Origin: Amycolatopsis deserti
Lineage (GTDB): Bacteria; Actinomycetota; Actinomycetes; Mycobacteriales; Pseudonocardiaceae
Direction of reading: 5' to 3'
Length of the DNA stretch: 64,000 bases
NCBI RefSeq assembly: GCF_014653945.1
Contig: NZ_BNAU01000002.1
Coordinates: forward strand, 1,111,914 to 1,175,913
Under the pieces are notes generated by a model. The model did not search any database. It saw nothing but the letters and a program-made list of their open reading frames with translations, and was not told where the DNA came from. The position numbers and the translations under genes were made by a program. Positions 1-64,000 of this stretch are shown here, piece after piece (position 1 is the first letter of the stretch; each line of letters begins with the position of its first letter).

Positions 1-221
1 CCACAGTGGACTACCCGGAGACGCTGCAGCTCAACGAGATCGGCCGCGCGAAGGTCCGCGTCGCGGAACCGCTCCCGGTCGACGAATACGAGGTCAGCCG
101 GCGTACCGGCGCCTTCCTGGTGATCGACCCGGCCGACGGCACCACGCTGGCGGCCGGGATGGTCGGTGCGCCGCTTCCCGTGCTGCGCAGCGACCGGGAC
201 GTGGTCTCCCCCGGCCCGTAA
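1..221 (+). CDS. cysN: Sulfate adenylyltransferase subunit 1 (CysN), C-terminal end, partial
   Basis: The reading frame is already open at the left edge (codons begin at base 3) and stops at 219-221, leaving about 72 residues. The sequence (ETLQLNEIGRAKVRVAEPLP, then a conserved stretch around RTGAFLVIDPADGTTLAAGM) matches the last beta-barrel domain of the EF-Tu-like GTPase subunit of ATP sulfurylase, which helps make adenosine phosphosulfate. The catalytic G domain lies outside the window. The next genes, a sulfonate-type importer and a sirohydrochlorin chelatase, fit a sulfur assimilation operon. The identification rests on family recognition of a short tail. Confidence 0.85.
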   Translation, partial: TVDYPETLQLNEIGRAKVRVAEPLPVDEYEVSRRTGAFLVIDPADGTTLAAGMVGAPLPVLRSDRDVVSPGP

Positions 222-251
222 CTCCCCATCCCCCAACCGAAAGGTCCGCCC

Positions 252-1307
252 GTGAAAACTCGTGTTCTGGCTCTGGCAGCAGTGGCGTTGTCCGCATTGG
301 CAGTGGTGAGCGGGTGTTCACGGGCGGACCGTTCGGAAGCGACCACGCCGGCGGCCGACCAGGGCCCGGCCACTGAGGTGCGCCTGGGGTACTTCCCGAA
401 CGTCACGCACGCGTCGGCCCTGATCGGGCTCGACCAGAACCTGTTCGCCCAGCACCTCGGGAACACCAAGCTGGTGCCGACGAAGTTCAACGCGGGCCCG
501 GAAGAGGTCAACGCCCTGCTGGGCGGTTCGCTGGACATCGGCTTCATCGGCTCCGGCCCGGCGATCAACGCCTACGCGCAGTCCGGCGGTGAGGCCGTGC
601 GGCTGATCGCGGGCGCCACCTCGGGCGGCGCGCAACTGGTCGTCAAGCCGGAGATCGGCACGCCGCAGGACCTGCAGGGCAAGACCGTGGCCTCGCCGCA
701 GCTGGGCAACACGCAGGACGTCGCGCTGAAGAAGTGGATCTCCGACCAGAAGCTCAGCGACGTCAAGGTCCAGAACATCGACAACGCCCTGACGCTGGAC
801 CAGTTCAAGTCCGGCGCGATCCAGGGCGCGTGGCTGCCCGAGCCGTGGGCGTCGCGCCTGGTGCTCGAGGCGGGCGCGAAGGTCCTGGTCGACGAGAAGG
901 ACCTGTGGCCGGGCGGGCAGTTCCCGACCACCGTGCTGATCGTGCGCACCCAGTTCCTGCAGGAGCACCCGGCGACCGTGACCGCGATCCTGCAGGGCCT
1001 GCTCGACGCGAACGCGCTCGCCGCGTCCGATCCGGCCAAGGCGAAGACCGCGGTGAACAACCAGCTGCAGCAGCTCACCGGCAAGGCGCTGGCCGGCCCG
1101 GTGCTGGACCGCGCGTGGCAGGGCATCCAGCTGACCACCGACCCGCTGGCCGGGCAGTTCCCGCAGCTGGCCCAGGACCAGGTGACCGCCGGCGTCAAGG
1201 ACAAGGCCCCCGACGTCGCCGGGTTCGCCGATCTGACCCTGCTCAACACCGTGCTCGCCCAGGCCGGGAAGCCGGCCGTCAGCGCGTCCGGCCTGGACAA
1301 GAAGTAG
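252..1307 (+). CDS. ABC transporter substrate-binding lipoprotein, sulfonate/nitrate (SsuA/TauA) type
   Basis: A 351-residue protein with a signal peptide and lipobox (LAVVSGC, Cys near residue 22), so it should be a membrane-anchored periplasmic-type binding protein. The mature part begins VRLGYFPNVTHASALIG and continues through GGSLDIGFIGSGPAINAY, the typical NMT1/SsuA-like fold that binds sulfonates, nitrate or related anions. It starts with GTG at 252, 30 bases after cysN. ATPase and permease genes follow directly. The cysN and sirohydrochlorin chelatase neighbours favour a sulfur compound (sulfate, sulfonate or taurine) as substrate; the exact ligand cannot be read from the sequence. Confidence 0.85.
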   Translation: MKTRVLALAAVALSALAVVSGCSRADRSEATTPAADQGPATEVRLGYFPNVTHASALIGLDQNLFAQHLGNTKLVPTKFNAGPEEVNALLGGSLDIGFIGSGPAINAYAQSGGEAVRLIAGATSGGAQLVVKPEIGTPQDLQGKTVASPQLGNTQDVALKKWISDQKLSDVKVQNIDNALTLDQFKSGAIQGAWLPEPWASRLVLEAGAKVLVDEKDLWPGGQFPTTVLIVRTQFLQEHPATVTAILQGLLDANALAASDPAKAKTAVNNQLQQLTGKALAGPVLDRAWQGIQLTTDPLAGQFPQLAQDQVTAGVKDKAPDVAGFADLTLLNTVLAQAGKPAVSASGLDKK

Positions 1308-1317
1308 GAGGTTGTTC

Positions 1318-2118
1318 ATGACCGCCACGCTGGGACGTCCGCCGGTGGAGCCCGCGACCGGGCACGCCGTGCGGCTGTCCGGGGTGCACAAGAGCTTCGG
1401 GCAGGGCCGCGACGCCGTGACCGCGCTCGCCGGGGTCGACCTCGACGTCGCGCCGGGCGAGTTCGTCTGCCTGCTCGGCGCCTCGGGCTGCGGCAAGACC
1501 ACCCTGCTGAACCTGATCGCGAACCTGGATCGGCCGACCGCGGGTGAGATCGAGCTGACGACGTCCCGGCCGGCGGTCATGTTCCAGGAAGCGGCGCTCA
1601 TGCCGTGGCTGACCGCCGCGGCGAACGTCGAGCTGCCGCTGAAGCTGGCCGGCATGGGCCGCGCCGAACGCCGCACCCGCACCGGCGAGCTGCTGGAGCT
1701 GGTGCGGCTGTCCGGGGCCGGCGCCAAGCGGCCGCACGAGTTGTCCGGTGGCATGCGCCAGCGCGTGGCACTGGCCCGCGCGCTGGCCTCGGCCACCTAC
1801 ACCGAGGACGGCGAGGAGCGGCCGTCGCTGCTGCTGATGGACGAGCCGTTCTCCGCGCTGGACGCCATCACCCGCGACGTGCTGCAGGCCGAGCTGCTGC
1901 GCATCTGGGAGGCGACCGGCAGCGCGGTGGTGTTCGTGACCCACGACGTGCGCGAGGCGGTGCGGCTCGGGCAGCGGGTGGTCCTGCTGTCGTCGCGGCC
2001 GGGCAAGGTCGTGCAGCAGTGGCGCGTCGACGGGCTGGCCGGGCAGGACGAGGTCAACGCGGTCGACGTGATCAACCGACGCCTGCGTGAGGTGATCAGC
2101 AGCCATGCCGCCGCTTGA
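1318..2118 (+). CDS. ABC transporter ATP-binding protein (SsuB/TauB type)
   Basis: A 266-residue nucleotide-binding subunit. Walker A is GASGCGKTT, the signature is LSGGMRQRVALARAL and Walker B is LLLMDEPFSALD, followed by the switch His in FVTHDVREAV. I chose ATG 1318 rather than the upstream TTG at 1312 because a perfect AGGAGG (1306-1311) sits six bases before it, overlapping the stop of the binding-protein gene. It overlaps the permease gene by 14 bases, indicating translational coupling. It should energise import of the sulfur compound bound by the preceding lipoprotein. Confidence 0.9.
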   Translation: MTATLGRPPVEPATGHAVRLSGVHKSFGQGRDAVTALAGVDLDVAPGEFVCLLGASGCGKTTLLNLIANLDRPTAGEIELTTSRPAVMFQEAALMPWLTAAANVELPLKLAGMGRAERRTRTGELLELVRLSGAGAKRPHELSGGMRQRVALARALASATYTEDGEERPSLLLMDEPFSALDAITRDVLQAELLRIWEATGSAVVFVTHDVREAVRLGQRVVLLSSRPGKVVQQWRVDGLAGQDEVNAVDVINRRLREVISSHAAA

Positions 2119-2992
2119 GGGCTCGACCGCCGAACCGGACGCCGCGGCGGTCGAAGCGGGTCTGGACGCCCTCGACACGCCGGTCCAGCCGGCCGCGAAG
2201 AAGGGCGGCTGGCGGCGGTTCGTCCGGTCGGCGCTGCCGCCGGTGGCGTTCCTGGTCCTGGTGATCGCGATCTGGCAGGCGCTGTGGGCGGCCGCGTTCT
2301 GGCCGGAGTACCAGCTGCCGGCGCCGGTGGCCGTGTGGGACGAGCTGTGGAGCCGGTTCACCAGCGGGGACGCGTTCGGGTTCGTGTGGACGTCGGTGCA
2401 CCGCGCGGTGCTCGGGTTCCTGGTCGCGATCGTGATCGCCACGCCGCTCGGGTTGCTGGTCGCGAAGGTCAAGATCGTGCGGGCCGGGATCGGGCCGTTC
2501 CTGTCCGGTCTGCAGAGCCTGCCGTCGGTGGCTTGGGTGCCGGCGGCGGTGCTGTGGTTCGGTGTCGAGCCGGCCGCGATGTACGTGGTGCTGCTGCTGG
2601 GCAGCGTGCCGTCGATCGCGAACGGCCTGGTGGCGGGCATCGACCAGATCCCGCCGATCCTGCCGCGCGTGGGCAAGGTGCTGGGCGCGGGGCGGCTCGC
2701 GACGGCGCGGCACATCCTGCTGCCCGCGGCGCTGCCGGGGTACCTGGCCGGGTTGAAGCAGGGCTGGGCGTTCTCGTGGCGGTCGCTGATGGCGGCGGAG
2801 ATCATCGCGACGTCGCCGCTGTTGGGCAAGGGACTCGGCGCCTACCTCGACGATGGCCGGTTCCTCAACGACATGTCGACCGTGATCGCGGCGATCTTCC
2901 TGATCCTGCTGGTCGGCGTCGGGATCGAGCTGCTGGTGTTCCGGCCGCTGGAGCGGACCGTGCTGCGGGCGCGAGGGCTGGGGTCGCTGTGA
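2105..2992 (+). CDS. ABC transporter permease (SsuC/TauC type)
   Basis: A 295-residue inner-membrane protein with an Ala/Glu-rich cytoplasmic head (about 35 residues), then about six hydrophobic helices. The coupling loop (EAA-like) lies around RVGKVLGAGRLATARHILLPAALPGY. This matches BPD_transp_1 permeases of sulfonate/nitrate importers. ATG 2105 lies inside the end of the ATPase gene. The stop at 2990-2992 overlaps the GTG of the chelatase gene, so the four downstream cistrons appear to be one transcript. Confidence 0.88.
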   Translation: MPPLEGSTAEPDAAAVEAGLDALDTPVQPAAKKGGWRRFVRSALPPVAFLVLVIAIWQALWAAAFWPEYQLPAPVAVWDELWSRFTSGDAFGFVWTSVHRAVLGFLVAIVIATPLGLLVAKVKIVRAGIGPFLSGLQSLPSVAWVPAAVLWFGVEPAAMYVVLLLGSVPSIANGLVAGIDQIPPILPRVGKVLGAGRLATARHILLPAALPGYLAGLKQGWAFSWRSLMAAEIIATSPLLGKGLGAYLDDGRFLNDMSTVIAAIFLILLVGVGIELLVFRPLERTVLRARGLGSL

Positions 2993-3708
2993 TCCCGCTG
3001 GTCGCCGTCGCGCACGGCAGCCGGGACCCGCGGTCGGCGGCGACCGTGCGGGCGCTGGTTGACCGCGTCGCGGCCGCGGCGCCCTCGGTGGACGTGCGGG
3101 TGTCGTTCCTGGACCTGTCCGAGCCGCTGGTGACGGACGTGCTGCGGGACCTGGTGCGTTCGGGTCACCGGTCGGCGGTCGTGGTGCCGTTGTTGCTGGG
3201 CAGTGCTTTCCACGCGCGGGTCGACCTGCCGGCGCTGGTGGCGCAGGTGCCGGGGCTGCGGGTCACGATCGCGGACGTGCTGGGGGCGGACCTGGAGGCG
3301 GTGGCGTTCGACCGGCTGGCTGCGGTGGCCGACGTGACGGACCCCGGTTTGGGGGTCGTGCTGGCGGCGGTCGGTTCCTCCCGCCCCGCGGCGAACGAGG
3401 CGGTCTCGGCGCTGGCCCGCCGCTGGCAGTCCCGGCACGGGTTCCGGGCGGTGGCGGCATTCGCGAGCGCCGCGAAGCCGGATGTTCCCGCGGCGGTGGC
3501 GAAACTGCGGGCCCGCGGAGCGACGCGGATCGCGGTGGCGTCGTGGTTCCTCGCGCCCGGGTTGCTGCCCGACCGGATCGCCGCGCTGGCGCGGGAGGCC
3601 GAGCCGTCGGTGGTGCTGGCCGACTGCCTGGCCGGTGATCCGCGGGTGGCGTCGCTGGTGCTGGAGCGGTACGCCACCGCACTGGCCGGCATGGCGCGCT
3701 CCGCCTGA
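2989..3708 (+). CDS. Sirohydrochlorin chelatase-like protein (CbiX/SirB family)
   Basis: A 239-residue protein made of two similar halves, as in the long CbiX/SirB proteins. The first half carries the conserved AHGSRDP motif at residues 7-13, whose His binds the metal. The second half has the related VGSSRPAANE. It inserts a metal (Fe2+ for siroheme) into sirohydrochlorin in the cytoplasm. Siroheme is the cofactor of sulfite reductase, which fits the sulfur operon. It starts with GTG 2989 in a GTGA overlap with the permease stop. No clear terminator follows in 3709-3889. Confidence 0.85.
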   Translation: MIPLVAVAHGSRDPRSAATVRALVDRVAAAAPSVDVRVSFLDLSEPLVTDVLRDLVRSGHRSAVVVPLLLGSAFHARVDLPALVAQVPGLRVTIADVLGADLEAVAFDRLAAVADVTDPGLGVVLAAVGSSRPAANEAVSALARRWQSRHGFRAVAAFASAAKPDVPAAVAKLRARGATRIAVASWFLAPGLLPDRIAALAREAEPSVVLADCLAGDPRVASLVLERYATALAGMARSA

Positions 3709-3889
3709 CTGACGGCCGCGCCCGGTTCCCCTGCCCCACGCCACCACCCGATTCCCGACCTCACCCCGCCGTCGCGCACCCTCTGCCACAGCAGCATCCA
3801 CCACGTTGGCCGCCCCCAGGCAGAACCGGCGCGGCATTCCACCACCTGGACCGCTGCCACCCGAGCGACGCGACCCGTAACGTGGTGGT

Positions 3890-4768
3890 GTGAAGATCCG
3901 GATCGGGGTGGGGCTCGGGGCGGAGATGCCGCCCGCGCGGCTCCCGGAAGTCGTGGACCGTCTGGAGGCCGCCGGGGTCGACTCGGTGTGGTTCTCCGAG
4001 CAGGTGTACTCCGACGCGGTGGACCCGTTCGTCGGGATGGCGCACGCGCTGGCCCGCACGTCGCGGCTCAAGGCGGGCACGTCGGTGGCGGTGCTGCCCG
4101 GCCGGCACCCGGTGCTGGTGGCGAAGCAGATCGCGTCGCTGGCCGCGCTGGCGCCCAAGCGGGTGCTGCCGGTGTTCGGCCTGCGCCCGGCGCGCCGCAG
4201 CGAGTGGGACCTGTTCGAAGTCCCGGCCGGTGCGAGGGCCGCGGTGTTCGACGAGTCGCTGAGGCTGTTGCGCGCGGCGTTGTCCGGTGAAGGCGAGTTC
4301 GCCGGCGAGTTCTGGAAGCTGTCGGAGGTCGCGCTGGGCCCGCGGCTGGAGCGACCGGTGGACATCTGGCTCGGCGGCAGCGCGCCCGCGGCGTACCGCA
4401 GGATCGGCCAGTACGCCGACGGGTGGCTGGGCAGTTTCCTGTCCCCGGCGGACGCCCGCCGCGCCCGGGAGGCGATCGAATCCGCCGCGGCGTCGGCGGG
4501 CCGTTCGATCGAGCCGGACCACTACGGAATGAGCCTGCTCCTCGCCGAGAACGGCATCACGCCCGATCTGGCCGCCGCGGTGCGCCAACGCCGCCCGGAC
4601 ACCAACCCGGCCGACGTGATCGCCTCGAGCTGGGCGGAGCTGCACCGCCTGCTGGACGCGCACCTGGAAGCCGGCCTGACGAAGTTCGTCATCTACCACC
4701 GCGGGAGTTCGCCGTATGAGGCCTTCGTGGACCGCTTCGCCGAGGAGCTGATGCCCCGGCAGAACTGA
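3890..4768 (+). CDS. LLM-class F420-dependent oxidoreductase (MSMEG_3544/TIGR03854-like)
   Basis: A 292-residue TIM-barrel flavin/F420 enzyme of the bacterial luciferase-like superfamily. N-terminal MKIRIGVGLGAEMP, then VDSVWFSEQVYSDAVDPF and IWLGGSAPAAYRRIGQYADGW are typical of the F420-dependent branch. The substrate is unknown. It starts with a GTG preceded by GTGGTG repeats and without a strong Shine-Dalgarno. It is convergent with the DUF3558 lipoprotein gene, whose stop lies three bases beyond its own. A second, decayed copy of its last codons lies at 5406-5462. Confidence 0.85.
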   Translation: MKIRIGVGLGAEMPPARLPEVVDRLEAAGVDSVWFSEQVYSDAVDPFVGMAHALARTSRLKAGTSVAVLPGRHPVLVAKQIASLAALAPKRVLPVFGLRPARRSEWDLFEVPAGARAAVFDESLRLLRAALSGEGEFAGEFWKLSEVALGPRLERPVDIWLGGSAPAAYRRIGQYADGWLGSFLSPADARRAREAIESAAASAGRSIEPDHYGMSLLLAENGITPDLAAAVRQRRPDTNPADVIASSWAELHRLLDAHLEAGLTKFVIYHRGSSPYEAFVDRFAEELMPRQN

Positions 4769-4771
4769 CGC

Positions 4772-5290
4772 TCACGGCACCTTGGGCAGCAGAGGTTCGA
4801 GCTTCTCAGCGAGAGCTTGAGCGTCGACGCAGGCCTGCGGATCACGGGGGCTGCTGATCAGCGCGACCTGCACCATGGCACGAGCATGCTCACCCACCTC
4901 CACCGCGAGGGAGCATCCACCTGTGGGGATGGCGGCCTGCAGGGCATCCCGCCCGTTGACCGAGGTCTCCGTCACAGCATCGTTCGCCTCGCGGTACTCG
5001 CGAAGCCCCTGCACCGGATCCAGGGCGAGACCGTACGTCCCAAACCTGGACTTGGAAACGTCACACTCGTTGCGTCGGCTGATGTTCTCTCCCGGACCGA
5101 AGCCCTGCCCCGCGGTGAGTTGCTCCAGGACTCGGCACGCGTTGAGACCGGCGAACACGTCGGCGTGCACGGTCGGGCTCGCGCCTGCAGCGGGCGACGG
5201 CGTGCCGGTGACCGTGCTGGTGCAAGCAGCCGTGGCCAATGCCAGACACGCGCCCGTGACAGCCTGAACGATGCGAACGTTGATGGTCAC
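4772..5290 (-). CDS. DUF3558-family lipoprotein, copy 1
   Basis: A 172-residue putative exported lipoprotein. The signal sequence ends ALATAACTST with a lipobox Cys, followed by a Thr/Pro/Ala linker and a globular domain with conserved Cys (LNACRVLEQL, SRRNECDVSK, PTGGCSLAVEV, DPQACVDAQ). I chose GTG at 5290 over the longer upstream start because it lines up with the start of copy 2 and has an AGGA-type ribosome site about eight bases away. DUF3558 proteins are common in actinomycetes and have no settled function. Copy 2 (5466-5987) is clearly paralogous, so this is a tandem duplication. Confidence 0.8.
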   Translation of the reverse strand: MTINVRIVQAVTGACLALATAACTSTVTGTPSPAAGASPTVHADVFAGLNACRVLEQLTAGQGFGPGENISRRNECDVSKSRFGTYGLALDPVQGLREYREANDAVTETSVNGRDALQAAIPTGGCSLAVEVGEHARAMVQVALISSPRDPQACVDAQALAEKLEPLLPKVP

Positions 5291-5405
5291 CGGACATCCT
5301 GTTCCTTGCTTGCTGATCGCATTTCTCGATAGCCTCACAGCGATCGTCTGAGTCCATCGCGTTCAGGAATGCGCCGCAACCTGCCGAGCTTATACGTCAT
5401 TATCA

Positions 5406-5462
5406 AGCTCCAGTGCGATCAGGCGCCGCTTCGCGGATGAGCTGATAACCCGCCAGAACTGA
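5406..5462 (+). pseudogene. Remnant of the 3' end of a duplicated LLM oxidoreductase gene
   Basis: Read on the plus strand, 5427-5462 encodes RFADELITRQN followed by a stop. The intact oxidoreductase ends RFAEELMPRQN and stops at 4768. Similarity continues past both stops into CTCACGGCACCTTGGGCA, the shared 3' end of the two DUF3558 genes on the other strand. Upstream similarity fades within about seven codons (SSSAI versus SSPYEA). This indicates that the duplicated unit once carried the oxidoreductase end plus the lipoprotein gene, and the extra oxidoreductase copy was then lost. Confidence 0.7.
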
Positions 5463-5465
5463 TAC

Positions 5466-5987
5466 TCACGGCACCTTGGGCAAGAGTGGCTCAAGCCGCT
5501 CGGCGAAAGCCCGAGCGTCGACACAGGCTTGCGGGTCTCTCGTACCACTCGACAGGGTGAAGAGCACGACAGCGCGCGCGTGTTCCGCCACCTCGATCGC
5601 GATTGCGCATCCGCCAGTCGGAATGTCGGCCTGCATCGCGGCACGTCCGTTGATCGAGGTTTCCACGACCGTCTTGTTGGACTGCGCGAACTCGCTCAGG
5701 CCCTGAACCGGATCCAACACGAGGCTGTTCGCTGCGGAACCGGGTTTCGAGGCGGTGCACTCGTTGCGCCTGCTCTTGTTCTCGCCCGGCTCGAAGCCCT
5801 GTCCGGAGTTGAGCTGATCCAGCACTCGGCAAGCGTCGAGCCCGGCAAACACATCCGCGCCTGAAGTGGTGTTCGTGACGGACGCCGGCGATGCTGTACC
5901 GGGGACTGTGGTGGTACATCCGGTGGCGACAAGAATCAGACAGGCAACACCTGTCACAGCATGGGCGATACGAGTCCTGATACTCAC
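5466..5987 (-). CDS. DUF3558-family lipoprotein, copy 2
   Basis: A 173-residue paralogue of the 4772-5290 gene. The lipobox is LVATGCTTT, then a linker, then the same Cys pattern (LDACRVLDQL, SRRNECTASK, PTGGCAIAIEV, DPQACVDARA). Both end LEPLLPKVP. The start overlaps the stop of the upstream minus-strand ORF (5984-6430) by four bases, so the two are probably co-translated. It is likely exported and lipid-anchored; function unknown. Confidence 0.82.
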   Translation of the reverse strand: MSIRTRIAHAVTGVACLILVATGCTTTVPGTASPASVTNTTSGADVFAGLDACRVLDQLNSGQGFEPGENKSRRNECTASKPGSAANSLVLDPVQGLSEFAQSNKTVVETSINGRAAMQADIPTGGCAIAIEVAEHARAVVLFTLSSGTRDPQACVDARAFAERLEPLLPKVP

Positions 5988-6430
5988 CGCGAGTCCTGGT
6001 CCTTGAAGGTGTTGAGCGCTTGCCTGGCCGTCTCGTCCGAAGCGTCGTATTTGCTGATCGCGATCTCGATGGCCTGACGAAGGTCGCCGAGCATTTCTTT
6101 CGCAGCCTGGAAGACCCGGACGAGAGATTGCTCGTCGGAGTCCATCGCCGCGAGAAAGTGTGCCGCCGCTCGCTTGGCGTAGTCGTCGTTGCCGAACTTC
6201 GGCGCGATCTGCAGCCGGTAGATCCGCTGGCTGAGCGTGTTCATCCGGTCTTCCATCTGCTCAACCGCGCGCCGCAGGTGGGTGCCTGTCTCCTCGTCCA
6301 CCGCCCAGCGGCCTGCCTTCGCGTCGGCGAGCATGCGCTTTGCGTCGGCGTGCATGTTGTTCAGGTTTTCCTCGCCGCCGAACACGCCGGCGATCTGCGC
6401 GGCCCCCGCCGGCGCCCCGTTCTCCGCCAA
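5984..6430 (-). CDS. Hypothetical helical protein upstream of the DUF3558 lipoprotein
   Basis: A 148-residue protein, Ala/Glu/Lys-rich and predicted mostly helical, with no signal peptide. It starts with TTG at 6430, backed by a strong GGGAGGG ribosome site a few bases upstream. Small helical proteins encoded beside DUF3558 lipoproteins are often thought to be secreted by ESX-type systems, but I see no clear WXG motif, so this is only a suggestion. It overlaps the lipoprotein start (ATGA-like), which supports a two-gene operon. I do not recognise the family. Confidence 0.65.
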   Translation of the reverse strand: MAENGAPAGAAQIAGVFGGEENLNNMHADAKRMLADAKAGRWAVDEETGTHLRRAVEQMEDRMNTLSQRIYRLQIAPKFGNDDYAKRAAAHFLAAMDSDEQSLVRVFQAAKEMLGDLRQAIEIAISKYDASDETARQALNTFKDQDSR

Positions 6431-6550
6431 AACCGATCCCTCCCCGTTCCCGGAGCACGGTAGCGCGCCCCTGACCGACTGTCACCGTCCCGGTGCGCAC
6501 CCGCTCACAACCGGGCTCCCCGGCGGCATCACCCCAACTATGGTGAGCCC

Positions 6551-7324
6551 GTGACTGATGAACTGGTGCATTACTCAGTGCGGAGTGGTGTCGCGACCAT
6601 CACCCTCGACTCGCCGCACAACCGGAACGCCCTGTCCGCCCAGCTGCGCCGCGAACTGTCCGGCTCGCTGGCCAAGGCCAAGGACGACGACGCCGTCCGC
6701 GTGATCGTTCTCACCCACACGGGCAAAGTGTTCTGCGCCGGCATGGACCTCAAGGAGGCGCGCGGCGCCGGGGCCGGTGATCAGGGCGTCAACGAGTTCC
6801 CGCGGATCCTCGAGCAGATCTGGACGAGCCCGAAACCGGTCGTCGCCAAGCTGTCCGGCGTCGCGCGCGCCGGTGGGGTCGGCATGGTCGCCGCCGCGGA
6901 CATCGTCGTCGCCACCACGGACGTCACCTTCGCGTTCTCCGAGGTCCGCATCGGCGTCGTGCCGGCCGTCATCTCGCTCACCGTCCTGCCCCGGGTCAAC
7001 CCGCGCGCCGCGCAGGAACTCTTCCTCACCGGTGACGTGTTCGACGCCGCGCGCGCCGCCGAGATCGGCCTGATCAACAAGGCCGTCGACCCGGCCGACC
7101 TCGACGAGACGACCGACCGCTACGTCCGCTCCCTGGCCCTCGGCGGCCCGGCCGCGCTCGCCGCCACCAAGGAGCTGCTCGCCAGCCCGCGCCCGGCCAC
7201 CCCGGCCGACGGCTTCCCGGACATGCTCAAGCTCTCCGCCCGGTTCTTCGCGAGCGAGGAGGGCCAGGAAGGCATCCGCGCCTTCGCCGAGAAGCGCAAG
7301 CCGAACTGGGTCCCGCAGGACTAG
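6551..7324 (+). CDS. Enoyl-CoA hydratase/isomerase family protein
   Basis: A 257-residue crotonase-fold protein. The CoA-binding/oxyanion segment is KVFCAGMDLKEAR; the second oxyanion strand is ARAGGVGMVAAADIVVA. The first hydratase glutamate position is not Glu, while the second (SEVRIGVVP) is kept, so it could be a hydratase or an isomerase. It starts with GTG 6551 in an intergenic region shared with the divergent hypothetical gene. Its TAG stop shares a CTAG with the stop of the convergent barstar gene. Confidence 0.85.
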   Translation: MTDELVHYSVRSGVATITLDSPHNRNALSAQLRRELSGSLAKAKDDDAVRVIVLTHTGKVFCAGMDLKEARGAGAGDQGVNEFPRILEQIWTSPKPVVAKLSGVARAGGVGMVAAADIVVATTDVTFAFSEVRIGVVPAVISLTVLPRVNPRAAQELFLTGDVFDAARAAEIGLINKAVDPADLDETTDRYVRSLALGGPAALAATKELLASPRPATPADGFPDMLKLSARFFASEEGQEGIRAFAEKRKPNWVPQD

Positions 7325-7677
7325 TCGTCGGTGAGGGCGACCGTGAGCCGGCGGCTGTCGGCCCGGTCGCCGCCCGGCGCCAGCGCGCGCTCGGCGTCCG
7401 ACAGCACGCTGCGGATCGCCAGGTACGCCTTGGGATCGGCCTCCTTGAGCAGGTCCGACCCCGCCCACACCAGGACGTGCTCCCCGTAGGGCAACCACGA
7501 CAAATCGGTCAGGCAGTCGTACAGCGCGTCCAGGTTGCGGCCGAACCAGTCCGGAAAGGACAACGCGGACGCGATCGCGTCGAGGGCGGACATCTTGTCC
7601 GCCGGCCGGCTGCCGATGAGGTGCGAGTAGGCGCCGCGGGCACGGGCCTGCTCGACGATCGTCTGGGAAGAGGACAT
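7321..7677 (-). CDS. Barstar-family ribonuclease inhibitor
   Basis: A 118-residue cytoplasmic protein with the barstar signature DAIASALSFPDWFGRNLDALYDCLTDL, in which the Trp-Phe-Gly-x-Asn-x-Asp segment forms the inhibitor's contact helix region. I chose ATG 7677 (MSSSQTIVEQ) over the longer ORF start because it lies ten bases after the RNase stop and begins at the fold boundary. Barstars bind and block extracellular guanyl-specific RNases. The adjacent gene encodes such an RNase, so this should be its immunity protein. Confidence 0.9.
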   Translation of the reverse strand: MSSSQTIVEQARARGAYSHLIGSRPADKMSALDAIASALSFPDWFGRNLDALYDCLTDLSWLPYGEHVLVWAGSDLLKEADPKAYLAIRSVLSDAERALAPGGDRADSRRLTVALTDD

Positions 7678-7687
7678 GGGGTTCTCG

Positions 7688-8080
7688 CTACTTCGACGGG
7701 TCGACCTGGACGAAGGAAGCGTAGTGATCACCGGTGTAGTACAGCTCGGTCTGAGCCCCGGTGATCAACCGCCGGGCCCCGCGGTCCGGGCTCCCGGGCG
7801 TGGGCACCGTGTACTCATGGTAGTAACCGCTCTCCCTGGCGGGGAGCCGCTTTTCCCGGTTCTCGAACACGGTTCCGTCACTGCGGTACGGGAACGGCCC
7901 GCCCGCCTGGATGAGGCGCCAGGTCTGGCCGGCTTCCGGGGGCAGGCTGGACAGCGCGGTGAGCCCGGTCGCGGGCTCGGTCGACGTGGTGGTCTCGCGC
8001 ACGATCCACCCACCGAACACGAGCACGATGAGCCCGACGAGCGCGACGGTGATCCGCCTCCTGCTTGACACCAGCGACAC
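7688..8080 (-). CDS. Guanyl-specific ribonuclease (RNase Sa/barnase-like), exported
   Basis: A 130-residue protein with a hydrophobic N-terminal segment (residues 9-27), a signal peptide or membrane anchor. The mature domain is clearly RNase Sa-like: GGPFPYRSDGTVFENRE, then YYHEYTVPTPG with the catalytic Glu, GARRLITG with the catalytic Arg, and YTGDHYASF with the catalytic His. It cleaves RNA 3' of guanosine after export. The barstar gene is ten bases downstream. A small membrane protein gene ends one base upstream, so the three form an operon. Confidence 0.92.
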   Translation of the reverse strand: MSLVSSRRRITVALVGLIVLVFGGWIVRETTTSTEPATGLTALSSLPPEAGQTWRLIQAGGPFPYRSDGTVFENREKRLPARESGYYHEYTVPTPGSPDRGARRLITGAQTELYYTGDHYASFVQVDPSK

Positions 8081-8081
8081 C

Positions 8082-8282
8082 TTAGGACCGGCTCGAAACG
8101 TCCTCGTCGCGGCCCGGCCGCAACCACGCGGCCACCCGGTCGACGATCCGGTCGATCAGCCACGCCACACCGACGCACAGCGGCGCCAGAACCGCGATGA
8201 CCAGCAGGAACTGCAGCGGGAACCACAGCTGCGCGAGCCACAGTTCCGCGTTGTCCCACCAGGTGGCCAGGCCGTCGAACAC
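8082..8282 (-). CDS. Small membrane protein upstream of the RNase gene
   Basis: A 66-residue protein with a Trp-rich N-terminus (GLATWWDNAELWLAQLW), one or two short hydrophobic stretches (PLQFLLVIAVLAPLCVGVAW) and a basic, charged tail. Its stop is one base from the RNase start, so it is very probably cotranscribed. I do not recognise a family. It could be a membrane component tied to the RNase/barstar pair or simply an adjacent gene. Confidence 0.65.
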   Translation of the reverse strand: MFDGLATWWDNAELWLAQLWFPLQFLLVIAVLAPLCVGVAWLIDRIVDRVAAWLRPGRDEDVSSRS

Positions 8283-8326
8283 CTGACCAGGGTACGCCAG
8301 CGGCCCCGGCGAGGTACGTTGCAGGC

Positions 8327-9292
8327 ATGTTCGCCGTCTACGCTCGTGAACCGAACCCGGAAAACCCGCTCGACGCGCTGACCGTCGGCGAGCGGCCGGA
8401 CCCGGAGGTGCCGTCCGGCTGGGTGAAGGTCGCCGTCAAGGCCGCCAGCCTCAACATGCACGACATCTGGACCCTGCGCGGGGTCGGGATCAAGCCGGAC
8501 CAGTTCCCGATGATCCTCGGCTGCGACGGGGCCGGCGTGCTGGAGGACGGCACGGAGGTCGTCCTGCACTCCGTGGTCAACGCGCCGGGCTGGCAGGGTG
8601 ACGACACCCTCGACCCGAAGCGCACGCTGCTCACCGAGAAGCACCAGGGCACCTTCGCCGACTACGTGATCGTCCCGGCCCGCAACGCGGTGCCGAAGCC
8701 GGCAGGGTTGTCCTTCGCCGAGGCCGCCACGATGGGCACCGCGTGGCTGACCGCGTACCGGATGCTGTTCGTGAAGTCGGGTCTGCGTCCCGGGCAGACG
8801 ATGCTCGTGCAGGGCGCGTCCGGTGGCGTGTCGACCGCGCTGATCCAGCTCGGCCGGGCCGCGGGCCTGCGGGTGTGGGTGACCGGCCGGTCCGAGGAGA
8901 AGCGCGCGCTGGCCGAGCAGCTCGGCGCGCACCAGACGTTCGAGACCGGCGCGCGGCTGCCCGAGCGGGTGGACGGCGTGTTCGAGACCGTCGGCAAGGC
9001 GACCTGGGGCCACTCGCTGAAGTCGCTGAAGCCGGGCGGGATCGTCGTGGTGTCCGGGTCGACCAGCGGCCCGGACCCCAGCGCCGACCTGCAGCGGGTG
9101 TTCTTCCTGCAGCTGCGGGTCGTGGGGTCCACCATGGGCACCCGCGACGAGCTGGAGGACATGCTCCGCTACCTCGACCTGACCGGCATCAAGCCGCAGA
9201 TCGGCAAGGAGCTGCCGATGGCGGAGGCCGCCGAAGGCTTCCGGCTGATGCAGGAGGGCGCCACCGCGGGGAAGATCGTTTTCACCCGCTGA
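8327..9292 (+). CDS. Zinc-binding dehydrogenase / quinone oxidoreductase (MDR superfamily)
   Basis: A 321-residue MDR protein. The N-terminal GroES-like domain (VKAASLNMHDIWTLRGVG) is followed by a Rossmann domain with QGASGGVSTALIQLGRAAG binding NAD(P)H. The four structural-zinc cysteines are absent, as in quinone oxidoreductases and synaptic vesicle protein-type enzymes. It probably reduces quinones or enals in the cytosol. It starts with ATG 8327, divergent from the RNase operon across a 44-base gap. Confidence 0.85.
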   Translation: MFAVYAREPNPENPLDALTVGERPDPEVPSGWVKVAVKAASLNMHDIWTLRGVGIKPDQFPMILGCDGAGVLEDGTEVVLHSVVNAPGWQGDDTLDPKRTLLTEKHQGTFADYVIVPARNAVPKPAGLSFAEAATMGTAWLTAYRMLFVKSGLRPGQTMLVQGASGGVSTALIQLGRAAGLRVWVTGRSEEKRALAEQLGAHQTFETGARLPERVDGVFETVGKATWGHSLKSLKPGGIVVVSGSTSGPDPSADLQRVFFLQLRVVGSTMGTRDELEDMLRYLDLTGIKPQIGKELPMAEAAEGFRLMQEGATAGKIVFTR

Positions 9293-9395
9293 ATCGCTCT
9301 GACCTGCGAAGACGCCTTGTTGACATGGCGCCGATACCGGTTTGTGACCCACGTCTACTGAGCGGAACCCGAGATTTACTCGCTAACCTGGGTAC

Positions 9396-10367
9396 ATGAC
9401 CGCAGTGCAGCGGGAAATCGAGGCGGCGCCGGGCTCACGGCTCGCCGGCCCGGAGGACATCCGGGCCGGCCACCGGAGTTTCGCCGGCGTGCGCACCAGG
9501 GTGCTGGAAGTGGGTCCCAAACCCAAGCGGGGCACCGGAAGACTCGTCCTGCTGCACGGCTACTGCGACAGCGCCGACACCTGGCGCCCGGCGCTGACCG
9601 AACTGGCCGCCGCCGGGGTCCCCGCGGTGGCGGTCGACCTGCCCGGCTTCGGTGAAGCCGACCCCCTGCGCCCCGGCGCGATGCTCGCCCAGCTGGACGC
9701 GTTCGTCGCCGAGGTCGTGCGGTTCTACGCCGACCGCGGCAAGGTCGTGCTGGGTGGCAACTCGCTCGGCGGGACGATGAGCCTGCGCGCGGCCTGCCGC
9801 GAGCAGCTGCCGATCGCCGGGGTGGTGTCCATCGCCGCGCCCGGGTTCGTCGACTCCTGGCTGGTCCGGACCGTCGGGAAGTACCCGCTGCCGTTGCGGC
9901 TGGCGGCGTCGCTGCCGTTGCCGGTGCCCGGCTTCGTGGTGCGGACGATCGCCGGTCTCGTGGTGCCGTGGCTGCTCTACGCCGACCGGTCGGCCGCGGA
10001 CATCGCCCACGTGTCGCGGTTCACCGGGCTGTTCCCGGACTTCCGCTCGACGACCACTCGTCTGGACCAGGCCCGCCAGCTGGTCGCCGAGCTGGCCGAG
10101 GCCTATGACGGGCTGGAATCGATCAAGGTCCCGCTGCTGGTGGTCGCGTGCGGCAAGGACCGGCTGGTGACGGCCGCCGCGGGCCGCCGGCTGCACGCGC
10201 TGGTGCCGCACAGCCGGCTGATGCTGCGCGAGGAGTGGGGGCACTGCCCGCAGCTGGACGACCCGGTCGCGATCGCCGAGCTGCTGAGCTACTTCCGGGC
10301 CGGTGCGGTGCACAAGAAATCGCGCCGCCGCACCACCGGGCTCACGCAGAAGGCCGCCGCGGGCTAG
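9396..10367 (+). CDS. Alpha/beta-fold hydrolase
   Basis: A 323-residue hydrolase. The oxyanion strand is LVLLHGYCDSADTWRP, the nucleophile elbow is GGNSLGGTMSL (Ser), and the C-terminal DRLVTAAAGRRLHALVPHSRLMLREEWGHCPQLDDP supplies Asp and His. A basic tail (KKSRRRTTG) follows the domain. It starts with ATG 9396 after a 103-base gap with a TTGACA-like hexamer but no convincing -10 partner. The substrate is unknown. Confidence 0.85.
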   Translation: MTAVQREIEAAPGSRLAGPEDIRAGHRSFAGVRTRVLEVGPKPKRGTGRLVLLHGYCDSADTWRPALTELAAAGVPAVAVDLPGFGEADPLRPGAMLAQLDAFVAEVVRFYADRGKVVLGGNSLGGTMSLRAACREQLPIAGVVSIAAPGFVDSWLVRTVGKYPLPLRLAASLPLPVPGFVVRTIAGLVVPWLLYADRSAADIAHVSRFTGLFPDFRSTTTRLDQARQLVAELAEAYDGLESIKVPLLVVACGKDRLVTAAAGRRLHALVPHSRLMLREEWGHCPQLDDPVAIAELLSYFRAGAVHKKSRRRTTGLTQKAAAG

Positions 10368-10432
10368 CTGTCACATCCGCTCGCGCCGTTCCGTCAGGGA
10401 GATAGAAACCCCAACCGGAACAGGAGTTCATC

Positions 10433-10906
10433 GTGGACGCTCGTCTGAACCTCTTCGCCAGCCCGACCGCCGGCAAGTTCCTGAAGCACATCTTCGCCGC
10501 CGGCAAGGTGCTCGAGGGATCGACCGTGCCCGAGAGCACGCGGAATCTGCTGACGCTGCGCGCCAGCCAGATCAACGGCTGCGGCTACTGCACGGACATG
10601 CACTTCAAGGACGCCGTGGCGGCGGGCGAGGAGCCGACGCGCCTCAACCTGGTGGCGGCCTGGCGCGACGCCACCGTGTTCACCGAGGCCGAGCGCGCCG
10701 CCCTGGAGCTGACCGAGGAGGGCACCCGCCTCGCCGACGCGGCCGGCGGTGTCAGCGACGAGGTGTGGGCCAACGCGGCCAAGCACTACGACGAGGAGCA
10801 GCTCGCCGCCCTGGTCGCCGCCATCGCCCTCATCAACGCGTGGAACCGCATCAACGTCATCGTCCAGAACCCCGCCGGCGACTACCGCCCCGGCCAGTTC
10901 CACTGA
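10433..10906 (+). CDS. Carboxymuconolactone decarboxylase / AhpD-like protein
   Basis: A 157-residue protein with the CMD domain. RASQINGCGYCTDMHFKDA carries the CxxC plus nearby His typical of AhpD-like alkylhydroperoxidases. It probably acts as a thiol-dependent peroxidase partner rather than as a true decarboxylase. It starts with GTG 10433 preceded by AGGAG at 10422-10426. A strong hairpin terminator follows 11 bases after the stop. Confidence 0.88.
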   Translation: MDARLNLFASPTAGKFLKHIFAAGKVLEGSTVPESTRNLLTLRASQINGCGYCTDMHFKDAVAAGEEPTRLNLVAAWRDATVFTEAERAALELTEEGTRLADAAGGVSDEVWANAAKHYDEEQLAALVAAIALINAWNRINVIVQNPAGDYRPGQFH

Positions 10907-10917
10907 GCCGGCGCAAA

Positions 10918-10945
10918 GCCCCGGGACCTTCGGAGGTCCCGGGGC
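10918..10945 (+). terminator. Hairpin terminator after the AhpD-like gene
   Basis: A 12-bp perfect inverted repeat (GCCCCGGGACCT / AGGTCCCGGGGC) with a TCGG tetraloop, starting 11 bases after the stop at 10906. There is no U-run, as is usual for actinobacterial hairpin terminators. It separates the AhpD-like gene from the permease gene downstream. Confidence 0.75.
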
Positions 10946-11003
10946 GGGCCCCGCCCTAGTAACGTGATCCGGTCATTACCCGGACGAGTGATTGGGGACA
11001 TCG

Positions 11004-12422
11004 GTGGCCGTACACGAGCTGTTCCGGCGCAAACCCGTCGAACAGATCGAGGCCGTGGAGGGCGGCGGGCTCCAGCGGACCCTGGGCCTGTGGCAGCTGA
11101 CCGCGATCGGCGTGGGCGGGATCATCGGCGCGGGCATCTTTTCGCTCGCGGGCGCGGTGGCGAACCAGACGGCCGGGCCGGCCGTGCTCATTTCGTTCCT
11201 GGTGGCCGGGATCGCCAGCGCGGCGGCGGCGTTCTCCTACGCCGAGTTCGCCGGGCTGATCCCGCGCGCCGGATCGGCCTACACCTACGGATACGCGGTG
11301 CTCGGCGAGCTGGTCGGCTGGTTAATCGGCTGGGACCTGCTGCTGGAGTACACCGCGATCGTCGCCGTGGTCGCGATCGGCATCTCCGGCTATTTCAACG
11401 ATCTGCTCGGCTTCCTGGACATCCACCTGCCGCTGTGGATGTCCGGCGCGCCGGGCACCGAGCCGGAGGGCGTGGCGGCGGGTTCGTACAAGGTGAACCT
11501 GTTCGCGGTGCTGCTGTGCCTGCTGATCGCGTTCGTGCTGAATCAGGGCATGCGCTCGGCCGCGCGGTTCGAGACGCTGCTGGTGTACCTCAAGGTCGCG
11601 CTCGTGGTGCTGGTGATCGTGGTCGGCGCGTTCCACGTCAACACCGGCAACTGGTCCGACTTCTTCCCGTTCGGCGTCGGCGGCGCGTTCACCGGTGCGG
11701 CGACGGTGTTCTTCGCGGTGTTCGGCTACGACGCCATGTCCACCGCGGCCGAGGAGTCGCGTGACTCGCAGAAGCACATGCCCAAGGCGATCCTGTACTC
11801 GCTCGCGATCTCGATGGTGCTGTACGTGCTGGCGTGCCTGGTGCTGACCGGGATGGTGCCCTACACCGACATCGACTCGGAAGCCGCGTTCTCCAGCGCG
11901 TTCGAGTCGGTGGGGCTGCGCTGGCTCGGCGGGGTGATCGCGGTCGGCGCGATCCTCGGCATCCTGACCGTGTTGTTCACGTTCCTGCTGGGCGCGACGC
12001 GCGTCGGGTTCGCGATGAGCCGCGACGGGTTGCTGCCCAAGTGGTTCTCCGGCACGCACCCGGTGAAGAAGGTGCCGAGCCGGATGACGTGGATCCTCGG
12101 CGCCGCTGCGGCGGTGATCGCCGGGCTGCTGCCGATCGGCGAGGCCGCGGAGCTGACGAACATCGGGATCCTGCTGGCGTTCGTGGTGGTGTGCGTGGCG
12201 GTCGTGGTGCTGCGGTACCGCCGCCCGGACCTGCCGCGCACGTTCCGCTGCCCCGGGATGCCGGTGGTGCCGGCGATCGGCGTGGCGTTCTCGATCTGGC
12301 TGATCACGTTCCTGAAGCCGGAGACGTGGCTGCGCTTCGCGGTGTGGTTCGTCATCGGGCTGGTGGTGTACTTCGCCTACGGCCGGCGGCATTCGAAGCT
12401 GGCGGATCACCACCAGAGGTAG
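11004..12422 (+). CDS. APC-family amino-acid permease (cationic amino acid transporter type)
   Basis: About 472 residues with roughly 12 hydrophobic helices. TM1 has the APC motif GVGGIIGAGIFSLAG, followed by FSYAEFAGLIPRAGSAYTY and FFAVFGYDAMSTAAEES, as in CAT/YfnA-like permeases. It should import amino acids by proton symport. I prefer GTG 11004, with GGGGA just upstream, over TTG 10992. The end overlaps the convergent Gly-rich secreted protein gene by 16 bases. Confidence 0.88.
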   Translation: MAVHELFRRKPVEQIEAVEGGGLQRTLGLWQLTAIGVGGIIGAGIFSLAGAVANQTAGPAVLISFLVAGIASAAAAFSYAEFAGLIPRAGSAYTYGYAVLGELVGWLIGWDLLLEYTAIVAVVAIGISGYFNDLLGFLDIHLPLWMSGAPGTEPEGVAAGSYKVNLFAVLLCLLIAFVLNQGMRSAARFETLLVYLKVALVVLVIVVGAFHVNTGNWSDFFPFGVGGAFTGAATVFFAVFGYDAMSTAAEESRDSQKHMPKAILYSLAISMVLYVLACLVLTGMVPYTDIDSEAAFSSAFESVGLRWLGGVIAVGAILGILTVLFTFLLGATRVGFAMSRDGLLPKWFSGTHPVKKVPSRMTWILGAAAAVIAGLLPIGEAAELTNIGILLAFVVVCVAVVVLRYRRPDLPRTFRCPGMPVVPAIGVAFSIWLITFLKPETWLRFAVWFVIGLVVYFAYGRRHSKLADHHQR

Positions 12423-12985
12423 ACGTACCCGGGCGCGCCGGGCATGCCGGCGGCGCCCCCCGCGCCGATCCCGCCCGGCGGGGCGCTCGGGATCACCCCC
12501 GCCGCGCCGGGCCGCTCCGCGGTCGCGTCACTGCCGGGCGCCGCGAGGCCGGGCGAGGTGCCGCAGTCGGCGGTGCCTCCCCGGCCGGGCGCCTCGGCGG
12601 TCCCGGGCGTGCCGCCACGGGCCACGACGAGCGGCGGGCTGCCGGCGACGCCCAGGCTGGAGTCACTGCCCGCCGCCCCGGCCGGCCCGCCTACGCCGAC
12701 GGTCACGGTGTACTCGGTGGCCGGGGTGACCGCGACGGAGCACCACGCCGCTCCCCCGCCACCACCACCGGCGCTTCCCGGCGTTTCCGTCGTGGCTTCC
12801 GGGAGCTTCTCCCCACCACCGCCCGCGCCCCACAGGGCGACGAACACCGAGGTGACGCCCTCGGGCGCGGTGAACGTGCCGCTGACGGTGAAGGCCTGCT
12901 CCCCGTGGGCGGGTTCGGCCCCGTCCACCGGCGCGGCCGCCGTGATCAGGACAGCCGCCACGGCAACGGCTTTTCCGAACGCCAT
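12407..12985 (-). CDS. Gly/Ala-rich secreted protein
   Basis: A 192-residue protein with a Sec signal peptide (AVAVAAVLITAAAPVDGA). The remaining part is rich in Gly, Pro and Ala, with runs such as GGGGGG and motifs resembling Gly-rich cell-surface or phage-tail proteins (TFTAPEGVTSVFVALWGAGGGG). It ends PGYVYLWW. ATG 12985 is the simplest start; a GTG at 13021 would add 12 residues with a more basic N-terminus, and neither has a good ribosome site. Function unknown. Confidence 0.65.
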   Translation of the reverse strand: MAFGKAVAVAAVLITAAAPVDGAEPAHGEQAFTVSGTFTAPEGVTSVFVALWGAGGGGEKLPEATTETPGSAGGGGGGAAWCSVAVTPATEYTVTVGVGGPAGAAGSDSSLGVAGSPPLVVARGGTPGTAEAPGRGGTADCGTSPGLAAPGSDATAERPGAAGVIPSAPPGGIGAGGAAGMPGAPGYVYLWW

Positions 12986-13054
12986 GCTCGAAAGGGTGCG
13001 CTCTCCGGCGGACTGGCGCACTTCTTTCAGCCGATGGGGTGAACCCGTCGGCCG

Positions 13055-13076
13055 TCAATATATTTGTGTGCGCACG
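13055..13076. promoter_or_regulatory. AT-rich palindrome (site A) and GTGCGCAC dyad before the DsbA-like operon
   Basis: The perfect palindrome AATATATT (13057-13064) is followed at once by an 8-bp dyad, GTGCGCAC (13068-13075). Both lie 45-65 bases upstream of the ATG at 13120. The AT core matches eight other intergenic sites in this window and stands out against the GC-rich background. Confidence 0.5.
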
Positions 13077-13119
13077 CACGTAAATGCGGTACGCTGCGAC
13101 ACGACGGAAGGAGCACACG

Positions 13120-13842
13120 ATGATCCCCTCGGTCGACGTCCCGCCCGGCGATCCCCGATTGCCCGCCTCGCCGGACGTGATTGTGGTCTATTCGGACCTG
13201 AACTGCTCGTTCGCCCACGTCGCGGTGCACCGGCTGCACGAGACGCGGGAACGGCTCGGCCTGACCGGCCAGGTGCGCTTCGACCACCGGGCCTTCCCGC
13301 TCGAACTGTTCAACCGCGGGGTCAACGAGCGGCCCGGGGTCGACTCGGAGGTCGCCGTGCTCGGCGCGCTGGAGCCGGACGCCGGCTGGCAGCTGTGGCA
13401 GGAGAAGGACTGGCGGTACCCGGTGACCATGCTGCCGGCGCTGGAAGCCGTGCAGGCCGCGAAGCAGCAGGGCCTGCACGTCTCGGAGCAGCTCGATCGC
13501 GCGCTGCGGAAGGCGTTCTGGGCGCAGAGCCGGTGCATCTCACTGCGCGACGTGATCCTGGACGTGGCGGCCGAGACCGGTGTGGTCGACGTGCCGGACC
13601 TGGCCGGACGGCTCGACCGGGGCGAGGCGCGCGCCGCCGTCATCGAGCAGTTCGAGTCGGCGCGCGACGACCGGGTCGTGTGCAGCCCCCACCTGTTCCT
13701 GGCCGACGGCACCAACGCGGCCAATCCCGGCGTCTCGGCGCGCTGGGTGAACGGTGGCTTCGGCGTCGGGTTCCCGGTGATCGACTCGGACGAGCCGGAC
13801 ATCTACCGGGTACTGCTGGAGAAGGCGGCGAGCCTGGCGTGA
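13120..13842 (+). CDS. DsbA-family oxidoreductase (FrnE-like fold), paralogue 1
   Basis: A 240-residue thioredoxin/DSBA-fold protein. The active-site region is YSDLNCSFAHVAVHRLHE, so the usual CxxC is reduced to C-S-F-A with one Cys. C-terminal SPHLFLADGTNAANPG is the cis-Pro/substrate region of the FrnE/HCCA-isomerase branch. I chose ATG 13120, with AAGGAG nine bases upstream, over the longer ORF start. The stop overlaps the next start (GTGA). The paralogue at 14312-15013 suggests duplication. The substrate is unknown. Confidence 0.82.
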   Translation: MIPSVDVPPGDPRLPASPDVIVVYSDLNCSFAHVAVHRLHETRERLGLTGQVRFDHRAFPLELFNRGVNERPGVDSEVAVLGALEPDAGWQLWQEKDWRYPVTMLPALEAVQAAKQQGLHVSEQLDRALRKAFWAQSRCISLRDVILDVAAETGVVDVPDLAGRLDRGEARAAVIEQFESARDDRVVCSPHLFLADGTNAANPGVSARWVNGGFGVGFPVIDSDEPDIYRVLLEKAASLA

Positions 13843-14315
13843 TCACCACTGCTGACGGCCTCCGGATGGTGGCGGAACTCGCCCGTCCGGAGCGCTGGCT
13901 CGCCGTGCTCGTGACCGCCCGGGCCGACGGCCGGCCCGGTGTTTCCGTGGTGAACGCGGGAATCCTGCCGCACCCGGTGACCGGTGAGACCGTGGTCGCG
14001 TTCGTTTCCCGCGGCCGTACCGCGAAGCTCGCCAACCTGCGCGAACGTCCACATGCGACGCTGGTGTTCCGGTCCGGCTGGGAGTGGGTGTCGGTGTCCG
14101 GCCCGGTGGAGCTGGCCGGCCCCGACGACGTTCTGCCCGGCCTGCCGGACCCACGCCTCCTGCTCCGCGACATCTACACCGCCGCCGGCGGGGTGCACCC
14201 GGACCTGGACGAATACGACCGCGCGATGGCCGAGGACCGCCGCACCGCGGTGCTCCTGCGGCCGGCGCGCTTCACCACCAACCCACCTGGAACCGAACAC
14301 GAGGAAGCCGAATGA
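13839..14315 (+). CDS. Pyridoxamine 5'-phosphate oxidase-like (split-barrel flavin/F420) protein
   Basis: A 158-residue split-barrel protein: ERWLAVLVTARADGRPGVSVVNAG, then FVSRGRTAKLANLRERPHATLVFRSG and a C-terminal RTAVLLRPARFTT. This fits PPOX-class FMN or F420-binding proteins that reduce small molecules. It starts with GTG 13839 in a GTGA overlap with the first DsbA-like gene and ends in an ATGA overlap with the second, so the three are one operon. The reaction cannot be inferred. Confidence 0.82.
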   Translation: MITTADGLRMVAELARPERWLAVLVTARADGRPGVSVVNAGILPHPVTGETVVAFVSRGRTAKLANLRERPHATLVFRSGWEWVSVSGPVELAGPDDVLPGLPDPRLLLRDIYTAAGGVHPDLDEYDRAMAEDRRTAVLLRPARFTTNPPGTEHEEAE

Positions 14316-15013
14316 CCGACGCACCGTCGACCGTCCACCGTCCCGCGGCCGCCGCGGGGACCATCCAGGTCTGGTCGGACCTGCTCTGCCCGTTCGCGCA
14401 CGTGGCCCTGCACCGCCTCCGGGTGGCCCGGGAGCGGCTGGGGCTGCAGGACCGGGTCCGGATCGACCACCACGCGTTCCCGCTGGAACTGTTCAACGGT
14501 CCGCACCCGAGGCCGGGTACCGACAGCGAGGCCGTGGGTCTCGGCGCGATCGAACCGGCGGCCGGGTTCCGCCTGTGGACCGCGGCGGACTGGCTGTACC
14601 CGAACACCGTGCTGCTCGCCAACGAGGCGGTGGCCGCGGCCAAGGCGCAGGGCCTGGGGCCGGCCGAGGACCTGGACCGCGCGCTGCGCCGGGCGTTCTG
14701 GGTGGACAACCGCACCATCGGCCATCGCACCGTCATCCTGGAGGTCGCCGCCGAGACCGGCACGGTCGACGTCGGCGCGCTGACCGAGGCGCTCGACTCC
14801 GGCCGGCACCGGGCGGACGTGATGACCGACTACGCCATCGCGCGGACCGACGAGGTGACCGGCAGCCCGCACCTGTTCACGCCGGACGGCACGGGTGTGC
14901 ACAACCCGGGCATCACCGTGCACTGGGAAGGCCCGTGGGCGTCCGGCTTCCCCGTCGTGGACGAGCACGACTCGGACTGGACGGAAACGCTGCTGAAGAA
15001 GGCCATGGGGTGA
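14312..15013 (+). CDS. DsbA-family oxidoreductase (FrnE-like fold), paralogue 2
   Basis: A 233-residue paralogue of the 13120-13842 product. The active-site region is WSDLLCPFAHVALHRLRV, again with a single Cys (C-P-F-A). Both share HAFPLELFN and the SPHLF...G...NPGI region. ATG 14312 overlaps the stop of the PPOX-like gene. The 172 bases after its stop (15014-15185) hold no gene I can recognise and no clear hairpin. Confidence 0.82.
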   Translation: MTDAPSTVHRPAAAAGTIQVWSDLLCPFAHVALHRLRVARERLGLQDRVRIDHHAFPLELFNGPHPRPGTDSEAVGLGAIEPAAGFRLWTAADWLYPNTVLLANEAVAAAKAQGLGPAEDLDRALRRAFWVDNRTIGHRTVILEVAAETGTVDVGALTEALDSGRHRADVMTDYAIARTDEVTGSPHLFTPDGTGVHNPGITVHWEGPWASGFPVVDEHDSDWTETLLKKAMG

Positions 15014-15185
15014 CCACTTCACTCCCGCTTCGGAGAGTGGCTCGCGACCAGGAGCGGGTCGAATCGCCCGGGCACGAAGCGATGGCGGCTCGCCTGCTGA
15101 ACCTCCTGATGGACCGACTCCGGCCGTGCGCCTGCGGTCAACCCCAGGTGGCTGCTCGATCGCGGACCGGGAGCCAAGTGGGGAG

Positions 15186-16028
15186 TCATCCGGCCCTCGT
15201 CCAATCGAGGAACAGGTCGGGCTCCAGATCCTCGCCCGGGCCGAGCGCGTAGCGGGAGAAGTCGGTGATGCCCTCTTGTTCGAGGACGGCGTCGTCCAGG
15301 TAGAAGTTCCCCGTGCAGCTCCGCGCGTCGCGGGTGAGGATCGCGTGGGCGGCGTCGGCCATGATCCGCGGGGAACGTGATCGCTCCAGCATCGCGTTGT
15401 CGCCCACGACGTGCTCGACCGCCGCGGTGGCTATCGTCGTGCGCGGCCACAGGGAGTTCACCGCGATGCCCTCGCCCGCCAGCTCGTGGGCCAGTCCCAG
15501 GGTGCACAGGCTCATGCCGTACTTCGCGATGGTGTACCCGAGGTGGCGGCCCGCCCACCGCGGCGACAGGTTCAGTGGCGGCGACAGGTTCAGGATGTGC
15601 GGGTTCGCCGACTTGCGCAGGTGCGGCAGGCACGCCTTGCTGAGCAAGAAGGTTCCCCGCGCGTTGACGTCCTGCATGAGGTCGTACCGCTTCATCGTCA
15701 GATCGGTGGTCGCCGACAGGTCGATCGCGCTCGCGTTGTTGACGCACACGTCGATCGAGCCGAATGCGAGCGCCGTGCGTTCCACCGCCTCGAGCACGGC
15801 GTCGTCGTCCCGGACGTCTCCGACGATCGGCAGCGCGTTGCCGCCCGCCCGCTCGATCTCCCGGGCGGCCGTGTGGACCGTGCCCGGCAGCTTGGGGTGC
15901 GGCTGACCGGTTTTCGCCAGCAGTGCGACGTTCGCGCCGTCCCGCCCGGCCCGGACCGCGATCGCGAGGCCGATGCCCCGGCTGCCACCGGACATGATCA
16001 CCGTCTGGCCCGACAAGTCACGCGGCAC
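15186..16028 (-). CDS. Short-chain dehydrogenase/reductase (HSDL2/AtuG-like)
   Basis: A 280-residue SDR with NAD(P)-binding SGGSRGIGLAIA at residues 13-24, VCVNNASAIDL and the catalytic YTIAK. The family is similar to hydroxysteroid dehydrogenase-like 2 and citronellol/citronellal dehydrogenases, which act on hydrophobic alcohols and acyl chains. I chose GTG 16028 because a perfect AGGAGG lies seven bases upstream. It is divergent from the acyl-CoA ligase gene across 258 bases that carry several inverted repeats. Confidence 0.85.
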   Translation of the reverse strand: MPRDLSGQTVIMSGGSRGIGLAIAVRAGRDGANVALLAKTGQPHPKLPGTVHTAAREIERAGGNALPIVGDVRDDDAVLEAVERTALAFGSIDVCVNNASAIDLSATTDLTMKRYDLMQDVNARGTFLLSKACLPHLRKSANPHILNLSPPLNLSPRWAGRHLGYTIAKYGMSLCTLGLAHELAGEGIAVNSLWPRTTIATAAVEHVVGDNAMLERSRSPRIMADAAHAILTRDARSCTGNFYLDDAVLEQEGITDFSRYALGPGEDLEPDLFLDWTRAG

Positions 16029-16096
16029 GGAATTCCTCCTTCTCCTCGGCGATTCCCCCATCATGCGGCCGCCGCCGGTCCGCCTCCACGGTTCGA

Positions 16097-16279
16097 ACCG
16101 ACAACGCCGCGGCCCGCCGTTGTCGGTCGCGGCCACCTCGCCGCGGCCCGGGCCCTCCGCGACGGGCAGTTTTGGTTCTGATCGACAAAGGCCGCGGGCA
16201 ACTTGGTCGGCACGAGCCATGTCGTGCGGCTCGGATCCGCTCCTAGTGTCTTGCCTCACACGAAGACGTGACTGTGAGG
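16097..16279. promoter_or_regulatory. Divergent control region with three inverted repeats
   Basis: Between the SDR (minus) and ligase (plus) genes there are three dyads. The first has 10-bp arms around CCGACAACG/CGTTGTCGG with an 11-base spacer (16097-16127). The second is GCACGA-N6-TCGTGC (16210-16227). The third is CCTCACA-N12-TGTGAGG (16254-16279), ending eight bases before ATG 16287. They look like operators. The PucR regulator encoded at 21061-22374 is one candidate to bind here. No obvious -35/-10 pair could be assigned. Confidence 0.45.
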
Positions 16280-16286
16280 TGTTTCG

Positions 16287-17744
16287 ATGAGCATCGGCTA
16301 CTTCCCGTGGAACCGGCCTGCGGCCGCGGCGGACCGGCCGTGCCTGCGCGATCCCCAGACGGAACTGACCTACGGCCAGGTGAACCTCCGGGTCGAGGCG
16401 ATCACCGAACAACTGGCGGAGCGCGGCATCGGGAACGGGGACGTCGTCGCGATCATGCTCCCCAACCGGGTCGAACTGCTCCTCGTCATCCTCGCGGCCT
16501 GGAAGATCGGGGCGGTCGCCACTCCGCTGAACCCCGCGTTCACGGTGACCGAAGCGCGGTACCAGCTCGACGATTCCAGGGCCGCCCTGCTGGTGACGGA
16601 CCGGGACCCGGCCGGCTACCACGTGCCGGTCCTGGACGTGCGGGATCTGGCCACCCTCCCGGCCGGCACCGGGTCGCCGGCGCGCTCCGATCCCGCGGAC
16701 ATCGCGCTGCTGATCTACACCAGCGGGTCGACCGGCCGTCCGAAGGGCGTCATGCTCGACCACGCCAACCTGCGGGCCATGACGTCGATGCTGGCCGGCC
16801 ACCTGCACCTGGGCGCCGACGACCACTGCCTGCTCGTGCTGCCCCTGTTCCACGTCAACTCGCTGTGCGTGAGCTTCCTGGCGCCCATGCTCGTCGGCGC
16901 CCAGATCACGATCCTGCCCCGGTTCGCGCCGGACACCTTCCTGGCGGCCGTGCGAGAGCACCGGCCGACCTACTTCTCCGCCGTGCCGACCATCTACGCG
17001 CGGCTGGCCGAACTCCCGGACCACGTCCGGGCGGACCTGACGTCGGTGCGCTTCGCCGTGTGCGGAGCCGCGCCGATGCCACGCGAGCTGCTCGAACGGT
17101 GCGCCGACCGGTTCGGCATCGTCATCGTCGAGGGCTACGGGCTCACCGAGGGCACGTGCGCGTCGACCTGCAACCCCCTCGACGGTCCCCGCAAGCTGGG
17201 CACGGTCGGCCCGCCGTTGCCCGGGCAGCAGGTGAAGATCGTCGACGAGGCGGGCCGCGAGTGCGCCACCGGACAGGCCGGCGAGGTCGTCATCGCGGGA
17301 CCCAACGTCATGCGCGGCTACCTAAACCGGCCGGAGGCCACCGCGGAAACCGTGCGCGGCGGCCTGCTGCACACCGGAGACGTCGGATACCTCGACGAGG
17401 ACGGCTACCTCGTCCTGGTCGACCGCATCAAGGACATGATCATCCGGGGTGGCGAGAACATCTACCCCAAGGAGATCGAGGCGGCGTTGTGCCGCCACGA
17501 CGCCGTGCTGGAAGCCGCCGTCATCGGCGAACCACACCCGGTCTACGGCGAGGTGCCGGTGGCCTTCGTCGTCCGTTACCCCGGCGCGACCGCCACCGCG
17601 GAGGAACTGCTCGAGCACTGCCGGCGCGACCTCACGAAGGTCAAGCTCCCGGCGCGCATCTCGATCGTCGACGCCCTGCCGAGGAACCCGGTCGGAAAGA
17701 TCGACAAACCCGCGCTGCGCAGCGCACTTCCGGTCGCCCGATAA
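16287..17744 (+). CDS. Acyl-CoA ligase (AMP-forming; FadD/class I adenylate-forming)
   Basis: A 485-residue enzyme with the A3 P-loop YTSGSTGRPKGVML, YGLTEGTC (A5), DVGYLDEDGYLVLVDRIKD with the A8 hinge Asp, RGGENIYPKEIE, and the catalytic Lys near the C-terminus (RNPVGKIDKPAL). It activates a carboxylic acid, probably fatty or alicyclic, as the CoA thioester. It begins an operon with the DUF3556 protein, the FAD oxidoreductase and PucR. ATG 16287 follows GAGGTG. Confidence 0.88.
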   Translation: MSIGYFPWNRPAAAADRPCLRDPQTELTYGQVNLRVEAITEQLAERGIGNGDVVAIMLPNRVELLLVILAAWKIGAVATPLNPAFTVTEARYQLDDSRAALLVTDRDPAGYHVPVLDVRDLATLPAGTGSPARSDPADIALLIYTSGSTGRPKGVMLDHANLRAMTSMLAGHLHLGADDHCLLVLPLFHVNSLCVSFLAPMLVGAQITILPRFAPDTFLAAVREHRPTYFSAVPTIYARLAELPDHVRADLTSVRFAVCGAAPMPRELLERCADRFGIVIVEGYGLTEGTCASTCNPLDGPRKLGTVGPPLPGQQVKIVDEAGRECATGQAGEVVIAGPNVMRGYLNRPEATAETVRGGLLHTGDVGYLDEDGYLVLVDRIKDMIIRGGENIYPKEIEAALCRHDAVLEAAVIGEPHPVYGEVPVAFVVRYPGATATAEELLEHCRRDLTKVKLPARISIVDALPRNPVGKIDKPALRSALPVAR

Positions 17745-17769
17745 GAATTCGCTCAAAGGAGAGAGAAAC

Positions 17770-19596
17770 GTGGGACTCACCAAACCGGACTTCCCGCCGG
17801 TCGATGTCGAGACTTTTCTCGGCCAACCGTTGCGGGAGCGCATCAAGGCGCTGTCACTGCACTGGGTCGAGTACGGCTTCGGCTCCCCCAAGCTGTTCCA
17901 CCTGATCTACGCCGTGAAGGTGCTCGTGCTGCACGTGGTCGCCGGCGCGGCGGCGGCGACCTGGTCGTCCGGTCTCGGTCCGTTCTGGGACGTCGCGACC
18001 TGGTGGAACGAGCCCATCGTGTACCAGAAGCTGATCCTGTGGACGGTGCTGCTGGAGACCGTCGGCGTGGCCGGCTCGTGGGGGCCGCTCGCGGGCAAGT
18101 TCAAGCCGATGACCGGTGGCGTGCTGTTCTGGACCCGCCCCGGCACGATCCGCGTCCGCCCCTGGCGCCGAGTGCCGTTCACCTCCGGCGATCGCCGCAC
18201 CGTGTTCGACGTGCTGCTCTACCTCACGGTGCTCGGGGCGCTGCTGGCCGCCATCCTCACCCCCGGGCGGCCCAGCGCGACGCTGTCGGCCGCTCTGCCC
18301 GGCAACACGTCCGGCCTGGTGAACCCGGTGCCGGTCGCCGTCGCGATCGCCGCGCTGGTGTTGCTCGGCCTGCGGGACAAGGTGATCTTCCTGGCGGCCC
18401 GGGGTGAGCAGTACCTGCCCGCGATGGTGTTCTTCGTCGCCCTGCCCTTCGTGGACATGATCGTCGCGCTGAAGCTGCTGATCGTGGTCGTGTGGATCGG
18501 CGCCGGGGTGTCGAAGTTCGGCAAGCACTTCTCCAACGTCGTCCCGCCGATGGTGAGCAACAGCCCGTGCATCCCGGCGAAGTGGTTCAAGCGCGCGCAC
18601 TACCGGGACTTCCCGCGCGACATCCGTCCGTCCAAAGTGGCCGGTTTGCTGGCCCACGTCGGCGGCACCTGCGTCGAGATCATCACGCCGCTGATCCTGC
18701 TGCTGTCGACCAACCGGGTCCTGACGCTCGCCGCGGTCGCGATGATGGTGCTGTTCCACCTGTTCATCACCTCGACGTTCCCGCTGGCGGTCCCGCTGGA
18801 GTGGAACATCCTGTTCGCCTTCGCCGCGATCTTCCTGTTCTGGGGCTTCCCCAACGAGGCCGGCTACGGGATCGGCGACATGTCCTCGCCCTGGCTGACC
18901 GCCGCGATCGCCGCCGGCCTGCTGTTCTTCCCGGTTCTGGGCAACCTGCGGCCCGACCTCGTCTCGTTCCTGCCGTCGATGCGGCAGTACGCGGGCAACT
19001 GGGCGTCGGCGCTGTGGGCGTTCGCTCCGGGCGCCGAGGAGAAGCTCGACGCCGTGCGCCGTCCGACGCGGAACCAGATCGACCAGCTCAAGGGCATGGG
19101 TTACGCCCCCGCCATCGCCGAGATCACGATGCAGCAGACCATCGCGTGGCGCTCGATGCACAGCCAGGGACGCGGCCTGTTCTCCCTGCTGTACAAGCAC
19201 CTGCCCGACATCGACCGGTGGACGATCCGGGAGGCCGAATTCGCGTGCAACTCGCTGCTCGGCTTCAACTTCGGCGACGGTCACATGCACAACGAGGACA
19301 TGCTGGCCGCGTTGCAACGGCGGTGCGGGTTCGAACCCGGCGAGTTCCTCGTGGTGTGGGTGGAATCCCAGGCCATCCACAGCCGGGTCCAGCACTACAA
19401 GGTCATCGACGTCGCCGTCGGCGTGATCGAGCGCGGCACGTGGAAGGTCGCCGACGCCGTCGCCGAGCAGCCCTGGCTGCCGAACGGGCCCATCCCGCTG
19501 CAGGTGGAGTGGTCACGGGCCGCGGACGGCGACCAGACGGCGCAGGCCACCCCGCAGCGCCGCACCCCGCAGCACCGCACTGGGACGCCGGCATGA
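17770..19596 (+). CDS. DUF3556 transmembrane protein
   Basis: A 608-residue multi-spanning membrane protein. It begins MGLTKPDFPPVDVETFLGQP and contains ALSLHWVEYGFGSPK, GSWGPLAGKFKPMTGG and LFWTRPGTIRVRPWR, which match the actinobacterial DUF3556 family as I know it. A long hydrophilic C-terminal part (after about residue 410) has conserved Cys/His stretches (EFACNSLLGFNFGDGHMHNED). Function unknown. It starts with GTG 17770 with AAAGGA upstream. Placement between an acyl-CoA ligase and an FAD oxidoreductase hints at a role with lipid or terpenoid substrates. Confidence 0.8.
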   Translation: MGLTKPDFPPVDVETFLGQPLRERIKALSLHWVEYGFGSPKLFHLIYAVKVLVLHVVAGAAAATWSSGLGPFWDVATWWNEPIVYQKLILWTVLLETVGVAGSWGPLAGKFKPMTGGVLFWTRPGTIRVRPWRRVPFTSGDRRTVFDVLLYLTVLGALLAAILTPGRPSATLSAALPGNTSGLVNPVPVAVAIAALVLLGLRDKVIFLAARGEQYLPAMVFFVALPFVDMIVALKLLIVVVWIGAGVSKFGKHFSNVVPPMVSNSPCIPAKWFKRAHYRDFPRDIRPSKVAGLLAHVGGTCVEIITPLILLLSTNRVLTLAAVAMMVLFHLFITSTFPLAVPLEWNILFAFAAIFLFWGFPNEAGYGIGDMSSPWLTAAIAAGLLFFPVLGNLRPDLVSFLPSMRQYAGNWASALWAFAPGAEEKLDAVRRPTRNQIDQLKGMGYAPAIAEITMQQTIAWRSMHSQGRGLFSLLYKHLPDIDRWTIREAEFACNSLLGFNFGDGHMHNEDMLAALQRRCGFEPGEFLVVWVESQAIHSRVQHYKVIDVAVGVIERGTWKVADAVAEQPWLPNGPIPLQVEWSRAADGDQTAQATPQRRTPQHRTGTPA

Positions 19597-21026
19597 CCAC
19601 CGCCGTCGTGGTCGGCAGCGGGCCCAACGGGCTCGCTGCCGCCACCGCCCTCGCGCGGGCGGGTGTGGACGTCACCGTGCTGGAAGCCGCGGCGGAGATC
19701 GGCGGTGGTACCCGGTCGAGTGAGGCCATCCTGCCCGGTCTGCTGCACGACCACTGCTCGGCGTTCCACCCCATGGCAGCCGGCTCGCCGTTCCTGCGGG
19801 AGCTCGGCCTCGAGCGGTACGGGCTGGAGTGGCGGTGGCCGGAGATCGACTGCGTGCACCCGCTGGACAACGGCGACGCCGGCGTCCTGCACACCTCGCT
19901 GGAGCGCACGGCCGAGGGTCTGGGCGCCGACGGGCCGCGGTGGCGGGTGCTGTTCCGGCCGTCCGAGACGTTCGACGACTGGTCCTCCGACATCATGGGG
20001 CCGCTGGTCCGGCTGCCCGAGCACCCGCTGCGGATGGCGCGGTTCGGCGCGCCGACCCTGCTCCCCGCCTCCCTGCTCGCGCGGGTGTTCCGCACCGAAC
20101 GGGCCCGGGCGCTGTTCGGCGGGGTGGCGGCGCACGCGTTCCGGCCGCTGCACCTCCCGCTCACCTCGGCGATCGGGGTGGGGATCATCACCGCGGGGCA
20201 CCGGTACGGCTGGCCGGTGGCGGCGGGCGGGTCGCGGTCGATCACCGCGGCCATGGCCGCGCTGCTGGCCGACCTCGGCGGCAAGATCGAGACGGGCGTC
20301 CGGGTGTCCGCGGCCAGTGATCTGCCGCCCGCCGACATCACGGTTTTCGACCTGGCACCGGGTGCGGTCGCCGACATCCTCGGCGACCGCCTCCCGCCCG
20401 GTGTCGCCCGGTCCTACCGGCGGTTCCGGCACGGGCCGGGCGCGTTCAAGGCCGACTTCGCCGTCGCGGGCGGGGTGCCCTGGACCAATCCGGACGCCCG
20501 ACGGGCCGGCACCGTCCACCTCGGCGGGGAGTACCGCGAGATCGCCGCCACCGAACGCGAGATCCACGCGGGACGGATGCCCGAGCGCCCGTTCGTCCTG
20601 GTGGGGCAGCAGTACCTGGCGGACCCGGCGCGGTCGGCGGGGGACGTCCATCCGGTGTGGACCTACGCGCACGTGCCGCACGGGTACACCGGTGACGCGA
20701 CCGAGGCCATCGTCGCGCAGATCGAGCGGTTCGCGCCGGGGTTCCGCGAGCGGATCGTCGGCACGGCGGTGCGGTCGGCGACCGGGTTCGCCGCGTACAA
20801 CCCCAACTACGTGGGCGGTGACATCATCACCGGCAGCAAGGACGTCCGGCAGCTGGTCTTCGGTCCCCGGATCGGCCTCGACCCCTACGCGACGGGCGTC
20901 CCGGGCGTGTACGTCTGCTCCGCCGCGACTCCGCCCGGTCCGGGTGCGCACGGCATGTGCGGTGCCCACGCCGCGGCGCGTGCGCTGCGCGACCTGCGCC
21001 GCGGGGACGGCCGCGTTGCCGCATAA
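19593..21026 (+). CDS. FAD-dependent oxidoreductase (phytoene dehydrogenase-like)
   Basis: A 477-residue flavoprotein. The N-terminal GSGPNGLAAATALARAGVDVTVLEA binds FAD and is followed by GGGTRS. The C-terminal GVYVCSAATPPGPGAHGMCGAHAA is the second FAD contact seen in the phytoene dehydrogenase/CrtI-like family. It should oxidise, desaturate or isomerise a hydrophobic substrate. ATG 19593 overlaps the DUF3556 stop (ATGA). The exact reaction is unknown. Confidence 0.82.
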   Translation: MTTAVVVGSGPNGLAAATALARAGVDVTVLEAAAEIGGGTRSSEAILPGLLHDHCSAFHPMAAGSPFLRELGLERYGLEWRWPEIDCVHPLDNGDAGVLHTSLERTAEGLGADGPRWRVLFRPSETFDDWSSDIMGPLVRLPEHPLRMARFGAPTLLPASLLARVFRTERARALFGGVAAHAFRPLHLPLTSAIGVGIITAGHRYGWPVAAGGSRSITAAMAALLADLGGKIETGVRVSAASDLPPADITVFDLAPGAVADILGDRLPPGVARSYRRFRHGPGAFKADFAVAGGVPWTNPDARRAGTVHLGGEYREIAATEREIHAGRMPERPFVLVGQQYLADPARSAGDVHPVWTYAHVPHGYTGDATEAIVAQIERFAPGFRERIVGTAVRSATGFAAYNPNYVGGDIITGSKDVRQLVFGPRIGLDPYATGVPGVYVCSAATPPGPGAHGMCGAHAAARALRDLRRGDGRVAA

Positions 21027-21060
21027 TGGGGTCTCCCACCACCTGGGAGGAAGGTATGCG

Positions 21061-22374
21061 GTGAGGTCCGGGCCGTCGGGTAACGGGACCGCCGACGGGG
21101 ACGTCGCGCGGTGGGTGGTCACCGTCGCCACGGACCTCAACCCGCGGCTCGGTGACATCACCGACAGCATCCGGGTGCAGCTGGCCGAGCGGATCGACGC
21201 CCTGCGCGGTGATCAGCGCCTGGTCGACCTGCTCCGGGCCAGCATCGAGAGCAACGTCGACACGATCCTGCACATCCTGCAGCACGACATCCCCGTCGCC
21301 AACGTCGAACCGCCGTCGGCCGCGGTGGAGTACGCGCGCCGCCTCGCGCAGCGCGGCGTGCCGGTCTACGCCCTGGTCCGGGCCTACCGGCTCGGCCAGG
21401 ATCACCTGCTCAAGCTGTGCTTCGCCGAGATCGAGCGCCGCATCGCCGACACCGGCATCGCGTTCCGCGTGTCCCAGCGTTTCGTGGAGGTGACCTTCAG
21501 CTACATCGACTGGATCTCCCAGCAGGTCACCACCGTCTACGAGGACGAGCGGGAACGGTGGCTGGAGAACCGCAGCACGCTGCGGGCGGTGCGGATCCGC
21601 GAGCTGCTCGACGGCCGCGACTTCGACCTCGAATCCGCCGAAGCCGCGATCGGGCACCCGCTGCGCCAGCACCACCTCGGAGTCGTCGTCTGGCGCCGGG
21701 GCGAGAGCGAGAGCGGCGACAACGACCTGTCCGGGCTCGAGCGCACGGTGAGCGCGGTGGGCCGGGCGCTGCGCTGTACCGGGCGCCCCCTGTTCGCCGC
21801 CTGCGACCGCACCAGCGGCTGGGGCTGGCTGCCGTTCGACGGCCCGGTGCCCGCGGTCGATCCGGCCACCGTCGCCGGCATCCTGCGCGGGACGGCGCCG
21901 GGAGTGGCGGCGGCGCTCGGCAAGCCGGCAGCGGACGTGAACGGCTTTCGCGAGACGCACCGGCAGGCGCTGCTGGCGCAGCGGGTGGCGCTGGTCGCCG
22001 GCCCCGCGGCGCACACCGTGACCTCCTACGGCGATCCCGGGGTGCGGGCGGCCGCGCTGATGTGCGCCGACCTGGACCAGGCCCGGACCCTGGTGCACGC
22101 CACCCTCGGCAAGCTCGCCCTCGACGACCCCTACCACGCTCGCCTCCGCGAGACCCTGCTCAGCTTCATGACCGCGGGATCCAGCTACACCGCGGCCGCC
22201 GAACGCCTGACGTTGCACAAGAACTCGGTGAAGTACCGCGTGCTGAAGGCCGAAGAAGAACGGGGCGCCCCCATCGGCGACGACCGGCTCGACGTCGAAC
22301 TCGCCCTGACGGCATGCCATTGGCTCGGCCCGTCACTGCTGATTCCCGCCGGCTCCCCGGCGCGCGGCGGCTGA
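21061..22374 (+). CDS. PucR-family transcriptional regulator
   Basis: A 437-residue regulator. The N-terminal sensor half is helical (NVDTILHILQHDIP, VPVYALVRAYRLGQDHLLK), followed by a GGDEF-like middle and the C-terminal PucR helix-turn-helix (RLRETLLSFMTAGSSYTAAAERLTLHKNSVKYRV). GTG 21061 has GGGAGGAAGG about seven bases upstream. Being last in the ligase-DUF3556-oxidoreductase operon, it probably controls that operon, perhaps through dyads at 16097-16279. Confidence 0.87.
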   Translation: MRSGPSGNGTADGDVARWVVTVATDLNPRLGDITDSIRVQLAERIDALRGDQRLVDLLRASIESNVDTILHILQHDIPVANVEPPSAAVEYARRLAQRGVPVYALVRAYRLGQDHLLKLCFAEIERRIADTGIAFRVSQRFVEVTFSYIDWISQQVTTVYEDERERWLENRSTLRAVRIRELLDGRDFDLESAEAAIGHPLRQHHLGVVVWRRGESESGDNDLSGLERTVSAVGRALRCTGRPLFAACDRTSGWGWLPFDGPVPAVDPATVAGILRGTAPGVAAALGKPAADVNGFRETHRQALLAQRVALVAGPAAHTVTSYGDPGVRAAALMCADLDQARTLVHATLGKLALDDPYHARLRETLLSFMTAGSSYTAAAERLTLHKNSVKYRVLKAEEERGAPIGDDRLDVELALTACHWLGPSLLIPAGSPARGG

Positions 22375-22385
22375 CGACCGCCCGG

Positions 22386-23081
22386 TCAGTCGCCGCCGAG
22401 GAAGACCACCGCGTCGTCGAGCTGGGCGCGGTCGGTGCGGAACCCGTTGACCGGGTGCTCGGTGTCGGCGTAGCCGAAGGAGACCGCGCAGACCACCAGC
22501 CGTTCGGCCGGGATCCGCAGGCACCGGTGGACGTGGTCGGCGTGCATCGCGATCGCGGCCTGCGGGATCGTGGCGACGCCGAGCGCGGTGGCGGCGTTGA
22601 GGAGGTTCGCCACGTAGCCGCCGCAATCGATCGCGCCGTAGACGCCCTGCTCGCGGTCGGTGGTGACGACCGCGACGTGCGGGGCGCCGAAGAACTCGAA
22701 GTTCCTCAGGCGCTGCGCCTCCCGCGCGTCGCGGTCCTCCCGCCGGATCCCGAGGCTCCGGTAGAGCGCGTACCCCGCGCCGCGCCGGCGCTCCTGGTAC
22801 ACCCCGTGGTATCCGGCGGGCATCGGCAGGTCCGGCGCGGGCTCGTGGGTCTTCGCGTGCTCGGTCAGACCGCGCGCGAATCGCCGGGTCGCCTCGCCCG
22901 AGGTGACGTACACCTGCCACGGCTGGGTGTTGCACCACGACGCGGTCCGCTGGGCGGTCCCGAACATCTCGCGCATCACCGCGTCCGGCACCGGATCCGG
23001 CAGGAAGGCACGGCAACTCCAGCGCTGCCCGAGCAGCCGGTCGAACCCGGTGGTGGTCAGGGAACTCCTCACCAGCAACAC
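22386..23081 (-). CDS. Nitroreductase-family protein
   Basis: A 231-residue FMN protein. RWSCRAFLPDPVPDAVMREMF and ASWCNTQPWQVYVTSG contain the FMN-binding Arg-Ser and Asn-x-Gln-Pro-Trp motifs of nitroreductases, and GGYVANLLNAATALGVATIP lines the dimer/FMN site. It reduces nitro or quinone groups with NAD(P)H. There is no ribosome site. GTG 23081 lies five bases after a TATAAT (minus strand, 23092-23087), so the mRNA may be leaderless; GTG 23072 is the alternative start. It is convergent with the PucR gene. Confidence 0.82.
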   Translation of the reverse strand: MLLVRSSLTTTGFDRLLGQRWSCRAFLPDPVPDAVMREMFGTAQRTASWCNTQPWQVYVTSGEATRRFARGLTEHAKTHEPAPDLPMPAGYHGVYQERRRGAGYALYRSLGIRREDRDAREAQRLRNFEFFGAPHVAVVTTDREQGVYGAIDCGGYVANLLNAATALGVATIPQAAIAMHADHVHRCLRIPAERLVVCAVSFGYADTEHPVNGFRTDRAQLDDAVVFLGGD

Positions 23082-23093
23082 AATATATTATAC
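23082..23093 (-). promoter_or_regulatory. AT-rich element (site B) abutting the nitroreductase start
   Basis: The palindrome AATATATT (23082-23089) extends into TATAC. On the minus strand it contains a perfect TATAAT five bases before GTG 23081, the spacing expected of a leaderless -10. It belongs to the AT-rich family repeated in this window. Its plus-strand flank CTTGCCA also occurs beside the element at 48371-48382. Confidence 0.5.
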
Positions 23094-23121
23094 TTGCCAC
23101 TTCGTCCCGTGACCGCCGCCA

Positions 23122-23483
23122 CTACCCGGCCAGGTTCTCCTCGAAGAACGGCGTGGCCTCCTCGACGGCGCGCTTGACGTACTCCGGTACGTCGTAGAAG
23201 TCCATGTGGGTGCCGCCCTCGACGACCACCAGCTTCTCCGCCGACCGCACCCGCGAGTGCAGCTCCGTGGTGTGCCACAGGGAGCCGGCCGCGTGGTCGG
23301 TCATCGCCGCGGTGACGGCGTACCCGCCGCCGGCGCAGACGCCCAGCACACCGATGCGCCCGGCGGCGACGTAATCGACGGTCTGCAGGTGGTCGACCGC
23401 GGCGCGCACGTCCTCCACGCGGGCGGCAGGTACAGGTTGCCCGCCATGCCGATCGGGCCGTTGGGGAAGGTGATCGTCTGCAC
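23122..23483 (-). pseudogene. Decayed alpha/beta hydrolase (YcjY/dienelactone hydrolase-like)
   Basis: An N-terminal stub starts at GTG 23483 (VQTITFPNGPIGMAGNLYLPP) and then shifts frame into a second frame reading ARVEDVRAAVDHLQTVDYV, then RIGVLGVCAGGGYAVTAAMTDH with the nucleophile elbow. It jumps directly to the family's C-terminal end (VVEGGTHMDFYDVPEYVKRA). Compared with the usual length of about 300 residues, a segment before ARVED and another after AAMTDH are missing. This is a gene with two internal deletions and a frameshift, not a working enzyme. Confidence 0.75.
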
Positions 23484-23522
23484 TGGACACTCCCTGGATT
23501 CGGTTCCGCCCGGCGGTTCCCG

Positions 23523-24033
23523 ATCTCCGGCGTGTCCGACGAGGTCCTGCACGCCATCGCCAGGGCGCTGCAGCTCGACGACATCGAGACGGCCCACCTG
23601 TTCGACCTGGTGTGCGCCGCCACCCGCCGCGCCGGGGCGCGCACGGTGAAGCCGCGCGCCGCGCGGCAACGGGTCCCCGACGGCGTGCAGGCGCTGATGG
23701 ACTCGATGGCCGGCGCCCCGGCGATCGTCCAGAACGGCCACCTCGACCTCGTCGGCGCCAACGCGCTGGGGCGGGCGCAGCGCGGAGTTCCGGACGCGGT
23801 GGGCCGCCCACGACGTGCGGGCCCACCGGCGCGGCACGAAGCAGTTCCACCACCCGGTGGTGGGCGACCTCACCCTGCGCTTCGAAGCGCTCGAGATCAC
23901 CAGCGCGGCCAACCTGACGCTGATCGGCTACACCGCGGAGCCCGGGTCCCCCTCGGCCGAGGCGCTGCAGCTCCTCGCGAGCTGGATCGCGACCGCGCCG
24001 TCACCGCCAGGCGAGCGCGCCCGCGCCGACTGA
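23523..24033 (+). pseudogene. Decayed XRE-family regulator (MmyB-type)
   Basis: The first frame encodes the end of the HTH region and linker (ISGVSDEVLHAIARALQL, ETAHLFDLV, then VPDGVQALMDSMAGAPAIVQNG and LVGANALGRA). The sequence then jumps, with a frame change near 23770, to RSAEFRTRWAAHDVRAHRRG, continuing to a normal C-terminus (GDLTLRFEALEITS). The N-terminal helix-turn-helix and about 60 central residues are absent. In intact genomes such MmyB regulators often sit divergently beside an alpha/beta hydrolase, and here both partners are broken. Confidence 0.75.
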
Positions 24034-24047
24034 CCGACAATGACCGG

Positions 24048-25175
24048 ATGCCGGCGCCGAACGCACGGGTCCACCGGGACGTCTCACCACTGGAGCTCTT
24101 CTTCGACCTGGTGTTCGTCCTGGCCATCGGCCAGCTCACGCACCACCTGATCGAGCACCTGACCTGGCGGGGCGCCGGCGAGACGCTGATCGCCCTCGTC
24201 GCCGTGTGCGGGGTCTGGGCGTTCACGTCCTTCGAGGTCACCCTGCTCGACATCGAGCGCGCGGCCACCCGCGCGATCACCCTCCTGGTGATGGGTCTCG
24301 GCCTGTTCATGAACGCCGGGATCAAACACGCGTTCGACTCCGGGCCGTGGGTCTTCGTCGTGCCGATGCTGCTCGCGCTCGCCGGCCCGGGTGCCTACGC
24401 CGCGGCGACCTCGCCCGCGCCCGAACTGCGCCGGCACTTCGTGCGCGTGCTGATCTGGATCGGCGCGTCCGCGCCCTTCTGGGTGGCCGGAGCGGTGTCG
24501 GGCCCCGAGTCCCGGATCTGGTGGTGGGCCGCCGGCGCGCTCATCGATCTGCTCGGCACCTGGACCGCGCACCCGATGCCCGGTCGCACGACCCGGACCG
24601 AACGCCTCCCGTTCGACGCCAAGCACATGCTCGAACGGCTGCGGCTGTTCCTCATCATCCTGCTGGGTGAAACCGTGCTCACCCTCGGACGGGTGCTCGC
24701 CGACCACGCCCAGGACGCCCTGACCCCGCTGCTGGCCCTGGGCGGTTTCGTCGCGCTGGTCTGCCTCTGGGCGATCTACTTCGGACGGTCCGAGCAGGAG
24801 GTCGTCAGCCACGCGGCCGAGAGCGCCGACCCGATCCGGTCGGTGCACCTGGGCATCAACGTGGTCTACGGGGTGGTCGCCGGGCTGGTCGTGTTCGCCG
24901 CGGGGATGGAGCTGGTCCTCGTCCACGCCCACGACCCGGCCGCCGGGATCGCCGGTGTGCTGGTGGCCGTCGGCCCGCTCGTCTACCTCGCGGCGCAGGC
25001 CGTCTACTTCCGGGCCGAACCGGGCACCGGGTGGCTGCCCCGCGCCCTCGGCGCCGCCGCCCTGGGAATCGTCGCCGCGGCCGCGTACTGGCTGCCGGCG
25101 TTCGGGGTAGTGACGCTCCTGGTCGTCGTCCTCGTCGTACCGGCCGCCCACCTCGTGCGGGCCCGGGCGAGGTGA
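24048..25175 (+). CDS. Low-temperature-requirement A (LtrA) family membrane protein
   Basis: A 375-residue protein with about 10 hydrophobic helices. It opens with the LtrA signature HRDVSPLELFFDLVFVLAIGQLTHH; a second conserved block is RLRLFLIILLGETVLTLGRVL. LtrA proteins are found widely in actinobacteria and are of unclear function. It starts with ATG 24048, 14 bases after the decayed regulator. Its stop is one base from the stop of the convergent CoA ligase. Confidence 0.85.
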   Translation: MPAPNARVHRDVSPLELFFDLVFVLAIGQLTHHLIEHLTWRGAGETLIALVAVCGVWAFTSFEVTLLDIERAATRAITLLVMGLGLFMNAGIKHAFDSGPWVFVVPMLLALAGPGAYAAATSPAPELRRHFVRVLIWIGASAPFWVAGAVSGPESRIWWWAAGALIDLLGTWTAHPMPGRTTRTERLPFDAKHMLERLRLFLIILLGETVLTLGRVLADHAQDALTPLLALGGFVALVCLWAIYFGRSEQEVVSHAAESADPIRSVHLGINVVYGVVAGLVVFAAGMELVLVHAHDPAAGIAGVLVAVGPLVYLAAQAVYFRAEPGTGWLPRALGAAALGIVAAAAYWLPAFGVVTLLVVVLVVPAAHLVRARAR

Positions 25176-25176
25176 G

Positions 25177-26742
25177 TCAGACCCGCCGCTCCCGGCCGCG
25201 CCACAGCTGCTCCCGCAGCAGGCGCTTCTCGATCTTCCCCGTGCCGGTCTTGGGCAGTTCGTCGAGGAAGATCACCGACTTCGGGACCTTGTACCCGCCC
25301 AGCCGGGCCCGGCAGTGGGTCAGCACCTCCGCCGCGGACAGGGCGCTCCCGGGGGACACGAAGGCGGTGATGGCCTCACCCCACCGGTCGTCGGGAGCGC
25401 CGACCACCGCGACCTCCCGCACCCCGGGCAGGTCGGAGATGACGGTTTCGATCTCCCGCGGGTACACGTTGAACCCGCCGGTGATGATCATGTCCTTGCG
25501 GCGGTCGAGGATGAACAGGAACCCGTCCTCGTCGAGGTACCCGACGTCACCGGTGTGCGCCCACCCACCCGCGAAGGTCTCCGCCGTCTCCTCGGGCCGG
25601 CGCCAGTAACCGGCGCTGACGTGCTCGCCACGGGTGCGGATCTCCCCCGTCTCGCCGGGCGGCACCGGCCGCCGCGCCGCGTCGACGATCTCCAGCTCGA
25701 CGTGCGGCGTGACCCGGCCGGCCGACGCCAGCCGCGGCAGGCCCCGCGCGTTGCGGGTCTCCACGTGGTCCTCCGGCCGCAAGGTCGTGATGGGCAGCTG
25801 CGCCTCGCTGGCGCCGTAGAGCTGCTGCATCGCGTCGCCGAACCAGGCGCGGGCCCGCGCCGCGACGCCGGGCTGGATGGCCGAGCCGGCGTAGGGCAGG
25901 ACCCGGACGCCGCCGACGCGGCCGCGCGGCGCGTCCCGGGCCGACAGCTCCTCCACCAGCATCGTGATCATCGTGGGCACGAGCGGCAGCACGGTGACCT
26001 CGCCGCCCAGCGCCGCGTCGGCGACCCGGGCCGCGTCGAACCCCCGCTCGTGGATGTTCAGCCCGCCACAGGCGGTGACGACGTCGGCGATACCGCCGCT
26101 GAAGTGGCTCACCGGCGCGGTGTGCAGAGCCGCGTCCCCGGGTCCCAGGCCGGGCAGGACCTCGCGGGCGTTGCGGATCAACGCGCCCACCGCCCGATGC
26201 GGGACCCGCACCCCCTTCGGCTGCCCGGTCGAGCCGGACGTGTAGAGCAGCCAGGCGTCGGATTCCGGTTCCGGGAGCGGCAGTTCGTCGTCGGTGCCGG
26301 ACGCGACGAACTCCTCGAACGGGATGCACCCCGGGGGAACGTCGCCCTCCCCCAGCACCACGACGTCCCGCACGCCGGGCGGCACCCAGTCCGTGCCGTT
26401 GCGGGACAGCCATTCGCCGTCCACGAGGACGGCCACCGGTTCGGCGTCGGCGGCGATGCGGGCCAGTTCGGCCGGGTGCAGGCGGGTCAGCAGCCCGGTC
26501 CGCACGTACCCGCCGAGCGCGATCCCGTGGTAGGCCTCGGTCCATTCGCAACGGTTCGGCGACACGATGACCACGCGCGAACCGGGGGCCGCGCCGAGCC
26601 GGCGGAACGCCCGGGCGATCCGCCGGGCCCGGGCGCCCAGTTCTCCGTAGGTCAGCGTCCGGCGCTCGTCGCGGATCGCCGGGCGGTCCGCGTGCTCGCG
26701 GTAGGCGCGCGCGTAGACCTGGGCCAGTGGGGTAGGGGACAT
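25177..26742 (-). CDS. AMP-forming acyl-CoA ligase, last gene of the HyuAB operon
   Basis: A 521-residue class I adenylate-forming enzyme: LYTSGSTGQPKGVRVPH (A3), LYGASEAQLPITT (A5), GDVGYLDEDGFLFILDRRKDM (A7/A8), TGGFNVYPREIE, and the catalytic Lys in KTGTGKIEKRLL. It lies directly behind HyuA, HyuB and the zinc-ribbon gene with tiny gaps. By analogy with acetophenone degradation, where the carboxylase product benzoylacetate is activated by its own ligase, it may activate the carboxylated (beta-keto) product. That role is inferred. Confidence 0.88.
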   Translation of the reverse strand: MSPTPLAQVYARAYREHADRPAIRDERRTLTYGELGARARRIARAFRRLGAAPGSRVVIVSPNRCEWTEAYHGIALGGYVRTGLLTRLHPAELARIAADAEPVAVLVDGEWLSRNGTDWVPPGVRDVVVLGEGDVPPGCIPFEEFVASGTDDELPLPEPESDAWLLYTSGSTGQPKGVRVPHRAVGALIRNAREVLPGLGPGDAALHTAPVSHFSGGIADVVTACGGLNIHERGFDAARVADAALGGEVTVLPLVPTMITMLVEELSARDAPRGRVGGVRVLPYAGSAIQPGVAARARAWFGDAMQQLYGASEAQLPITTLRPEDHVETRNARGLPRLASAGRVTPHVELEIVDAARRPVPPGETGEIRTRGEHVSAGYWRRPEETAETFAGGWAHTGDVGYLDEDGFLFILDRRKDMIITGGFNVYPREIETVISDLPGVREVAVVGAPDDRWGEAITAFVSPGSALSAAEVLTHCRARLGGYKVPKSVIFLDELPKTGTGKIEKRLLREQLWRGRERRV

Positions 26743-26746
26743 CGGG

Positions 26747-27007
26747 TCACCCCAGCCGCGAGGGCGCCCAGTCGCGCGTCGGCGACCGCCAGGCCGGCCA
26801 GTGGTCCTCCGGCTCGGGCCGGGTCACCGACAGGTGGGTGAAGCAGTCCTGGCACTTCACCACCATGCGCGGTCCGAGGTAGTTGGCCACGGGGTAGCGG
26901 GCGACGTCGCCGCTCCCGCACGACGGGCAGGTGGCGTCCACGGGCTGCCGTGCCACGGAGACCCGCTCGGTCTCCGGGCGCGGGAAGAGGAGTCGGTCGA
27001 CGGACAT
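26747..27007 (-). CDS. Small zinc-ribbon protein in the HyuAB operon
   Basis: An 86-residue protein. Two Cys pairs, CPSCG (about residues 27-31) and CQDC (about 52-55), form a four-Cys zinc ribbon. It lies between HyuB and the CoA ligase, 12 and 4 bases from them. Acetone and acetophenone carboxylases have, besides HyuA- and HyuB-like subunits, a small zinc-binding gamma subunit. This protein is shorter but could play that part. An alternative is a rubredoxin- or DUF35-like accessory protein. Confidence 0.7.
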   Translation of the reverse strand: MSVDRLLFPRPETERVSVARQPVDATCPSCGSGDVARYPVANYLGPRMVVKCQDCFTHLSVTRPEPEDHWPAWRSPTRDWAPSRLG

Positions 27008-27019
27008 GTGCGGTGCCTC

Positions 27020-28933
27020 CTAGAGGATCCAGTTCAGGGGGGTGGCGACGGGCACGCTCCAGGTGCCCGCCGCGCGCAGCGCCGCCAGTTCGGCCCGGCG
27101 CCGGGCGGTCGCGTCGCGGTCGATCCGCTCGCCGTCGAGGACGGCACCGAAGGCGAGAACGGCGAACTCCGGGCTGTAGAGACCGTCGCGGAGGTCGCGT
27201 TCGAGCCGGCCGAGGTCGCGGGCGAGGGGATCGCCCCAGCCACCGCCGCCGCCGATGAGGAAGCGGATCGCGTCGCCGGCCTTGAGCACGAGCCCGGAGA
27301 ACTTGCCGGTGGAGTACCGCGCGCCGCGGCAGAACCCGCCGTGGTTGGGATCGGGCCTGCCGTCGGCGTCGAACATGCCGAACAGCGGCTCCGCGGGGCG
27401 GAGGTCGAGCGGGTCGGCGTGCCGCGCGAGGTCGAAGTCCTTGATGTACCACCCGAACGCGGGTGCGCCGGCACCCGCGCCGGCCGCGCCCGGCGCGCCG
27501 ACCCGGACCCGGTCGCAGGTGACCGTGACGATCGTGTCGGCCTGGGCGGTCAGGGTGTACACCGAGCCCAGACCGCCCCGGTACCGCCCGGCGCCCGCGG
27601 TGTCGGCGACCATCTCGTGCTGGGCGACGATCAGCGGGCTCTCGATCTCCACGTGCTCCTGCACCGAGGTGCGGCAGTTGCCGATCGGCGTGACGCAGAA
27701 GGAGATCCCGTCCTCCTTCCACGTGCCGCCCCAGCCACCGCCGGTGAGGGCGAACGCGCCCCACGGCGTGCCGCCGTGACCGGGCCGGGTGTCGATGCCG
27801 CCCAGGCTGATGACCAGCGCGGTGCCGGTGTCGCAGGCGATCGAGCGGTCGCCGATGGCCTCGCTGAGCGCGCCGGCGACGGCGTTGATGCACCGGGCCC
27901 CGATGTCGGCGTGGTTGGAGCAGCTGGACGGCGGGAGCACGCAGACCACGCTGCCCTGGGGCAGCAGCGTTTCGATCGGCCGCAGCGTGCCGCTGTTGAC
28001 CGGCGTGCCCGGATCGGCCATGAGCTTGACGGCCTCGATGCAGCGGACCGCCTCGCACCACGCGGTCCCGCAGTTGCCCAGCGGCTGCCGTCCCGAGCCG
28101 GAGAAGTCGATCTCCATGCTGTCCCCGCGGACCTTCACGGTGACCCGCACCGGGATGGGCTCGTCGGTCACGCCGTCCTCGTCGAGGAAGTCCTCGACGG
28201 TGTAGTCACCGTCCGGGATGCCGGCGATACCGCGGCGCATGCTCGCCTCGGTCGCCTCGATCGCGTACCGGCCGGCGGCCTTGACCCGGTCCAGGCCGCC
28301 GCGGGCGACGAGCGCCTGGAGCTGCCGCTCCCCCACCACCAGGCAGCCGTGCAGGGCCCGCAGGTCGCCCAGGACCAGCTGGGGCACCCGGTTGTTCTCC
28401 AGGATGTAGTTGAACAACGGCCGCACCGGGACGTCGTTGGCGTAGAGCAGCGACGGCGGGAGCTTGATCTGCTCCTCGAACGCGGTCTGCGTGCCGTTGG
28501 AGAACCCGCCGGGGATGGGCCCGCCGAGGTCGACCAGGTGGGAGGTCGAGTGCAGGATGAACTCGACGCGGCCGTCGACGAAGACGGGGCGGAGCAGGTT
28601 CACGTCGGACTGGTGGATCGTCCCGCGCCACGGGTCGTTGACGAAGATGACGTCGCCGGGCTGCAGTGTGTCGAGGTCGAACTCGTCCATCACGAAGTTC
28701 ACGATGTGCGGCGAGGTGAAGGCGTGCTGCATGCAGCCCTCCCACTGCGCCGCCGTCTCCCACGCGTCACCGCTGCGGATGTGGATCGCGGTGGTGCAGT
28801 CCAGGATGTCCCGGCACACGGGCGAGAAGGCGCTGCGCATCAGGGCCTCGTTCATCTCGCGGGCGACCTCGATCAGGCCGTACCGCAGGATGTCCAGTTC
28901 GAACTCGGCCGCCGGTTCCGTGGTGGTGGTCAT
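27020..28933 (-). CDS. Hydantoinase B/oxoprolinase-family subunit (HyuB; acetone-carboxylase alpha-like)
   Basis: A 637-residue protein. GDVIFVNDPWRGTIHQSDV and HSTSHLVDLGG carry the metal-binding His107, Asp110, His132 and Asp135 (numbered from ATG 28933). Conserved Gly-rich ends (GGGGGWGDPL) match HyuB. ATG 28933 has GAGGAG upstream, overlapping the HyuA stop. Members of this family hydrolyse N-methylhydantoin or 5-oxoproline, or carboxylate ketones with ATP. The zinc-ribbon and ligase neighbours favour the carboxylase reading. Confidence 0.87.
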   Translation of the reverse strand: MTTTTEPAAEFELDILRYGLIEVAREMNEALMRSAFSPVCRDILDCTTAIHIRSGDAWETAAQWEGCMQHAFTSPHIVNFVMDEFDLDTLQPGDVIFVNDPWRGTIHQSDVNLLRPVFVDGRVEFILHSTSHLVDLGGPIPGGFSNGTQTAFEEQIKLPPSLLYANDVPVRPLFNYILENNRVPQLVLGDLRALHGCLVVGERQLQALVARGGLDRVKAAGRYAIEATEASMRRGIAGIPDGDYTVEDFLDEDGVTDEPIPVRVTVKVRGDSMEIDFSGSGRQPLGNCGTAWCEAVRCIEAVKLMADPGTPVNSGTLRPIETLLPQGSVVCVLPPSSCSNHADIGARCINAVAGALSEAIGDRSIACDTGTALVISLGGIDTRPGHGGTPWGAFALTGGGWGGTWKEDGISFCVTPIGNCRTSVQEHVEIESPLIVAQHEMVADTAGAGRYRGGLGSVYTLTAQADTIVTVTCDRVRVGAPGAAGAGAGAPAFGWYIKDFDLARHADPLDLRPAEPLFGMFDADGRPDPNHGGFCRGARYSTGKFSGLVLKAGDAIRFLIGGGGGWGDPLARDLGRLERDLRDGLYSPEFAVLAFGAVLDGERIDRDATARRRAELAALRAAGTWSVPVATPLNWIL

Positions 28934-28947
28934 GCTCGTCGCGCTCC

Positions 28948-31014
28948 TCAGCCGTGGTTCTCGATGATCAGCAGGCGGTCGTCGTCGATGCGGGCGCGGC
29001 GGCCGGGCAGGACGACGGTCGTGGCGAACTTCTCGGACACGATCGCCGGGCCCGCCACGACCTCTCCGGGCTGGAGGCGTTCGCGGACGTGGACGGGCAC
29101 GCGCACGGTGTCCCCCGCGCCGGGGATCCGCAGATCCCGGTGTCCCAGCAGGGATTCGCCGTCCTCGGCGGCCGACGGCGGGACCTTGTGCGGCCGCGGG
29201 ATCACCGCGGTCACCTCCAGGGTCGACACGACGACCGGGATCTCGGTGGCGGAGAACCCGTAGGACTCCTGGTAGAAGGCGTGGAAGTCGGCGACGATCT
29301 CCGGCACGCCCGCGGCGGTCACCCGGTCCCGCCGCAGCGGGAGCCGGTTGTCCCACGTCTGCCCGCGGTACATGCCGAAGAGGGCGCGGTCGAAGGTCAG
29401 GCCCTCGATGTCCACCCCCTGCGCGGTCAGCTCCTCGGTGAGGGCGCGTTCCATCGCGGCGAACCCGTCCTCCATCACCGCGGCGTTGTCCGGGGAGAGC
29501 GGGATCATCAGCGACTGCGCCCGCGTCGTGCGCAGGTCGCTCTGCAGCAGCCCGAGTGCCGAGAACTGCCCCGGCGTGGTGGGGACGACGACGGTGTCCA
29601 CGCCGAGGATCCGCGCCACGCGGTCGGCGAGCATCGGCCCGGCCGACCCGAACGGCAGCAGGGCGAAGTCGCGCACGTCCAGTCCACGGTAGACGGAGAT
29701 GGTCCGGATCTTGGCGGCGATGTCCTCGCACGCGACCCGGTAGGCGGCCTCGGCCAGGTCCTCGGCGGAGAGGTTCCACCGTTCGCCGGTGCGCGCCAGC
29801 GCCGCGCGGGCGGCTTCGACGTCGAGCGTGATCCGGCCGCCGGCGAACAGGTCGGGTTGCAGGACCCCCAGCACCAGGCAGGCGTCGGTGAGCGTGGCCT
29901 CGGTGCCGCCGCGCCCGTAGCAGGCGGGGCCGGGGTTCGAGCCGGCCGAGGCGGGGCCGACCGCGATCCGGCCGAGAGCGTTGGGACCGATGATGCTGCC
30001 CGCGCCCGAGCCGACGCTTTCTACGTCGACCAGCGGCATGGTGAGCGTCAGGCCGGTCTCCAGCGTCCACAGGTCGGTCAGCGGGGTCCGCGCGTCCACG
30101 ATGGCGGCCACGTCCGTGCTGGTCCCGCCGACGTCCATGGTCAGCAGGTTCCCGCGGCCGGCGTCCCGCGCCAGCCGGATGCTGCCGGTCACGCCGCCCA
30201 CCGGCCCGGACACCAGCTGGAAGACCGGTGCCCGGCCGGCGTCGGCGACCGTGGCGACACCGCCGTTGGTCATCATGATCCACAACGTCCCGCCGAACGC
30301 GCGCTCCGCCAGCGCCACCGTGAGGCGCCGCAGGTACCCGACGACGGCGGGCCCGACGTAGGCGTCCAGAGCGACCGTCGTGGTCCGCTCGTGCTCCTTG
30401 GTCACCGGGTACAGGTCCGAGGTCTGGACGTAGGCGTGCGGCATCTCCTCGGCGAGGATCTCGGCGGCGCGGCGCTCGTGCCCGCGGTCGCGGTAGGAGT
30501 TCAGGAAGCACACGCCGACCGCCTCGACACCCCGGGCGGCGAGCGCGCGGGCCGCCTCCCGCACCGCGTCCTCGTCCAATGCGAGCAGTTCCGTGCCGTC
30601 GTAGGCGATCCGCTCCGGGATGCCGATCCGGTTGTGCCGCTCGACGACGGGGCGTTCCTGGTGCGGCCGCAGCCAGGTGGGGTCGTAGAACCGGTCCCCG
30701 AACTCGCGGTGCATCCGCCCGATGTCGAGCAGATCGCGGTGTCCCCGGGTGGCGAGCAGGCCGGTCCGCGCTCCCGCACGGCTGAGCAGGGCGTTGATGC
30801 CGACGGTGTGCCCGTGCACGATCTCCGCCACACCCGGGACGTCCACGTCGATCGCGGCGAGCGCCCGCAGCACGCCCTTCTCCTGCTCCGGCGTCGAAAG
30901 CACCTTGCCGTCGCGGATCTCGCCGGTGTTCCGGTTGAGCCCGACGATGTCGGTGAAGGTTCCCCCGACGTCGATCCCGACCAGCCAGTCGGCTGAGCTT
31001 CGTTGCTCGGTCAC
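28948..31014 (-). CDS. Hydantoinase A/oxoprolinase-family subunit (HyuA; acetone-carboxylase beta-like)
   Basis: A 688-residue ATP-binding (actin/ASKHA-like) subunit. WLVGIDVGGTFTDIVGLN is the first phosphate loop, HGHTVGINALLSRAGARTGLL follows, and LLTMDVGGTSTDVAAI is the second loop. Within HyuA/HyuB enzymes it couples ATP cleavage to activation of the substrate. GTG 31014 is preceded by GGAGG. It begins a four-gene operon, HyuA-HyuB-zinc ribbon-CoA ligase, 87 bases downstream of the LuxR regulator gene, which may control it. Confidence 0.88.
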   Translation of the reverse strand: MTEQRSSADWLVGIDVGGTFTDIVGLNRNTGEIRDGKVLSTPEQEKGVLRALAAIDVDVPGVAEIVHGHTVGINALLSRAGARTGLLATRGHRDLLDIGRMHREFGDRFYDPTWLRPHQERPVVERHNRIGIPERIAYDGTELLALDEDAVREAARALAARGVEAVGVCFLNSYRDRGHERRAAEILAEEMPHAYVQTSDLYPVTKEHERTTTVALDAYVGPAVVGYLRRLTVALAERAFGGTLWIMMTNGGVATVADAGRAPVFQLVSGPVGGVTGSIRLARDAGRGNLLTMDVGGTSTDVAAIVDARTPLTDLWTLETGLTLTMPLVDVESVGSGAGSIIGPNALGRIAVGPASAGSNPGPACYGRGGTEATLTDACLVLGVLQPDLFAGGRITLDVEAARAALARTGERWNLSAEDLAEAAYRVACEDIAAKIRTISVYRGLDVRDFALLPFGSAGPMLADRVARILGVDTVVVPTTPGQFSALGLLQSDLRTTRAQSLMIPLSPDNAAVMEDGFAAMERALTEELTAQGVDIEGLTFDRALFGMYRGQTWDNRLPLRRDRVTAAGVPEIVADFHAFYQESYGFSATEIPVVVSTLEVTAVIPRPHKVPPSAAEDGESLLGHRDLRIPGAGDTVRVPVHVRERLQPGEVVAGPAIVSEKFATTVVLPGRRARIDDDRLLIIENHG

Positions 31015-31101
31015 GTCTTGCCTCCAGGCCTCGTCCGATCCGAGGCGCCCAGTCTGCGACCGGGATCACACCGGGGGCATCGTCCGGGGGGCGGAGGTTT
31101 C

Positions 31102-32187
31102 CTACGACCTTCGGGCAGTCAGCCAGCAGGCGATGGCCTCGGCCCGGCTGGTGACGCCGAGCTTGCGGAGGATGTGGGTGACGTGGGTCTTCGCCGTGCG
31201 CTCGGAGATCACCAGCTGCCGGGCGATGTGCCGGTTGGAGTGCCCGGCGGCGAGCAGCTCCATCACCTGGACCTCGCGCGCGGTCAGATCCGCCGCGGCG
31301 GGTGGCGCGGGCGGCACCGGCCCGCGCACCGCGGCCGGGTTGGTCATGAGCGCCTCCGCGGCGCCCCGCAGGACGGCCACGCCGTCCATCAGCATCAGCC
31401 GTCCGAGCGAGTGGCTGAGCGCCTCCGCCATGACGGACAGCAGCGCCTGGTCGGTGGCGTCGACGTCGCGGCGCTGGTGGTAGCAGTCGCCGTGCAGCAG
31501 TCCGGCGACCTCGCCGTGGACGGTCAGCGGCGCGACACCGTAGGAGGTGGACCTGGTGACCCGGATGAGGTCGCGGTCGACCCGGTCGCTGTGCTGCGCG
31601 TCGAAGATCAGGCGCGGTTCGGCCCGGCGGACCACGTCCGCTTCGACGAGCCGGCCGTCGAGCTGCGGTGGGGAGGCCTTGCCGACGGCCACGATCTCGT
31701 CCGCCCAGCGCGGCTCGCGCACGACGCACATCGTGTGCAGCCGCCACACCGAATCCTCCACCCGCGACACGAGGACGCGGTCGAAGCCCAGGCGGCAGCC
31801 GGCCTCCGGGACCCGGCCGAGGAGCTCGTCCACGGTGCGCGCGTCGCGGACGGACGCCAGCGCCCCGGCCACGCGCCGCAGCAGCACGTGCCGTTCGGCG
31901 AGCCGGGCCTCGGCCAACTCGGCCTCGACCTCGCGGATCCGGCCGAGCAGGTCGACGAGCTCCCGCTGCCGCGCCGACCCGGTACCGTCCAGGGACCGCA
32001 GGGTCTCCCCCATCGCGGCGTTCCAGATCCTGCTCAGGACCGGTCTCGCGTGGTTCTCCCACGGCAGGTCGAACCGGGGCGACGGGACGTCGATGCCGAG
32101 CGCCGCGGAGGCGTCGGCGCACAGATCGCGGTACCGTTCCGCGACGCCCGTTCGCTCCGCCGCCTGGACAGCCGTGTTCGCATCCAT
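31102..32187 (-). CDS. GAF-domain LuxR-type transcriptional regulator
   Basis: A 361-residue protein. A helical N-terminal region (residues 1-110, coiled-coil-like around [16 protein letters not shown]) leads to a GAF-like sensor (about 115-270), then a LuxR HTH at the C-terminus ([40 protein letters not shown]). I chose ATG 32187 because AGGTGGG lies upstream; an in-frame ATG at 32226, inside the AT-rich site C, would add 13 residues. It lies directly upstream of the HyuAB operon and is its obvious candidate regulator. Confidence 0.87.
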
Positions 32188-32221
32188 GGTGGGCCCACCT
32201 CGACGTTCGGCACCCTTGCCG

Positions 32222-32236
32222 ACCATATAATATATG
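32222..32236 (-). promoter_or_regulatory. AT-rich palindrome (site C) upstream of the LuxR gene
   Basis: CATATA-A-TATATG (32224-32236) is a perfect dyad with six-base arms and a one-base centre, 37-49 bases upstream of ATG 32187. With its flank, GACCATATAATATAT (32221-32235) is identical to 59004-59018 upstream of the CoA-transferase gene, and related to the other AT-rich sites. Confidence 0.55.
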
Positions 32237-32301
32237 TCATGGGTCACGGCCGACAGACCCGGGAAACGCGGGCCGCGGGCACGCCGGTTGTTCCCCGGCG
32301 A

Positions 32302-32877
32302 TCACCGTCTCCGCCGCCACGCGGAACGACCGGCCGGCGAAGCCGGCTCTCCCCGTGCGGAGCGGGAAGCGGCTGCCCAGCAGGCCGGGCACGCCGGCAC
32401 CACGGCGCCCCGCGTGCCCGGCAACGGCAGCCGGAAGCCGTCCGCGGCGATCCCGCGGCACTCCGACGAGTCGTGCCCCAGCGGCGCGCACAAGCACTGG
32501 CACCGCTCGACACCGACCCGTCGCCGCGGCACCGGAGGCTTCACCGGCTTCTCCGCTGCCCTCCGATGCGGGTGCCGCGCCGTCGGCACGGCCGGGCGGG
32601 GCGGCACCCGCCAGGCCGACGGGCAGGTCAGGTAGGTGCCGAGCACGAACGAGCGCAGCACGTCGAACTCCTCGGGGCGCGCCTCCCGCAGCGTGGCCAG
32701 GTAGGCCCCGGTGTCCTCGGCGGGAACCGCTCGCAGGGCGGACTCCACGATGCGCGGCGAGCGCGCGAGCATCGCCGCGATCACGTCCTCGCCGGGGACG
32801 TCGGCCGCCAGCCCGGGGAGGACGACCTCACCCAGGATGGCCAGCTTGTCCCGCAGTCGTCGGTGGTCCGGTGCCAT
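32302..32877 (-). CDS. Chimeric small ORF: truncated helical protein joined to a Cys-rich domain
   Basis: A 191-residue ORF. Residues 1-92 are helical (LRDKLAILGEVVLPGLA, EDVIAAMLARSPRIVESALRA), like the small subunit-like proteins often next to dehydrogenases, but they stop at GTYLTCPSAWR, where relatives usually continue. The rest is basic and Pro-rich, then Cys-rich (RCQCLCAPLGHDSSECRG, VPACPACWAA), reminiscent of small Streptomyces zinc-binding proteins. An internal GTG at 32544 with GGAG six bases upstream could start the Cys-rich part as a separate 80-residue protein. Function unknown. Confidence 0.5.
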   Translation of the reverse strand: MAPDHRRLRDKLAILGEVVLPGLAADVPGEDVIAAMLARSPRIVESALRAVPAEDTGAYLATLREARPEEFDVLRSFVLGTYLTCPSAWRVPPRPAVPTARHPHRRAAEKPVKPPVPRRRVGVERCQCLCAPLGHDSSECRGIAADGFRLPLPGTRGAVVPACPACWAAASRSARGEPASPAGRSAWRRRR

Positions 32878-32916
32878 CGGACAGCGTTTCCCTTCGCAGC
32901 GCCACGCGCCGGGCCC

Positions 32917-34035
32917 TCAGTCGAACAGCACGACTCCCCGGATGTTCTTGCCCTCGTGCATGTCCCGGTACCCCTGCGCGATGTCGTCCAGTGTGTACGT
33001 CCGGGTGATCATCTCGTCGAGTTTCAGCGTGCCCTCCTGGTAGAGCCGGAGCAGCCGGTGGACGTCCCGGTTCCCGCTCGTGGCACCGAAACACGTGCCC
33101 TCCAGTCGCTTCTGGAAGAGCGTCAACTCGAACAGGTCGAGCGGCACGTCGCTGACCCGGTGCGGCCCGACCGCCGTGGTCACCACGATGCCCGCCTTGC
33201 GGACCGCCCCGAGCGCCTGGCCGACGTACTCCGGCCGCATGACCCCGACCGTGATGACGGCGGCGTCGGCACCCTGCCCGTTGGTGAACTGCTTGGCGAG
33301 CTCCGTGGCCTCCGCCATCGACTCGACCGCGTGGGTGGCCCCGAACACCGGCGCCTGTTCCCGCTTGAAGGCCACCGGATCCACCGCGATGACGTTCGAC
33401 GCACCCGCGTGGACGGCACCTTGCAGCGCGCTCGCGCCGATCCCGCCGATGCCCATCACGATCACCGTGTCCCCCGGCTGGACGCGGGCGGAGTTGACCG
33501 CCGAGCCCCAGCCGGTGCTGACCCCGCACCCGACCAGACACGCCTTGTCCAGCGGGATGTCCGGGTCGATCTTCACCACCGACGCCAGCGACACCGTCGT
33601 CGTCTCGGTGAAGGTGGAGATACCGCACATCTGGCCGACCGGCGTGCCATCGGTGGTGTGCAGGCGGTAGGTGCCGTCGGTGAACCGGGGGCCGGCCAGG
33701 ATGCCCGCCGCCAGGTCGCACAGGTTCGACGCTCCGGCGGCGCACCACCGGCAGTGCCCGCACGAGGGAATCGCGGAGAAGATGACGTGATCGCCTTCCT
33801 CGATGCCCTTGGTGTTCGGCCCCACCTTCGTCACGACGCCCGCACCTTCGTGCCCCAGCGCGAAGGGGTAGGTGCCGACCGGGATGTCCCCCGTGGCGTG
33901 GTGGTCGTCCGAGTGGCACAGCCCCGAGGCGACGAGCCGCACCTGCACCTCGTCCGGATAGGGGTCGTCCAGCTCCAGGTCGACCACCTCCAGCTCACCG
34001 GGCGCCTGCCGGATCACCGCTCCACGTGTGTACAC
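32917..34035 (-). CDS. NDMA-dependent-type zinc alcohol dehydrogenase
   Basis: A 372-residue MDR alcohol dehydrogenase. Catalytic zinc ligands are C40 (GLCHSD), H62-E63 (GHEGAG) and the Cys in LVGCGVSTGWGSAVN. The structural zinc site is C92, C95, C98 and C106 (SCGHCRWC...NLC). The NAD site is VIVMGIGGIGASALQGA. The overall sequence matches actinobacterial NDMA-dependent (mycofactocin-associated) alcohol dehydrogenases. GTG 34035 has AAGGAGG eight bases upstream. The aldehyde dehydrogenase gene lies 13 bases upstream, so alcohol-to-acid oxidation is likely. Confidence 0.87.
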   Translation of the reverse strand: MYTRGAVIRQAPGELEVVDLELDDPYPDEVQVRLVASGLCHSDDHHATGDIPVGTYPFALGHEGAGVVTKVGPNTKGIEEGDHVIFSAIPSCGHCRWCAAGASNLCDLAAGILAGPRFTDGTYRLHTTDGTPVGQMCGISTFTETTTVSLASVVKIDPDIPLDKACLVGCGVSTGWGSAVNSARVQPGDTVIVMGIGGIGASALQGAVHAGASNVIAVDPVAFKREQAPVFGATHAVESMAEATELAKQFTNGQGADAAVITVGVMRPEYVGQALGAVRKAGIVVTTAVGPHRVSDVPLDLFELTLFQKRLEGTCFGATSGNRDVHRLLRLYQEGTLKLDEMITRTYTLDDIAQGYRDMHEGKNIRGVVLFD

Positions 34036-34048
34036 CCGTTGACCTCCT

Positions 34049-35527
34049 TCATGCGTCGAGCAGCGTGACCACGGACTTGGTCTCGAGGTATTCCCCGATC
34101 GCCTCGGGTCCGTTCTCCCGGCCCCAGCCGGACTGCTTGTAGCCCCCGACGGGCATCTGCACCCCGCCGGCGCGGTGGACGTTGATGCCGACCCGGCCGG
34201 CCCGCAGCCGGCGCGCGATCGAATGGGCGCGCGCGACGTCCCGTGTCCACACGCTGGCGGCCAGCCCGTAGTCGCTGTCGTTGGCCGCGGCGACCGCCGC
34301 GTCGACGTCGTCGAACGCCATCGCGCCGAGCACCGGCCCGAAGATCTCCTCGCGCACCATGCGCATCGACTGGTCGACGCCGGCGACCACCGTGGGCTGG
34401 AAGAAGAAACCCTTGTCCCCGATGCGGGATCCGCCGGTCAGCACCCGTGCGCCCGCCTCGATCCCGCCTTCGACGTACCGGCTGACGCGGGCGAGCTGTC
34501 GCTGCGAGATCAGCGGCCCCAGATCCACGGACGGCTCCGTGCCGTACCCGACTTTGAGACCGCCCGCGTACTCCGCGATCCCGTGCACGAGTTCGTCGAA
34601 CACGTCCCGATGGGCGAACAGCCGGGTGCCGGACGTGCAGATCTGCCCGGAGTTCCAGAACACGCCCATGGCGATGCCGGGAACCGCCGCGGCCAGGTCC
34701 GCGTCGGGCAGCACGACGACCGGGGACTTGCCGCCCAGCTCGAGGGAGACCTTCTTGAGGTTGCCGGTGGCGGCGCGCACGATCTGCCTGCCGACCTCCG
34801 TCGAACCGGTGAAGCTCACCTTGTCGATGCCGTCGTGGGCGGCCATCGCCGCCCCGACCGGCAGCCCGTACCCGGTGACGATGTTGACCACGCCGTCCGG
34901 CACGCCGGCCTCGAGCAGGATCCGTCCGAGCGCGAGCGTGGTGAGCGGCGCCTCCTCCGAGGGCTTCAGCACGCACGAACACCCGGCGGCCAGAGCCGGG
35001 GCCAGCTTCTGCGACACCGCGATCATCGGCGCGTTCCACGGGACGATCAGACCGGCGACGCCGACGGGCTCACGCAGCGTGTACCCGTGCAGGCGCCGCT
35101 CGGCCGTGCCGACCTGGACGCTCCGGCCGTCGATCTTGTCCGCCCAGCCGGCGAAGTACCGGAACTGGTTGGCCGCTTCACCGGCCATGATCCGCGCCTG
35201 GGACACCGGCATGCCCACGTCCAGGCTCTCCAGCCGGGCCAGCTCGTCGGCGCTCGCCTCGATCAGGTCGGCGACGCGCCACAGGACCACCGCCCGCTGG
35301 GCGCCGGACAACCGCAGCCAGCGCTCGTCCTCGAACGACCCGCGGGCCGCTCGCACCGCCGCGTCGACGTCCGCGAGGTCGCCCTCGCCGGCTTCCGCGA
35401 CGACCTCACCGGTGCCGGGGTCGAGGACCGGGAAGGTCTTCCCGGAAGCCGCCGGAACCCAGGATCCGCCGATGAGCATCCGTCCCGGGTCGACCAGCCG
35501 GACGGGGTGCGTACCGGTACGCGTCAT
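34049..35527 (-). CDS. Aldehyde dehydrogenase (NAD-dependent)
   Basis: A 492-residue ALDH. It has IVPWNAPMI, FTGSTEVGRQI, the general base in LELGGKSPVVV and the catalytic Cys in WNSGQICTSGTRLF. It oxidises an aldehyde to the acid, presumably the product of the neighbouring alcohol dehydrogenase. It starts with ATG 35527, one base from the stop of the importer ATPase gene, so it belongs to the importer operon. Confidence 0.9.
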   Translation of the reverse strand: MTRTGTHPVRLVDPGRMLIGGSWVPAASGKTFPVLDPGTGEVVAEAGEGDLADVDAAVRAARGSFEDERWLRLSGAQRAVVLWRVADLIEASADELARLESLDVGMPVSQARIMAGEAANQFRYFAGWADKIDGRSVQVGTAERRLHGYTLREPVGVAGLIVPWNAPMIAVSQKLAPALAAGCSCVLKPSEEAPLTTLALGRILLEAGVPDGVVNIVTGYGLPVGAAMAAHDGIDKVSFTGSTEVGRQIVRAATGNLKKVSLELGGKSPVVVLPDADLAAAVPGIAMGVFWNSGQICTSGTRLFAHRDVFDELVHGIAEYAGGLKVGYGTEPSVDLGPLISQRQLARVSRYVEGGIEAGARVLTGGSRIGDKGFFFQPTVVAGVDQSMRMVREEIFGPVLGAMAFDDVDAAVAAANDSDYGLAASVWTRDVARAHSIARRLRAGRVGINVHRAGGVQMPVGGYKQSGWGRENGPEAIGEYLETKSVVTLLDA

Positions 35528-35528
35528 G

Positions 35529-37016
35529 TCAGTGCACCGCCGCGAACATCAGCCGCTGGTCGTCGGCCTCGGCAGGGTCGAACTCGGCCGCGATGCTGCC
35601 CTGCCGCGCCACCAGGATGCGGTCGGACAGCGCGCGGATCTCCGGCAGGTAGGACGAAATCACCACCACGGCCACGCCCTCGTCGGCGAGCGCCCGGATC
35701 ATCGCGTGGATCTCCACGATCGTGCCGAGGTCCACGCCGCGGGTCGGCTCGTCGATGATCGCCACCAGCGGCTTGCGCGTCAGGCCCTTCGCCAGGACCA
35801 CCTTCTGCTGGTTGCCGCCCGACAGCTCGACGAGCTTCGCCCGGTCGGGCTGCAGGGTGCGCACCTGGAACCGTTCCACGAACCGCTTCGCGAGGGACTT
35901 GCGCTCCCCCGGCCGCAACAGGAACGGCAGGCGCGCCGAGCCGCAGATGTGGCCCAGGTGGATGTTGTCCGCGATGCTGAAGTGGCTGAAGAACCCGGAC
36001 GCCTTGCGGTCCTCGGTGATGTAGACGACGCCGGCCTTGCGGGCCTGCCGCGGCGTGCGGAACCGGACCTCGCGCCCGGCGACCCGGACCTTGCCACCGC
36101 GCAGCCGCCGCCGCTTCATGATGCCGCTGACGATCATCGCGACCTCGCTGCGCCCCGCGCCGACCAGCCCGTAGATCCCGACGATCTCACCGGGGCAGGC
36201 CGAGAACGACATGTTGCGCACCACCGGCAGCAGGGTGACGTCCTCCACCTCGAGCACCGGCGTGGGGTCCGGCGCCCGGCCCGGCGGCACGCGGCCGTAC
36301 TCGACGTCGCGTCCCACCATCATCCGGACGACCTCTTCCCGGTCGAACTCCGGTTTGGACAGCGTGCCCTGCACCGCGCCGTCGCGCAGCACCGTGATCC
36401 GGTCGGCCTCGCTGAACGCCTCGTCGAGCATGTGGGTGATGAAGATGACCCCGATGCCGTCCCGCTTGAGCCGCTGCATCGACAGGAACAGCTGCAGCCG
36501 CTCCTCCGGCGTCACCGACGAGGTCGGCTCGTCCAGGATGACGACCTTGGCCCTGCGGTGCACCGCGCGCGCGATCTCCACCATCTGCTTCTGGGCCACA
36601 CCCAGCGCGCCGACGGTCACTTCCGGCCGGATGTGGAAGTTGTGCGATTCCAGCAGCTCGCGCGCCACGATGTTGAGGTGCGAGAGGTTGTTGAACACCT
36701 TCTCCTGGCCCAGGAACAGGTTCTGGGCCACGGTCATCGACTCGACCAGCGACCCCTCCTGGTAGACCATGGCGATCCCGGCCGCGGCGGAGTCCTTCGG
36801 CGTCGCGAACCGCCGCTCCACCCCGTCGACGGAGAGGGTGCCGGCGTCGTGCGTGATCGCGCCGGAGATGATCTTCACCAGGGTGGACTTGCCCGCGCCG
36901 TTCTCGCCCAGCAGAGCGTGGATTTCCCCGGGGCGGACGTCGAAGCTCACGTCACGCAGCGCGTAGGTGCCGCTGTAGCGCTTGCTCACGCCGTCGAGCC
37001 TGATGACCGGCTCCAT
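35529..37016 (-). CDS. Sugar-type (CUT2) ABC transporter ATP-binding protein, two NBDs
   Basis: A 495-residue protein with two fused nucleotide-binding domains, as in RbsA/MglA. The first has GENGAGKSTLVKI. The second has the signature LSGGNQQKVVLAKGL and IDEPTRGVDLG. I chose ATG 37016, whose GAGGAG seven bases upstream overlaps the stop of the SMP-30-like gene, rather than the ORF start at 37121. It powers the importer made by the flanking permeases and binding lipoprotein. Confidence 0.9.
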   Translation of the reverse strand: MEPVIRLDGVSKRYSGTYALRDVSFDVRPGEIHALLGENGAGKSTLVKIISGAITHDAGTLSVDGVERRFATPKDSAAAGIAMVYQEGSLVESMTVAQNLFLGQEKVFNNLSHLNIVARELLESHNFHIRPEVTVGALGVAQKQMVEIARAVHRRAKVVILDEPTSSVTPEERLQLFLSMQRLKRDGIGVIFITHMLDEAFSEADRITVLRDGAVQGTLSKPEFDREEVVRMMVGRDVEYGRVPPGRAPDPTPVLEVEDVTLLPVVRNMSFSACPGEIVGIYGLVGAGRSEVAMIVSGIMKRRRLRGGKVRVAGREVRFRTPRQARKAGVVYITEDRKASGFFSHFSIADNIHLGHICGSARLPFLLRPGERKSLAKRFVERFQVRTLQPDRAKLVELSGGNQQKVVLAKGLTRKPLVAIIDEPTRGVDLGTIVEIHAMIRALADEGVAVVVISSYLPEIRALSDRILVARQGSIAAEFDPAEADDQRLMFAAVH

Positions 37017-37020
37017 CTCG

Positions 37021-38100
37021 TCACTCCTCATCGTCGACCGCCAGCAGGTTCCGGTAGCCGCGAGCCGCGACCACCAGTTCCCCGCCACGCACCGCCACTC
37101 CGGTGACCCCGTGCCGCTCACCGTCCACCCGGGACTGCAGGCTCTCCGCGACGCGGCCGCCGGCGTCCATCCGGAACACCAGCCCGTAAGAGCGGGCCGG
37201 CGCCCACGGCTTGAGCACGCCGAGCACCCGCAGCTGCCCCATCTGCGGCGTGTCCGTGTAGGGATTGGTGCTGCGCAGCCGCGGCACGAACCAGTCGCGC
37301 GGCGCGACGGTCGCCGTCATGTCCGCCAGGACCTCGGGTTCGTCCAGCAGCAGCTCGGTGATGCGGTTGCGCACGTAGGGCGCGGCCGCCCACCAGCCGT
37401 CACCCGCCGCCACCAGGCGGCCTGGGTAGACCGGCAGGTTCGCCACGAACGGGCGCGCCCGGCCGGACAGGGACGCCACGGCCCGCCGTTCGATCCGGTG
37501 GTCCAGGCTCAGCGACACCAGCACGTCGCCACCGGGTGCCGGCTCGATCCCGGACGGCCAGGCCAGGCCCTCGGCCTCGACCCGCGCCGCCGCACCGTCC
37601 ACCCGCACGATCCGGCCCGACCGGTCGCCGCGCACGAGGGCCCGCGCCCACCCGTCGGCCCGCTCCTGGATCGAACCGACCGTCAGCAGCAGGGAACCGT
37701 CCGGCAGCGCGGCGATGTCCGTGACGCACGACGACACCGCGTCGTCCGTGCACAGCTCCTCGGCGGAGCCGGACGCGTCCAGCGCGACCAGTCCGGTGCC
37801 CTCGACCGCGACCACGACCGCCTCGCCCACCGCGGCTAGGCTGCCGGCCGCGCCGCCGAACTCGGCCACCGTCCGCACCTGCCCGTCCCGCAGGGCGCAG
37901 ACCCGGTTGCCGCTGGAGAACACGAGCGCTCCCCAGGCGGGCACCACGTCGTCCGGCTCGTAGGCGCCGTCCGGCAGCAGCACCCTGCTCTCGTCCAGGC
38001 GGCTGTTGGGGCGCAGCCCAGCCTCCATCGGCGGCACCGTGCGGTGCCGCGCCCACGCCGGGTTGATCCATTCCTTGATCGCCGCGACCGTCCGGTTCAC
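37021..38100 (-). CDS. SMP-30/strictosidine synthase-like beta-propeller protein, free-standing
   Basis: A 359-residue protein of repeated beta-strand segments (VCALRDGQVRTVAEFGG, DIAALPDGSLLLTVG, GLAWPSGIEPAPGGDVLV) typical of six-bladed SMP-30/gluconolactonase/strictosidine-synthase propellers. These often hydrolyse lactones with a bound metal. There is no signal peptide, so it should be cytoplasmic. GTG 38100, with GGAGGTGGA upstream, overlaps the stop of the fused permease-propeller gene. It is a second propeller in the same operon. Confidence 0.75.
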   Translation of the reverse strand: MNRTVAAIKEWINPAWARHRTVPPMEAGLRPNSRLDESRVLLPDGAYEPDDVVPAWGALVFSSGNRVCALRDGQVRTVAEFGGAAGSLAAVGEAVVVAVEGTGLVALDASGSAEELCTDDAVSSCVTDIAALPDGSLLLTVGSIQERADGWARALVRGDRSGRIVRVDGAAARVEAEGLAWPSGIEPAPGGDVLVSLSLDHRIERRAVASLSGRARPFVANLPVYPGRLVAAGDGWWAAAPYVRNRITELLLDEPEVLADMTATVAPRDWFVPRLRSTNPYTDTPQMGQLRVLGVLKPWAPARSYGLVFRMDAGGRVAESLQSRVDGERHGVTGVAVRGGELVVAARGYRNLLAVDDEE

Positions 38101-40262
38101 CGCTCCACCTCCGCCAGGGGCCGGGCGGCACCGGCCGTGCCGGGCACCGCGGCCGGGTCGATCGGCCCGACGTCCTCGGGGTCGAGGGTGAGGCGGCCGA
38201 CCCGGTTGTTGTTGACCCCGCACAGGTACAGCCGCCCGGCGCGCTCGTTGATCGAGGTGACCATCGGGTAGTTCGCCAGCGTCGAGTCCCACAGGACCTT
38301 CAGCACCTGTCCGCGCTCGTCGAACTTCAGCACGCACGACACGTTGAGCTGCGGGACCACCCAGCTGTCCAGCGGCACCTCCTGCGTCATCCGGCGCCGG
38401 AACGCGGGGTACTTCACCAGCAGGTCCGACATCGGGGTGCGCATCGACACGAAGGCCATCCAGTAGTTGCCGTCGGAGGCCCGGTTGATGTTGTCCGGGT
38501 GGCCGGGCAGGTTCTCCAGCACCGGCTCGAGCTGTCCCTGCTTCGGGCCGGCGATCCACAGCCGGTCCACCCGGCACAGCGTGGTGCTGGCGATCAGCAC
38601 CGACTGTCCGTCGTGGGCGGTGCAGATCCCGTTGGGGAACACCAGGTTGGAGGCGACCACCTCGGTGCCGCCGTCCGGGTCGACGCGCACCACACGCCCG
38701 TTCGGCCGGGACTCCACCAGTTCGACCATGTACTCGGCGGCGTTGTACCGGGCCGAGAAGTCCGACACGTACAGGGAGCCGTCCGGGGCCACGTCGAGGT
38801 CGTCGACCGCTCGCAGACCCGAATCGTCGAGCAGCGACAGGCGGCTCCGGCGGACCTTGTTGGCGACCAGTTCCGTCTCGCCGTCCGGGTGGATCCGGTA
38901 GACGCCCATCCCGCCGACCGCCACCACGAGGCGGCCTTCGCGGTCCCACGCGTGGCCGAGCGGGAGCCCGCCGGTGCGGGCGAAGATCTCGCCTTCGGCG
39001 TGGTCCGGGCCGGGGAACCGCCAGATCCAGCCGCGGCGGTCACCGCAGTAGAGGTTGCCGGCGGGGTCCACCGCGCAGTCCTCGGCGCCCTCGATCTTGC
39101 CAAGGCCGATGGTCGGCGCGTCCGTGAGGCGGTTGTTGATCGTCCACACGGTGCCCGGCTCGGTGACGTCCACCAGCGGTCCCAGCGTGATCCGGCCCGG
39201 GTCGATCTTGAGTTTCTCCGCGGTGCGCTCGCGGTACTTGCCCCACTTCAGGTCGAGGATCGCGAACAGCAGCAGCACGGCCGCGAGGATCGCGGTGTAG
39301 TAGGAGCCTTCGAGCCCCAGCGCCACGGTGGCCTGCAGGATGACGCCGACGACGAGGATGCCGACGGTCGCTCGCAGCACCGAGCCGCGGCCGCCCTTGA
39401 GGCTGACCCCGCCGAGCACGACCGCGGTCAGCGCCACCAGTTCCCAGCCCTGCCCGACGTCGGCGTCGGTCCGGCCCAGGCGGGCGGCGGTGAGCAGCCC
39501 GGCCGTGCCGGCGAGCGCCCCGGACAGGAGGTAGACGCAGAACGTGACCCGGTCCACCGGGATCCCGTTGCGGCGGGCGGAGCGCCGGTCGGAGCCGACC
39601 GCCATCACCCACCAGCCCCAGCGCGACCGGGTCAGTCCCACGTGGACGACGACCAGCACGACGAGGAAGATGAACCACCCGGTCGGGATGCCGGCCACCG
39701 TGCCCTCGCCCAGGAAGTCCCACACGAGGTCGTCCTTGGGCAGGCCGAGCTCGAAGCTGTAGGAGCTCTGCAGCGCCGCCGCCGCACCGCCGAAGGCCAC
39801 CAGTGTCACCAGGGTGGTGATGAACGGCCGCATCTTGAGCCGGGCGATCAGGAACCCGTTCACCGCGCCCAGCCCGGCCCCGGCCACGATCGTCGCGGGC
39901 ACCACCAGCGCCATCGGCCAGTTCCAGGCCCGCGAGGCGACCATCGCGCCCAGGGAGGCGAGGCCGACGATCGAGCCGACCGACAGGTCGATCCCGCCGC
40001 CCACGAGCACGACGGTGAGCCCGATGGCGAGCAGCCCCTTCTCCGTCGCCTCGTCGAGGATGAGCGGGACGTCCACCCCGCCCACGGGCGTGGTCCCCCA
40101 CACGATGACGCTGAGCACCACGGCCAGGGTCAGCGGGACCGCGCCTTCCATCCAGCGTTTTCCGAACAGGTCGGACAGGGTGCGCAGCGGCGCGAACCGG
40201 GCACCGGGGCCCTGTCCGGTGAGCGCGAACGCGTCCACGCCCGAGCGGGATTTGATCTTCAT
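38097..40262 (-). CDS. Fusion: CUT2-type ABC permease + SMP-30/strictosidine synthase-like propeller
   Basis: A 721-residue protein. Residues 1-340 are an RbsC-like permease with multiple helices, including LTVVLVGGGIDLSVGSIVGLASLGAMVASR (shown in part), and end YYTAILAAVLLLFAILDLKW. Residues about 360-721 form a propeller: IEGAEDCAVDPAGNLYC, LVFPNGICTAHDGQSV and LPGHPDNINRASDGNYWMAF supply the usual Glu/Asn/Asp metal-site positions. Because RbsC-type permeases end in the cytoplasm, the propeller should face the cytosol. I chose ATG 40262 (MKIKSRSG) as start. The join is in frame with no sign of sequence error. Confidence 0.85.
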   Translation of the reverse strand: MKIKSRSGVDAFALTGQGPGARFAPLRTLSDLFGKRWMEGAVPLTLAVVLSVIVWGTTPVGGVDVPLILDEATEKGLLAIGLTVVLVGGGIDLSVGSIVGLASLGAMVASRAWNWPMALVVPATIVAGAGLGAVNGFLIARLKMRPFITTLVTLVAFGGAAAALQSSYSFELGLPKDDLVWDFLGEGTVAGIPTGWFIFLVVLVVVHVGLTRSRWGWWVMAVGSDRRSARRNGIPVDRVTFCVYLLSGALAGTAGLLTAARLGRTDADVGQGWELVALTAVVLGGVSLKGGRGSVLRATVGILVVGVILQATVALGLEGSYYTAILAAVLLLFAILDLKWGKYRERTAEKLKIDPGRITLGPLVDVTEPGTVWTINNRLTDAPTIGLGKIEGAEDCAVDPAGNLYCGDRRGWIWRFPGPDHAEGEIFARTGGLPLGHAWDREGRLVVAVGGMGVYRIHPDGETELVANKVRRSRLSLLDDSGLRAVDDLDVAPDGSLYVSDFSARYNAAEYMVELVESRPNGRVVRVDPDGGTEVVASNLVFPNGICTAHDGQSVLIASTTLCRVDRLWIAGPKQGQLEPVLENLPGHPDNINRASDGNYWMAFVSMRTPMSDLLVKYPAFRRRMTQEVPLDSWVVPQLNVSCVLKFDERGQVLKVLWDSTLANYPMVTSINERAGRLYLCGVNNNRVGRLTLDPEDVGPIDPAAVPGTAGAARPLAEVER

Positions 40263-40284
40263 CGGCCTGGTCCTCGTCCCCGGA

Positions 40285-41358
40285 TCACTGGCCCTTGTAG
40301 CAGGCGATGGTCGTGTTGTCGACGTTCGAGCGGTCCACCACCGCGTGCGAGACGTAGGCGACGCTGTGCGTGCTGCCCGGCGCCACACCGGTCTGGATCA
40401 GCTGCTGCGCCGTCACCACCGCCGCCGCGCCAACGCCCTGGACGTCGTAGGCGACCGAGGCGGTCACCTTGCCCGCCCGCAGCGCGTCGCACCACAGCGT
40501 GTCGGCGGCCATCGTGTAGACGCCGATGGAGTTCGGCCGGATCACGCCGCGGGCCGCCGCCTCGGACACGGCGTCACCGACGGCCACCGAGTTGAGGTCG
40601 TAGGTCACCATGTAGGCGCACAGGTTGTCCTTCTGCTGCTGCGTGATCGACGCCGCCGCCTGTTGCGCGGCCGCGTTCTGCCACTGGGTGTGGGCGGTGG
40701 CGACCACCTCGTAGCCGGCCGGGTCGGCCACGTCGTGCACGCCCTTGGACCACTGCAGCGACGCCGCGTCGTTGCCCGGGCCGTCGATGATCGCCAGGCG
40801 CTTGGCACCGCCGCGCTGGTCGCAGTCGGCGATGGCCCGCTTGGTGATGTCCTGCGCCGCGTGCACCACGTCGACGCCGATGAACGCGTCACCGAGCTGG
40901 CTGGACATCATGTTGACGACGATGGTGTAGATGCCCGCCTTGCGCGCGTCCTCGATCTGCTTGGTGAGCACGCCGACGTCGGTGTTGTGCAGGATCAGGA
41001 CGTCGGCTTCCTTCCGCGAGATCAGGTCGTTGACGATCTTGACCATCTTGTCGGGGTCGAAGTTGGCGTCGTAGACCTGGAACTGCGCGCCGAGGTTGTC
41101 GAACGCGCGCTGCATCGACGCGCCCCAGTTCTGCGTCAGGTTGTAGCCCTTGTACAGGATCGGCACGAACGCGACCCGCTTGCCCTTCATGACGTCGTGC
41201 GCCTTCTGGTTCGCGTCGAAGAGCTGGGCGCTGTCGCCGAAGGCCTGGTTGCCGCCGCCCGGCGCGCTCCCGGACGAACCGCTGCTGCCGGTGGTGCACG
41301 CCGTCATCGCGACGGCCGCGGCGGCCGCGGCCAGCAGGGCGGTGATCTTCCTCTTCAT
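40285..41358 (-). CDS. Sugar-type ABC transporter substrate-binding lipoprotein
   Basis: A 357-residue lipoprotein. The signal peptide ends VAMTACTTG with the lipobox Cys, followed by a Gly/Ser linker. The periplasmic-binding domain of the RbsB/type 1 class follows (RVAFVPILYKGYNLTQNWGASMQ, DVLILHNTDVGVL, RLAIIDGPGN). It captures the compound imported by the flanking permeases. ATG 41358 has AAGGAG upstream. The ligand is unknown; the operon's lactonase-like propellers suggest a sugar lactone or other cyclic ester rather than plain ribose. Confidence 0.88.
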   Translation of the reverse strand: MKRKITALLAAAAAAVAMTACTTGSSGSSGSAPGGGNQAFGDSAQLFDANQKAHDVMKGKRVAFVPILYKGYNLTQNWGASMQRAFDNLGAQFQVYDANFDPDKMVKIVNDLISRKEADVLILHNTDVGVLTKQIEDARKAGIYTIVVNMMSSQLGDAFIGVDVVHAAQDITKRAIADCDQRGGAKRLAIIDGPGNDAASLQWSKGVHDVADPAGYEVVATAHTQWQNAAAQQAAASITQQQKDNLCAYMVTYDLNSVAVGDAVSEAAARGVIRPNSIGVYTMAADTLWCDALRAGKVTASVAYDVQGVGAAAVVTAQQLIQTGVAPGSTHSVAYVSHAVVDRSNVDNTTIACYKGQ

Positions 41359-41388
41359 CGTTGAAGCTCCTTGATCATCGGTGGTGGT

Positions 41389-42405
41389 TCACAGTTCGTC
41401 GGTCTTCGCGGTCTCCTCGTCCCGCGGGTGCAGCCAGGCGTCCAGCGCGATCGCGGCGATCAGCACGCCGCCGCGGACGAGGTCCTGCATGGCGGTGCTC
41501 AGGCCGTGCAGGATCAGCAGGTTGTTGAGCACGCCCACGAACAACGCGCCGGCCAGGACGCCGAGGATCGTGCCGCGCCCGCCGGACAGCGAGACCCCGC
41601 CGATCACGGTCACGGTGAGCGCGGTGAACAACAGCGGATCGAACGAGGTGACCGTGGTCTGGACACTGCCCTGGATGGACACCGTCACGTACCCGGCCAG
41701 CAGGGCCAGCAGCGCGGAGAGCACGTAGGTGAGCATCTGGAGCGGCCGGACGGGCGCGCCCGTCGAGCGCGCGGTGGCGAAGTTGTCCCCCATCGCGCGG
41801 ATCAGGCGGCCCGGCGCGGTGAAGGTCACGAACAACCACGCGAGCAGGAAGACGGCCGCGGCGATCAGCACCGGCCGGGGCACGCCCAGAACCGAACCGT
41901 TGCTGAGCGCGGAGATCGCCGATCCCGGTGGCAGCGCGTAGAAGTTCTGGTCGAGCAGGAAGATGTCGACGCCGCCGATCGTCAGCAGGCCCGTGGCCAG
42001 CGTCGCGAACAGCGCGGGCACCTCGAGGTAGGCGACCAGGAGACCGTTGACGACGCCGATCACCAGCGCGAGCCCGGCCATCAGCAGGATCGCCTGCCAT
42101 TCGGACATACCGCCGGACATGAACGCGAGCGTGGCCTGCGCGCACCCGAGTGCGACACCGGCGACCGACAGGTCGATGCCCTTGCCGAGGATCACGATGG
42201 CCAGGCCGATCGCCAGGATCCCGAACGCGGCCGACAACCGAAGCAGGCTCGCGAAGTTGCCGCCGGTGAGGAAACCCTCCGTGGTCAGCGCGCCGGCCAC
42301 GCACAGCACCACCGTGATGACGAGGACGAAGAACCCCTGTTCGGCGCGGGCGAGCCGGTCACGGAGGGACAGGCCGGGCCTCGCGTCCGCCGCAGCCACT
42401 GCCAT
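41389..42405 (-). CDS. CUT2-type ABC transporter permease
   Basis: A 338-residue membrane protein, RbsC-like, with about ten helices and the conserved ILGKGIDLSVAGVALGCAQ and LTVTVIGGVSLSGGRGTILG segments. It is the first gene of the importer operon that continues through the binding lipoprotein, fused permease, propeller, ATPase, ALDH, alcohol dehydrogenase and chimeric ORF. The AT-rich palindrome at 42497-42506 lies about 90 bases upstream of its start. Confidence 0.88.
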   Translation of the reverse strand: MAVAAADARPGLSLRDRLARAEQGFFVLVITVVLCVAGALTTEGFLTGGNFASLLRLSAAFGILAIGLAIVILGKGIDLSVAGVALGCAQATLAFMSGGMSEWQAILLMAGLALVIGVVNGLLVAYLEVPALFATLATGLLTIGGVDIFLLDQNFYALPPGSAISALSNGSVLGVPRPVLIAAAVFLLAWLFVTFTAPGRLIRAMGDNFATARSTGAPVRPLQMLTYVLSALLALLAGYVTVSIQGSVQTTVTSFDPLLFTALTVTVIGGVSLSGGRGTILGVLAGALFVGVLNNLLILHGLSTAMQDLVRGGVLIAAIALDAWLHPRDEETAKTDEL

Positions 42406-42494
42406 TGTGGACCTGCCAATCGTGTCGCGTGGAGTTTCCGGATGAGGGGACTCGCGGCGCGGTCGCCGCTGCCGGATTGCCGGGAAAGGTATAT

Positions 42495-42509
42495 GGAAAA
42501 TATTTTATG
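42495..42509. promoter_or_regulatory. AT-rich palindrome (site D) upstream of the ABC importer operon
   Basis: The perfect palindrome AAAATATTTT (42497-42506) sits in the flank GGAAAATATTTTATGGTC. It lies about 92 bases upstream of the importer operon start (42405, minus) and past the terminator of the operon ending at 42633. The core is identical to the site at 59829-59838. Confidence 0.55.
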
Positions 42510-42584
42510 GTCAAGGCCGTCGGAGTGGCCCCTGCGCGGTACACCCGAACGTGGGACCTCGGCCGCGCGCTGTTCCATTGTGGA

Positions 42585-42624
42585 CACCGCCGGAATCCCC
42601 GCGATCGCGGGGATTCCGGCGGTG
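42585..42624 (-). terminator. 40-base perfect palindrome after the esterase gene
   Basis: The 40 bases form an uninterrupted palindrome of two 20-base arms centred on GCGATCGC, starting nine bases after the esterase stop (42633 on the minus strand). In RNA it can form a very stable hairpin. Its position fits transcription termination of the 48252-42633 operon and insulation of the importer promoter. Confidence 0.7.
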
Positions 42625-42632
42625 ACTGCGCG

Positions 42633-43529
42633 TCACCGCTCGACGTGCTCCCGGAGGAAGCCGGCGACGGCGCGCAGCCCGCGACGGTGCCCGGGGTGGG
42701 TGGGCAGCTGCAGGAACCCGTGGGGCGCGCCCGGCACCGGGACGAACCGGTGCGGGACGGCGGCCGCGGCCAGCCGGTCGGTGAGCGCGACCGACTCGCC
42801 GAAGAGCGGATCGTCCTCCCCGGCCAGCACCAGCGACGGCGGGAAATCCGCGCAGTACCGCTCGGGGTGCAGGCGCGGATCGTCGGTCAGCCGCCGCGCG
42901 TCGGCCGGTTCCAGGTACTGCTGCGTGTCCACCTCGGCACCGCCGAGGAGGTCGGCCAGCACGGGCAGCGCGCGGTGGACGTCGTAGATGCCGTAGCACA
43001 GCAGGGCCGCCGCGACCCCCGCCCCGTGGCCGGACGCCAGTGCGGCGGCGGCCAGGTTCGCCCCCGCGGAATCGCCCCCGACGAGCACCCGTGCCGGATC
43101 GCCGCCGAGACCGGCGGCGTGCTCCCGCACCCAGCCCAGGGCGTGCACGGTGTCCTCGACCGCCGCCGGGAACCGGTGCCGCGGCGCACGCCGGTAGTCG
43201 AGGACGACGGTGAGCAGGCCCAGCGCGGCGAGATCGGCCGCCAGCCTGCGGTGACTGGCCGGCGCGCCGAGCACCCAAGCGCCGCCGTGCAGGAACAGCA
43301 GCGTGGGAAACGGCGGATCCCCGAACGGCAGGTACACGTCGGCGGTCACCCGCCAGCCGGCGATCTCCCGCAGGGGAACGCCATGCGTGACGGCCGCGAC
43401 CCGGGGCCCGTCGGCGTTGGTGTAGCCGTCGAAGGACGCCAGCAGGTCACGGACCGTTTCCCCGTCGCGCACCTTGAGCGTGCGCTGGAACTCCAGCAGG
43501 CGTGCCGGCACGCCGTCCACCGTGGTCAC
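42633..43529 (-). CDS. Alpha/beta hydrolase, HSL (hormone-sensitive lipase) family
   Basis: A 298-residue esterase. The HSL oxyanion motif HGGAWVLG is followed by the nucleophile GDSAGANLA and a C-terminal GEDDPLF Asp and PHGFLQL His. It hydrolyses esters, perhaps including lactones or CoA-pathway esters. GTG 43529 overlaps the stop of the MDR gene (GTGA). It is the last gene of the minus-strand operon beginning at 48252. Confidence 0.87.
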   Translation of the reverse strand: MTTVDGVPARLLEFQRTLKVRDGETVRDLLASFDGYTNADGPRVAAVTHGVPLREIAGWRVTADVYLPFGDPPFPTLLFLHGGAWVLGAPASHRRLAADLAALGLLTVVLDYRRAPRHRFPAAVEDTVHALGWVREHAAGLGGDPARVLVGGDSAGANLAAAALASGHGAGVAAALLCYGIYDVHRALPVLADLLGGAEVDTQQYLEPADARRLTDDPRLHPERYCADFPPSLVLAGEDDPLFGESVALTDRLAAAAVPHRFVPVPGAPHGFLQLPTHPGHRRGLRAVAGFLREHVER

Positions 43530-44644
43530 GCGCCCGGCGCGATCATCACGTGCACAGCGTCCTCCCCTGGCACGCGGCCGGCGAGGGTCTCGACGGCCAG
43601 CGGCACCTGCTCCAGACCGAACGTGTGCGTGTGCAGCAATTCCAGCGGGTACCGCCGCGACTCGATCAGCCGCAGCGCGGGCTCGAACGCGCGGATGTCC
43701 TGTGACCACAGGCCCTTCACGGTCAGCTCCTTCGTCACGATCCGATCCGGGGCCAGCCCGCTCACCGTCGCGCCCGACCCCTTCACCCCCGCCAGCACGA
43801 CCGTCGCCCCCGGCTTGGCGATCTCGACGGCGTCCACGATCGGCTGGGTCGCCACCGCGGTCACGTCCACGACGACGTCCGCCCCCTCGCCGCCGGTGGC
43901 CTCGGCGACCGCGGCGACGGTGTCCTCGGTGTCGGCGACGACGGTGACGTCCGCGCCGAGCGTGCGGGCGAGCTCGAGTTTGTGCGCGTCCCGGGCGAGC
44001 CCGGTCACGATGACGCGGCCCGCGCCGGCCTCCCGTGCGGCGACCACGCCGGCCAGGCCGCGCTGCCCGCAGCCCAGGACCACGACCGTGTCCCCGGCCC
44101 GCAGGCCGGAGTCGTACGCGAACCACCGCAGGCCGGCGGCCATCGGCTGGTAGAGCGCGGCCAGCTCGAGCGGGAGGTCCGGGTCCAGTTTGTGCAGCAC
44201 GGTCCGCGGGTCGAGGTACAGGTACTCCGCGTAGCCACCCCACAGGCCCGGTCCGGCGCTCGTGGGCAGGTAGCCGTAGGCGTTGATCGCGGCGCCGTGA
44301 CGCGAACTGACGCAGCGGCGGTAGTTCCCGGTCAGGCAGGCGCGGCAGGAACCGCAGCCCAGGACCGGTTCGACCGCGACCCGGTCGCCCACCCGCACCC
44401 GCCACCGCCGCGCCGCCTCGGCCCCGATCTCGGCGATCGTCCCGACCGGTTCGTGGCCGGGGATCAGCGGGTAGGCGACACCGAGCGCGGCGAACCCGCC
44501 GTCGTACTGCTCGACGTCGCTGCCGCACATGCCGCAGGCGTCGACCCGCAGCAGCGCCTCGTCCGGCCCGATCCGCGGCAGGGGGAACTCCTGGATCTCG
44601 TAGCGGCGGTCGGCCACCTGGACCGCGGCCCGCGCCGTGGTCAT
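43526..44644 (-). CDS. Zinc-dependent alcohol dehydrogenase/threonine dehydrogenase-like MDR
   Basis: A 372-residue MDR. The catalytic zinc ligands are in CGMCGSDVEQ and GHEPVG, the structural zinc in GCGSCRACLTGNYRRC, and NAD binding is VVVLGCGQRGLAGVVAAREAGA. It probably oxidises a secondary alcohol. ATG 44644 is in an ATGA overlap with the acyl-CoA dehydrogenase stop, so it is translationally coupled within the operon. Confidence 0.85.
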   Translation of the reverse strand: MTTARAAVQVADRRYEIQEFPLPRIGPDEALLRVDACGMCGSDVEQYDGGFAALGVAYPLIPGHEPVGTIAEIGAEAARRWRVRVGDRVAVEPVLGCGSCRACLTGNYRRCVSSRHGAAINAYGYLPTSAGPGLWGGYAEYLYLDPRTVLHKLDPDLPLELAALYQPMAAGLRWFAYDSGLRAGDTVVVLGCGQRGLAGVVAAREAGAGRVIVTGLARDAHKLELARTLGADVTVVADTEDTVAAVAEATGGEGADVVVDVTAVATQPIVDAVEIAKPGATVVLAGVKGSGATVSGLAPDRIVTKELTVKGLWSQDIRAFEPALRLIESRRYPLELLHTHTFGLEQVPLAVETLAGRVPGEDAVHVMIAPGA

Positions 44645-45804
44645 CAGTAGGCCCGCGGCAGGCCGAGGACCTGCGTCGAGATGTAGTTCAGCACCATCTC
44701 CTGCGAGAACGGCGCGTTGCGCAGCAACCGCACCTCCCGCCACAGCCGCTCGATGTGGTACTCCTTCGCGTACCCGAAGCCGCCGTGCGTGGACAGCGCC
44801 CGGTCGCACGCCTGCCAGCCCGCCTCCGCGCCGAGGAACTTCGCCGCCGCCGACTCGGGGCCGCAGGGCTGGTGCGCGTCGAACAGCTCGGCCGCCTTCA
44901 TGCACATCAGCTCGGCCGCCTCCAGCCGGATCCACGCGTCGGCCAGCGGGTGCGCCACCGCCTGGTTCTTGCCGATCGGCCGGTCGAACACCACGCGGTC
45001 GTTGGCGTACTTGGTGGCCAGCTCCAGCGCCGCCCGGCCGAGGCCGATGCCCTCGAGCCCGACCACCGTGCGCTCCGGGTTCAGGCCGTCGAGCAGGTAG
45101 TAGAAGCCCTTGTCGACCTCGCCGACCACCTCGTCGTCGCCGACTTCGAGGTTGTCGATGAACAGCTCGTTGGAGTCGATCGCGGCACGGCCGAGCTTCT
45201 CGATCTCCCGCACGGTGATCCGCTCGCGGTTCAGGTCGGTGAAGAACAGCGTCATCCCGTGCAGCGGTTTGTCCTCGCGGCGCGGCGAGGTGCGGGCCAG
45301 CAGCAGGATCTTGTGCGCGTTCTGCGCGTTGGTGATCCACACCTTCTGGCCGTTGACCACCCAGCCACCGTCGATCTTGGTGGCCTTGGTCTTGATGCGC
45401 GAGGTGTCCACCCCGGCGGTCGGCTCGGTGACACCGAAGGCCATCAGGATCTCACCCCTGGCGAGCTTCGGCAGCCACTCCCGCTTCATCTCCTCCGAGC
45501 CGTGCCGCACGATGGGCGCCGGCGGGAAGACGTAGAAGTGGATCGCCGAGCCGCCGCTCATGCCGGCACCGGACGCGGCGATCTCGGACATCATCACGCC
45601 GGCCTCGGTCAGCCCGAGCCCGATCCCGCCGTACTCCTCGGGGATCATCGCGCCCAGCCAGCCGCCTTCGGCGAAGGTCTTGACGAACTCCCACGGGTAC
45701 TCGTGCTTGCGGTCCTTCTCCAGCCAGTAGTCGTTGTCGAACTTCCGCGCCAGCTCACGCGTGGCCTTCCGGACGATGTCGACGCTGCTCTCTTCCGCGG
45801 TCAT
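44644..45804 (-). CDS. Acyl-CoA dehydrogenase family protein lacking the usual catalytic Glu motif
   Basis: A 386-residue ACAD with LMAFGVTEPTAGVDTS, VNGQKVWITNAQNAH and YHIERLWREVRLLRNAPFSQEM. The region where typical enzymes have YEGTxE is NAPFSQEM, the pattern of a common ACAD subfamily whose base is elsewhere or absent. It should use FAD to oxidise or otherwise process an acyl-CoA. It overlaps both neighbours and is probably cotranscribed with the CoA ligase at 45801-47750. Confidence 0.85.
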   Translation of the reverse strand: MTAEESSVDIVRKATRELARKFDNDYWLEKDRKHEYPWEFVKTFAEGGWLGAMIPEEYGGIGLGLTEAGVMMSEIAASGAGMSGGSAIHFYVFPPAPIVRHGSEEMKREWLPKLARGEILMAFGVTEPTAGVDTSRIKTKATKIDGGWVVNGQKVWITNAQNAHKILLLARTSPRREDKPLHGMTLFFTDLNRERITVREIEKLGRAAIDSNELFIDNLEVGDDEVVGEVDKGFYYLLDGLNPERTVVGLEGIGLGRAALELATKYANDRVVFDRPIGKNQAVAHPLADAWIRLEAAELMCMKAAELFDAHQPCGPESAAAKFLGAEAGWQACDRALSTHGGFGYAKEYHIERLWREVRLLRNAPFSQEMVLNYISTQVLGLPRAY

Positions 45805-47750
45805 CGGTGGTCCTCCTGCTCGGCGGAAACGGGGATGTCGGTCAGCGGCGTGGCCGGGTCGAGCGAGGACAGGTCGCCCACCGGCTCGCCCAGGTGCCGG
45901 GCCCGGATGGCGCGGCGCATGATCTTGCCGTTCTTGGTCTTCGGCAGCGTCGGCACGACGTGCAGCACGGGCGCGAAGGAGCGGCCCGCGTTGCGCAGCG
46001 CGGTCGCCTCCAGATCGGCCTGGTCGACGGCGCGCTCGCGCAGCACCACGAACGCGACGGCCCGCTGGCCGCGCTGCTGGTCCGGCACGCCGATGACCGC
46101 CGCCTCGGCGATGCGGCTGTCCTTCAGCAACGCCGTCTCGATCTCCGCCGGGCCGACCCGGCGTCCGGAGAGCTTGATCGTGTCGTCGGAGCGGCCGTGG
46201 ATGCGCCAGGTGCCGTCACCGTCCACACTGGCCAGATCACCGTGCACCCAGACGCCGTCCCAGCGGCTCCAGTACGTCTCCAGGTACCGGTCGCGATCGC
46301 GCCAGAAGGCGTGCGTCATGCCGGGGAACGTGTTGCGCACGGTCAGCTCCCCGACCTCACCCACCACCGGGGCGCCGTCGGCGTCCAGGACGGCCGCGTC
46401 GACGCCCGGCAGCGGCCCGTTGAACGAGGCCGGTTTCATCGGCAGGAACGGGTAGCCGACGAGCAGCCCGCCGCCGACCTCGGTACCGCCGCTGTAGTTG
46501 ATGATCGGGCGGGTGGACAGCCCGACCTCCTTGAACAACCACCACCAGGTCGGTTCGTCCCACGCCTCCCCGGTGGACACGAAGGAGCGCAGCGTGCCCA
46601 GATCGGCGAAGGACCCGTCGCCGCTCGCCATGATCGCCCGTGCGGCGGTGGGCGCGATGCCCTGCACGGTGACGCCGTTGCGCTCGACGATGTCCCACAT
46701 CCGGCCGGGGTGCGGGTGGACCGGCACGCCCTCGATCATCACGATCGTGGCCCCGAGCTGGAGCGGCCCCATGATGAGCAGCGGGCCCACGAGCCACCCC
46801 ATGTCGGTGATCCAGGAGACCACGTCGTCGTCGTGCACGTCGAAGCCGTAGGCGAAGTCGACCGCGGCCTTCACCGCCAGGCCGGCGTGGGAGTGCACGA
46901 TCCCCTTCGGCTTGCCGGTGGTGCCGGAGGTGTAGACGATCGCGAGCGGGTCGTTGGACTCCGTGGCGGCCGTGCCGACCGGCTCCGGATCGGCCTCGAG
47001 CTCGTCCCAGTAGACGTCGCGCCCGGCACGCATCTCCACGCCGTGCGCGAGGTGGCGGACCACCACCACGTGCCGGACCGAGGGCGCCGATTCCAGCGCC
47101 TCGTCGGCGACCTCCTTCAGCGGCACGCGCTTGCCGCGCCGGGTGGTGCCGTCGGCGGTGACCAGGAGAACCGCCTCGGAGTCCCGCAGGCGCGTGGCCA
47201 GCGCCTCGGCGCCGTAACCGGTGAAGGCCGGAACGGCCACCGCGCCGATCATCGCGATGCCCAGGAACGCCACCACCGACTCCGGCACGACCGGCACGTA
47301 GAGCACCACCCGGTCGCCCGCCCGGACGCCGAGACGCGCCAGGTTCGCGGCGAACCGGCACACCTGCTGGGACAGCTGGGCGTAGGTCAGCGAGCGTCGC
47401 TGCCCGCTGTCGCCCTCGTAGACCACGGCGGTCTTGCCGGCCCGCTCGCCCACCGCGTGGCGGTGCGCGCAGAGCTCCGCGGCGTTGACCCGGCCGCCGG
47501 GGAACCAGCGCGGGAAGGGCTTGCCCTCGCTGTCGTCGCGGACCCGCTCGAACGGCTCGTCGAAGGCGACGCCGAGATCCTCGACCACCGCGCGCCAGAA
47601 CCACTCGGGGTCCTCGACCGACGCCCGGTGCAACTCCTCGACGCTGTCGTATCCCCAGCGCCGCATCGCCGCCAAGAGGCGGCTGCGCTCGCGTTCCGCC
47701 GCGCCGGGCACCCAGGCGTACGCGGTGCCCGTGTCTTCGGTCACTGGCAT
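45801..47750 (-). CDS. Acetyl/acetoacetyl-CoA synthetase-like ligase
   Basis: A 649-residue enzyme with the N-terminal extension of acetyl-CoA synthetases (PEWFWRAVVEDLGVAFDEPF). It has VYTSGTTGKPKGIVHSH (A3), YSGGTEVGGGLLVG, GRSDDTIKLSGRRVGPAEIE (A8) and the catalytic Lys in KTKNGKIMRRAI. The extended N-terminus and size point to short-chain or beta-keto acids. ATG 47750 has GGAG upstream. It forms one operon with the MaoC-type hydratase, ACAD, MDR and esterase genes. Confidence 0.87.
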   Translation of the reverse strand: MPVTEDTGTAYAWVPGAAERERSRLLAAMRRWGYDSVEELHRASVEDPEWFWRAVVEDLGVAFDEPFERVRDDSEGKPFPRWFPGGRVNAAELCAHRHAVGERAGKTAVVYEGDSGQRRSLTYAQLSQQVCRFAANLARLGVRAGDRVVLYVPVVPESVVAFLGIAMIGAVAVPAFTGYGAEALATRLRDSEAVLLVTADGTTRRGKRVPLKEVADEALESAPSVRHVVVVRHLAHGVEMRAGRDVYWDELEADPEPVGTAATESNDPLAIVYTSGTTGKPKGIVHSHAGLAVKAAVDFAYGFDVHDDDVVSWITDMGWLVGPLLIMGPLQLGATIVMIEGVPVHPHPGRMWDIVERNGVTVQGIAPTAARAIMASGDGSFADLGTLRSFVSTGEAWDEPTWWWLFKEVGLSTRPIINYSGGTEVGGGLLVGYPFLPMKPASFNGPLPGVDAAVLDADGAPVVGEVGELTVRNTFPGMTHAFWRDRDRYLETYWSRWDGVWVHGDLASVDGDGTWRIHGRSDDTIKLSGRRVGPAEIETALLKDSRIAEAAVIGVPDQQRGQRAVAFVVLRERAVDQADLEATALRNAGRSFAPVLHVVPTLPKTKNGKIMRRAIRARHLGEPVGDLSSLDPATPLTDIPVSAEQEDHR

Positions 47751-47772
47751 GGTTCTCCTCGTCGGGCGCCGG

Positions 47773-48252
47773 TCACGACGCGGCGGTGGCGGCCTGATCC
47801 GCGGCCGACCGCTTGAGCATCAGGCCGACGCGGGTGGCGTCGCAGACGATCTCGTCACGCTGGTTGATGCCCAGGTGCCGGAAGACGACGATGCCCGAGT
47901 CACCGCGACTCTTGGACTCGCGCTTGCTCACGATCTCGGTGCGCGCGCGGATGGTGTCGCCGTGGAACACCGGGTTCGGGAACTTGACCTCTTGGAAGCC
48001 GAGGTTGCCCAGCGTCGTGCCCTGCGTGGTGTCCGGAACCGTGACGCCGGAGACCAGGCCCAGGATGAACAGGCTGTTGACCAGCCGCTGGCCGAAGATG
48101 GTGTTCTTGCTGTACTCCGCGTCGAGGTGCAGCGGGGCGAGGTTCAGCGTCAGCGTGCTGAACAGCACGTTGTCCGCCTCGGTGACCGTCCGCCGGGTCG
48201 CGTGCTCGATCACCGCGCCGGGCTCGAACTCCTCGAAATACAGGCCGGGCAT
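47773..48252 (-). CDS. MaoC/mesaconyl-CoA hydratase-like hotdog protein
   Basis: A 159-residue hotdog hydratase. LTLNLAPLHLDAEYSKNTIFGQRLVNSLF keeps the conserved His (PLHLD) but has Asn where many MaoC enzymes have the catalytic Asp. This resembles the mesaconyl/itaconyl-CoA hydratase branch. I chose ATG 48252 with GGAGG six bases upstream. First gene of the 48252-42633 operon; the palindrome at 48274-48285 lies 22 bases upstream. Confidence 0.85.
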   Translation of the reverse strand: MPGLYFEEFEPGAVIEHATRRTVTEADNVLFSTLTLNLAPLHLDAEYSKNTIFGQRLVNSLFILGLVSGVTVPDTTQGTTLGNLGFQEVKFPNPVFHGDTIRARTEIVSKRESKSRGDSGIVVFRHLGINQRDEIVCDATRVGLMLKRSAADQAATAAS

Positions 48253-48271
48253 GCTAGCCTCCACTCCTTAC

Positions 48272-48287
48272 GGAAAATATATTTTAT
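48272..48287 (-). promoter_or_regulatory. AT-rich palindrome (site E), 12-bp perfect, upstream of the MaoC operon
   Basis: AAAATATATTTT (48274-48285) is the longest perfect palindrome of the family. On the minus strand it follows a possible promoter, TTGACC-N17-TAAACA, whose -10 lies just ahead of the palindrome, so a bound repressor would cover the transcription start. It lies 22 bases upstream of ATG 48252. Confidence 0.6.
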
Positions 48288-48353
48288 GTTTACATGTCGG
48301 CGCAGCCTGGGTCAACCCCGGCGGCCCGGGAGCCCGGCAACCGCCCGATCACC

Positions 48354-48382
48354 TTGCTCTAACAAAGTATTAAATATAGTAT
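48354..48382 (+). promoter_or_regulatory. Probable promoter overlapping AT-rich element (site F) for the BVMO operon
   Basis: TTGCTC (48354-48359), a 17-base spacer and TAGTAT (48377-48382) form a good -35/-10 pair, predicting a start near 48389, about 70 bases before ATG 48460. The spacer and -10 hold the AT-rich GTATTAAATATAGTAT, a weaker relative of the window's palindrome family, and are followed by the CTTGCCA also found at site B. Confidence 0.55.
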
Positions 48383-48459
48383 CTTGCCATTCCGGCACGG
48401 CTCCCCCGCGGACGGCCCACCACGCCCGGAGAACCCGTTCACACACAGGAGGTGCCCGG

Positions 48460-50013
48460 ATGGACTCCGGCCCCACCGTCGCCTCGGTGCTGCGCCGCGG
48501 CTACACCGAATTCGCCCACTTGCCCGCCGTCGTCGACGCGTCCGGGACGACCACCACCTACGCGGAGCTGGGCCGGGACGCGCGGCTCCTGGTGACCGGC
48601 CTGCGAAACCTGGGTGCCGTCCAGGGGGACCGCATCGTCGTCCTGACCAAGAACCGGCCGGAGTGCTTCACCCTGGACCACGCGCTGGCGATCGGCGGGT
48701 TCGTGCGCGTCGCGCTCAGCTACCGGCTGCACCCGAAGGAGATCGCCGACATCGTCGCCGACGCCGGGGCGCGCATCGTCGTCGTGGACGGTGAACGCGC
48801 CGGTGAAATCGCCGGCGCGGTGGGCGCGGACGTCACGCTGGTGAACTTCGACGGCGACGGGCCGGGCGTCCCCTACGGCTCGCTGTTCGGCGGCGAGGAA
48901 GCCGAACCCGCCGAGGTCTCCCCCGCCGACATCGCGTGGATGCCCTACACGTCCGGCACCAGCGGGCGCCCCAAGGGCGTCATCCACACCCACCACAGCC
49001 TGCTGTCGATCATCCGGAACGTGCTGGTCGAGCTGCCGGGGCTGGGCGATCGCGACGTCCTCGTGCACACCGCCCCGCTCACGCACCTCAGCGGATACGC
49101 GATGCTGGCCGGGTTCACGCGCGGCGCCCGCCAGATCGCCCTCGGCCGGTTCGAGCCGGCGGAGTACCTCCGCGTCGTCGAGAAGCACCGCGCGACGGTC
49201 CTGCCCCTGGTCCCGACGATGATCAACATGCTGCTGCCGGTCCTGGAGGCGGGCGAGGCCGACGTCTCCAGCGTGCACACCGTGCTCTACGGCGGCTCCC
49301 CCATCGCGCCGGACCGGCTGGCGCGGGCGATCAAGCTGTTCGGCCCGGTCTTCGTCCAGTCCTACGGGCTCACCGAGATGCCGTGGTCGTCCTGGCTGTC
49401 CAAACCGGACCACGTGTTCGACCCGGACGGCGAGCTGCCCGCCCGCCTCGGGTCGGCGGGCCGGGTGAGCCCGTTCATCGAGATGCGCCTGGTCACCCCC
49501 GGTGGCCGTCTCGCCGAGGACGGCGAGGAGGGCGAGATCCAGCTGCGCGGCGACGCCCGCATGGCCGGGTACTGGAACCTCCCGGACGAGACGGCGGCCG
49601 CCATCCTCGATGGCGGGTGGGTCGCCACCGGCGACGTCGGGCGCTTGTCCGAGGGCTACCTGCACGTCGTGGACCGCAAGAAGGACATGATCGTCTCCGG
49701 CGGGTTCAACGTCTACCCCGCCGAGGTCGAGAACGCCATCTACACGGTGCCCGGCGTGGCGGAGGTCGCCGTGGTCGGCATCCCCGACGAGCGGTGGGGC
49801 GAAACCGTGCACGCGGTGGTCGTCCCGCGCGGCGGGGCCACGGTGACCCAGGACGAGATCGACCGGGCCTGCCTGCGCGCGATCGCCGCCTACAAGCGCC
49901 CGCGCAGCGTCGAGTTCGTCAGCGAACTGCCGAAGACGGGCACCGGCAAGATCATGCGCCGCGCGGTGAAGGAACGGTACTGGCAGGGCCGGGCCCGGCT
50001 GGTCAACGGATGA
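48460..50013 (+). CDS. AMP-forming acyl-CoA ligase, first gene of the BVMO operon
   Basis: A 517-residue class I adenylate-forming enzyme: MPYTSGTSGRPKGVIHTHH (A3), QSYGLTEMPWSSWL (A5), HVVDRKKDMIVSGGFNVYP (A8), and the catalytic Lys in KTGTGKIMRRAV. It activates a carboxylic acid as CoA ester. ATG 48460 has AGGAGG at 48447-48452. The end overlaps an ATG of the monooxygenase gene (ATGA). Confidence 0.88.
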   Translation: MDSGPTVASVLRRGYTEFAHLPAVVDASGTTTTYAELGRDARLLVTGLRNLGAVQGDRIVVLTKNRPECFTLDHALAIGGFVRVALSYRLHPKEIADIVADAGARIVVVDGERAGEIAGAVGADVTLVNFDGDGPGVPYGSLFGGEEAEPAEVSPADIAWMPYTSGTSGRPKGVIHTHHSLLSIIRNVLVELPGLGDRDVLVHTAPLTHLSGYAMLAGFTRGARQIALGRFEPAEYLRVVEKHRATVLPLVPTMINMLLPVLEAGEADVSSVHTVLYGGSPIAPDRLARAIKLFGPVFVQSYGLTEMPWSSWLSKPDHVFDPDGELPARLGSAGRVSPFIEMRLVTPGGRLAEDGEEGEIQLRGDARMAGYWNLPDETAAAILDGGWVATGDVGRLSEGYLHVVDRKKDMIVSGGFNVYPAEVENAIYTVPGVAEVAVVGIPDERWGETVHAVVVPRGGATVTQDEIDRACLRAIAAYKRPRSVEFVSELPKTGTGKIMRRAVKERYWQGRARLVNG

Positions 50014-50024
50014 AGGAGCACCGC

Positions 50025-51950
50025 ATGCCGCAGGAGGACTTCGCGGACCTGGTCCGGCGAGCCGTCCGCGACGCGAACGTGCCGACGCTGCTGATGGTCC
50101 TGGTCCAGCTGACCGGGGACACGCGGTGGCTGGCGGACCCCTACCGGCCCACGCGGGGCCGCGGGCTGAGCGAAAACGACTCCGGCGGCCTCCCCGGGGA
50201 CGTGCAGGAAGAGATCCGGCACGCCGCAGCGGACGCGATCATCGCCTGGCACGACGGACGCCCGATGGCGATCCCGGAGCCGGACGAGTCCCTGCTGACC
50301 CGGATGCTGTCCGTGGCGATGGGCGAGGAGATCCCCGCCGAATACGGTCCGATGATCGCCGACGACCTGCGCACCGCCCTGAACGCCGCGCCCGCCCTGC
50401 CGGACGTGCCGCGGCCCCCCGACGGGTTCTCCGCGATCGTCATCGGCGCGGGCATCTCGGGCATGCTCGCCGCGCACCACCTGCGGCAGGCCGGCATCGC
50501 CTGCACGATCATCGAGAGCGGCGAACGCGTCGGCGGGACCTGGTGGCACAACCGGTATCCGGGCTGCGGCGTGGACGTGCCGAGCCACCTCTACTCCTTC
50601 TCCGGCGTCGTCGCCGACTGGCCGTACTACTACGCCACCCGCGACGAGATCCACGCCTACCTGGAATCGGTCGCCGCCGAATGGGACATCCCCGGCTGCA
50701 CCCGCTTCTCCACCCGGGCCACCGCGGCCCGGTGGGACGAAGCCGGCCGGCAGTGGTCGGTCGAGATCACCGGCCCGGACGGCACCCGCGAGGTGCTGCG
50801 GGCCGACATCCTGATCAGCGGGGTCGGCGCGTTCGGCAAGCCGAAGCTGCCGGACGTGCCGGGGCTCGACCGGTTCGCCGGCACGTGGTGCCACACCGCG
50901 ACCTGGCCCGAGGGCCTGGACCTGGCCGGCAAGCGCGTCGGCGTGATCGGCAACGGCGCGAGCGCGATGCAGGTCGTCCCCGCGATCGCCGGTACCGCGG
51001 AGTTCCTCACCGTGTTCCAGCGGTCGGCCCACTGGGTGGCGCCGTTCGAGAAGTTCCGGGTGCCGGTCCCGGATCCGGTCCGGTTCCTGCTCCGCGAGGT
51101 CCCGCTGTACCGGTCCTGGTACCGGCAGCGGCTGGCCTGGGTGCTCAACGACACCCTCTACCAGGCGTTGCAGAAGGACCCGGACTGGCCGCACCAGGAC
51201 CGGTCCATCAACGCGATCAACGAGGGCCACCGCCGGTTCTTCACCCGGTACATCTCCGCCGAACTGGCGGGCCGTCCCGACCTGGTCGAGAAGGTCACCC
51301 CGTCCTACCCGCCGTTCGGCAAGCGCATCCTGCTGGACAACGGCTGGTACCGCACGCTGAAGCGGGACGAAGTCGAGCTGGTGACCGACTCGATCGCCGA
51401 GATCACCGAGCACGGCATCCGGCTGGTGTCCGGACGCGAGGTCGAGCTGGACGTCATCGTGTTCGCCACCGGGTTCGACGTGGTGCGCTTCCTGTCGTCG
51501 GTGGAGCTGACCGGGCGCGGCGGCCGCACCCTCGGCGACGTCTGGCACGGCGACGACGCGCGTGCCTACCTGGGCACGACGGTGCCGGGCTTCCCGAACC
51601 TGTTCTGCCTCTACGGCCCCAACACCCAGGCCGGTCACGGCGGCAGCCTGATCTTCTACCTCGAGTGCCAGATGCGGTACGTGCTGAGCCTGCTCGGGCA
51701 GATGTTCGACGCGGGCGCCACGGTCGCCGAGGTCCGCGCCGAGGTCAGCGACAAGTACAACGAGGACGTGGACGCCGCGCACGAGCGGATGATCTGGACC
51801 CAGCCCGGGTTCACCACCTACTACCGCAACTCCCGCGGCCGCGTGGTGGTGGCCAACCCGTGGCGGGTCATCGACTGGTGGCAGATGACGAAGGAGGCCG
51901 TGCTGTCGGACTACCACCTCGACGGCCCCGGAGCAGGAGGTCCGCGATGA
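50025..51950 (+). CDS. Baeyer-Villiger monooxygenase, 4-hydroxyacetophenone monooxygenase-like
   Basis: A 641-residue FAD/NADPH enzyme. An N-terminal extension of about 135 residues precedes the FAD Rossmann motif GAGISG (141-146), then the BVMO fingerprint FAGTWCHTATWP (284-295), fitting FxGxxxHTxxWP, and the NADPH motif GNGASA (309-314). The long N-terminal extension and total length match 4-hydroxyacetophenone monooxygenase (HAPMO). It should insert oxygen next to a ketone, giving an ester or lactone. ATG 50025, with AAGGAG seven bases upstream, is preferred to the ATG at 50010. Confidence 0.87.
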   Translation: MPQEDFADLVRRAVRDANVPTLLMVLVQLTGDTRWLADPYRPTRGRGLSENDSGGLPGDVQEEIRHAAADAIIAWHDGRPMAIPEPDESLLTRMLSVAMGEEIPAEYGPMIADDLRTALNAAPALPDVPRPPDGFSAIVIGAGISGMLAAHHLRQAGIACTIIESGERVGGTWWHNRYPGCGVDVPSHLYSFSGVVADWPYYYATRDEIHAYLESVAAEWDIPGCTRFSTRATAARWDEAGRQWSVEITGPDGTREVLRADILISGVGAFGKPKLPDVPGLDRFAGTWCHTATWPEGLDLAGKRVGVIGNGASAMQVVPAIAGTAEFLTVFQRSAHWVAPFEKFRVPVPDPVRFLLREVPLYRSWYRQRLAWVLNDTLYQALQKDPDWPHQDRSINAINEGHRRFFTRYISAELAGRPDLVEKVTPSYPPFGKRILLDNGWYRTLKRDEVELVTDSIAEITEHGIRLVSGREVELDVIVFATGFDVVRFLSSVELTGRGGRTLGDVWHGDDARAYLGTTVPGFPNLFCLYGPNTQAGHGGSLIFYLECQMRYVLSLLGQMFDAGATVAEVRAEVSDKYNEDVDAAHERMIWTQPGFTTYYRNSRGRVVVANPWRVIDWWQMTKEAVLSDYHLDGPGAGGPR

Positions 51951-52696
51951 CGAACCGGTTCACCGGCACGGTCGCGCTGGTCAACGCCGCCGCGGGGGCG
52001 GGGATCGGCGCGGCCGTCACCCGGCGCCTGCTGGCCGAGGACGCCACCGTGGTGATCACCGACGTGAGCGAGCGGCGGCTGGCGAAGTTCCAGGCGGAGC
52101 TGGCCCAGTCCGGCCACGGCGACCGGGTGCTCGCCCGCGTCGCCGACGCGGCCGACGAGCACGCGGTCGACGCGCTGCTCGCCGAGGTCGCCGACGTCCA
52201 CGGGCGGCTGGACGTCCTGGTCAACAGCGTCGGGCTCAACCTGCTGGCGGAGTTCCCCGGCACCGGCCTGGACACCTGGCGCCGGGTCCTGGACACGTCG
52301 CTGACCTCGCACTTCCTGCACGCCCGCGCGGCCTGGCCGCTGCTGCGGAAATCGGCCGCCCCGGCCATCGTCAACATTTCCTCGCTCGCGGCCGAAGCCC
52401 CGGTGCCCTTCGGTGAGGTCGCCTACGCCGCGGCGAAGGCCGGTGTGCTCGGGCTGACCCGCGCACTGGCGGTGGAGGGCGCCCAGTGGGGGATCCGCTG
52501 CAACGCGGTCATCCCGGGCCTGATCTGGAACGAGCGCCTCACCGCCGGGGTCGCCGCCGAGTACGTCGACGCCTACCGCGCGCGGCGGCCGCTGGGCCGG
52601 GACGGCGAGCCGGACGAGGTCGCCGACGTGATCCTGTTCCTCGCCTCCGGCGACAGCCGGCACGTCACCGGCCAGGCGCTGCGGGTGGCGTCATGA
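51947..52696 (+). CDS. Short-chain dehydrogenase/reductase
   Basis: A 249-residue SDR. Its NAD(P) loop is divergent (NAAAGAGIGAAVTR); VLVNSVGLNL and the Ser-Tyr-Lys set are in ISSLAAEAPVPFGEVAYAAAK. ATG 51947 overlaps the BVMO stop. Probably an alcohol/ketone oxidoreductase that feeds or follows the Baeyer-Villiger step; the specificity is unknown. Confidence 0.85.
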   Translation: MTNRFTGTVALVNAAAGAGIGAAVTRRLLAEDATVVITDVSERRLAKFQAELAQSGHGDRVLARVADAADEHAVDALLAEVADVHGRLDVLVNSVGLNLLAEFPGTGLDTWRRVLDTSLTSHFLHARAAWPLLRKSAAPAIVNISSLAAEAPVPFGEVAYAAAKAGVLGLTRALAVEGAQWGIRCNAVIPGLIWNERLTAGVAAEYVDAYRARRPLGRDGEPDEVADVILFLASGDSRHVTGQALRVAS

Positions 52697-53472
52697 CACT
52701 GGAGGGAAAGGTCGCGCTCGTCACCGGGTCCGCCGGCGGTGTCGGCGTGGCGATCTGCCGCGCGCTGCGGGAGGCCGGGGCGCGGGTCGCGCTCACCGAC
52801 GTCGACGGGTCCGCGCTGGACGAGGTTGCGAGCGGCCTCGGCGACGGCGCGGCCACCTTCGTCACCGATCTCGCCGACGACGACGCCGCGGCGGCCCTGC
52901 CGGCGCGGGTGCGGGACGAGTTCGGGTCGCTGGACATCCTGGTCAACAACGCCGGGGTCCGCCAGGTCGCCCCGATGCTCGAGCTCACGCCGGCGCAGTG
53001 GCGGCGCACGCTGGACGTCGACCTGGTCGCCCCGTTCGTGCTGTGCCGGGCCGCGATCCCGCTGATGGCCGAGCAGGGCCGGGGCAAGATCGTCAACATC
53101 GCCTCGATGGCCGGGCTCGCCGCGTTCCGCGACCGCGCGGCCTACAGCGCCGCCAAGGCCGGCCTGATCATGCTCACGAAGAACATCACGGTGGAGTTCG
53201 GCGACCGGGGCATCTGGTGCAACGCCGTCGCCCCCGGCGTCGTGGAGACCCCGATGACGAGCTTCTTCTTCGCCAGCCCCGGCATGACCTCCTCGATCCG
53301 CGCGAACACGCCGATGCGGCGCTGGTCGCGGCCCGAGGAGATCGCCCGGCCGGTGGTGTTCCTGAGCGGTCCGGACTCGGACTTCGTCAACGGGACGGTC
53401 GTCCCGGTCGACGGCGGCTGGACCGCCGGTTACTACGGGGCGGAGCTGTCCCCCCGGCCCGAGGAGGCATGA
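52693..53472 (+). CDS. Short-chain dehydrogenase/reductase
   Basis: A 259-residue SDR with classical features: VTGSAGGVGVAI, LVNNAGVRQVAP, IASMAGLAAFRDRAAYSAAK, and the C-terminal VNGTVVPVDGGWTA typical of FabG-like enzymes. ATG 52693 overlaps the stop of the preceding SDR. Together the two SDRs could interconvert an alcohol and ketone around the BVMO. The order of steps is not decided by the sequence. Confidence 0.87.
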   Translation: MTLEGKVALVTGSAGGVGVAICRALREAGARVALTDVDGSALDEVASGLGDGAATFVTDLADDDAAAALPARVRDEFGSLDILVNNAGVRQVAPMLELTPAQWRRTLDVDLVAPFVLCRAAIPLMAEQGRGKIVNIASMAGLAAFRDRAAYSAAKAGLIMLTKNITVEFGDRGIWCNAVAPGVVETPMTSFFFASPGMTSSIRANTPMRRWSRPEEIARPVVFLSGPDSDFVNGTVVPVDGGWTAGYYGAELSPRPEEA

Positions 53473-53473
53473 C

Positions 53474-54004
53474 GTGATCTCCAACGCGCGACTGGAGGAG
53501 CTGTCGGCCAAGCAGGCGATCGCCGACCTGCTGCTGACCTACTGCCGCGGCATCGACCGGTGCGACGCCGCGCTCGTCAAGGAGGCGTTCTGGCCGGACG
53601 CCTACGACAACCACGGCGCGGACGCCGGCCCGGCGTGGGAGTTCGCCGACCGGATCGTCGCGGCGAAGCTCGCCACGACCGAGTGGACCACGCACGCGGT
53701 CACCAACCACCTCGTCGAGGTCGACGGCGACCGCGCGTTCTCCGAGGCCATCGTGCTGACCTTCCAGAAGCAGACCGGCAGCGACCAGGTCAACGTGTTC
53801 TGCGGCCGGTACGTCGACCGCGTCGAGCGGCGGGACGGGACCTGGCGCATCGCCTACCGCCAGATGATCCACGACTGGAGCGGCTCGACCGTGCTCGAAC
53901 CGTGGGCGCTGTCCGGTGTGGCCAGTGGCGCCTTCGTCCAGGGCGGCCGGCGTGACGGCGACTTCGTCACCGGCGCGGGCCGCGACGCGCTGATGCACGA
54001 CTGA
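53474..54004 (+). CDS. SnoaL/NTF2-like protein
   Basis: A 176-residue alpha+beta barrel protein: QAIADLLLTYCRGIDRCDA and HAVTNHLVEVDGDRAFSE match the SnoaL-like/scytalone dehydratase type of NTF2 fold, whose members act as isomerases, dehydratases or hydrolases, or as small partner subunits. GTG 53474 has GAGGAGG six bases upstream. Last gene of the 48460-54004 operon, followed by a strong hairpin terminator. Confidence 0.8.
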   Translation: MISNARLEELSAKQAIADLLLTYCRGIDRCDAALVKEAFWPDAYDNHGADAGPAWEFADRIVAAKLATTEWTTHAVTNHLVEVDGDRAFSEAIVLTFQKQTGSDQVNVFCGRYVDRVERRDGTWRIAYRQMIHDWSGSTVLEPWALSGVASGAFVQGGRRDGDFVTGAGRDALMHD

Positions 54005-54014
54005 CCCGACGGGC

Positions 54015-54061
54015 ACGGGAAAGGGGCGGAACGGCCCACGGCCGTTCCGCCCCTTTCCCGT
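54015..54061. terminator. 22-bp bidirectional hairpin terminator between convergent operons
   Basis: Two perfect 22-base arms with a three-base CAC loop fill almost the whole 60-base space between the SnoaL-like gene stop (54004) and the convergent ALDH stop (54065). It should end transcription from both directions. There is no U-run. Confidence 0.85.
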
Positions 54062-54064
54062 AGC

Positions 54065-55534
54065 TCAGGACGCCAGCGCCTCGGCCATCTCCGGCGGCAG
54101 GCCGTAGGACTTGATCTCGACGTAGGCGTCGAAGCCCTCCAGACCGGCCTCACGCCCGATCCCGCTGCACTTGAACCCGCCGATGGGCGCGTGGAACCCG
54201 ACGACGTTGCCGTTCAGTTCGACCGTGCCGGTGCGGATCCGGCGGGCGAACGCCAGGGCGTGCTCGGGGTCGGCGGTGAACACCGAGCCGTTGAGCCCGT
54301 AGGTGGAGTTGTTCGCGATGGCGGCGGCCTCGTCCTCGGTGTCGAAGGACAGCACGGACAGCACCGGGCCGAAAATCTCCTCCTGCGCGATGCGCATGTC
54401 CGGGGCGACGTCGGTGAAGATGGTCGGTTCGACGAACCAGCCGCGCTCCAGTCCCGCCGGGCGGCCACCGCCGACCAGCACCTTGGCGCCCTCGCCGCGG
54501 CCGATCTCGAAGTAGCTCTCCACAGTGGACCGCTGCCGCGCGCTCACCAGGGGGCCGACCTGGGTGACCGGATCGGCGGGGTCCCCGATCGGCATCTCCG
54601 CGACCATCGCGGTCAGCCGCTCCAGCAGCTCCCGCTCCCGGGTGCGCGAGACCACGATCCGGGTCTTGTTGCTGCACGCCTGGCCGGTGTTGCGCAACGA
54701 CAGCGCCCGGATCTGCTGCACGGCCAGGTCGAGGTCGGCGTCGTCGAGGATGACCGCGGCGGACTTGCCGCCCAGCTCCAGCGTCACCCGCCGCAGGTCC
54801 TGCCCGCACAGTGCCGCGATCCGCCGCCCCGCGGCCGTGGAGCCGGTGAAGGACACCTTGTCCACGCCGGGGTGGGTGACGAGGTACTCGCTCACGTCGC
54901 GGTGCGCGGGCACGATGTTGACCACCCCGTCCGGCAGCCCGGCCGACTGCAGCATCTCCGCGAACAGGTAGGAGTCCAGCGGCGCCTCCGGCGACGGCTT
55001 CAGCACGACCGTGCACCCGGACAGCAGCGCGGGCCCCAGCTTCAGCATCGTCACCAGCAGCGGCGCGTTCCACGGGATCACCGCTCCCACCACGCCGACC
55101 GGTTCGCGCGTCACCAGCGCGTTGCCGGTGGCCGAGCGCCGCACCGTGGTCCACTCGTACCGCGGCGCCAGCTCGAGGAAGCTGTCCAGCAGCAGCCGCG
55201 CGCCGGCGGACTGCATGGTCCGGGAGAGGCTGATGGGGCAGCCCATCTCGTCGCTGACCAGCGCGGCCACGGTGTCCTGCTGCTCGGCCAGCGCGGCGCT
55301 GACCCGCCGGAGCACGTCACTGCGCTCCGCCAGGCTCATGCCGGGCCACGGGCCGCGGTCGAACGCCTCCCGCGCCGCGGCCACCGCACGGTCCACATCG
55401 GACCTCGACCCCGCGGGCACGCGCGCCACGACCTCTTCGGTGAACGGGGAGATCACCTCGATCTTCTCGTCGGTCGCCGGGTCCACCCACCGGCCGCCGA
55501 TGAACAGCTTCGCGTAGTTTCCTTGCCAGACCAT
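54065..55534 (-). CDS. Aldehyde dehydrogenase (NAD-dependent), operon with CoA-transferase
   Basis: A 489-residue ALDH: VIPWNAPLLV, FTGSTAAGRRI, the general base in LELGGKSAAVIL and the catalytic Cys in LRNTGQACSNKTRI. ATG 55534 has AAAGGAGA upstream. It lies 31 bases downstream of the CoA-ester lyase gene and ends the minus-strand operon starting at 58992. It probably oxidises an aldehyde made in the pathway. Confidence 0.9.
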   Translation of the reverse strand: MVWQGNYAKLFIGGRWVDPATDEKIEVISPFTEEVVARVPAGSRSDVDRAVAAAREAFDRGPWPGMSLAERSDVLRRVSAALAEQQDTVAALVSDEMGCPISLSRTMQSAGARLLLDSFLELAPRYEWTTVRRSATGNALVTREPVGVVGAVIPWNAPLLVTMLKLGPALLSGCTVVLKPSPEAPLDSYLFAEMLQSAGLPDGVVNIVPAHRDVSEYLVTHPGVDKVSFTGSTAAGRRIAALCGQDLRRVTLELGGKSAAVILDDADLDLAVQQIRALSLRNTGQACSNKTRIVVSRTRERELLERLTAMVAEMPIGDPADPVTQVGPLVSARQRSTVESYFEIGRGEGAKVLVGGGRPAGLERGWFVEPTIFTDVAPDMRIAQEEIFGPVLSVLSFDTEDEAAAIANNSTYGLNGSVFTADPEHALAFARRIRTGTVELNGNVVGFHAPIGGFKCSGIGREAGLEGFDAYVEIKSYGLPPEMAEALAS

Positions 55535-55565
55535 GTCGTTCTCCTTTGAACGGTGGGGAGTGGGA

Positions 55566-56456
55566 TCAGCCGTGCCGCGCCACGGCTTCGGCGAGCTCGA
55601 TGACGCCTTCGGCCGTCTTCACGTGGGCGAGGTCGATGTGCTGGCCTTCGAAGTCCACCGCCGCGCTGCCTTCGGCCTCGGCCTTGCGGAACGCGTCGAT
55701 CATGCGCCGGTAGAACTCCACCTTCTCCGGCGACGGCGTGAAGACCTCGTTGGCCACCGCGACGTGGGAGGGGTGGATGCAGACCATCCCGCGGTAGCCG
55801 AGCCCGCGGTTGTCCTCGCAGAAGCGGCGGAACCCGTCGAGGTCCCGGATGTCCTGCCACACGCCGGCGAGCGGGTGGTGCAGGCCGGCCGCGCGGGCGG
55901 CGAGGACGATGCGGCTGCGCAGGTACAGGGTCTCCAGCCCGGCTGGGGTGAACTCGAACCCGAGCTCACGCCCGACGTCGGCGTTGGGACCGGTCGCGCC
56001 GAGCAGGCTGGCCACCCGCGGGCTGGCGGTGGCGATCTCCTCGCAGTGGGCCATCGACACCGCGGTCTCGTAGCTCACGATCAGCCCGACCGAGCCCGGC
56101 GCGAGCCCCTCCCGCTCCTCCAGGTGCGACACCACGGCGTCGATCCGCACGATCTCCTGCGCGTCGAACACCTTCGGCAGGAACAGCCCCGCCAGCCCCG
56201 GTCGCACCACGGCCTCCAGGTCGGCCCCGAGCAGGCCGCTGACGGAGCTGTTGGGCCGGACCCACAGGTCGGCCCGGGCGGCGTCGGCCAGCCGGTCCAG
56301 CGTCTCCGCGACGGTCTTGCGGGCGTCCGCCTTGTCCCCGGCGGGCACCGAGTCCTCGAGGTCGAGGATCACCGCGTCGGTACCCGAGGCGAGCGCCTTG
56401 TCGGCCCAAGTGGGCTTGTGGCCGGGGACGAACAGCAGGGAACGGTAGGGCTTCAT
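55566..56456 (-). CDS. HpcH/HpaI-type CoA-ester lyase (CitE/citramalyl-CoA lyase-like)
   Basis: A 296-residue TIM-barrel lyase. It begins [15 protein letters not shown] and has [19 protein letters not shown] with the metal-binding Asp/Glu, then [19 protein letters not shown]. The family cleaves malyl-, citramalyl- or other 3-hydroxyacyl-CoA esters into two pieces. ATG 56456 overlaps the stop of the crotonase gene. With the mesaconyl-CoA-hydratase-like MaoC at 47773 it could process a branched dicarboxylic CoA intermediate. Confidence 0.87.
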
Positions 56457-57274
56457 CGGATGTCCTCCTTGACGGGACGGGAGAAGTCGGGCTTGCGGCG
56501 CTCGCGGTGGGACGCGAGGCCTTCGCGCACCTCGGGCCCGGCGAAGCCGTAGAACTCCAGCGCGAGCGAGGAGTCGAAGATGGCCCCGGCGATCTGCCGG
56601 TACCAGGCGTTGAGGGACTGCTTGGTCCAGCGGATCGCGGTGGGCGCCCCGGTGGCCAGCTCGCGGGCGATCTCCCTGGCGGTGGGCAGGAGGTCGGACT
56701 CCTCGTCGACGCAGAGCGAGACCAGGCCGATGCGCTCGGCTTCCTGGCCGGTGAGGGGCCGGCAGGTCATGAGGTAGTACTTGGCCTTGGCCATGCCGCA
56801 CAGCAGCGGCCAGCACACGGCGGCGTGGTCACCGGCGGCGACGCCGAGGCGGGTGTGGCCGTCGACGATCTTCGCGCTCCGGGCGACCACGGACACGTCG
56901 GCCAGCACCCCGGCGACCAGCCCGGCTCCCACGGCGGGACCGTGGATGGCCGAGACCGTCGGCTTCGAGCAGTCGATGACGTTGTAGACCAGGTCCCGCG
57001 CCTCGCGCATGGTGCGCGTGCGGGTGTCGTAGTCGGTGGACAGCTTCTCGACCAGGTCGAACGAGCCGCCGGCGGAGAACGCCTTGCCCTCGCCGCGGAG
57101 CAGGACGGCGGCCACGTCGGGGTCGCGGTCGAACTCGCGCCAGATGTCGGCGAGGTCCGCGTGGGCGGCTTCGCTCACCGCGTTGAGATTGGGGGCGTCG
57201 AGGACCAGCTCGATGACCCCGTGTTCGTCGGGGCCCTCCACCCGCAGGTGGGGGAAACGTGCGTAGCGGCTCAT
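56453..57274 (-). CDS. Crotonase-family protein lacking both hydratase glutamates
   Basis: A 273-residue crotonase fold. The oxyanion loop is [16 protein letters not shown]. At the first hydratase Glu position there is no Glu ([14 protein letters not shown]). At the second the sequence is [15 protein letters not shown], with a His and an Asp nine residues apart, the same spacing as His145/Asp154 of 6-oxocamphor hydrolase. It is therefore unlikely to be a simple hydratase; C-C bond hydrolysis or isomerisation is possible. ATG 57274 overlaps the CoA-transferase stop. Confidence 0.82.
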
Positions 57275-58992
57275 GTGCTTCCTTTCCTGTCGCGGCCGAG
57301 GAAGAGCCCCTCCCGGTCGTAGTCGCGCAGCTCGGCGACGTCCTCGGCGGTCACCGGCCGCAGCTCGCGGACGTCCTCGGCCACCTTCAGGTCCCAGCCG
57401 CAGCGAGTGCGCACGGCGGCGATCCGCTCGGCGAGCGGCTCCGGCCCGGGGGCGATGTGGGTGAGGACCAGGTCGCCGTCGCGCATGGTCAGCGTGCCGG
57501 CGTCGGTGACCACGGCGCGGACGCGCGCGCCGGGGCTGGTGACGTAGTCGCACTGCTCGATGAACCGGCGGGGACTCAGCGTGCCGACGACGAGGGTTTC
57601 GTCGGCGTTGGTGACGACGTCGTTCGCGCCGCCGGACCCGACGAGGTGGGGGCCGCCGGCGATCTTGGTGGTGTTGATGTTGCCGTGGCGGTCGATCTCG
57701 GCCGCGCCGACGCACGCGATCGAGCGGGTGCGCGGCCCGTTGACCAGGGTGCCCAGCACCTGCTCGGTGTCCAGCAGCATCGAGGCGGTCGGGAAGTTGG
57801 CGAAGCTGAAGATGAACGGGTCGCCGGGGGTGGGGGTGTAGTCCCACAGCCCGAGTTCGGCGGCCAGCGCGACCTCGTGACCGGCGGCTTTCGCCCGCGC
57901 GACGCCGACCCACGCCGCGAGGTTGGCCAGCCCGGCCCCGGCCAGCACGGCGGCCGCGCCGGTGGCCGCGATGCGCTCGCCCAGCAGGTCGGCGAGCCAG
58001 ACCGCCGCGCGCTCGGCGGGGGTCGGCGGTCCGCCGTGGCCGTCGCCGCGCGGCACCAGCGACGGCCCGCCGGCCGCTCGCACCAGCTCCGCCAGCCGGT
58101 CGCCGCCGAGTTTCGCCAGGTATGCCTCGTGATCGGCGGGTTCGAGGATCCACTCGCGGATCCAGTCGTCGAACCGCTCGGAGCGGGTGGCGGTGCGCAC
58201 ATCGATCCAGAAGGGGACGTCCTCGGCGTAGCCCCGCACCGGCAGCGCGGCCCCCGCCGGACCGGCGAACACGCCGCCCGGGTGGGCACCGAACGGCGCC
58301 TCCACGACGGCGAGCACCCGGTGGGCGGGGATCCGCACCAGCGGCGACCAGGCACGCAGATCGTCGACCACCTTCTCCACGGTGGCGAGCACCCCGCGCC
58401 GGGCGGCGAACGCACCGATCGAGCCTTCGAACATCGGCGGGGCGATCGCCAGGTTGCCCTGCCGGTCGGCCACCGCGGCGTGCACCACCGCGATGTCGGG
58501 GGCCAGGGGCGCGACCAGGCCGACCCGGCCGAACCGGGTGTCCACTTCGTCGTAGGCGTCGTTGGCGGCCATCGACGAGCCGCGCACCGAACCGGTCACC
58601 ACCGCGGGCACCCCGGTGGCGGCGGCCCGCAGCCGCTGGATGAAGCTCAGGAACGACCAGTTCTCCACCTGCACCGCGCCAGAGCCGTAGGCCTGCTGGA
58701 AGACCGGGTTGGGCGTGAACACGGGGAACGAGTCTCCCGAGTAGACGGTGACGACCCGCTCCAGGCAGCCGGCGCGGAACAGCACGGCCCCGAGCGAGGA
58801 CAGGCTCGCCATGATCAGGGTGAAGGCCGACGGCCTGCCCCAGTGCTGCCGCGCGATCTCCCGGACCAGGGCGCTCCACCGGGAGTGGCCCATCATCACG
58901 TGGATCGCGTCGCCCGGCCGGACGTGGCGGGCCACCGCCTCGTCCAGCCGGCAGAAGTCGGTCGCCAAGCCGGCACCCCCGTTCCTCGCCAC
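57271..58992 (-). CDS. Class I CoA-transferase, alpha and beta halves fused
   Basis: A 573-residue protein. The N-terminal half (about 1-300) has alpha-subunit features ([35 protein letters not shown]). The C-terminal half (about 320-573) has beta-subunit features ([19 protein letters not shown] with an E-x-G as in catalytic Glu motifs, [31 protein letters not shown]). In glutaconate or IpdAB-type enzymes these are two genes. GTG 58992 has only a weak ribosome site; the AT-rich site G lies 20 bases upstream. It probably moves CoA between acids. Confidence 0.82.
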
Positions 58993-59003
58993 GTTCGCCG
59001 CCT

Positions 59004-59023
59004 GACCATATAATATATTTTAC
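59004..59023. promoter_or_regulatory. AT-rich palindrome (site G) upstream of the CoA-transferase operon
   Basis: GACCATATAATATAT (59004-59018) repeats site C exactly. AATATATT (59012-59019) is the palindromic core, and ATAATATATTTTAC is shared with site H (59791-59804). It lies about 20 bases upstream of GTG 58992 and just past the end of the GntR gene. Confidence 0.6.
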
Positions 59024-59055
59024 GTTTCGACGAGTGCGCTGGGCCACACTCCGGC

Positions 59056-59751
59056 TCACCCGGCCGCGTCGTCCCAGAACCCGCGCTCCTCGAGCAGCGC
59101 CACCGCGCGGTTCCCGCCGCGCAGGAAGTGGTCCTCGGTGAGCTTGCGGGCCACGTCCCCGGCCCCCGCCCGCAGCGCGTCGATGATCTCCCGGTGGTCG
59201 GCGTGCGCCGCGGCCGACCACTGGGCGTGCGATTCGTAGAACCCGTGCGGGATCGCGCTGCCCAGCACCTTCAGCTCCGAAACGAGCCGGCGCGAGCGCG
59301 AGGCCCGGTTGATCACCCGGTGGAACTCGAAGTTGAGCAAGTCCAGCCGCTCGCTCGACACCTCCGTCTCCATCCGCGCGGCGATCTCGTCGAGCGCCTC
59401 CAGGCTGGCCGGCGACATCCGCGCGGCCGCCCGCTCGGCCGCGAGGCCGGAGATCACGCCGAGCATCCAGTACTGGTCGCGGACGTCCTCCCGGGACAGC
59501 CTGGCGACGAACGCCCCGCGGCGTGGCACGACCTCGATGATCCCCTCGACCTCGAGCGCGATCAGCGCCTCCCGGACCGGGAGCTTGCTGATCCCGAGCC
59601 GCTCCGCCACCGCGTCCTGGTCGATCCGGACCCCCGGGCGCAGCACCCCGGCGAAGACCTGCCGGCGGATCTCCTGGGCGGCGGCTTCCTTGAGACTGGC
59701 CGGGAGAGCCACCCGCCGCGACCTCGGGAAGACCGAGTTGTCCAGTACCAT
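59056..59751 (-). CDS. GntR-family transcriptional regulator (FCD domain)
   Basis: A 231-residue regulator. The winged helix (about 18-80) is [22 protein letters not shown] then [23 protein letters not shown]. The FCD ligand-binding domain (about 95-215) includes [10 protein letters not shown] and [11 protein letters not shown], where His residues usually bind a metal/effector. I chose ATG 59751 ([10 protein letters not shown]) over the ORF start at 59787. Both flanks of the gene carry the window's AT-rich palindrome, making it the leading candidate to bind those sites. FCD regulators commonly sense organic acids. Confidence 0.88.
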
Positions 59752-59789
59752 GTCCGCCCTGCCTTCCGTCGACCACCGCGGATACACAT

Positions 59790-59804
59790 CATAATATATT
59801 TTAC
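59790..59804. promoter_or_regulatory. AT-rich palindrome (site H) upstream of the GntR gene
   Basis: ATAATATATTTTAC (59791-59804) contains AATATATT (59793-59800), 40-50 bases upstream of the GntR start at 59751 and 36 bases from site I. The pair in one divergent intergenic region suggests autoregulation plus control of the acyl-CoA dehydrogenase operon. Confidence 0.6.
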
Positions 59805-59825
59805 TTCAGCAGCACCGAGCGACGT

Positions 59826-59840
59826 GATAAAATATTTTCC
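59826..59840 (+). promoter_or_regulatory. AT-rich palindrome (site I) directly before the acyl-CoA dehydrogenase ATG
   Basis: The perfect palindrome AAAATATTTT (59829-59838) ends two bases before ATG 59841, where a ribosome site would normally be. TAAAAT (59828-59833) is seven bases from the ATG, the spacing of a leaderless -10 promoter in actinobacteria. So it may be promoter and operator at once. Confidence 0.6.
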
Positions 59841-61013
59841 ATGACCACTCCCCCGGCCGTGAGCCACGAGGACTTCCGACCGATCCTGGAGCTGGTGCGC
59901 GACTTCGTCCGGACGAAGGTCGTGCCCCGCGAGCAGGAGATCGCCGAAACCGATGCGATACCGGACGACCTGCGCAAACAAGTCGCGGAAATGGGCCTGT
60001 TCGGCTACGCCATCCCCCAGGAGTGGGGTGGCCTGGGCCTGGACCTGACCCAGGACGTCGAACTGGCCATGGAGTTCGGCTACACGTCGCTGTCACTGCG
60101 GTCGATGTTCGGCACCAACAACGGCATCGCCGGGCAGGTGCTGGTGAACTTCGGCACCGCCGGGCAGAAGGCGGAGTGGCTGGAGCGCATCGCCTCCGGC
60201 GAGGTGGTGGCCTCCTTCGCCCTGACCGAGCCGGGCGCCGGGTCCAACCCGGCCGGCCTGCGCACCCGGGCCGCCCGCGACGGGGACGACTGGGTCATCG
60301 ACGGGCAGAAACGCTTCATCACCAACGCCCCGATCGCCGATCTGTTCGTCGTGTTCGCCCGCACCCGTCCGGCCGACGAGACGGGGCCCGGCATCGCCGT
60401 GTTCCTGGTGCCGGCCGGCACGCCGGGGGTCGAGGTCGGCGTCAAGGACCGCAAGATGGGCCAGGAGGGCGCCTGGACGGCGGACGTGGTGTTCTCCGGC
60501 GTCCGGGTGCCCGGTTCGGCCCTGGTGGGCGGGGACGAGGCGGCCGGCTACCGGGCGGCGATGACCTCGCTGGCGCGGGGACGTGTGCACATCGCCGCGC
60601 TGGCCGTCGGCACCGCTCAGCGCGCGCTCGACGAATCCGTCGCCTACGCCGCCTCGGCCACCCAGGGCGGCACCCCGATCGGCGACTTCCAGCTGGTCCA
60701 GGCGATGATCGCGGACCAGCAGACCGGCGTGATGGCCGGCCGCGCCCTGGTGCGGGACACCGCGCGGCGTTACGTTTCCGGGGAGGACCGCCGTGTCGGC
60801 CCCTCCGCGGCGAAGCTGTTCTGCACCGAGATGGCGGGCAGGGTGGCCGACCTGGCGGTGCAGATCCACGGCGGCACCGGGTACATGCGCGAGGTGCCGG
60901 TCGAGCGCATCTACCGCGACGTGCGTCTGCTGCGCCTCTACGAAGGCACCAGCGAGATCCAGCGCCTCATCATCGGTGGCGCCCTCATCCGCAACGAAAG
61001 GACGGGACGATGA
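59841..61013 (+). CDS. Acyl-CoA dehydrogenase
   Basis: A 390-residue ACAD with FALTEPGAGSNPAGLRT, VIDGQKRFITNAPIAD, and the catalytic Glu region RLYEGTSEIQRLIIG near the C-terminus. It should introduce a 2,3-double bond into an acyl-CoA using FAD. ATG 59841 has no Shine-Dalgarno; the mRNA may be leaderless (site I). The end overlaps the next ACAD gene (ATGA). Confidence 0.9.
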   Translation: MTTPPAVSHEDFRPILELVRDFVRTKVVPREQEIAETDAIPDDLRKQVAEMGLFGYAIPQEWGGLGLDLTQDVELAMEFGYTSLSLRSMFGTNNGIAGQVLVNFGTAGQKAEWLERIASGEVVASFALTEPGAGSNPAGLRTRAARDGDDWVIDGQKRFITNAPIADLFVVFARTRPADETGPGIAVFLVPAGTPGVEVGVKDRKMGQEGAWTADVVFSGVRVPGSALVGGDEAAGYRAAMTSLARGRVHIAALAVGTAQRALDESVAYAASATQGGTPIGDFQLVQAMIADQQTGVMAGRALVRDTARRYVSGEDRRVGPSAAKLFCTEMAGRVADLAVQIHGGTGYMREVPVERIYRDVRLLRLYEGTSEIQRLIIGGALIRNERTGR

Positions 61014-62158
61014 AGCTCAACGAGGACGAGGAGCAGATGGTCGCTCTCGTCTCGGAGTTCGTCGACGAGCGGGTGCGCCCGCGGGTGCGCGAGTTCGAGG
61101 AGGACGACATCTACCCCGGCGAGTTCATCGACGAGATGAAGAAGCTGGGGTTCTTCGGGCTCCTGGCGCCCGCCGAGTACGGCGGCGTGGACGTCTCCAC
61201 CGCCTGTTTCGCGCGCGTGACCGAGGAGCTGGCCCGCGGCTGGATGAGCCTGGCCGGCGCCATCGGCGGGCACTCCGTCATCACCTACCTGATCAAGACG
61301 TTCGGCACCCCGGAGCAGCGCGAGAAGTACCTGCCGAAGATGGCCGAGGGGACCATCCGCGCGACGATGGCGCTCACCGAACCCGGCGGCGGCAGCGACC
61401 TGCAGGCGATGCGCACCCACGCCGTCGCGGTCGACGGCGGGTGGTCGATCACCGGGTCGAAGACGTGGATCTCCAACGCCGCCCACTCCGGCCTGATCGG
61501 GCTGCTGTGCATCACCGATCGCGAGGCGAAGCCGGCCCACCGCGGGATGAGCGTGCTGCTGGTCGAGCCGGGCGAGGGCCTGACCATCTCCAAGAAGCTG
61601 CCCAAGCTCGGCTACCGCGGCGTGGAGGCGTGCGAGCTGGTGTTCGACGGCCGCACGGTGCCGGAGGAAGCGGTCCTGGGCGGCACCCCGCACCAGGGCT
61701 GGGCGCAGATGATGCGCGGCCTGGAGGTCGGCCGCATCCAGGTCGCCGCGCGCGCCCTCGGCGTGGGACAGGCGGCGCTCGACGCGGCGGTCCGCTACGC
61801 CCAGGAGCGGGAGTCCTTCGGCAAGCCGATCTGGAAGCACCAGTCCGTGGGCAACCTGCTCGCCGACATGGCCACCCGCATGCGCGCGGCCCGGCTGCTG
61901 ACCCTGGACGCCGCGGAGCGGCTCGACGCCGGCGAGCGGGCCGACATGGAGGCCGGCATGGCGAAGCTGTTCGCCTCGGAAGCGGCCATGCAGGTCGCGC
62001 TCGACGCCATCCGCGTGCACGGCGGGTACGGCTACTCCAAGGAATACGACGTCGAACGCTACTTCCGCGACGCTCCGCTGATGATCGTCGGCGAGGGCAC
62101 CAACGAGATCCAGCGCAACGTCATCGCCGCCCAGCTCATCGCCCGCAACCGGATCTGA
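61010..62158 (+). CDS. Acyl-CoA dehydrogenase
   Basis: A 382-residue ACAD: MALTEPGGGSDLQAMRTHA, SITGSKTWISNAAHS, and IVGEGTNEIQRNVIAAQ with the catalytic Glu. It is clearly a different subtype from the upstream ACAD, so the pair could act on two substrates or as a heteromer, as seen for some steroid or branched-chain ACADs. ATG 61010 overlaps the previous stop; cotranscribed with the SDR and MaoC genes downstream. Confidence 0.9.
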   Translation: MKLNEDEEQMVALVSEFVDERVRPRVREFEEDDIYPGEFIDEMKKLGFFGLLAPAEYGGVDVSTACFARVTEELARGWMSLAGAIGGHSVITYLIKTFGTPEQREKYLPKMAEGTIRATMALTEPGGGSDLQAMRTHAVAVDGGWSITGSKTWISNAAHSGLIGLLCITDREAKPAHRGMSVLLVEPGEGLTISKKLPKLGYRGVEACELVFDGRTVPEEAVLGGTPHQGWAQMMRGLEVGRIQVAARALGVGQAALDAAVRYAQERESFGKPIWKHQSVGNLLADMATRMRAARLLTLDAAERLDAGERADMEAGMAKLFASEAAMQVALDAIRVHGGYGYSKEYDVERYFRDAPLMIVGEGTNEIQRNVIAAQLIARNRI

Positions 62159-62167
62159 GGGAGAGAC

Positions 62168-62908
62168 ATGTCCTTGCTGACCGACCGGACCGCCGTCGTC
62201 ACCGGCGCCGCCCAGGGCATCGGGTTCGCCATCGCCGAGCTGTTCGCCGCCCACGGGGCCCGCGTGGTGATCGGCGACCTCGACGGCGACGCGGCCGTCC
62301 TCGCCGCCAAGCGCATCGGGGGCCCGGACGTCGCGCGCGGCGTCCGTTGCGACGTGACCGTGGCCGACGACGTGGACGCCCTGCTGGCGGCCGCGGAGTC
62401 GGCGTTCGGGCCCGTCGACGTCATGGTCAACAACGCCGGCATCACCCGCGACGCGACGATGCGGACCATGACCGAGGAACAGTTCGACCAGGTGATCGAC
62501 GTGCACCTCAAGGGCAGCTGGAACGGCACCCGCAAGGCCGCCGCGATCATGCGGGAACGCAAGCGCGGCGCGATCGTCAACATCTCCTCCCTGTCCGGCA
62601 AGGTCGGGATGGCCGGCCAGACGAACTACTCGGCGGCCAAGGCCGGGATCGTCGGCCTGACCAAGGCCGCGGCCAAGGAACTCGCCCACCACGGGGTCCG
62701 GGTCAACGCGATCCAGCCCGGCCTGATCCGCACCGCGATGACCGAGGCCATGCCGCAGAAGGTGTGGGACCAGAAGATGGCCGAGATCCCGATGCGGCGT
62801 GCCGGCGAGGTGTCCGAAGTGGCCTCCGTCGCCCTGTTCCTCGCCAGCGACCTGTCCTCCTACATGACCGGCACGGTGCTGGAAGTGACCGGCGGACGGT
62901 TCATGTGA
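62168..62908 (+). CDS. SDR, 3-hydroxyacyl-CoA dehydrogenase/FabG-like
   Basis: A 246-residue [56 protein letters not shown] with Ser-Tyr-Lys, and [15 protein letters not shown] at the C-terminus. ITRDATM is typical of FabG-like beta-ketoacyl reductases. With two ACADs and a MaoC hydratase it can complete a beta-oxidation round. ATG 62168 follows GAGGGAGAG. Confidence 0.88.
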
Positions 62909-63357
62909 TGCGCGTGTTCGCCGGGATCGACGAGGTGAAGGCCGCGCTCGGCGAGGAGCTCGGCCCCAGCGAGCCGCTGGAGATCGACCAGGACCGGATC
63001 GGCGCGTTCGCCGGCGCCACGGGCGACCACCAGTGGATCCACGTCGATCCCGAGCGTGCCGCGAACGGCCCCTTCGGCACCACCATCGCGCACGGGTTCC
63101 TCACGCTGTCGCTGCTCCCGTGGTTCGGGCAGCGGCTGTTCCGGCTGGACTTCGGCACCACGCGGATCAACTACGGCCTGAACAAGGTCCGCTTCCCCAC
63201 GCCGGTGCCCGTGGGATCGCGCCTGACCGCGACGGCGACGTTCACCGACGTCCGCGAGGGCCCGGCCGGTGCCACCCTCACGGTGCGGTACGCGGTCACC
63301 GCCGAGGGCGCGGCCAAGCCGGCGTGCGTGGCCGAAATGCTCCTGCTGGTGGTCTGA
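62908..63357 (+). CDS. MaoC-family enoyl-CoA hydratase
   Basis: A 149-residue hotdog protein with the MaoC R-hydratase motif: FAGATGDHQWIHVDPERA (catalytic Asp and His), then PFGTTIAHGFLTLSLLPWF. It hydrates trans-2-enoyl-CoA to a 3-hydroxyacyl-CoA. ATG 62908 shares TGATG with the SDR stop. Last gene of the ACAD operon; a 14-bp hairpin terminator follows. Confidence 0.9.
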   Translation: MRVFAGIDEVKAALGEELGPSEPLEIDQDRIGAFAGATGDHQWIHVDPERAANGPFGTTIAHGFLTLSLLPWFGQRLFRLDFGTTRINYGLNKVRFPTPVPVGSRLTATATFTDVREGPAGATLTVRYAVTAEGAAKPACVAEMLLLVV

Positions 63358-63363
63358 ACACGC

Positions 63364-63400
63364 GAACGGGCCGGGACGCGCGAGGTGTCCCGGCCCGTTC
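63364..63400. terminator. 14-bp hairpin terminator between convergent genes
   Basis: GAACGGGCCGGGAC and GTCCCGGCCCGTTC form a perfect 14-bp stem with a nine-base loop, seven bases after the MaoC stop and ten bases before the stop of the convergent alcohol dehydrogenase gene. Confidence 0.82.
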
Positions 63401-63410
63401 TCCCGCGCCG

Positions 63411-64000
63411 TCAGTCGTGCCGGATGACGCCCCGGATGTTCTTGCCCTCGTGCATGTCCCGGTAGCCCTGGGTCACCTCGTCGAGGGTGTAGGTCCGGGT
63501 CACCAGCTCGTCCAGCTTGAGCGCGCCGTCCCGGTACAGCTGCAGCTGGCGGCGGATGTCCCAGGTCGGGTTCGAGTGGCCGAACAGCGTGCCCTGCAGG
63601 CGTTTCTGCGACAGGGCGAGATCGCCGAGCGCCACCTGCGCGCCGACCTCGGCCAGCGGGGCCATCGCGGTCACCACGCACGTGCCGTCCTTGCGGATCG
63701 CGGCGAGCCCCTGCCCCACGTGCTCGGCGGTGAGCACGCCCACGGTGAGGATCGCCGAATCGGCGCCCTGCCCGTTGGTGAACTGGCGGGCCAGCTCGGC
63801 CGCCTCGTCCATCGTCTCCACCGCGTGGGTGGCGCCGAAGGTCGGCGCGCTCTCCCGCTTGAACGGGACCGGGTCCACGGCGATGATCGTCGTCGCGCCC
63901 GCGTGCGCCGCGCCCTGCAGCGCGTTGACGCCGATGCCGCCGGCGCCCATCACGATCACCGTGTCGCCCGGCTGCACCGCGGCGGCGTTGACCGCCGACC
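63411..64000 (-). CDS. NDMA-dependent-type zinc alcohol dehydrogenase, C-terminal part (partial)
   Basis: The frame is open to the right edge; the N-terminal half is outside. The visible 196 residues carry the NAD site VIVMGAGGIGVNALQGAA and end with RTYTLDEVTQGYRDMHEGKNIRGV, nearly identical in pattern to the dehydrogenase at 32917-34035 (RTYTLDDIAQGYRDMHEGKNIRGV). So the region holds two paralogous NDMA-type dehydrogenases. Confidence 0.85.
   Translation of the reverse strand, partial: SAVNAAAVQPGDTVIVMGAGGIGVNALQGAAHAGATTIIAVDPVPFKRESAPTFGATHAVETMDEAAELARQFTNGQGADSAILTVGVLTAEHVGQGLAAIRKDGTCVVTAMAPLAEVGAQVALGDLALSQKRLQGTLFGHSNPTWDIRRQLQLYRDGALKLDELVTRTYTLDEVTQGYRDMHEGKNIRGVIRHD

Follow-up and report, generated by a model that had tools for sequence, protein, structure and literature searches.

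The A/T-only sites of the window

The window, i.e., the whole stretch of DNA analyzed here, comprises 64,000 nucleotides (C2:1111914-1175913) with a GC content of 71.5%. It contains nine runs of at least eight consecutive A/T bases (W8 runs), which are the nine sites, A to I, of the original prediction. These sites (unstranded; scores from the matrix described below) and the genes next to them are as follows, in window coordinates.

Site A, 13052..13069: before g052; contains AATATATT; 10.2 bits, marginal
g052, 13120-13842, + strand: DsbA (original prediction and by eye)
g060, 22386-23081, − strand: nitroreductase (original prediction and by eye)
Site B, 23077..23094: at the start of g060; 30.5 bits
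g068, 31102-32187, − strand: GAF-LuxR regulator (Pfam GerE/GAF)
Site C, 32224..32241: upstream of g068; 23.7 bits
Site D, 42494..42511: upstream of g076 and ABC importer genes (by eye); 23.3 bits
g081, 47773..48252, − strand: MaoC hydratase, RipB/Ich-like below the family cut-off
Site E, 48271..48288: 28 bp upstream of g081, divergent from g082; 25.9 bits
Site F, 48368..48385: upstream of g082 and the g083 unit (+); 24.1 bits
g082, + strand: CoA ligase (by eye), downstream of site F
g083 unit, + strand: FMO/BVMO-like (Pfam), downstream of site F
g088, 55566..56456, − strand: HpcH/HpaI lyase, CitE/Ccl-like below cut-offs, part of the gene run g087-g090, which lies behind site G
g090, 57271-58992, − strand: CoA-transferase (Pfam)
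Site G, 59007..59024: upstream of g090; 30.3 bits
g091, 59056..59751, − strand: GntR/FCD regulator (Pfam); a GTG start at 59787 is possible
Site H, 59788..59805: in the g091/g092 gap, closer to g091; 29.2 bits
Site I, 59824..59841: immediately before the g092 start, 36 bp from H; 19.5 bits
g092, 59859..61013, + strand: acyl-CoA dehydrogenase (Pfam), behind H and I; start at GTG 59859, ATG 59841 also possible

All nine sites lie between genes as called by our own script; sites B and I adjoin a start codon and may overlap the 5' end of the gene, depending on the start chosen. The core AATATATT is found at 13057, 23082, 48276, 59012, and 59793, and AAAATATTTT at 42497 and 59829, as originally listed, and none of 100 shuffles reached the window counts of these cores. 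The flanks said to be shared are also present at the named sites, i.e., GACCATATAATATAT at C and G, ATAATATATTTTAC at G and H, and GGAAAATAT at D and E and, in reverse orientation, at I. The sites had been described as nine AT-rich palindromes in gaps; their number and intergenic position stand, but exact palindromy does not exceed that of shuffled runs. In the A/T runs of this genome, 11 of 94 8-mers are exact palindromes versus a shuffle mean of 7.9 (count reached by 72 of 500 shuffles), and in the genomes G009 and G018, the count was reached by 350 and 299 of 500 shuffles, respectively. At the named loci considered below, palindromy was slightly above the shuffles (57 8-mers versus a mean of 47; 31 of 500 reach the count). 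Because palindromy is not above letter shuffles here, the strong evidence is the location and recurrence of the sites rather than perfect dyads.

Scanning 160 kb of this genome with an 18-bp matrix (consensus nacATAATATATTATgtn) trained solely on other organisms gave 18 sites above all ten random resamplings, which ranged from 6.2 to 12.9 bits. All 18 are intergenic, all 18 fall in the block described below, and they include eight of the nine original sites; site A, the weakest, scores within the resampling range. The same core emerged from three site sets, with no conserved GT/AC pair, and nacATAATATATTATgtn does not match the TKGT/ACMA operator, which is common in the FadR subfamily, with known exceptions.

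Concentration of the sites in one block

Genome-wide, the sites are concentrated in one block, which extends ∼30 kb beyond the window and there adds eight W8 runs or, judged by the matrix, ten sites of at least 18 bits.

Block of sites, C2:1124970-1206178

In the whole 7.74-Mb genome, AATATATT occurs at eight places, all of them within 78 kb, and 11 of the 13 places with at least 12 consecutive A/T bases lie inside the block. WWATATWW has 29 places, of which 22 are in the block and seven elsewhere in the 7.74 Mb. Of 18 W8 runs in the surrounding 160 kb, 17 are in the block and none is inside a called gene; as a control, 101 kb of this genome surrounding its 30 other FCD genes contained a single W8 run. 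The original observation is confirmed and is stronger than first put. A common site precedes functionally linked units and is nearly absent elsewhere in the genome, and the local regulon originally proposed is well supported by the clustering, the matrix sites, and the recurrence of the sites. We suggest that, in this GC-rich soil bacterium, a single regulator protein very probably binds the A/T-only sites scattered over the ∼80 kb of degradation genes.

Two explanations that do not involve such a regulator were weighed. First, −10 elements had been named as an alternative for some sites, and in all 19 sites analyzed, a TAnnnT hexamer faces the nearest gene, with the look of a full promoter before g100 (TTGACA-N18-TATATT) and g111 (TTGACC-N17-TAAAAT). 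However, a match to TTGACA of 5-6 of 6 at −35 spacing was present in only two of these 19 sites (the 20th matrix site, at C2:1192543, was left out), while the best match at the remaining 17 was 2 to 4 of 6, about the random level. Moreover, only seven of the 29 WWATATWW places lie outside the block, and the orientation of AATATATTTTA before g118 is not constant: relative to the gene, it is on the opposite strand here but on the same strand in G009 and G018. A pure −10 explanation is rejected for the set as a whole, and it is very unlikely that −10 elements, whether from strong promoters or from an alternative sigma factor, account for the sites; some sites may still overlap a −10 element, as a repressor site could. 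Second, the island is mostly near-identical in three species and may be mobile, and its sites could be relics of AT-rich foreign DNA or be bound by a nucleoid protein of the Lsr2 type. This is hardly credible given that the GC content is 71.5% both in the window and in the surrounding 160 kb and that the A/T bases are restricted to gaps, where they form single runs of 8-17 bp that have a fixed core and share their R/Y flanks.

A probable regulator that accompanies the sites

Two GntR/FCD genes are candidates for encoding the single regulator proposed above, i.e., g091 and a gene beyond the window.

g113, C2:1195741-1196442 (L011:3828-4529), + strand: GntR/FCD regulator, ∼20 kb past the window end and 24 kb from g091

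The two proteins are paralogues with 33% identity. Both match the N-terminal GntR winged helix-turn-helix (PF00392; 55.4 bits for g113 and 53 bits for g091, cut-off 27) and the C-terminal FCD domain (PF07729; 62.9 and 61.8 bits, cut-off 24.3). Among solved structures, the matches comprised 16 chains of different sequence, most of which carry the name of a GntR-family regulator (lowest E value, 2e-15).

The sites and g113 co-occur across genomes. Within the genus, five of 19 genomes, this one included, carry the 11-mer AATATATTTTA, and the same five carry g113 (E ≤1e-60). At the level of the order (397 genomes), the 10-mer ATAATATATT was present in five of the nine genomes whose best g113 hit fell below 1e-75, a threshold set after the list was seen, versus 15 of 388 others (Fisher 2e-5); the exact 10-mer is missing in the other four of the nine. 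Individual sites vary between genomes: site D is kept in both G003 and G012, while site B reads ATAATATATTAT in G003 and has no W8 run at its place in G012. In G024, AATATATTTTA is a lone match, and none of the 147 genes that we called in and near the window had a match of at least 50% in the 20 kb fetched.

We also compared 76 named loci of the g113 subfamily, which were found via g113-type proteins, so that these proteins are present there by design. The density of W8 runs around them is highest in the 500 bp that precede the regulator gene (8.8 per 10 kb versus 0 to 3.5 in other bins); in 26 of the 76, a W8 run lies within 400 bp of the regulator gene, and 21 of the 76 are without a run of at least nine A/T bases. 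A site is present at the regulator's own promoter in G445, G167, and G498; in this genome, the site before g113 is weak, with 12.8 bits versus a resampling maximum of 12.9. Judged by these comparisons, proteins of the g113 type and sites of this kind are found together across many related bacteria.

The original prediction had favored g091 as the best candidate binder. That a GntR/FCD protein reads the local regulon is well supported, but the sites follow g113 and not g091. In G445 and G167, the stretches retrieved contain g113 and no g091, with four and five sites, respectively (for G445, the absence of g091 was judged in 36 kb only). G009 and G018 carry sites and four duplicated g113-type regulators but no g091 orthologue, their best match to g091 being a g113 copy (37-38%). 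Conversely, G177, the single case of g091 without g113, encodes an orthologue of g091 (62%) next to homologues (51-87%) of g092, g094, g097, and g116, and has no site of at least 13 bits in 33 kb; a site stands before the g092 homologue in G498 and in G167 but not in G177. At E 1e-55, g091 was found in two of 394 genomes of the class, this genome included, with seven candidates scored per genome. In favor of g091, it is placed between G and H/I, belongs to the same family as g113, likewise lacks the Arg discussed below, and has homologues of at least 45% in four of the 76 g113-type loci and in G498. Altogether, it is unlikely that g091 binds the sites, whether by itself or together with its paralogue g113 through overlapping specificity; more likely, g091 is a target or an auxiliary regulator. 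Its position between sites agrees equally well with being a target.

Other regulators in or beside the block, i.e., the GAF-LuxR protein g068, the PucR protein g059, the AraC protein g108, and the MmyB-like g114, could also read the sites. Site C precedes g068, another site precedes g108, and both G009 and G018 encode MmyB-like homologues (38-45%). Because whole clusters and not single genes come and go, these regulators are incompletely separated from g113. Nevertheless, the matches listed for the contigs of G009 and G018 that bear sites include none to g068, g059, or g108, homologues (45% or more) of g108, g114, and g068 are present in nine, six, and four of the 76 loci (picked by g113), respectively, and the site peak lies just upstream of g113-type genes, making it extremely unlikely that one of them is the binder. 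Rather, with a probability that we put at about 80%, the binder is g113, a GntR-family regulator of the FadR subfamily (FCD), and the sites are its putative operators with the consensus RYATAATATATTATRY.

Recognition residue, predicted regulation, and known systems

In FadR and AraR, an Arg at position 38 of the helix-turn-helix contacts G, and Suvorova et al. tabulate this contact at the Arg-45 position of FadR (PMC4494728). At this position, g113 has Asn (Asn-54) and g091 Lys, and among the 76 members of the g113 subfamily, none has Arg and 49 have Asn. In contrast, this genome encodes 30 further FCD regulators, of which, by eye, 29 have Arg at position 38 and one has Val. At position 28 (FadR Arg-35), gapless counting gives Glu, while MAFFT places a gap. 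By the residue at position 38, g113 is a member of an actinobacterial subfamily that replaced the guanine-reading Arg, mostly by Asn. The same study lists Asn-A as one of the contacts predicted frequently for this family, and the FadR subfamily has a significant Asn-A/T link at position 39 (PMC4494728), whereas the Asn of the g113 subfamily is at position 38.

In the mechanism that we propose, a g113 dimer would sit on each A/T-rich site in the promoter and 5' region of ∼15-18 transcription units belonging to an 81-kb acyl-CoA catabolic island. In the simplest case, g113 would act as a repressor that is let go by a pathway intermediate bound in the FCD domain, and it would also control its own gene in this genome. 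In a genome with 71% GC, an operator made of A/T alone provides an address that is almost unique. We speculate, with the chances about evenly balanced, that a widespread actinobacterial FCD clade without the G-contacting Arg reads an A/T-only operator, partly by DNA shape at TA steps, and that this near background-free address in GC-rich genomes lets one regulator, or a local duplicated set, control at least 15 units of a movable catabolic island. For this uncharacterized 81-kb island, our analysis provides a specific putative operator, a candidate regulator, and ∼18 target gaps. It also offers a site-regulator pair transferable to many actinobacterial genera, links a different type of operator with the replacement of one residue known as a GntR contact, and points to a possible clean tool for inducible expression in actinomycetes.

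Among the literature matches listed, no paper deals with the A/T-only motif or the g113 subfamily; in the passage of the one GntR-mentioning paper that contains it (PMC12288468), AATATATTAT is part of a primer. The MaoC hydratase g081, the lyase g088, and g119 resemble the Ich/Ccl enzymes of itaconate degradation and mesaconate CoA-transferase. All three score far below the NCBIfam cut-offs of these families, with 130.8 versus 340 bits for g081 (RipB/Ich) and 113.5 versus 375 for g088 (RipC/Ccl). Similarly, PhnR_burk (TIGR03338) is the best NCBIfam match of g113 and g091, with 72.6 and 78.7 bits, respectively, versus a cut-off of 271.5; neither is a member of that family.

With LldR, GlcC, PdhR, and HypR of the FadR subfamily, g113 and g091 share the architecture of a GntR winged helix followed by an FCD domain. 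The common operator of this subfamily is an A/T-rich palindrome with conserved TKGT/ACMA boxes (PMC4494728); in contrast, the sites described here have no conserved GT/AC pair, and the position-38 Arg is replaced in all 76 subfamily members. Another related system is BioR, a FadR-subfamily protein that recognizes the GT-less AT-rich site TTATMKATAA (PMC4494728) and controls biotin genes in alphaproteobacteria (PMC4554459). Both sites are GT-less and AT-rich, while their cores differ.

Distribution and shape of the A/T-rich sites

In the window (GC content, 71.5%), runs of at least eight A/T bases (W8 runs; W, A or T) are found at nine places, and these are identical to the sites A to I of the original prediction, whose cores and flanks are also present as claimed; their counts were reproduced by none of 100 shuffles. 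In the 160 kb around the window, 17 of 18 W8 runs lie in one catabolic gene region (the island), and none of the 18 is inside a gene called by our own script. Equal frequency of the motif across the genome (7.74 Mb, 24 contigs) was not seen: all eight occurrences of AATATATT fall within C2:1124970-1202968, 22 of the 29 WWATATWW places are in the island, and 11 of the 13 runs of at least 12 A/T bases lie within C2:1154410-1206178 and the remaining two are outside the island at C2:286955 and C2:586361. The island is thus 81 kb long and reaches 30 kb past the window.

Palindromic expectation-maximization, with symmetry imposed, was applied to three separate sets (17 windows from the own genome; 31 from G009 and G018; 171 from loci named in a genome scan, retained from 196 after removal of near-duplicates). 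All three gave a single core that resembles ATAATATATTAT and, in the two larger sets, is flanked by R-Y. After alignment on the inner eight columns alone, the left and right flanks kept the same preferences, which random orientation could also yield. An 18-bp matrix was trained on 202 windows without the own genome; these were chosen for W8 runs, so A/T-rich DNA is favored by construction. In 160 kb, 18 sites scored 18.0-30.5 bits with this matrix, each of them in an intergenic gap of the island, and the top scores in ten first-order resamplings were 6.2 to 12.9 bits. Eight of the nine predicted sites (B to I) are among the 18; site A has a score of 10.2 bits and is doubtful.

Sites and their matrix scores
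Site B, 30.5 bits
Site G, 30.3 bits
Site H, 29.2 bits
Site E, 25.9 bits
Site F, 24.1 bits
Site C, 23.7 bits
Site D, 23.3 bits
Site I, 19.5 bits
Site A, 10.2 bits
Beyond the window, among others, C2:1189734, upstream of the AraC gene g108
Beyond the window, weak site 66 bp upstream of g113, 12.8 bits

Candidate regulators and related islands

Two GntR/FCD proteins with a mutual identity of 33% were compared as candidate binders:
g091, window 59056-59751, minus strand
g113, C2:1195741-1196442, outside the window

The original prediction favored g091, but sites occur without g091 in the stretches analyzed of G445 (36 kb, four sites) and G167 (18 kb, five sites), both of which have g113, and g091 occurs without sites in G177. 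There, an orthologue (62%) lies beside homologues of g092 (87%), g094 (84%), g097 (79%), and g116 (51%); the best match to g113 is 42%, and the matrix found no site of at least 13 bits in the surrounding 33 kb. G498 has both genes and seven sites in 50 kb. Because some of G445, G167, and G498 may share a species with training loci, the matrix is not strictly independent there. We favor g113 as the most likely binder.

A scan of genomes with nine g113-type proteins as queries yielded 76 named loci, spread over many genera of actinobacteria. A run of at least nine A/T bases is present in 55 of them (expected, at most 0.9 per locus, except 2.2 in L128), including two of the eight most divergent ones (identity of 52% or less; L140-L145, L147, and L148), and W8 runs in these loci peak directly upstream of the regulator gene. 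Of the 19 genomes of the genus, five (the own genome included) have both g113 (E at most 1e-60) and AATATATTTTA, and the other 14 have neither. In the order (397 genomes), five of the nine genomes with a g113 match below 1e-75 contain the 10-mer ATAATATATT, versus 15 of 388 others; the 1e-75 line was set after the list was seen, and seven candidates per genome were scored. In those five, the 10-mer lies on the same contig as g113, no more than about 62 kb away; ATAATATATT is in none of the 11 genomes with a weaker match (1e-50 to 1e-59).

Among 41 genomes (own plus 40 relatives), AATATATTTTA occurs in six, i.e., five of the genus and G024, with a single match. G003 has g055-g119 (89-100% protein identity) and G012 has g060-g063 and g069-g119 (92-100%), with W8 runs, counted by eye, at 15 and 13 of 17 places, respectively; close matches to g064-g068 were not found in G012, nor were those to g120-g123 in either genome. 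Because most of the island (C2:1124970-1206178) is 89-100% identical in protein across the three species and 120 kb of G012 held no match of at least 50% to g000-g059 or g120-g146, these comparisons hint at a recent horizontal spread. G009 and G018 carry diverged versions (closest shared genes, about 50-80% identical) with 16 and 15 site windows, respectively, and four g113-type genes each. Three of these are adjacent (G009:C11:69.8-72.1 kb; G018:C19:87.3-89.5 kb) and the fourth is 15-17 kb off, an arrangement that points to local duplication of the regulator.

Genes of the island and proposed control

Site-bearing gaps precede genes for an acyl-CoA dehydrogenase, MaoC hydratase, CoA-transferase, CoA ligase, MmgE/PrpD, FMO/BVMO-like protein, importer, and regulator (named by Pfam or NCBIfam for some and by eye from N-termini for the remainder). 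Similarity to itaconate or mesaconate enzymes is seen for the MaoC, HpcH/HpaI, and family III CoA-transferase proteins, with scores far below the family cut-offs; as a guess, the substrate could be a branched or unsaturated dicarboxylic acid. The island also holds two hydantoinase/acetone-carboxylase-like sets (window 26747-31014, g065-g067; C2:1185405-1189497, g105-g107; g067 assigned by Pfam, the others by eye). Both sets include a small cysteine-containing ORF. A long DUF3556 membrane protein (window 17770-19596; PF12077, 880 bits) lies between a CoA ligase and a phytoene dehydrogenase-like oxidoreductase (both by eye). A 72-aa ORF (window 23815-24033), whose match is limited to the end of the MmyB-like ligand-binding domain (PF17765), is probably a remnant; beyond the window, the island contains an intact relative, g114.

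We suggest that a ligand-responsive dimer of the regulator would act at the sites. For 18 of 19 sites measured, the nearest start is 5-125 bp away, and two of them (C2:1180703 and C2:1194491) cover the -10 element of good sigma-70-like promoters (TTGACA-N18-TATATT and TTGACC-N17-TAAAAT). From this placement, we infer that the regulator is most likely a repressor.

Recognition helix and proposed operator compared with known systems

A local GntR/FCD regulon is of a known kind; the operator and recognition helix are unusual, and among the matches listed from mainly open-access literature, none describes them. According to PMC4494728, FadR and AraR contact G through the recognition-helix Arg at HTH position 38; FadR-subfamily sites have TKGT/ACMA boxes, with exceptions including BioR (TTATMKATAA); and Asn-A is a frequent predicted contact, although the significant Asn link in the FadR subfamily is at HTH position 39. 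By contrast, position 38 in the g113 subfamily (n = 76) is Asn in 49, Ile in 9, Thr in 8, Val in 7, Ser in 2, Ala in 1, and never Arg, whereas 29 of 30 other FCD proteins of the own genome (36 matches minus g113, g091, and four more) have Arg and one has Val. The island sites have A/T-only cores, unlike the TKGT/ACMA boxes. The absence of the G-reading residue is in line, as a correlation, with an operator that lacks G.
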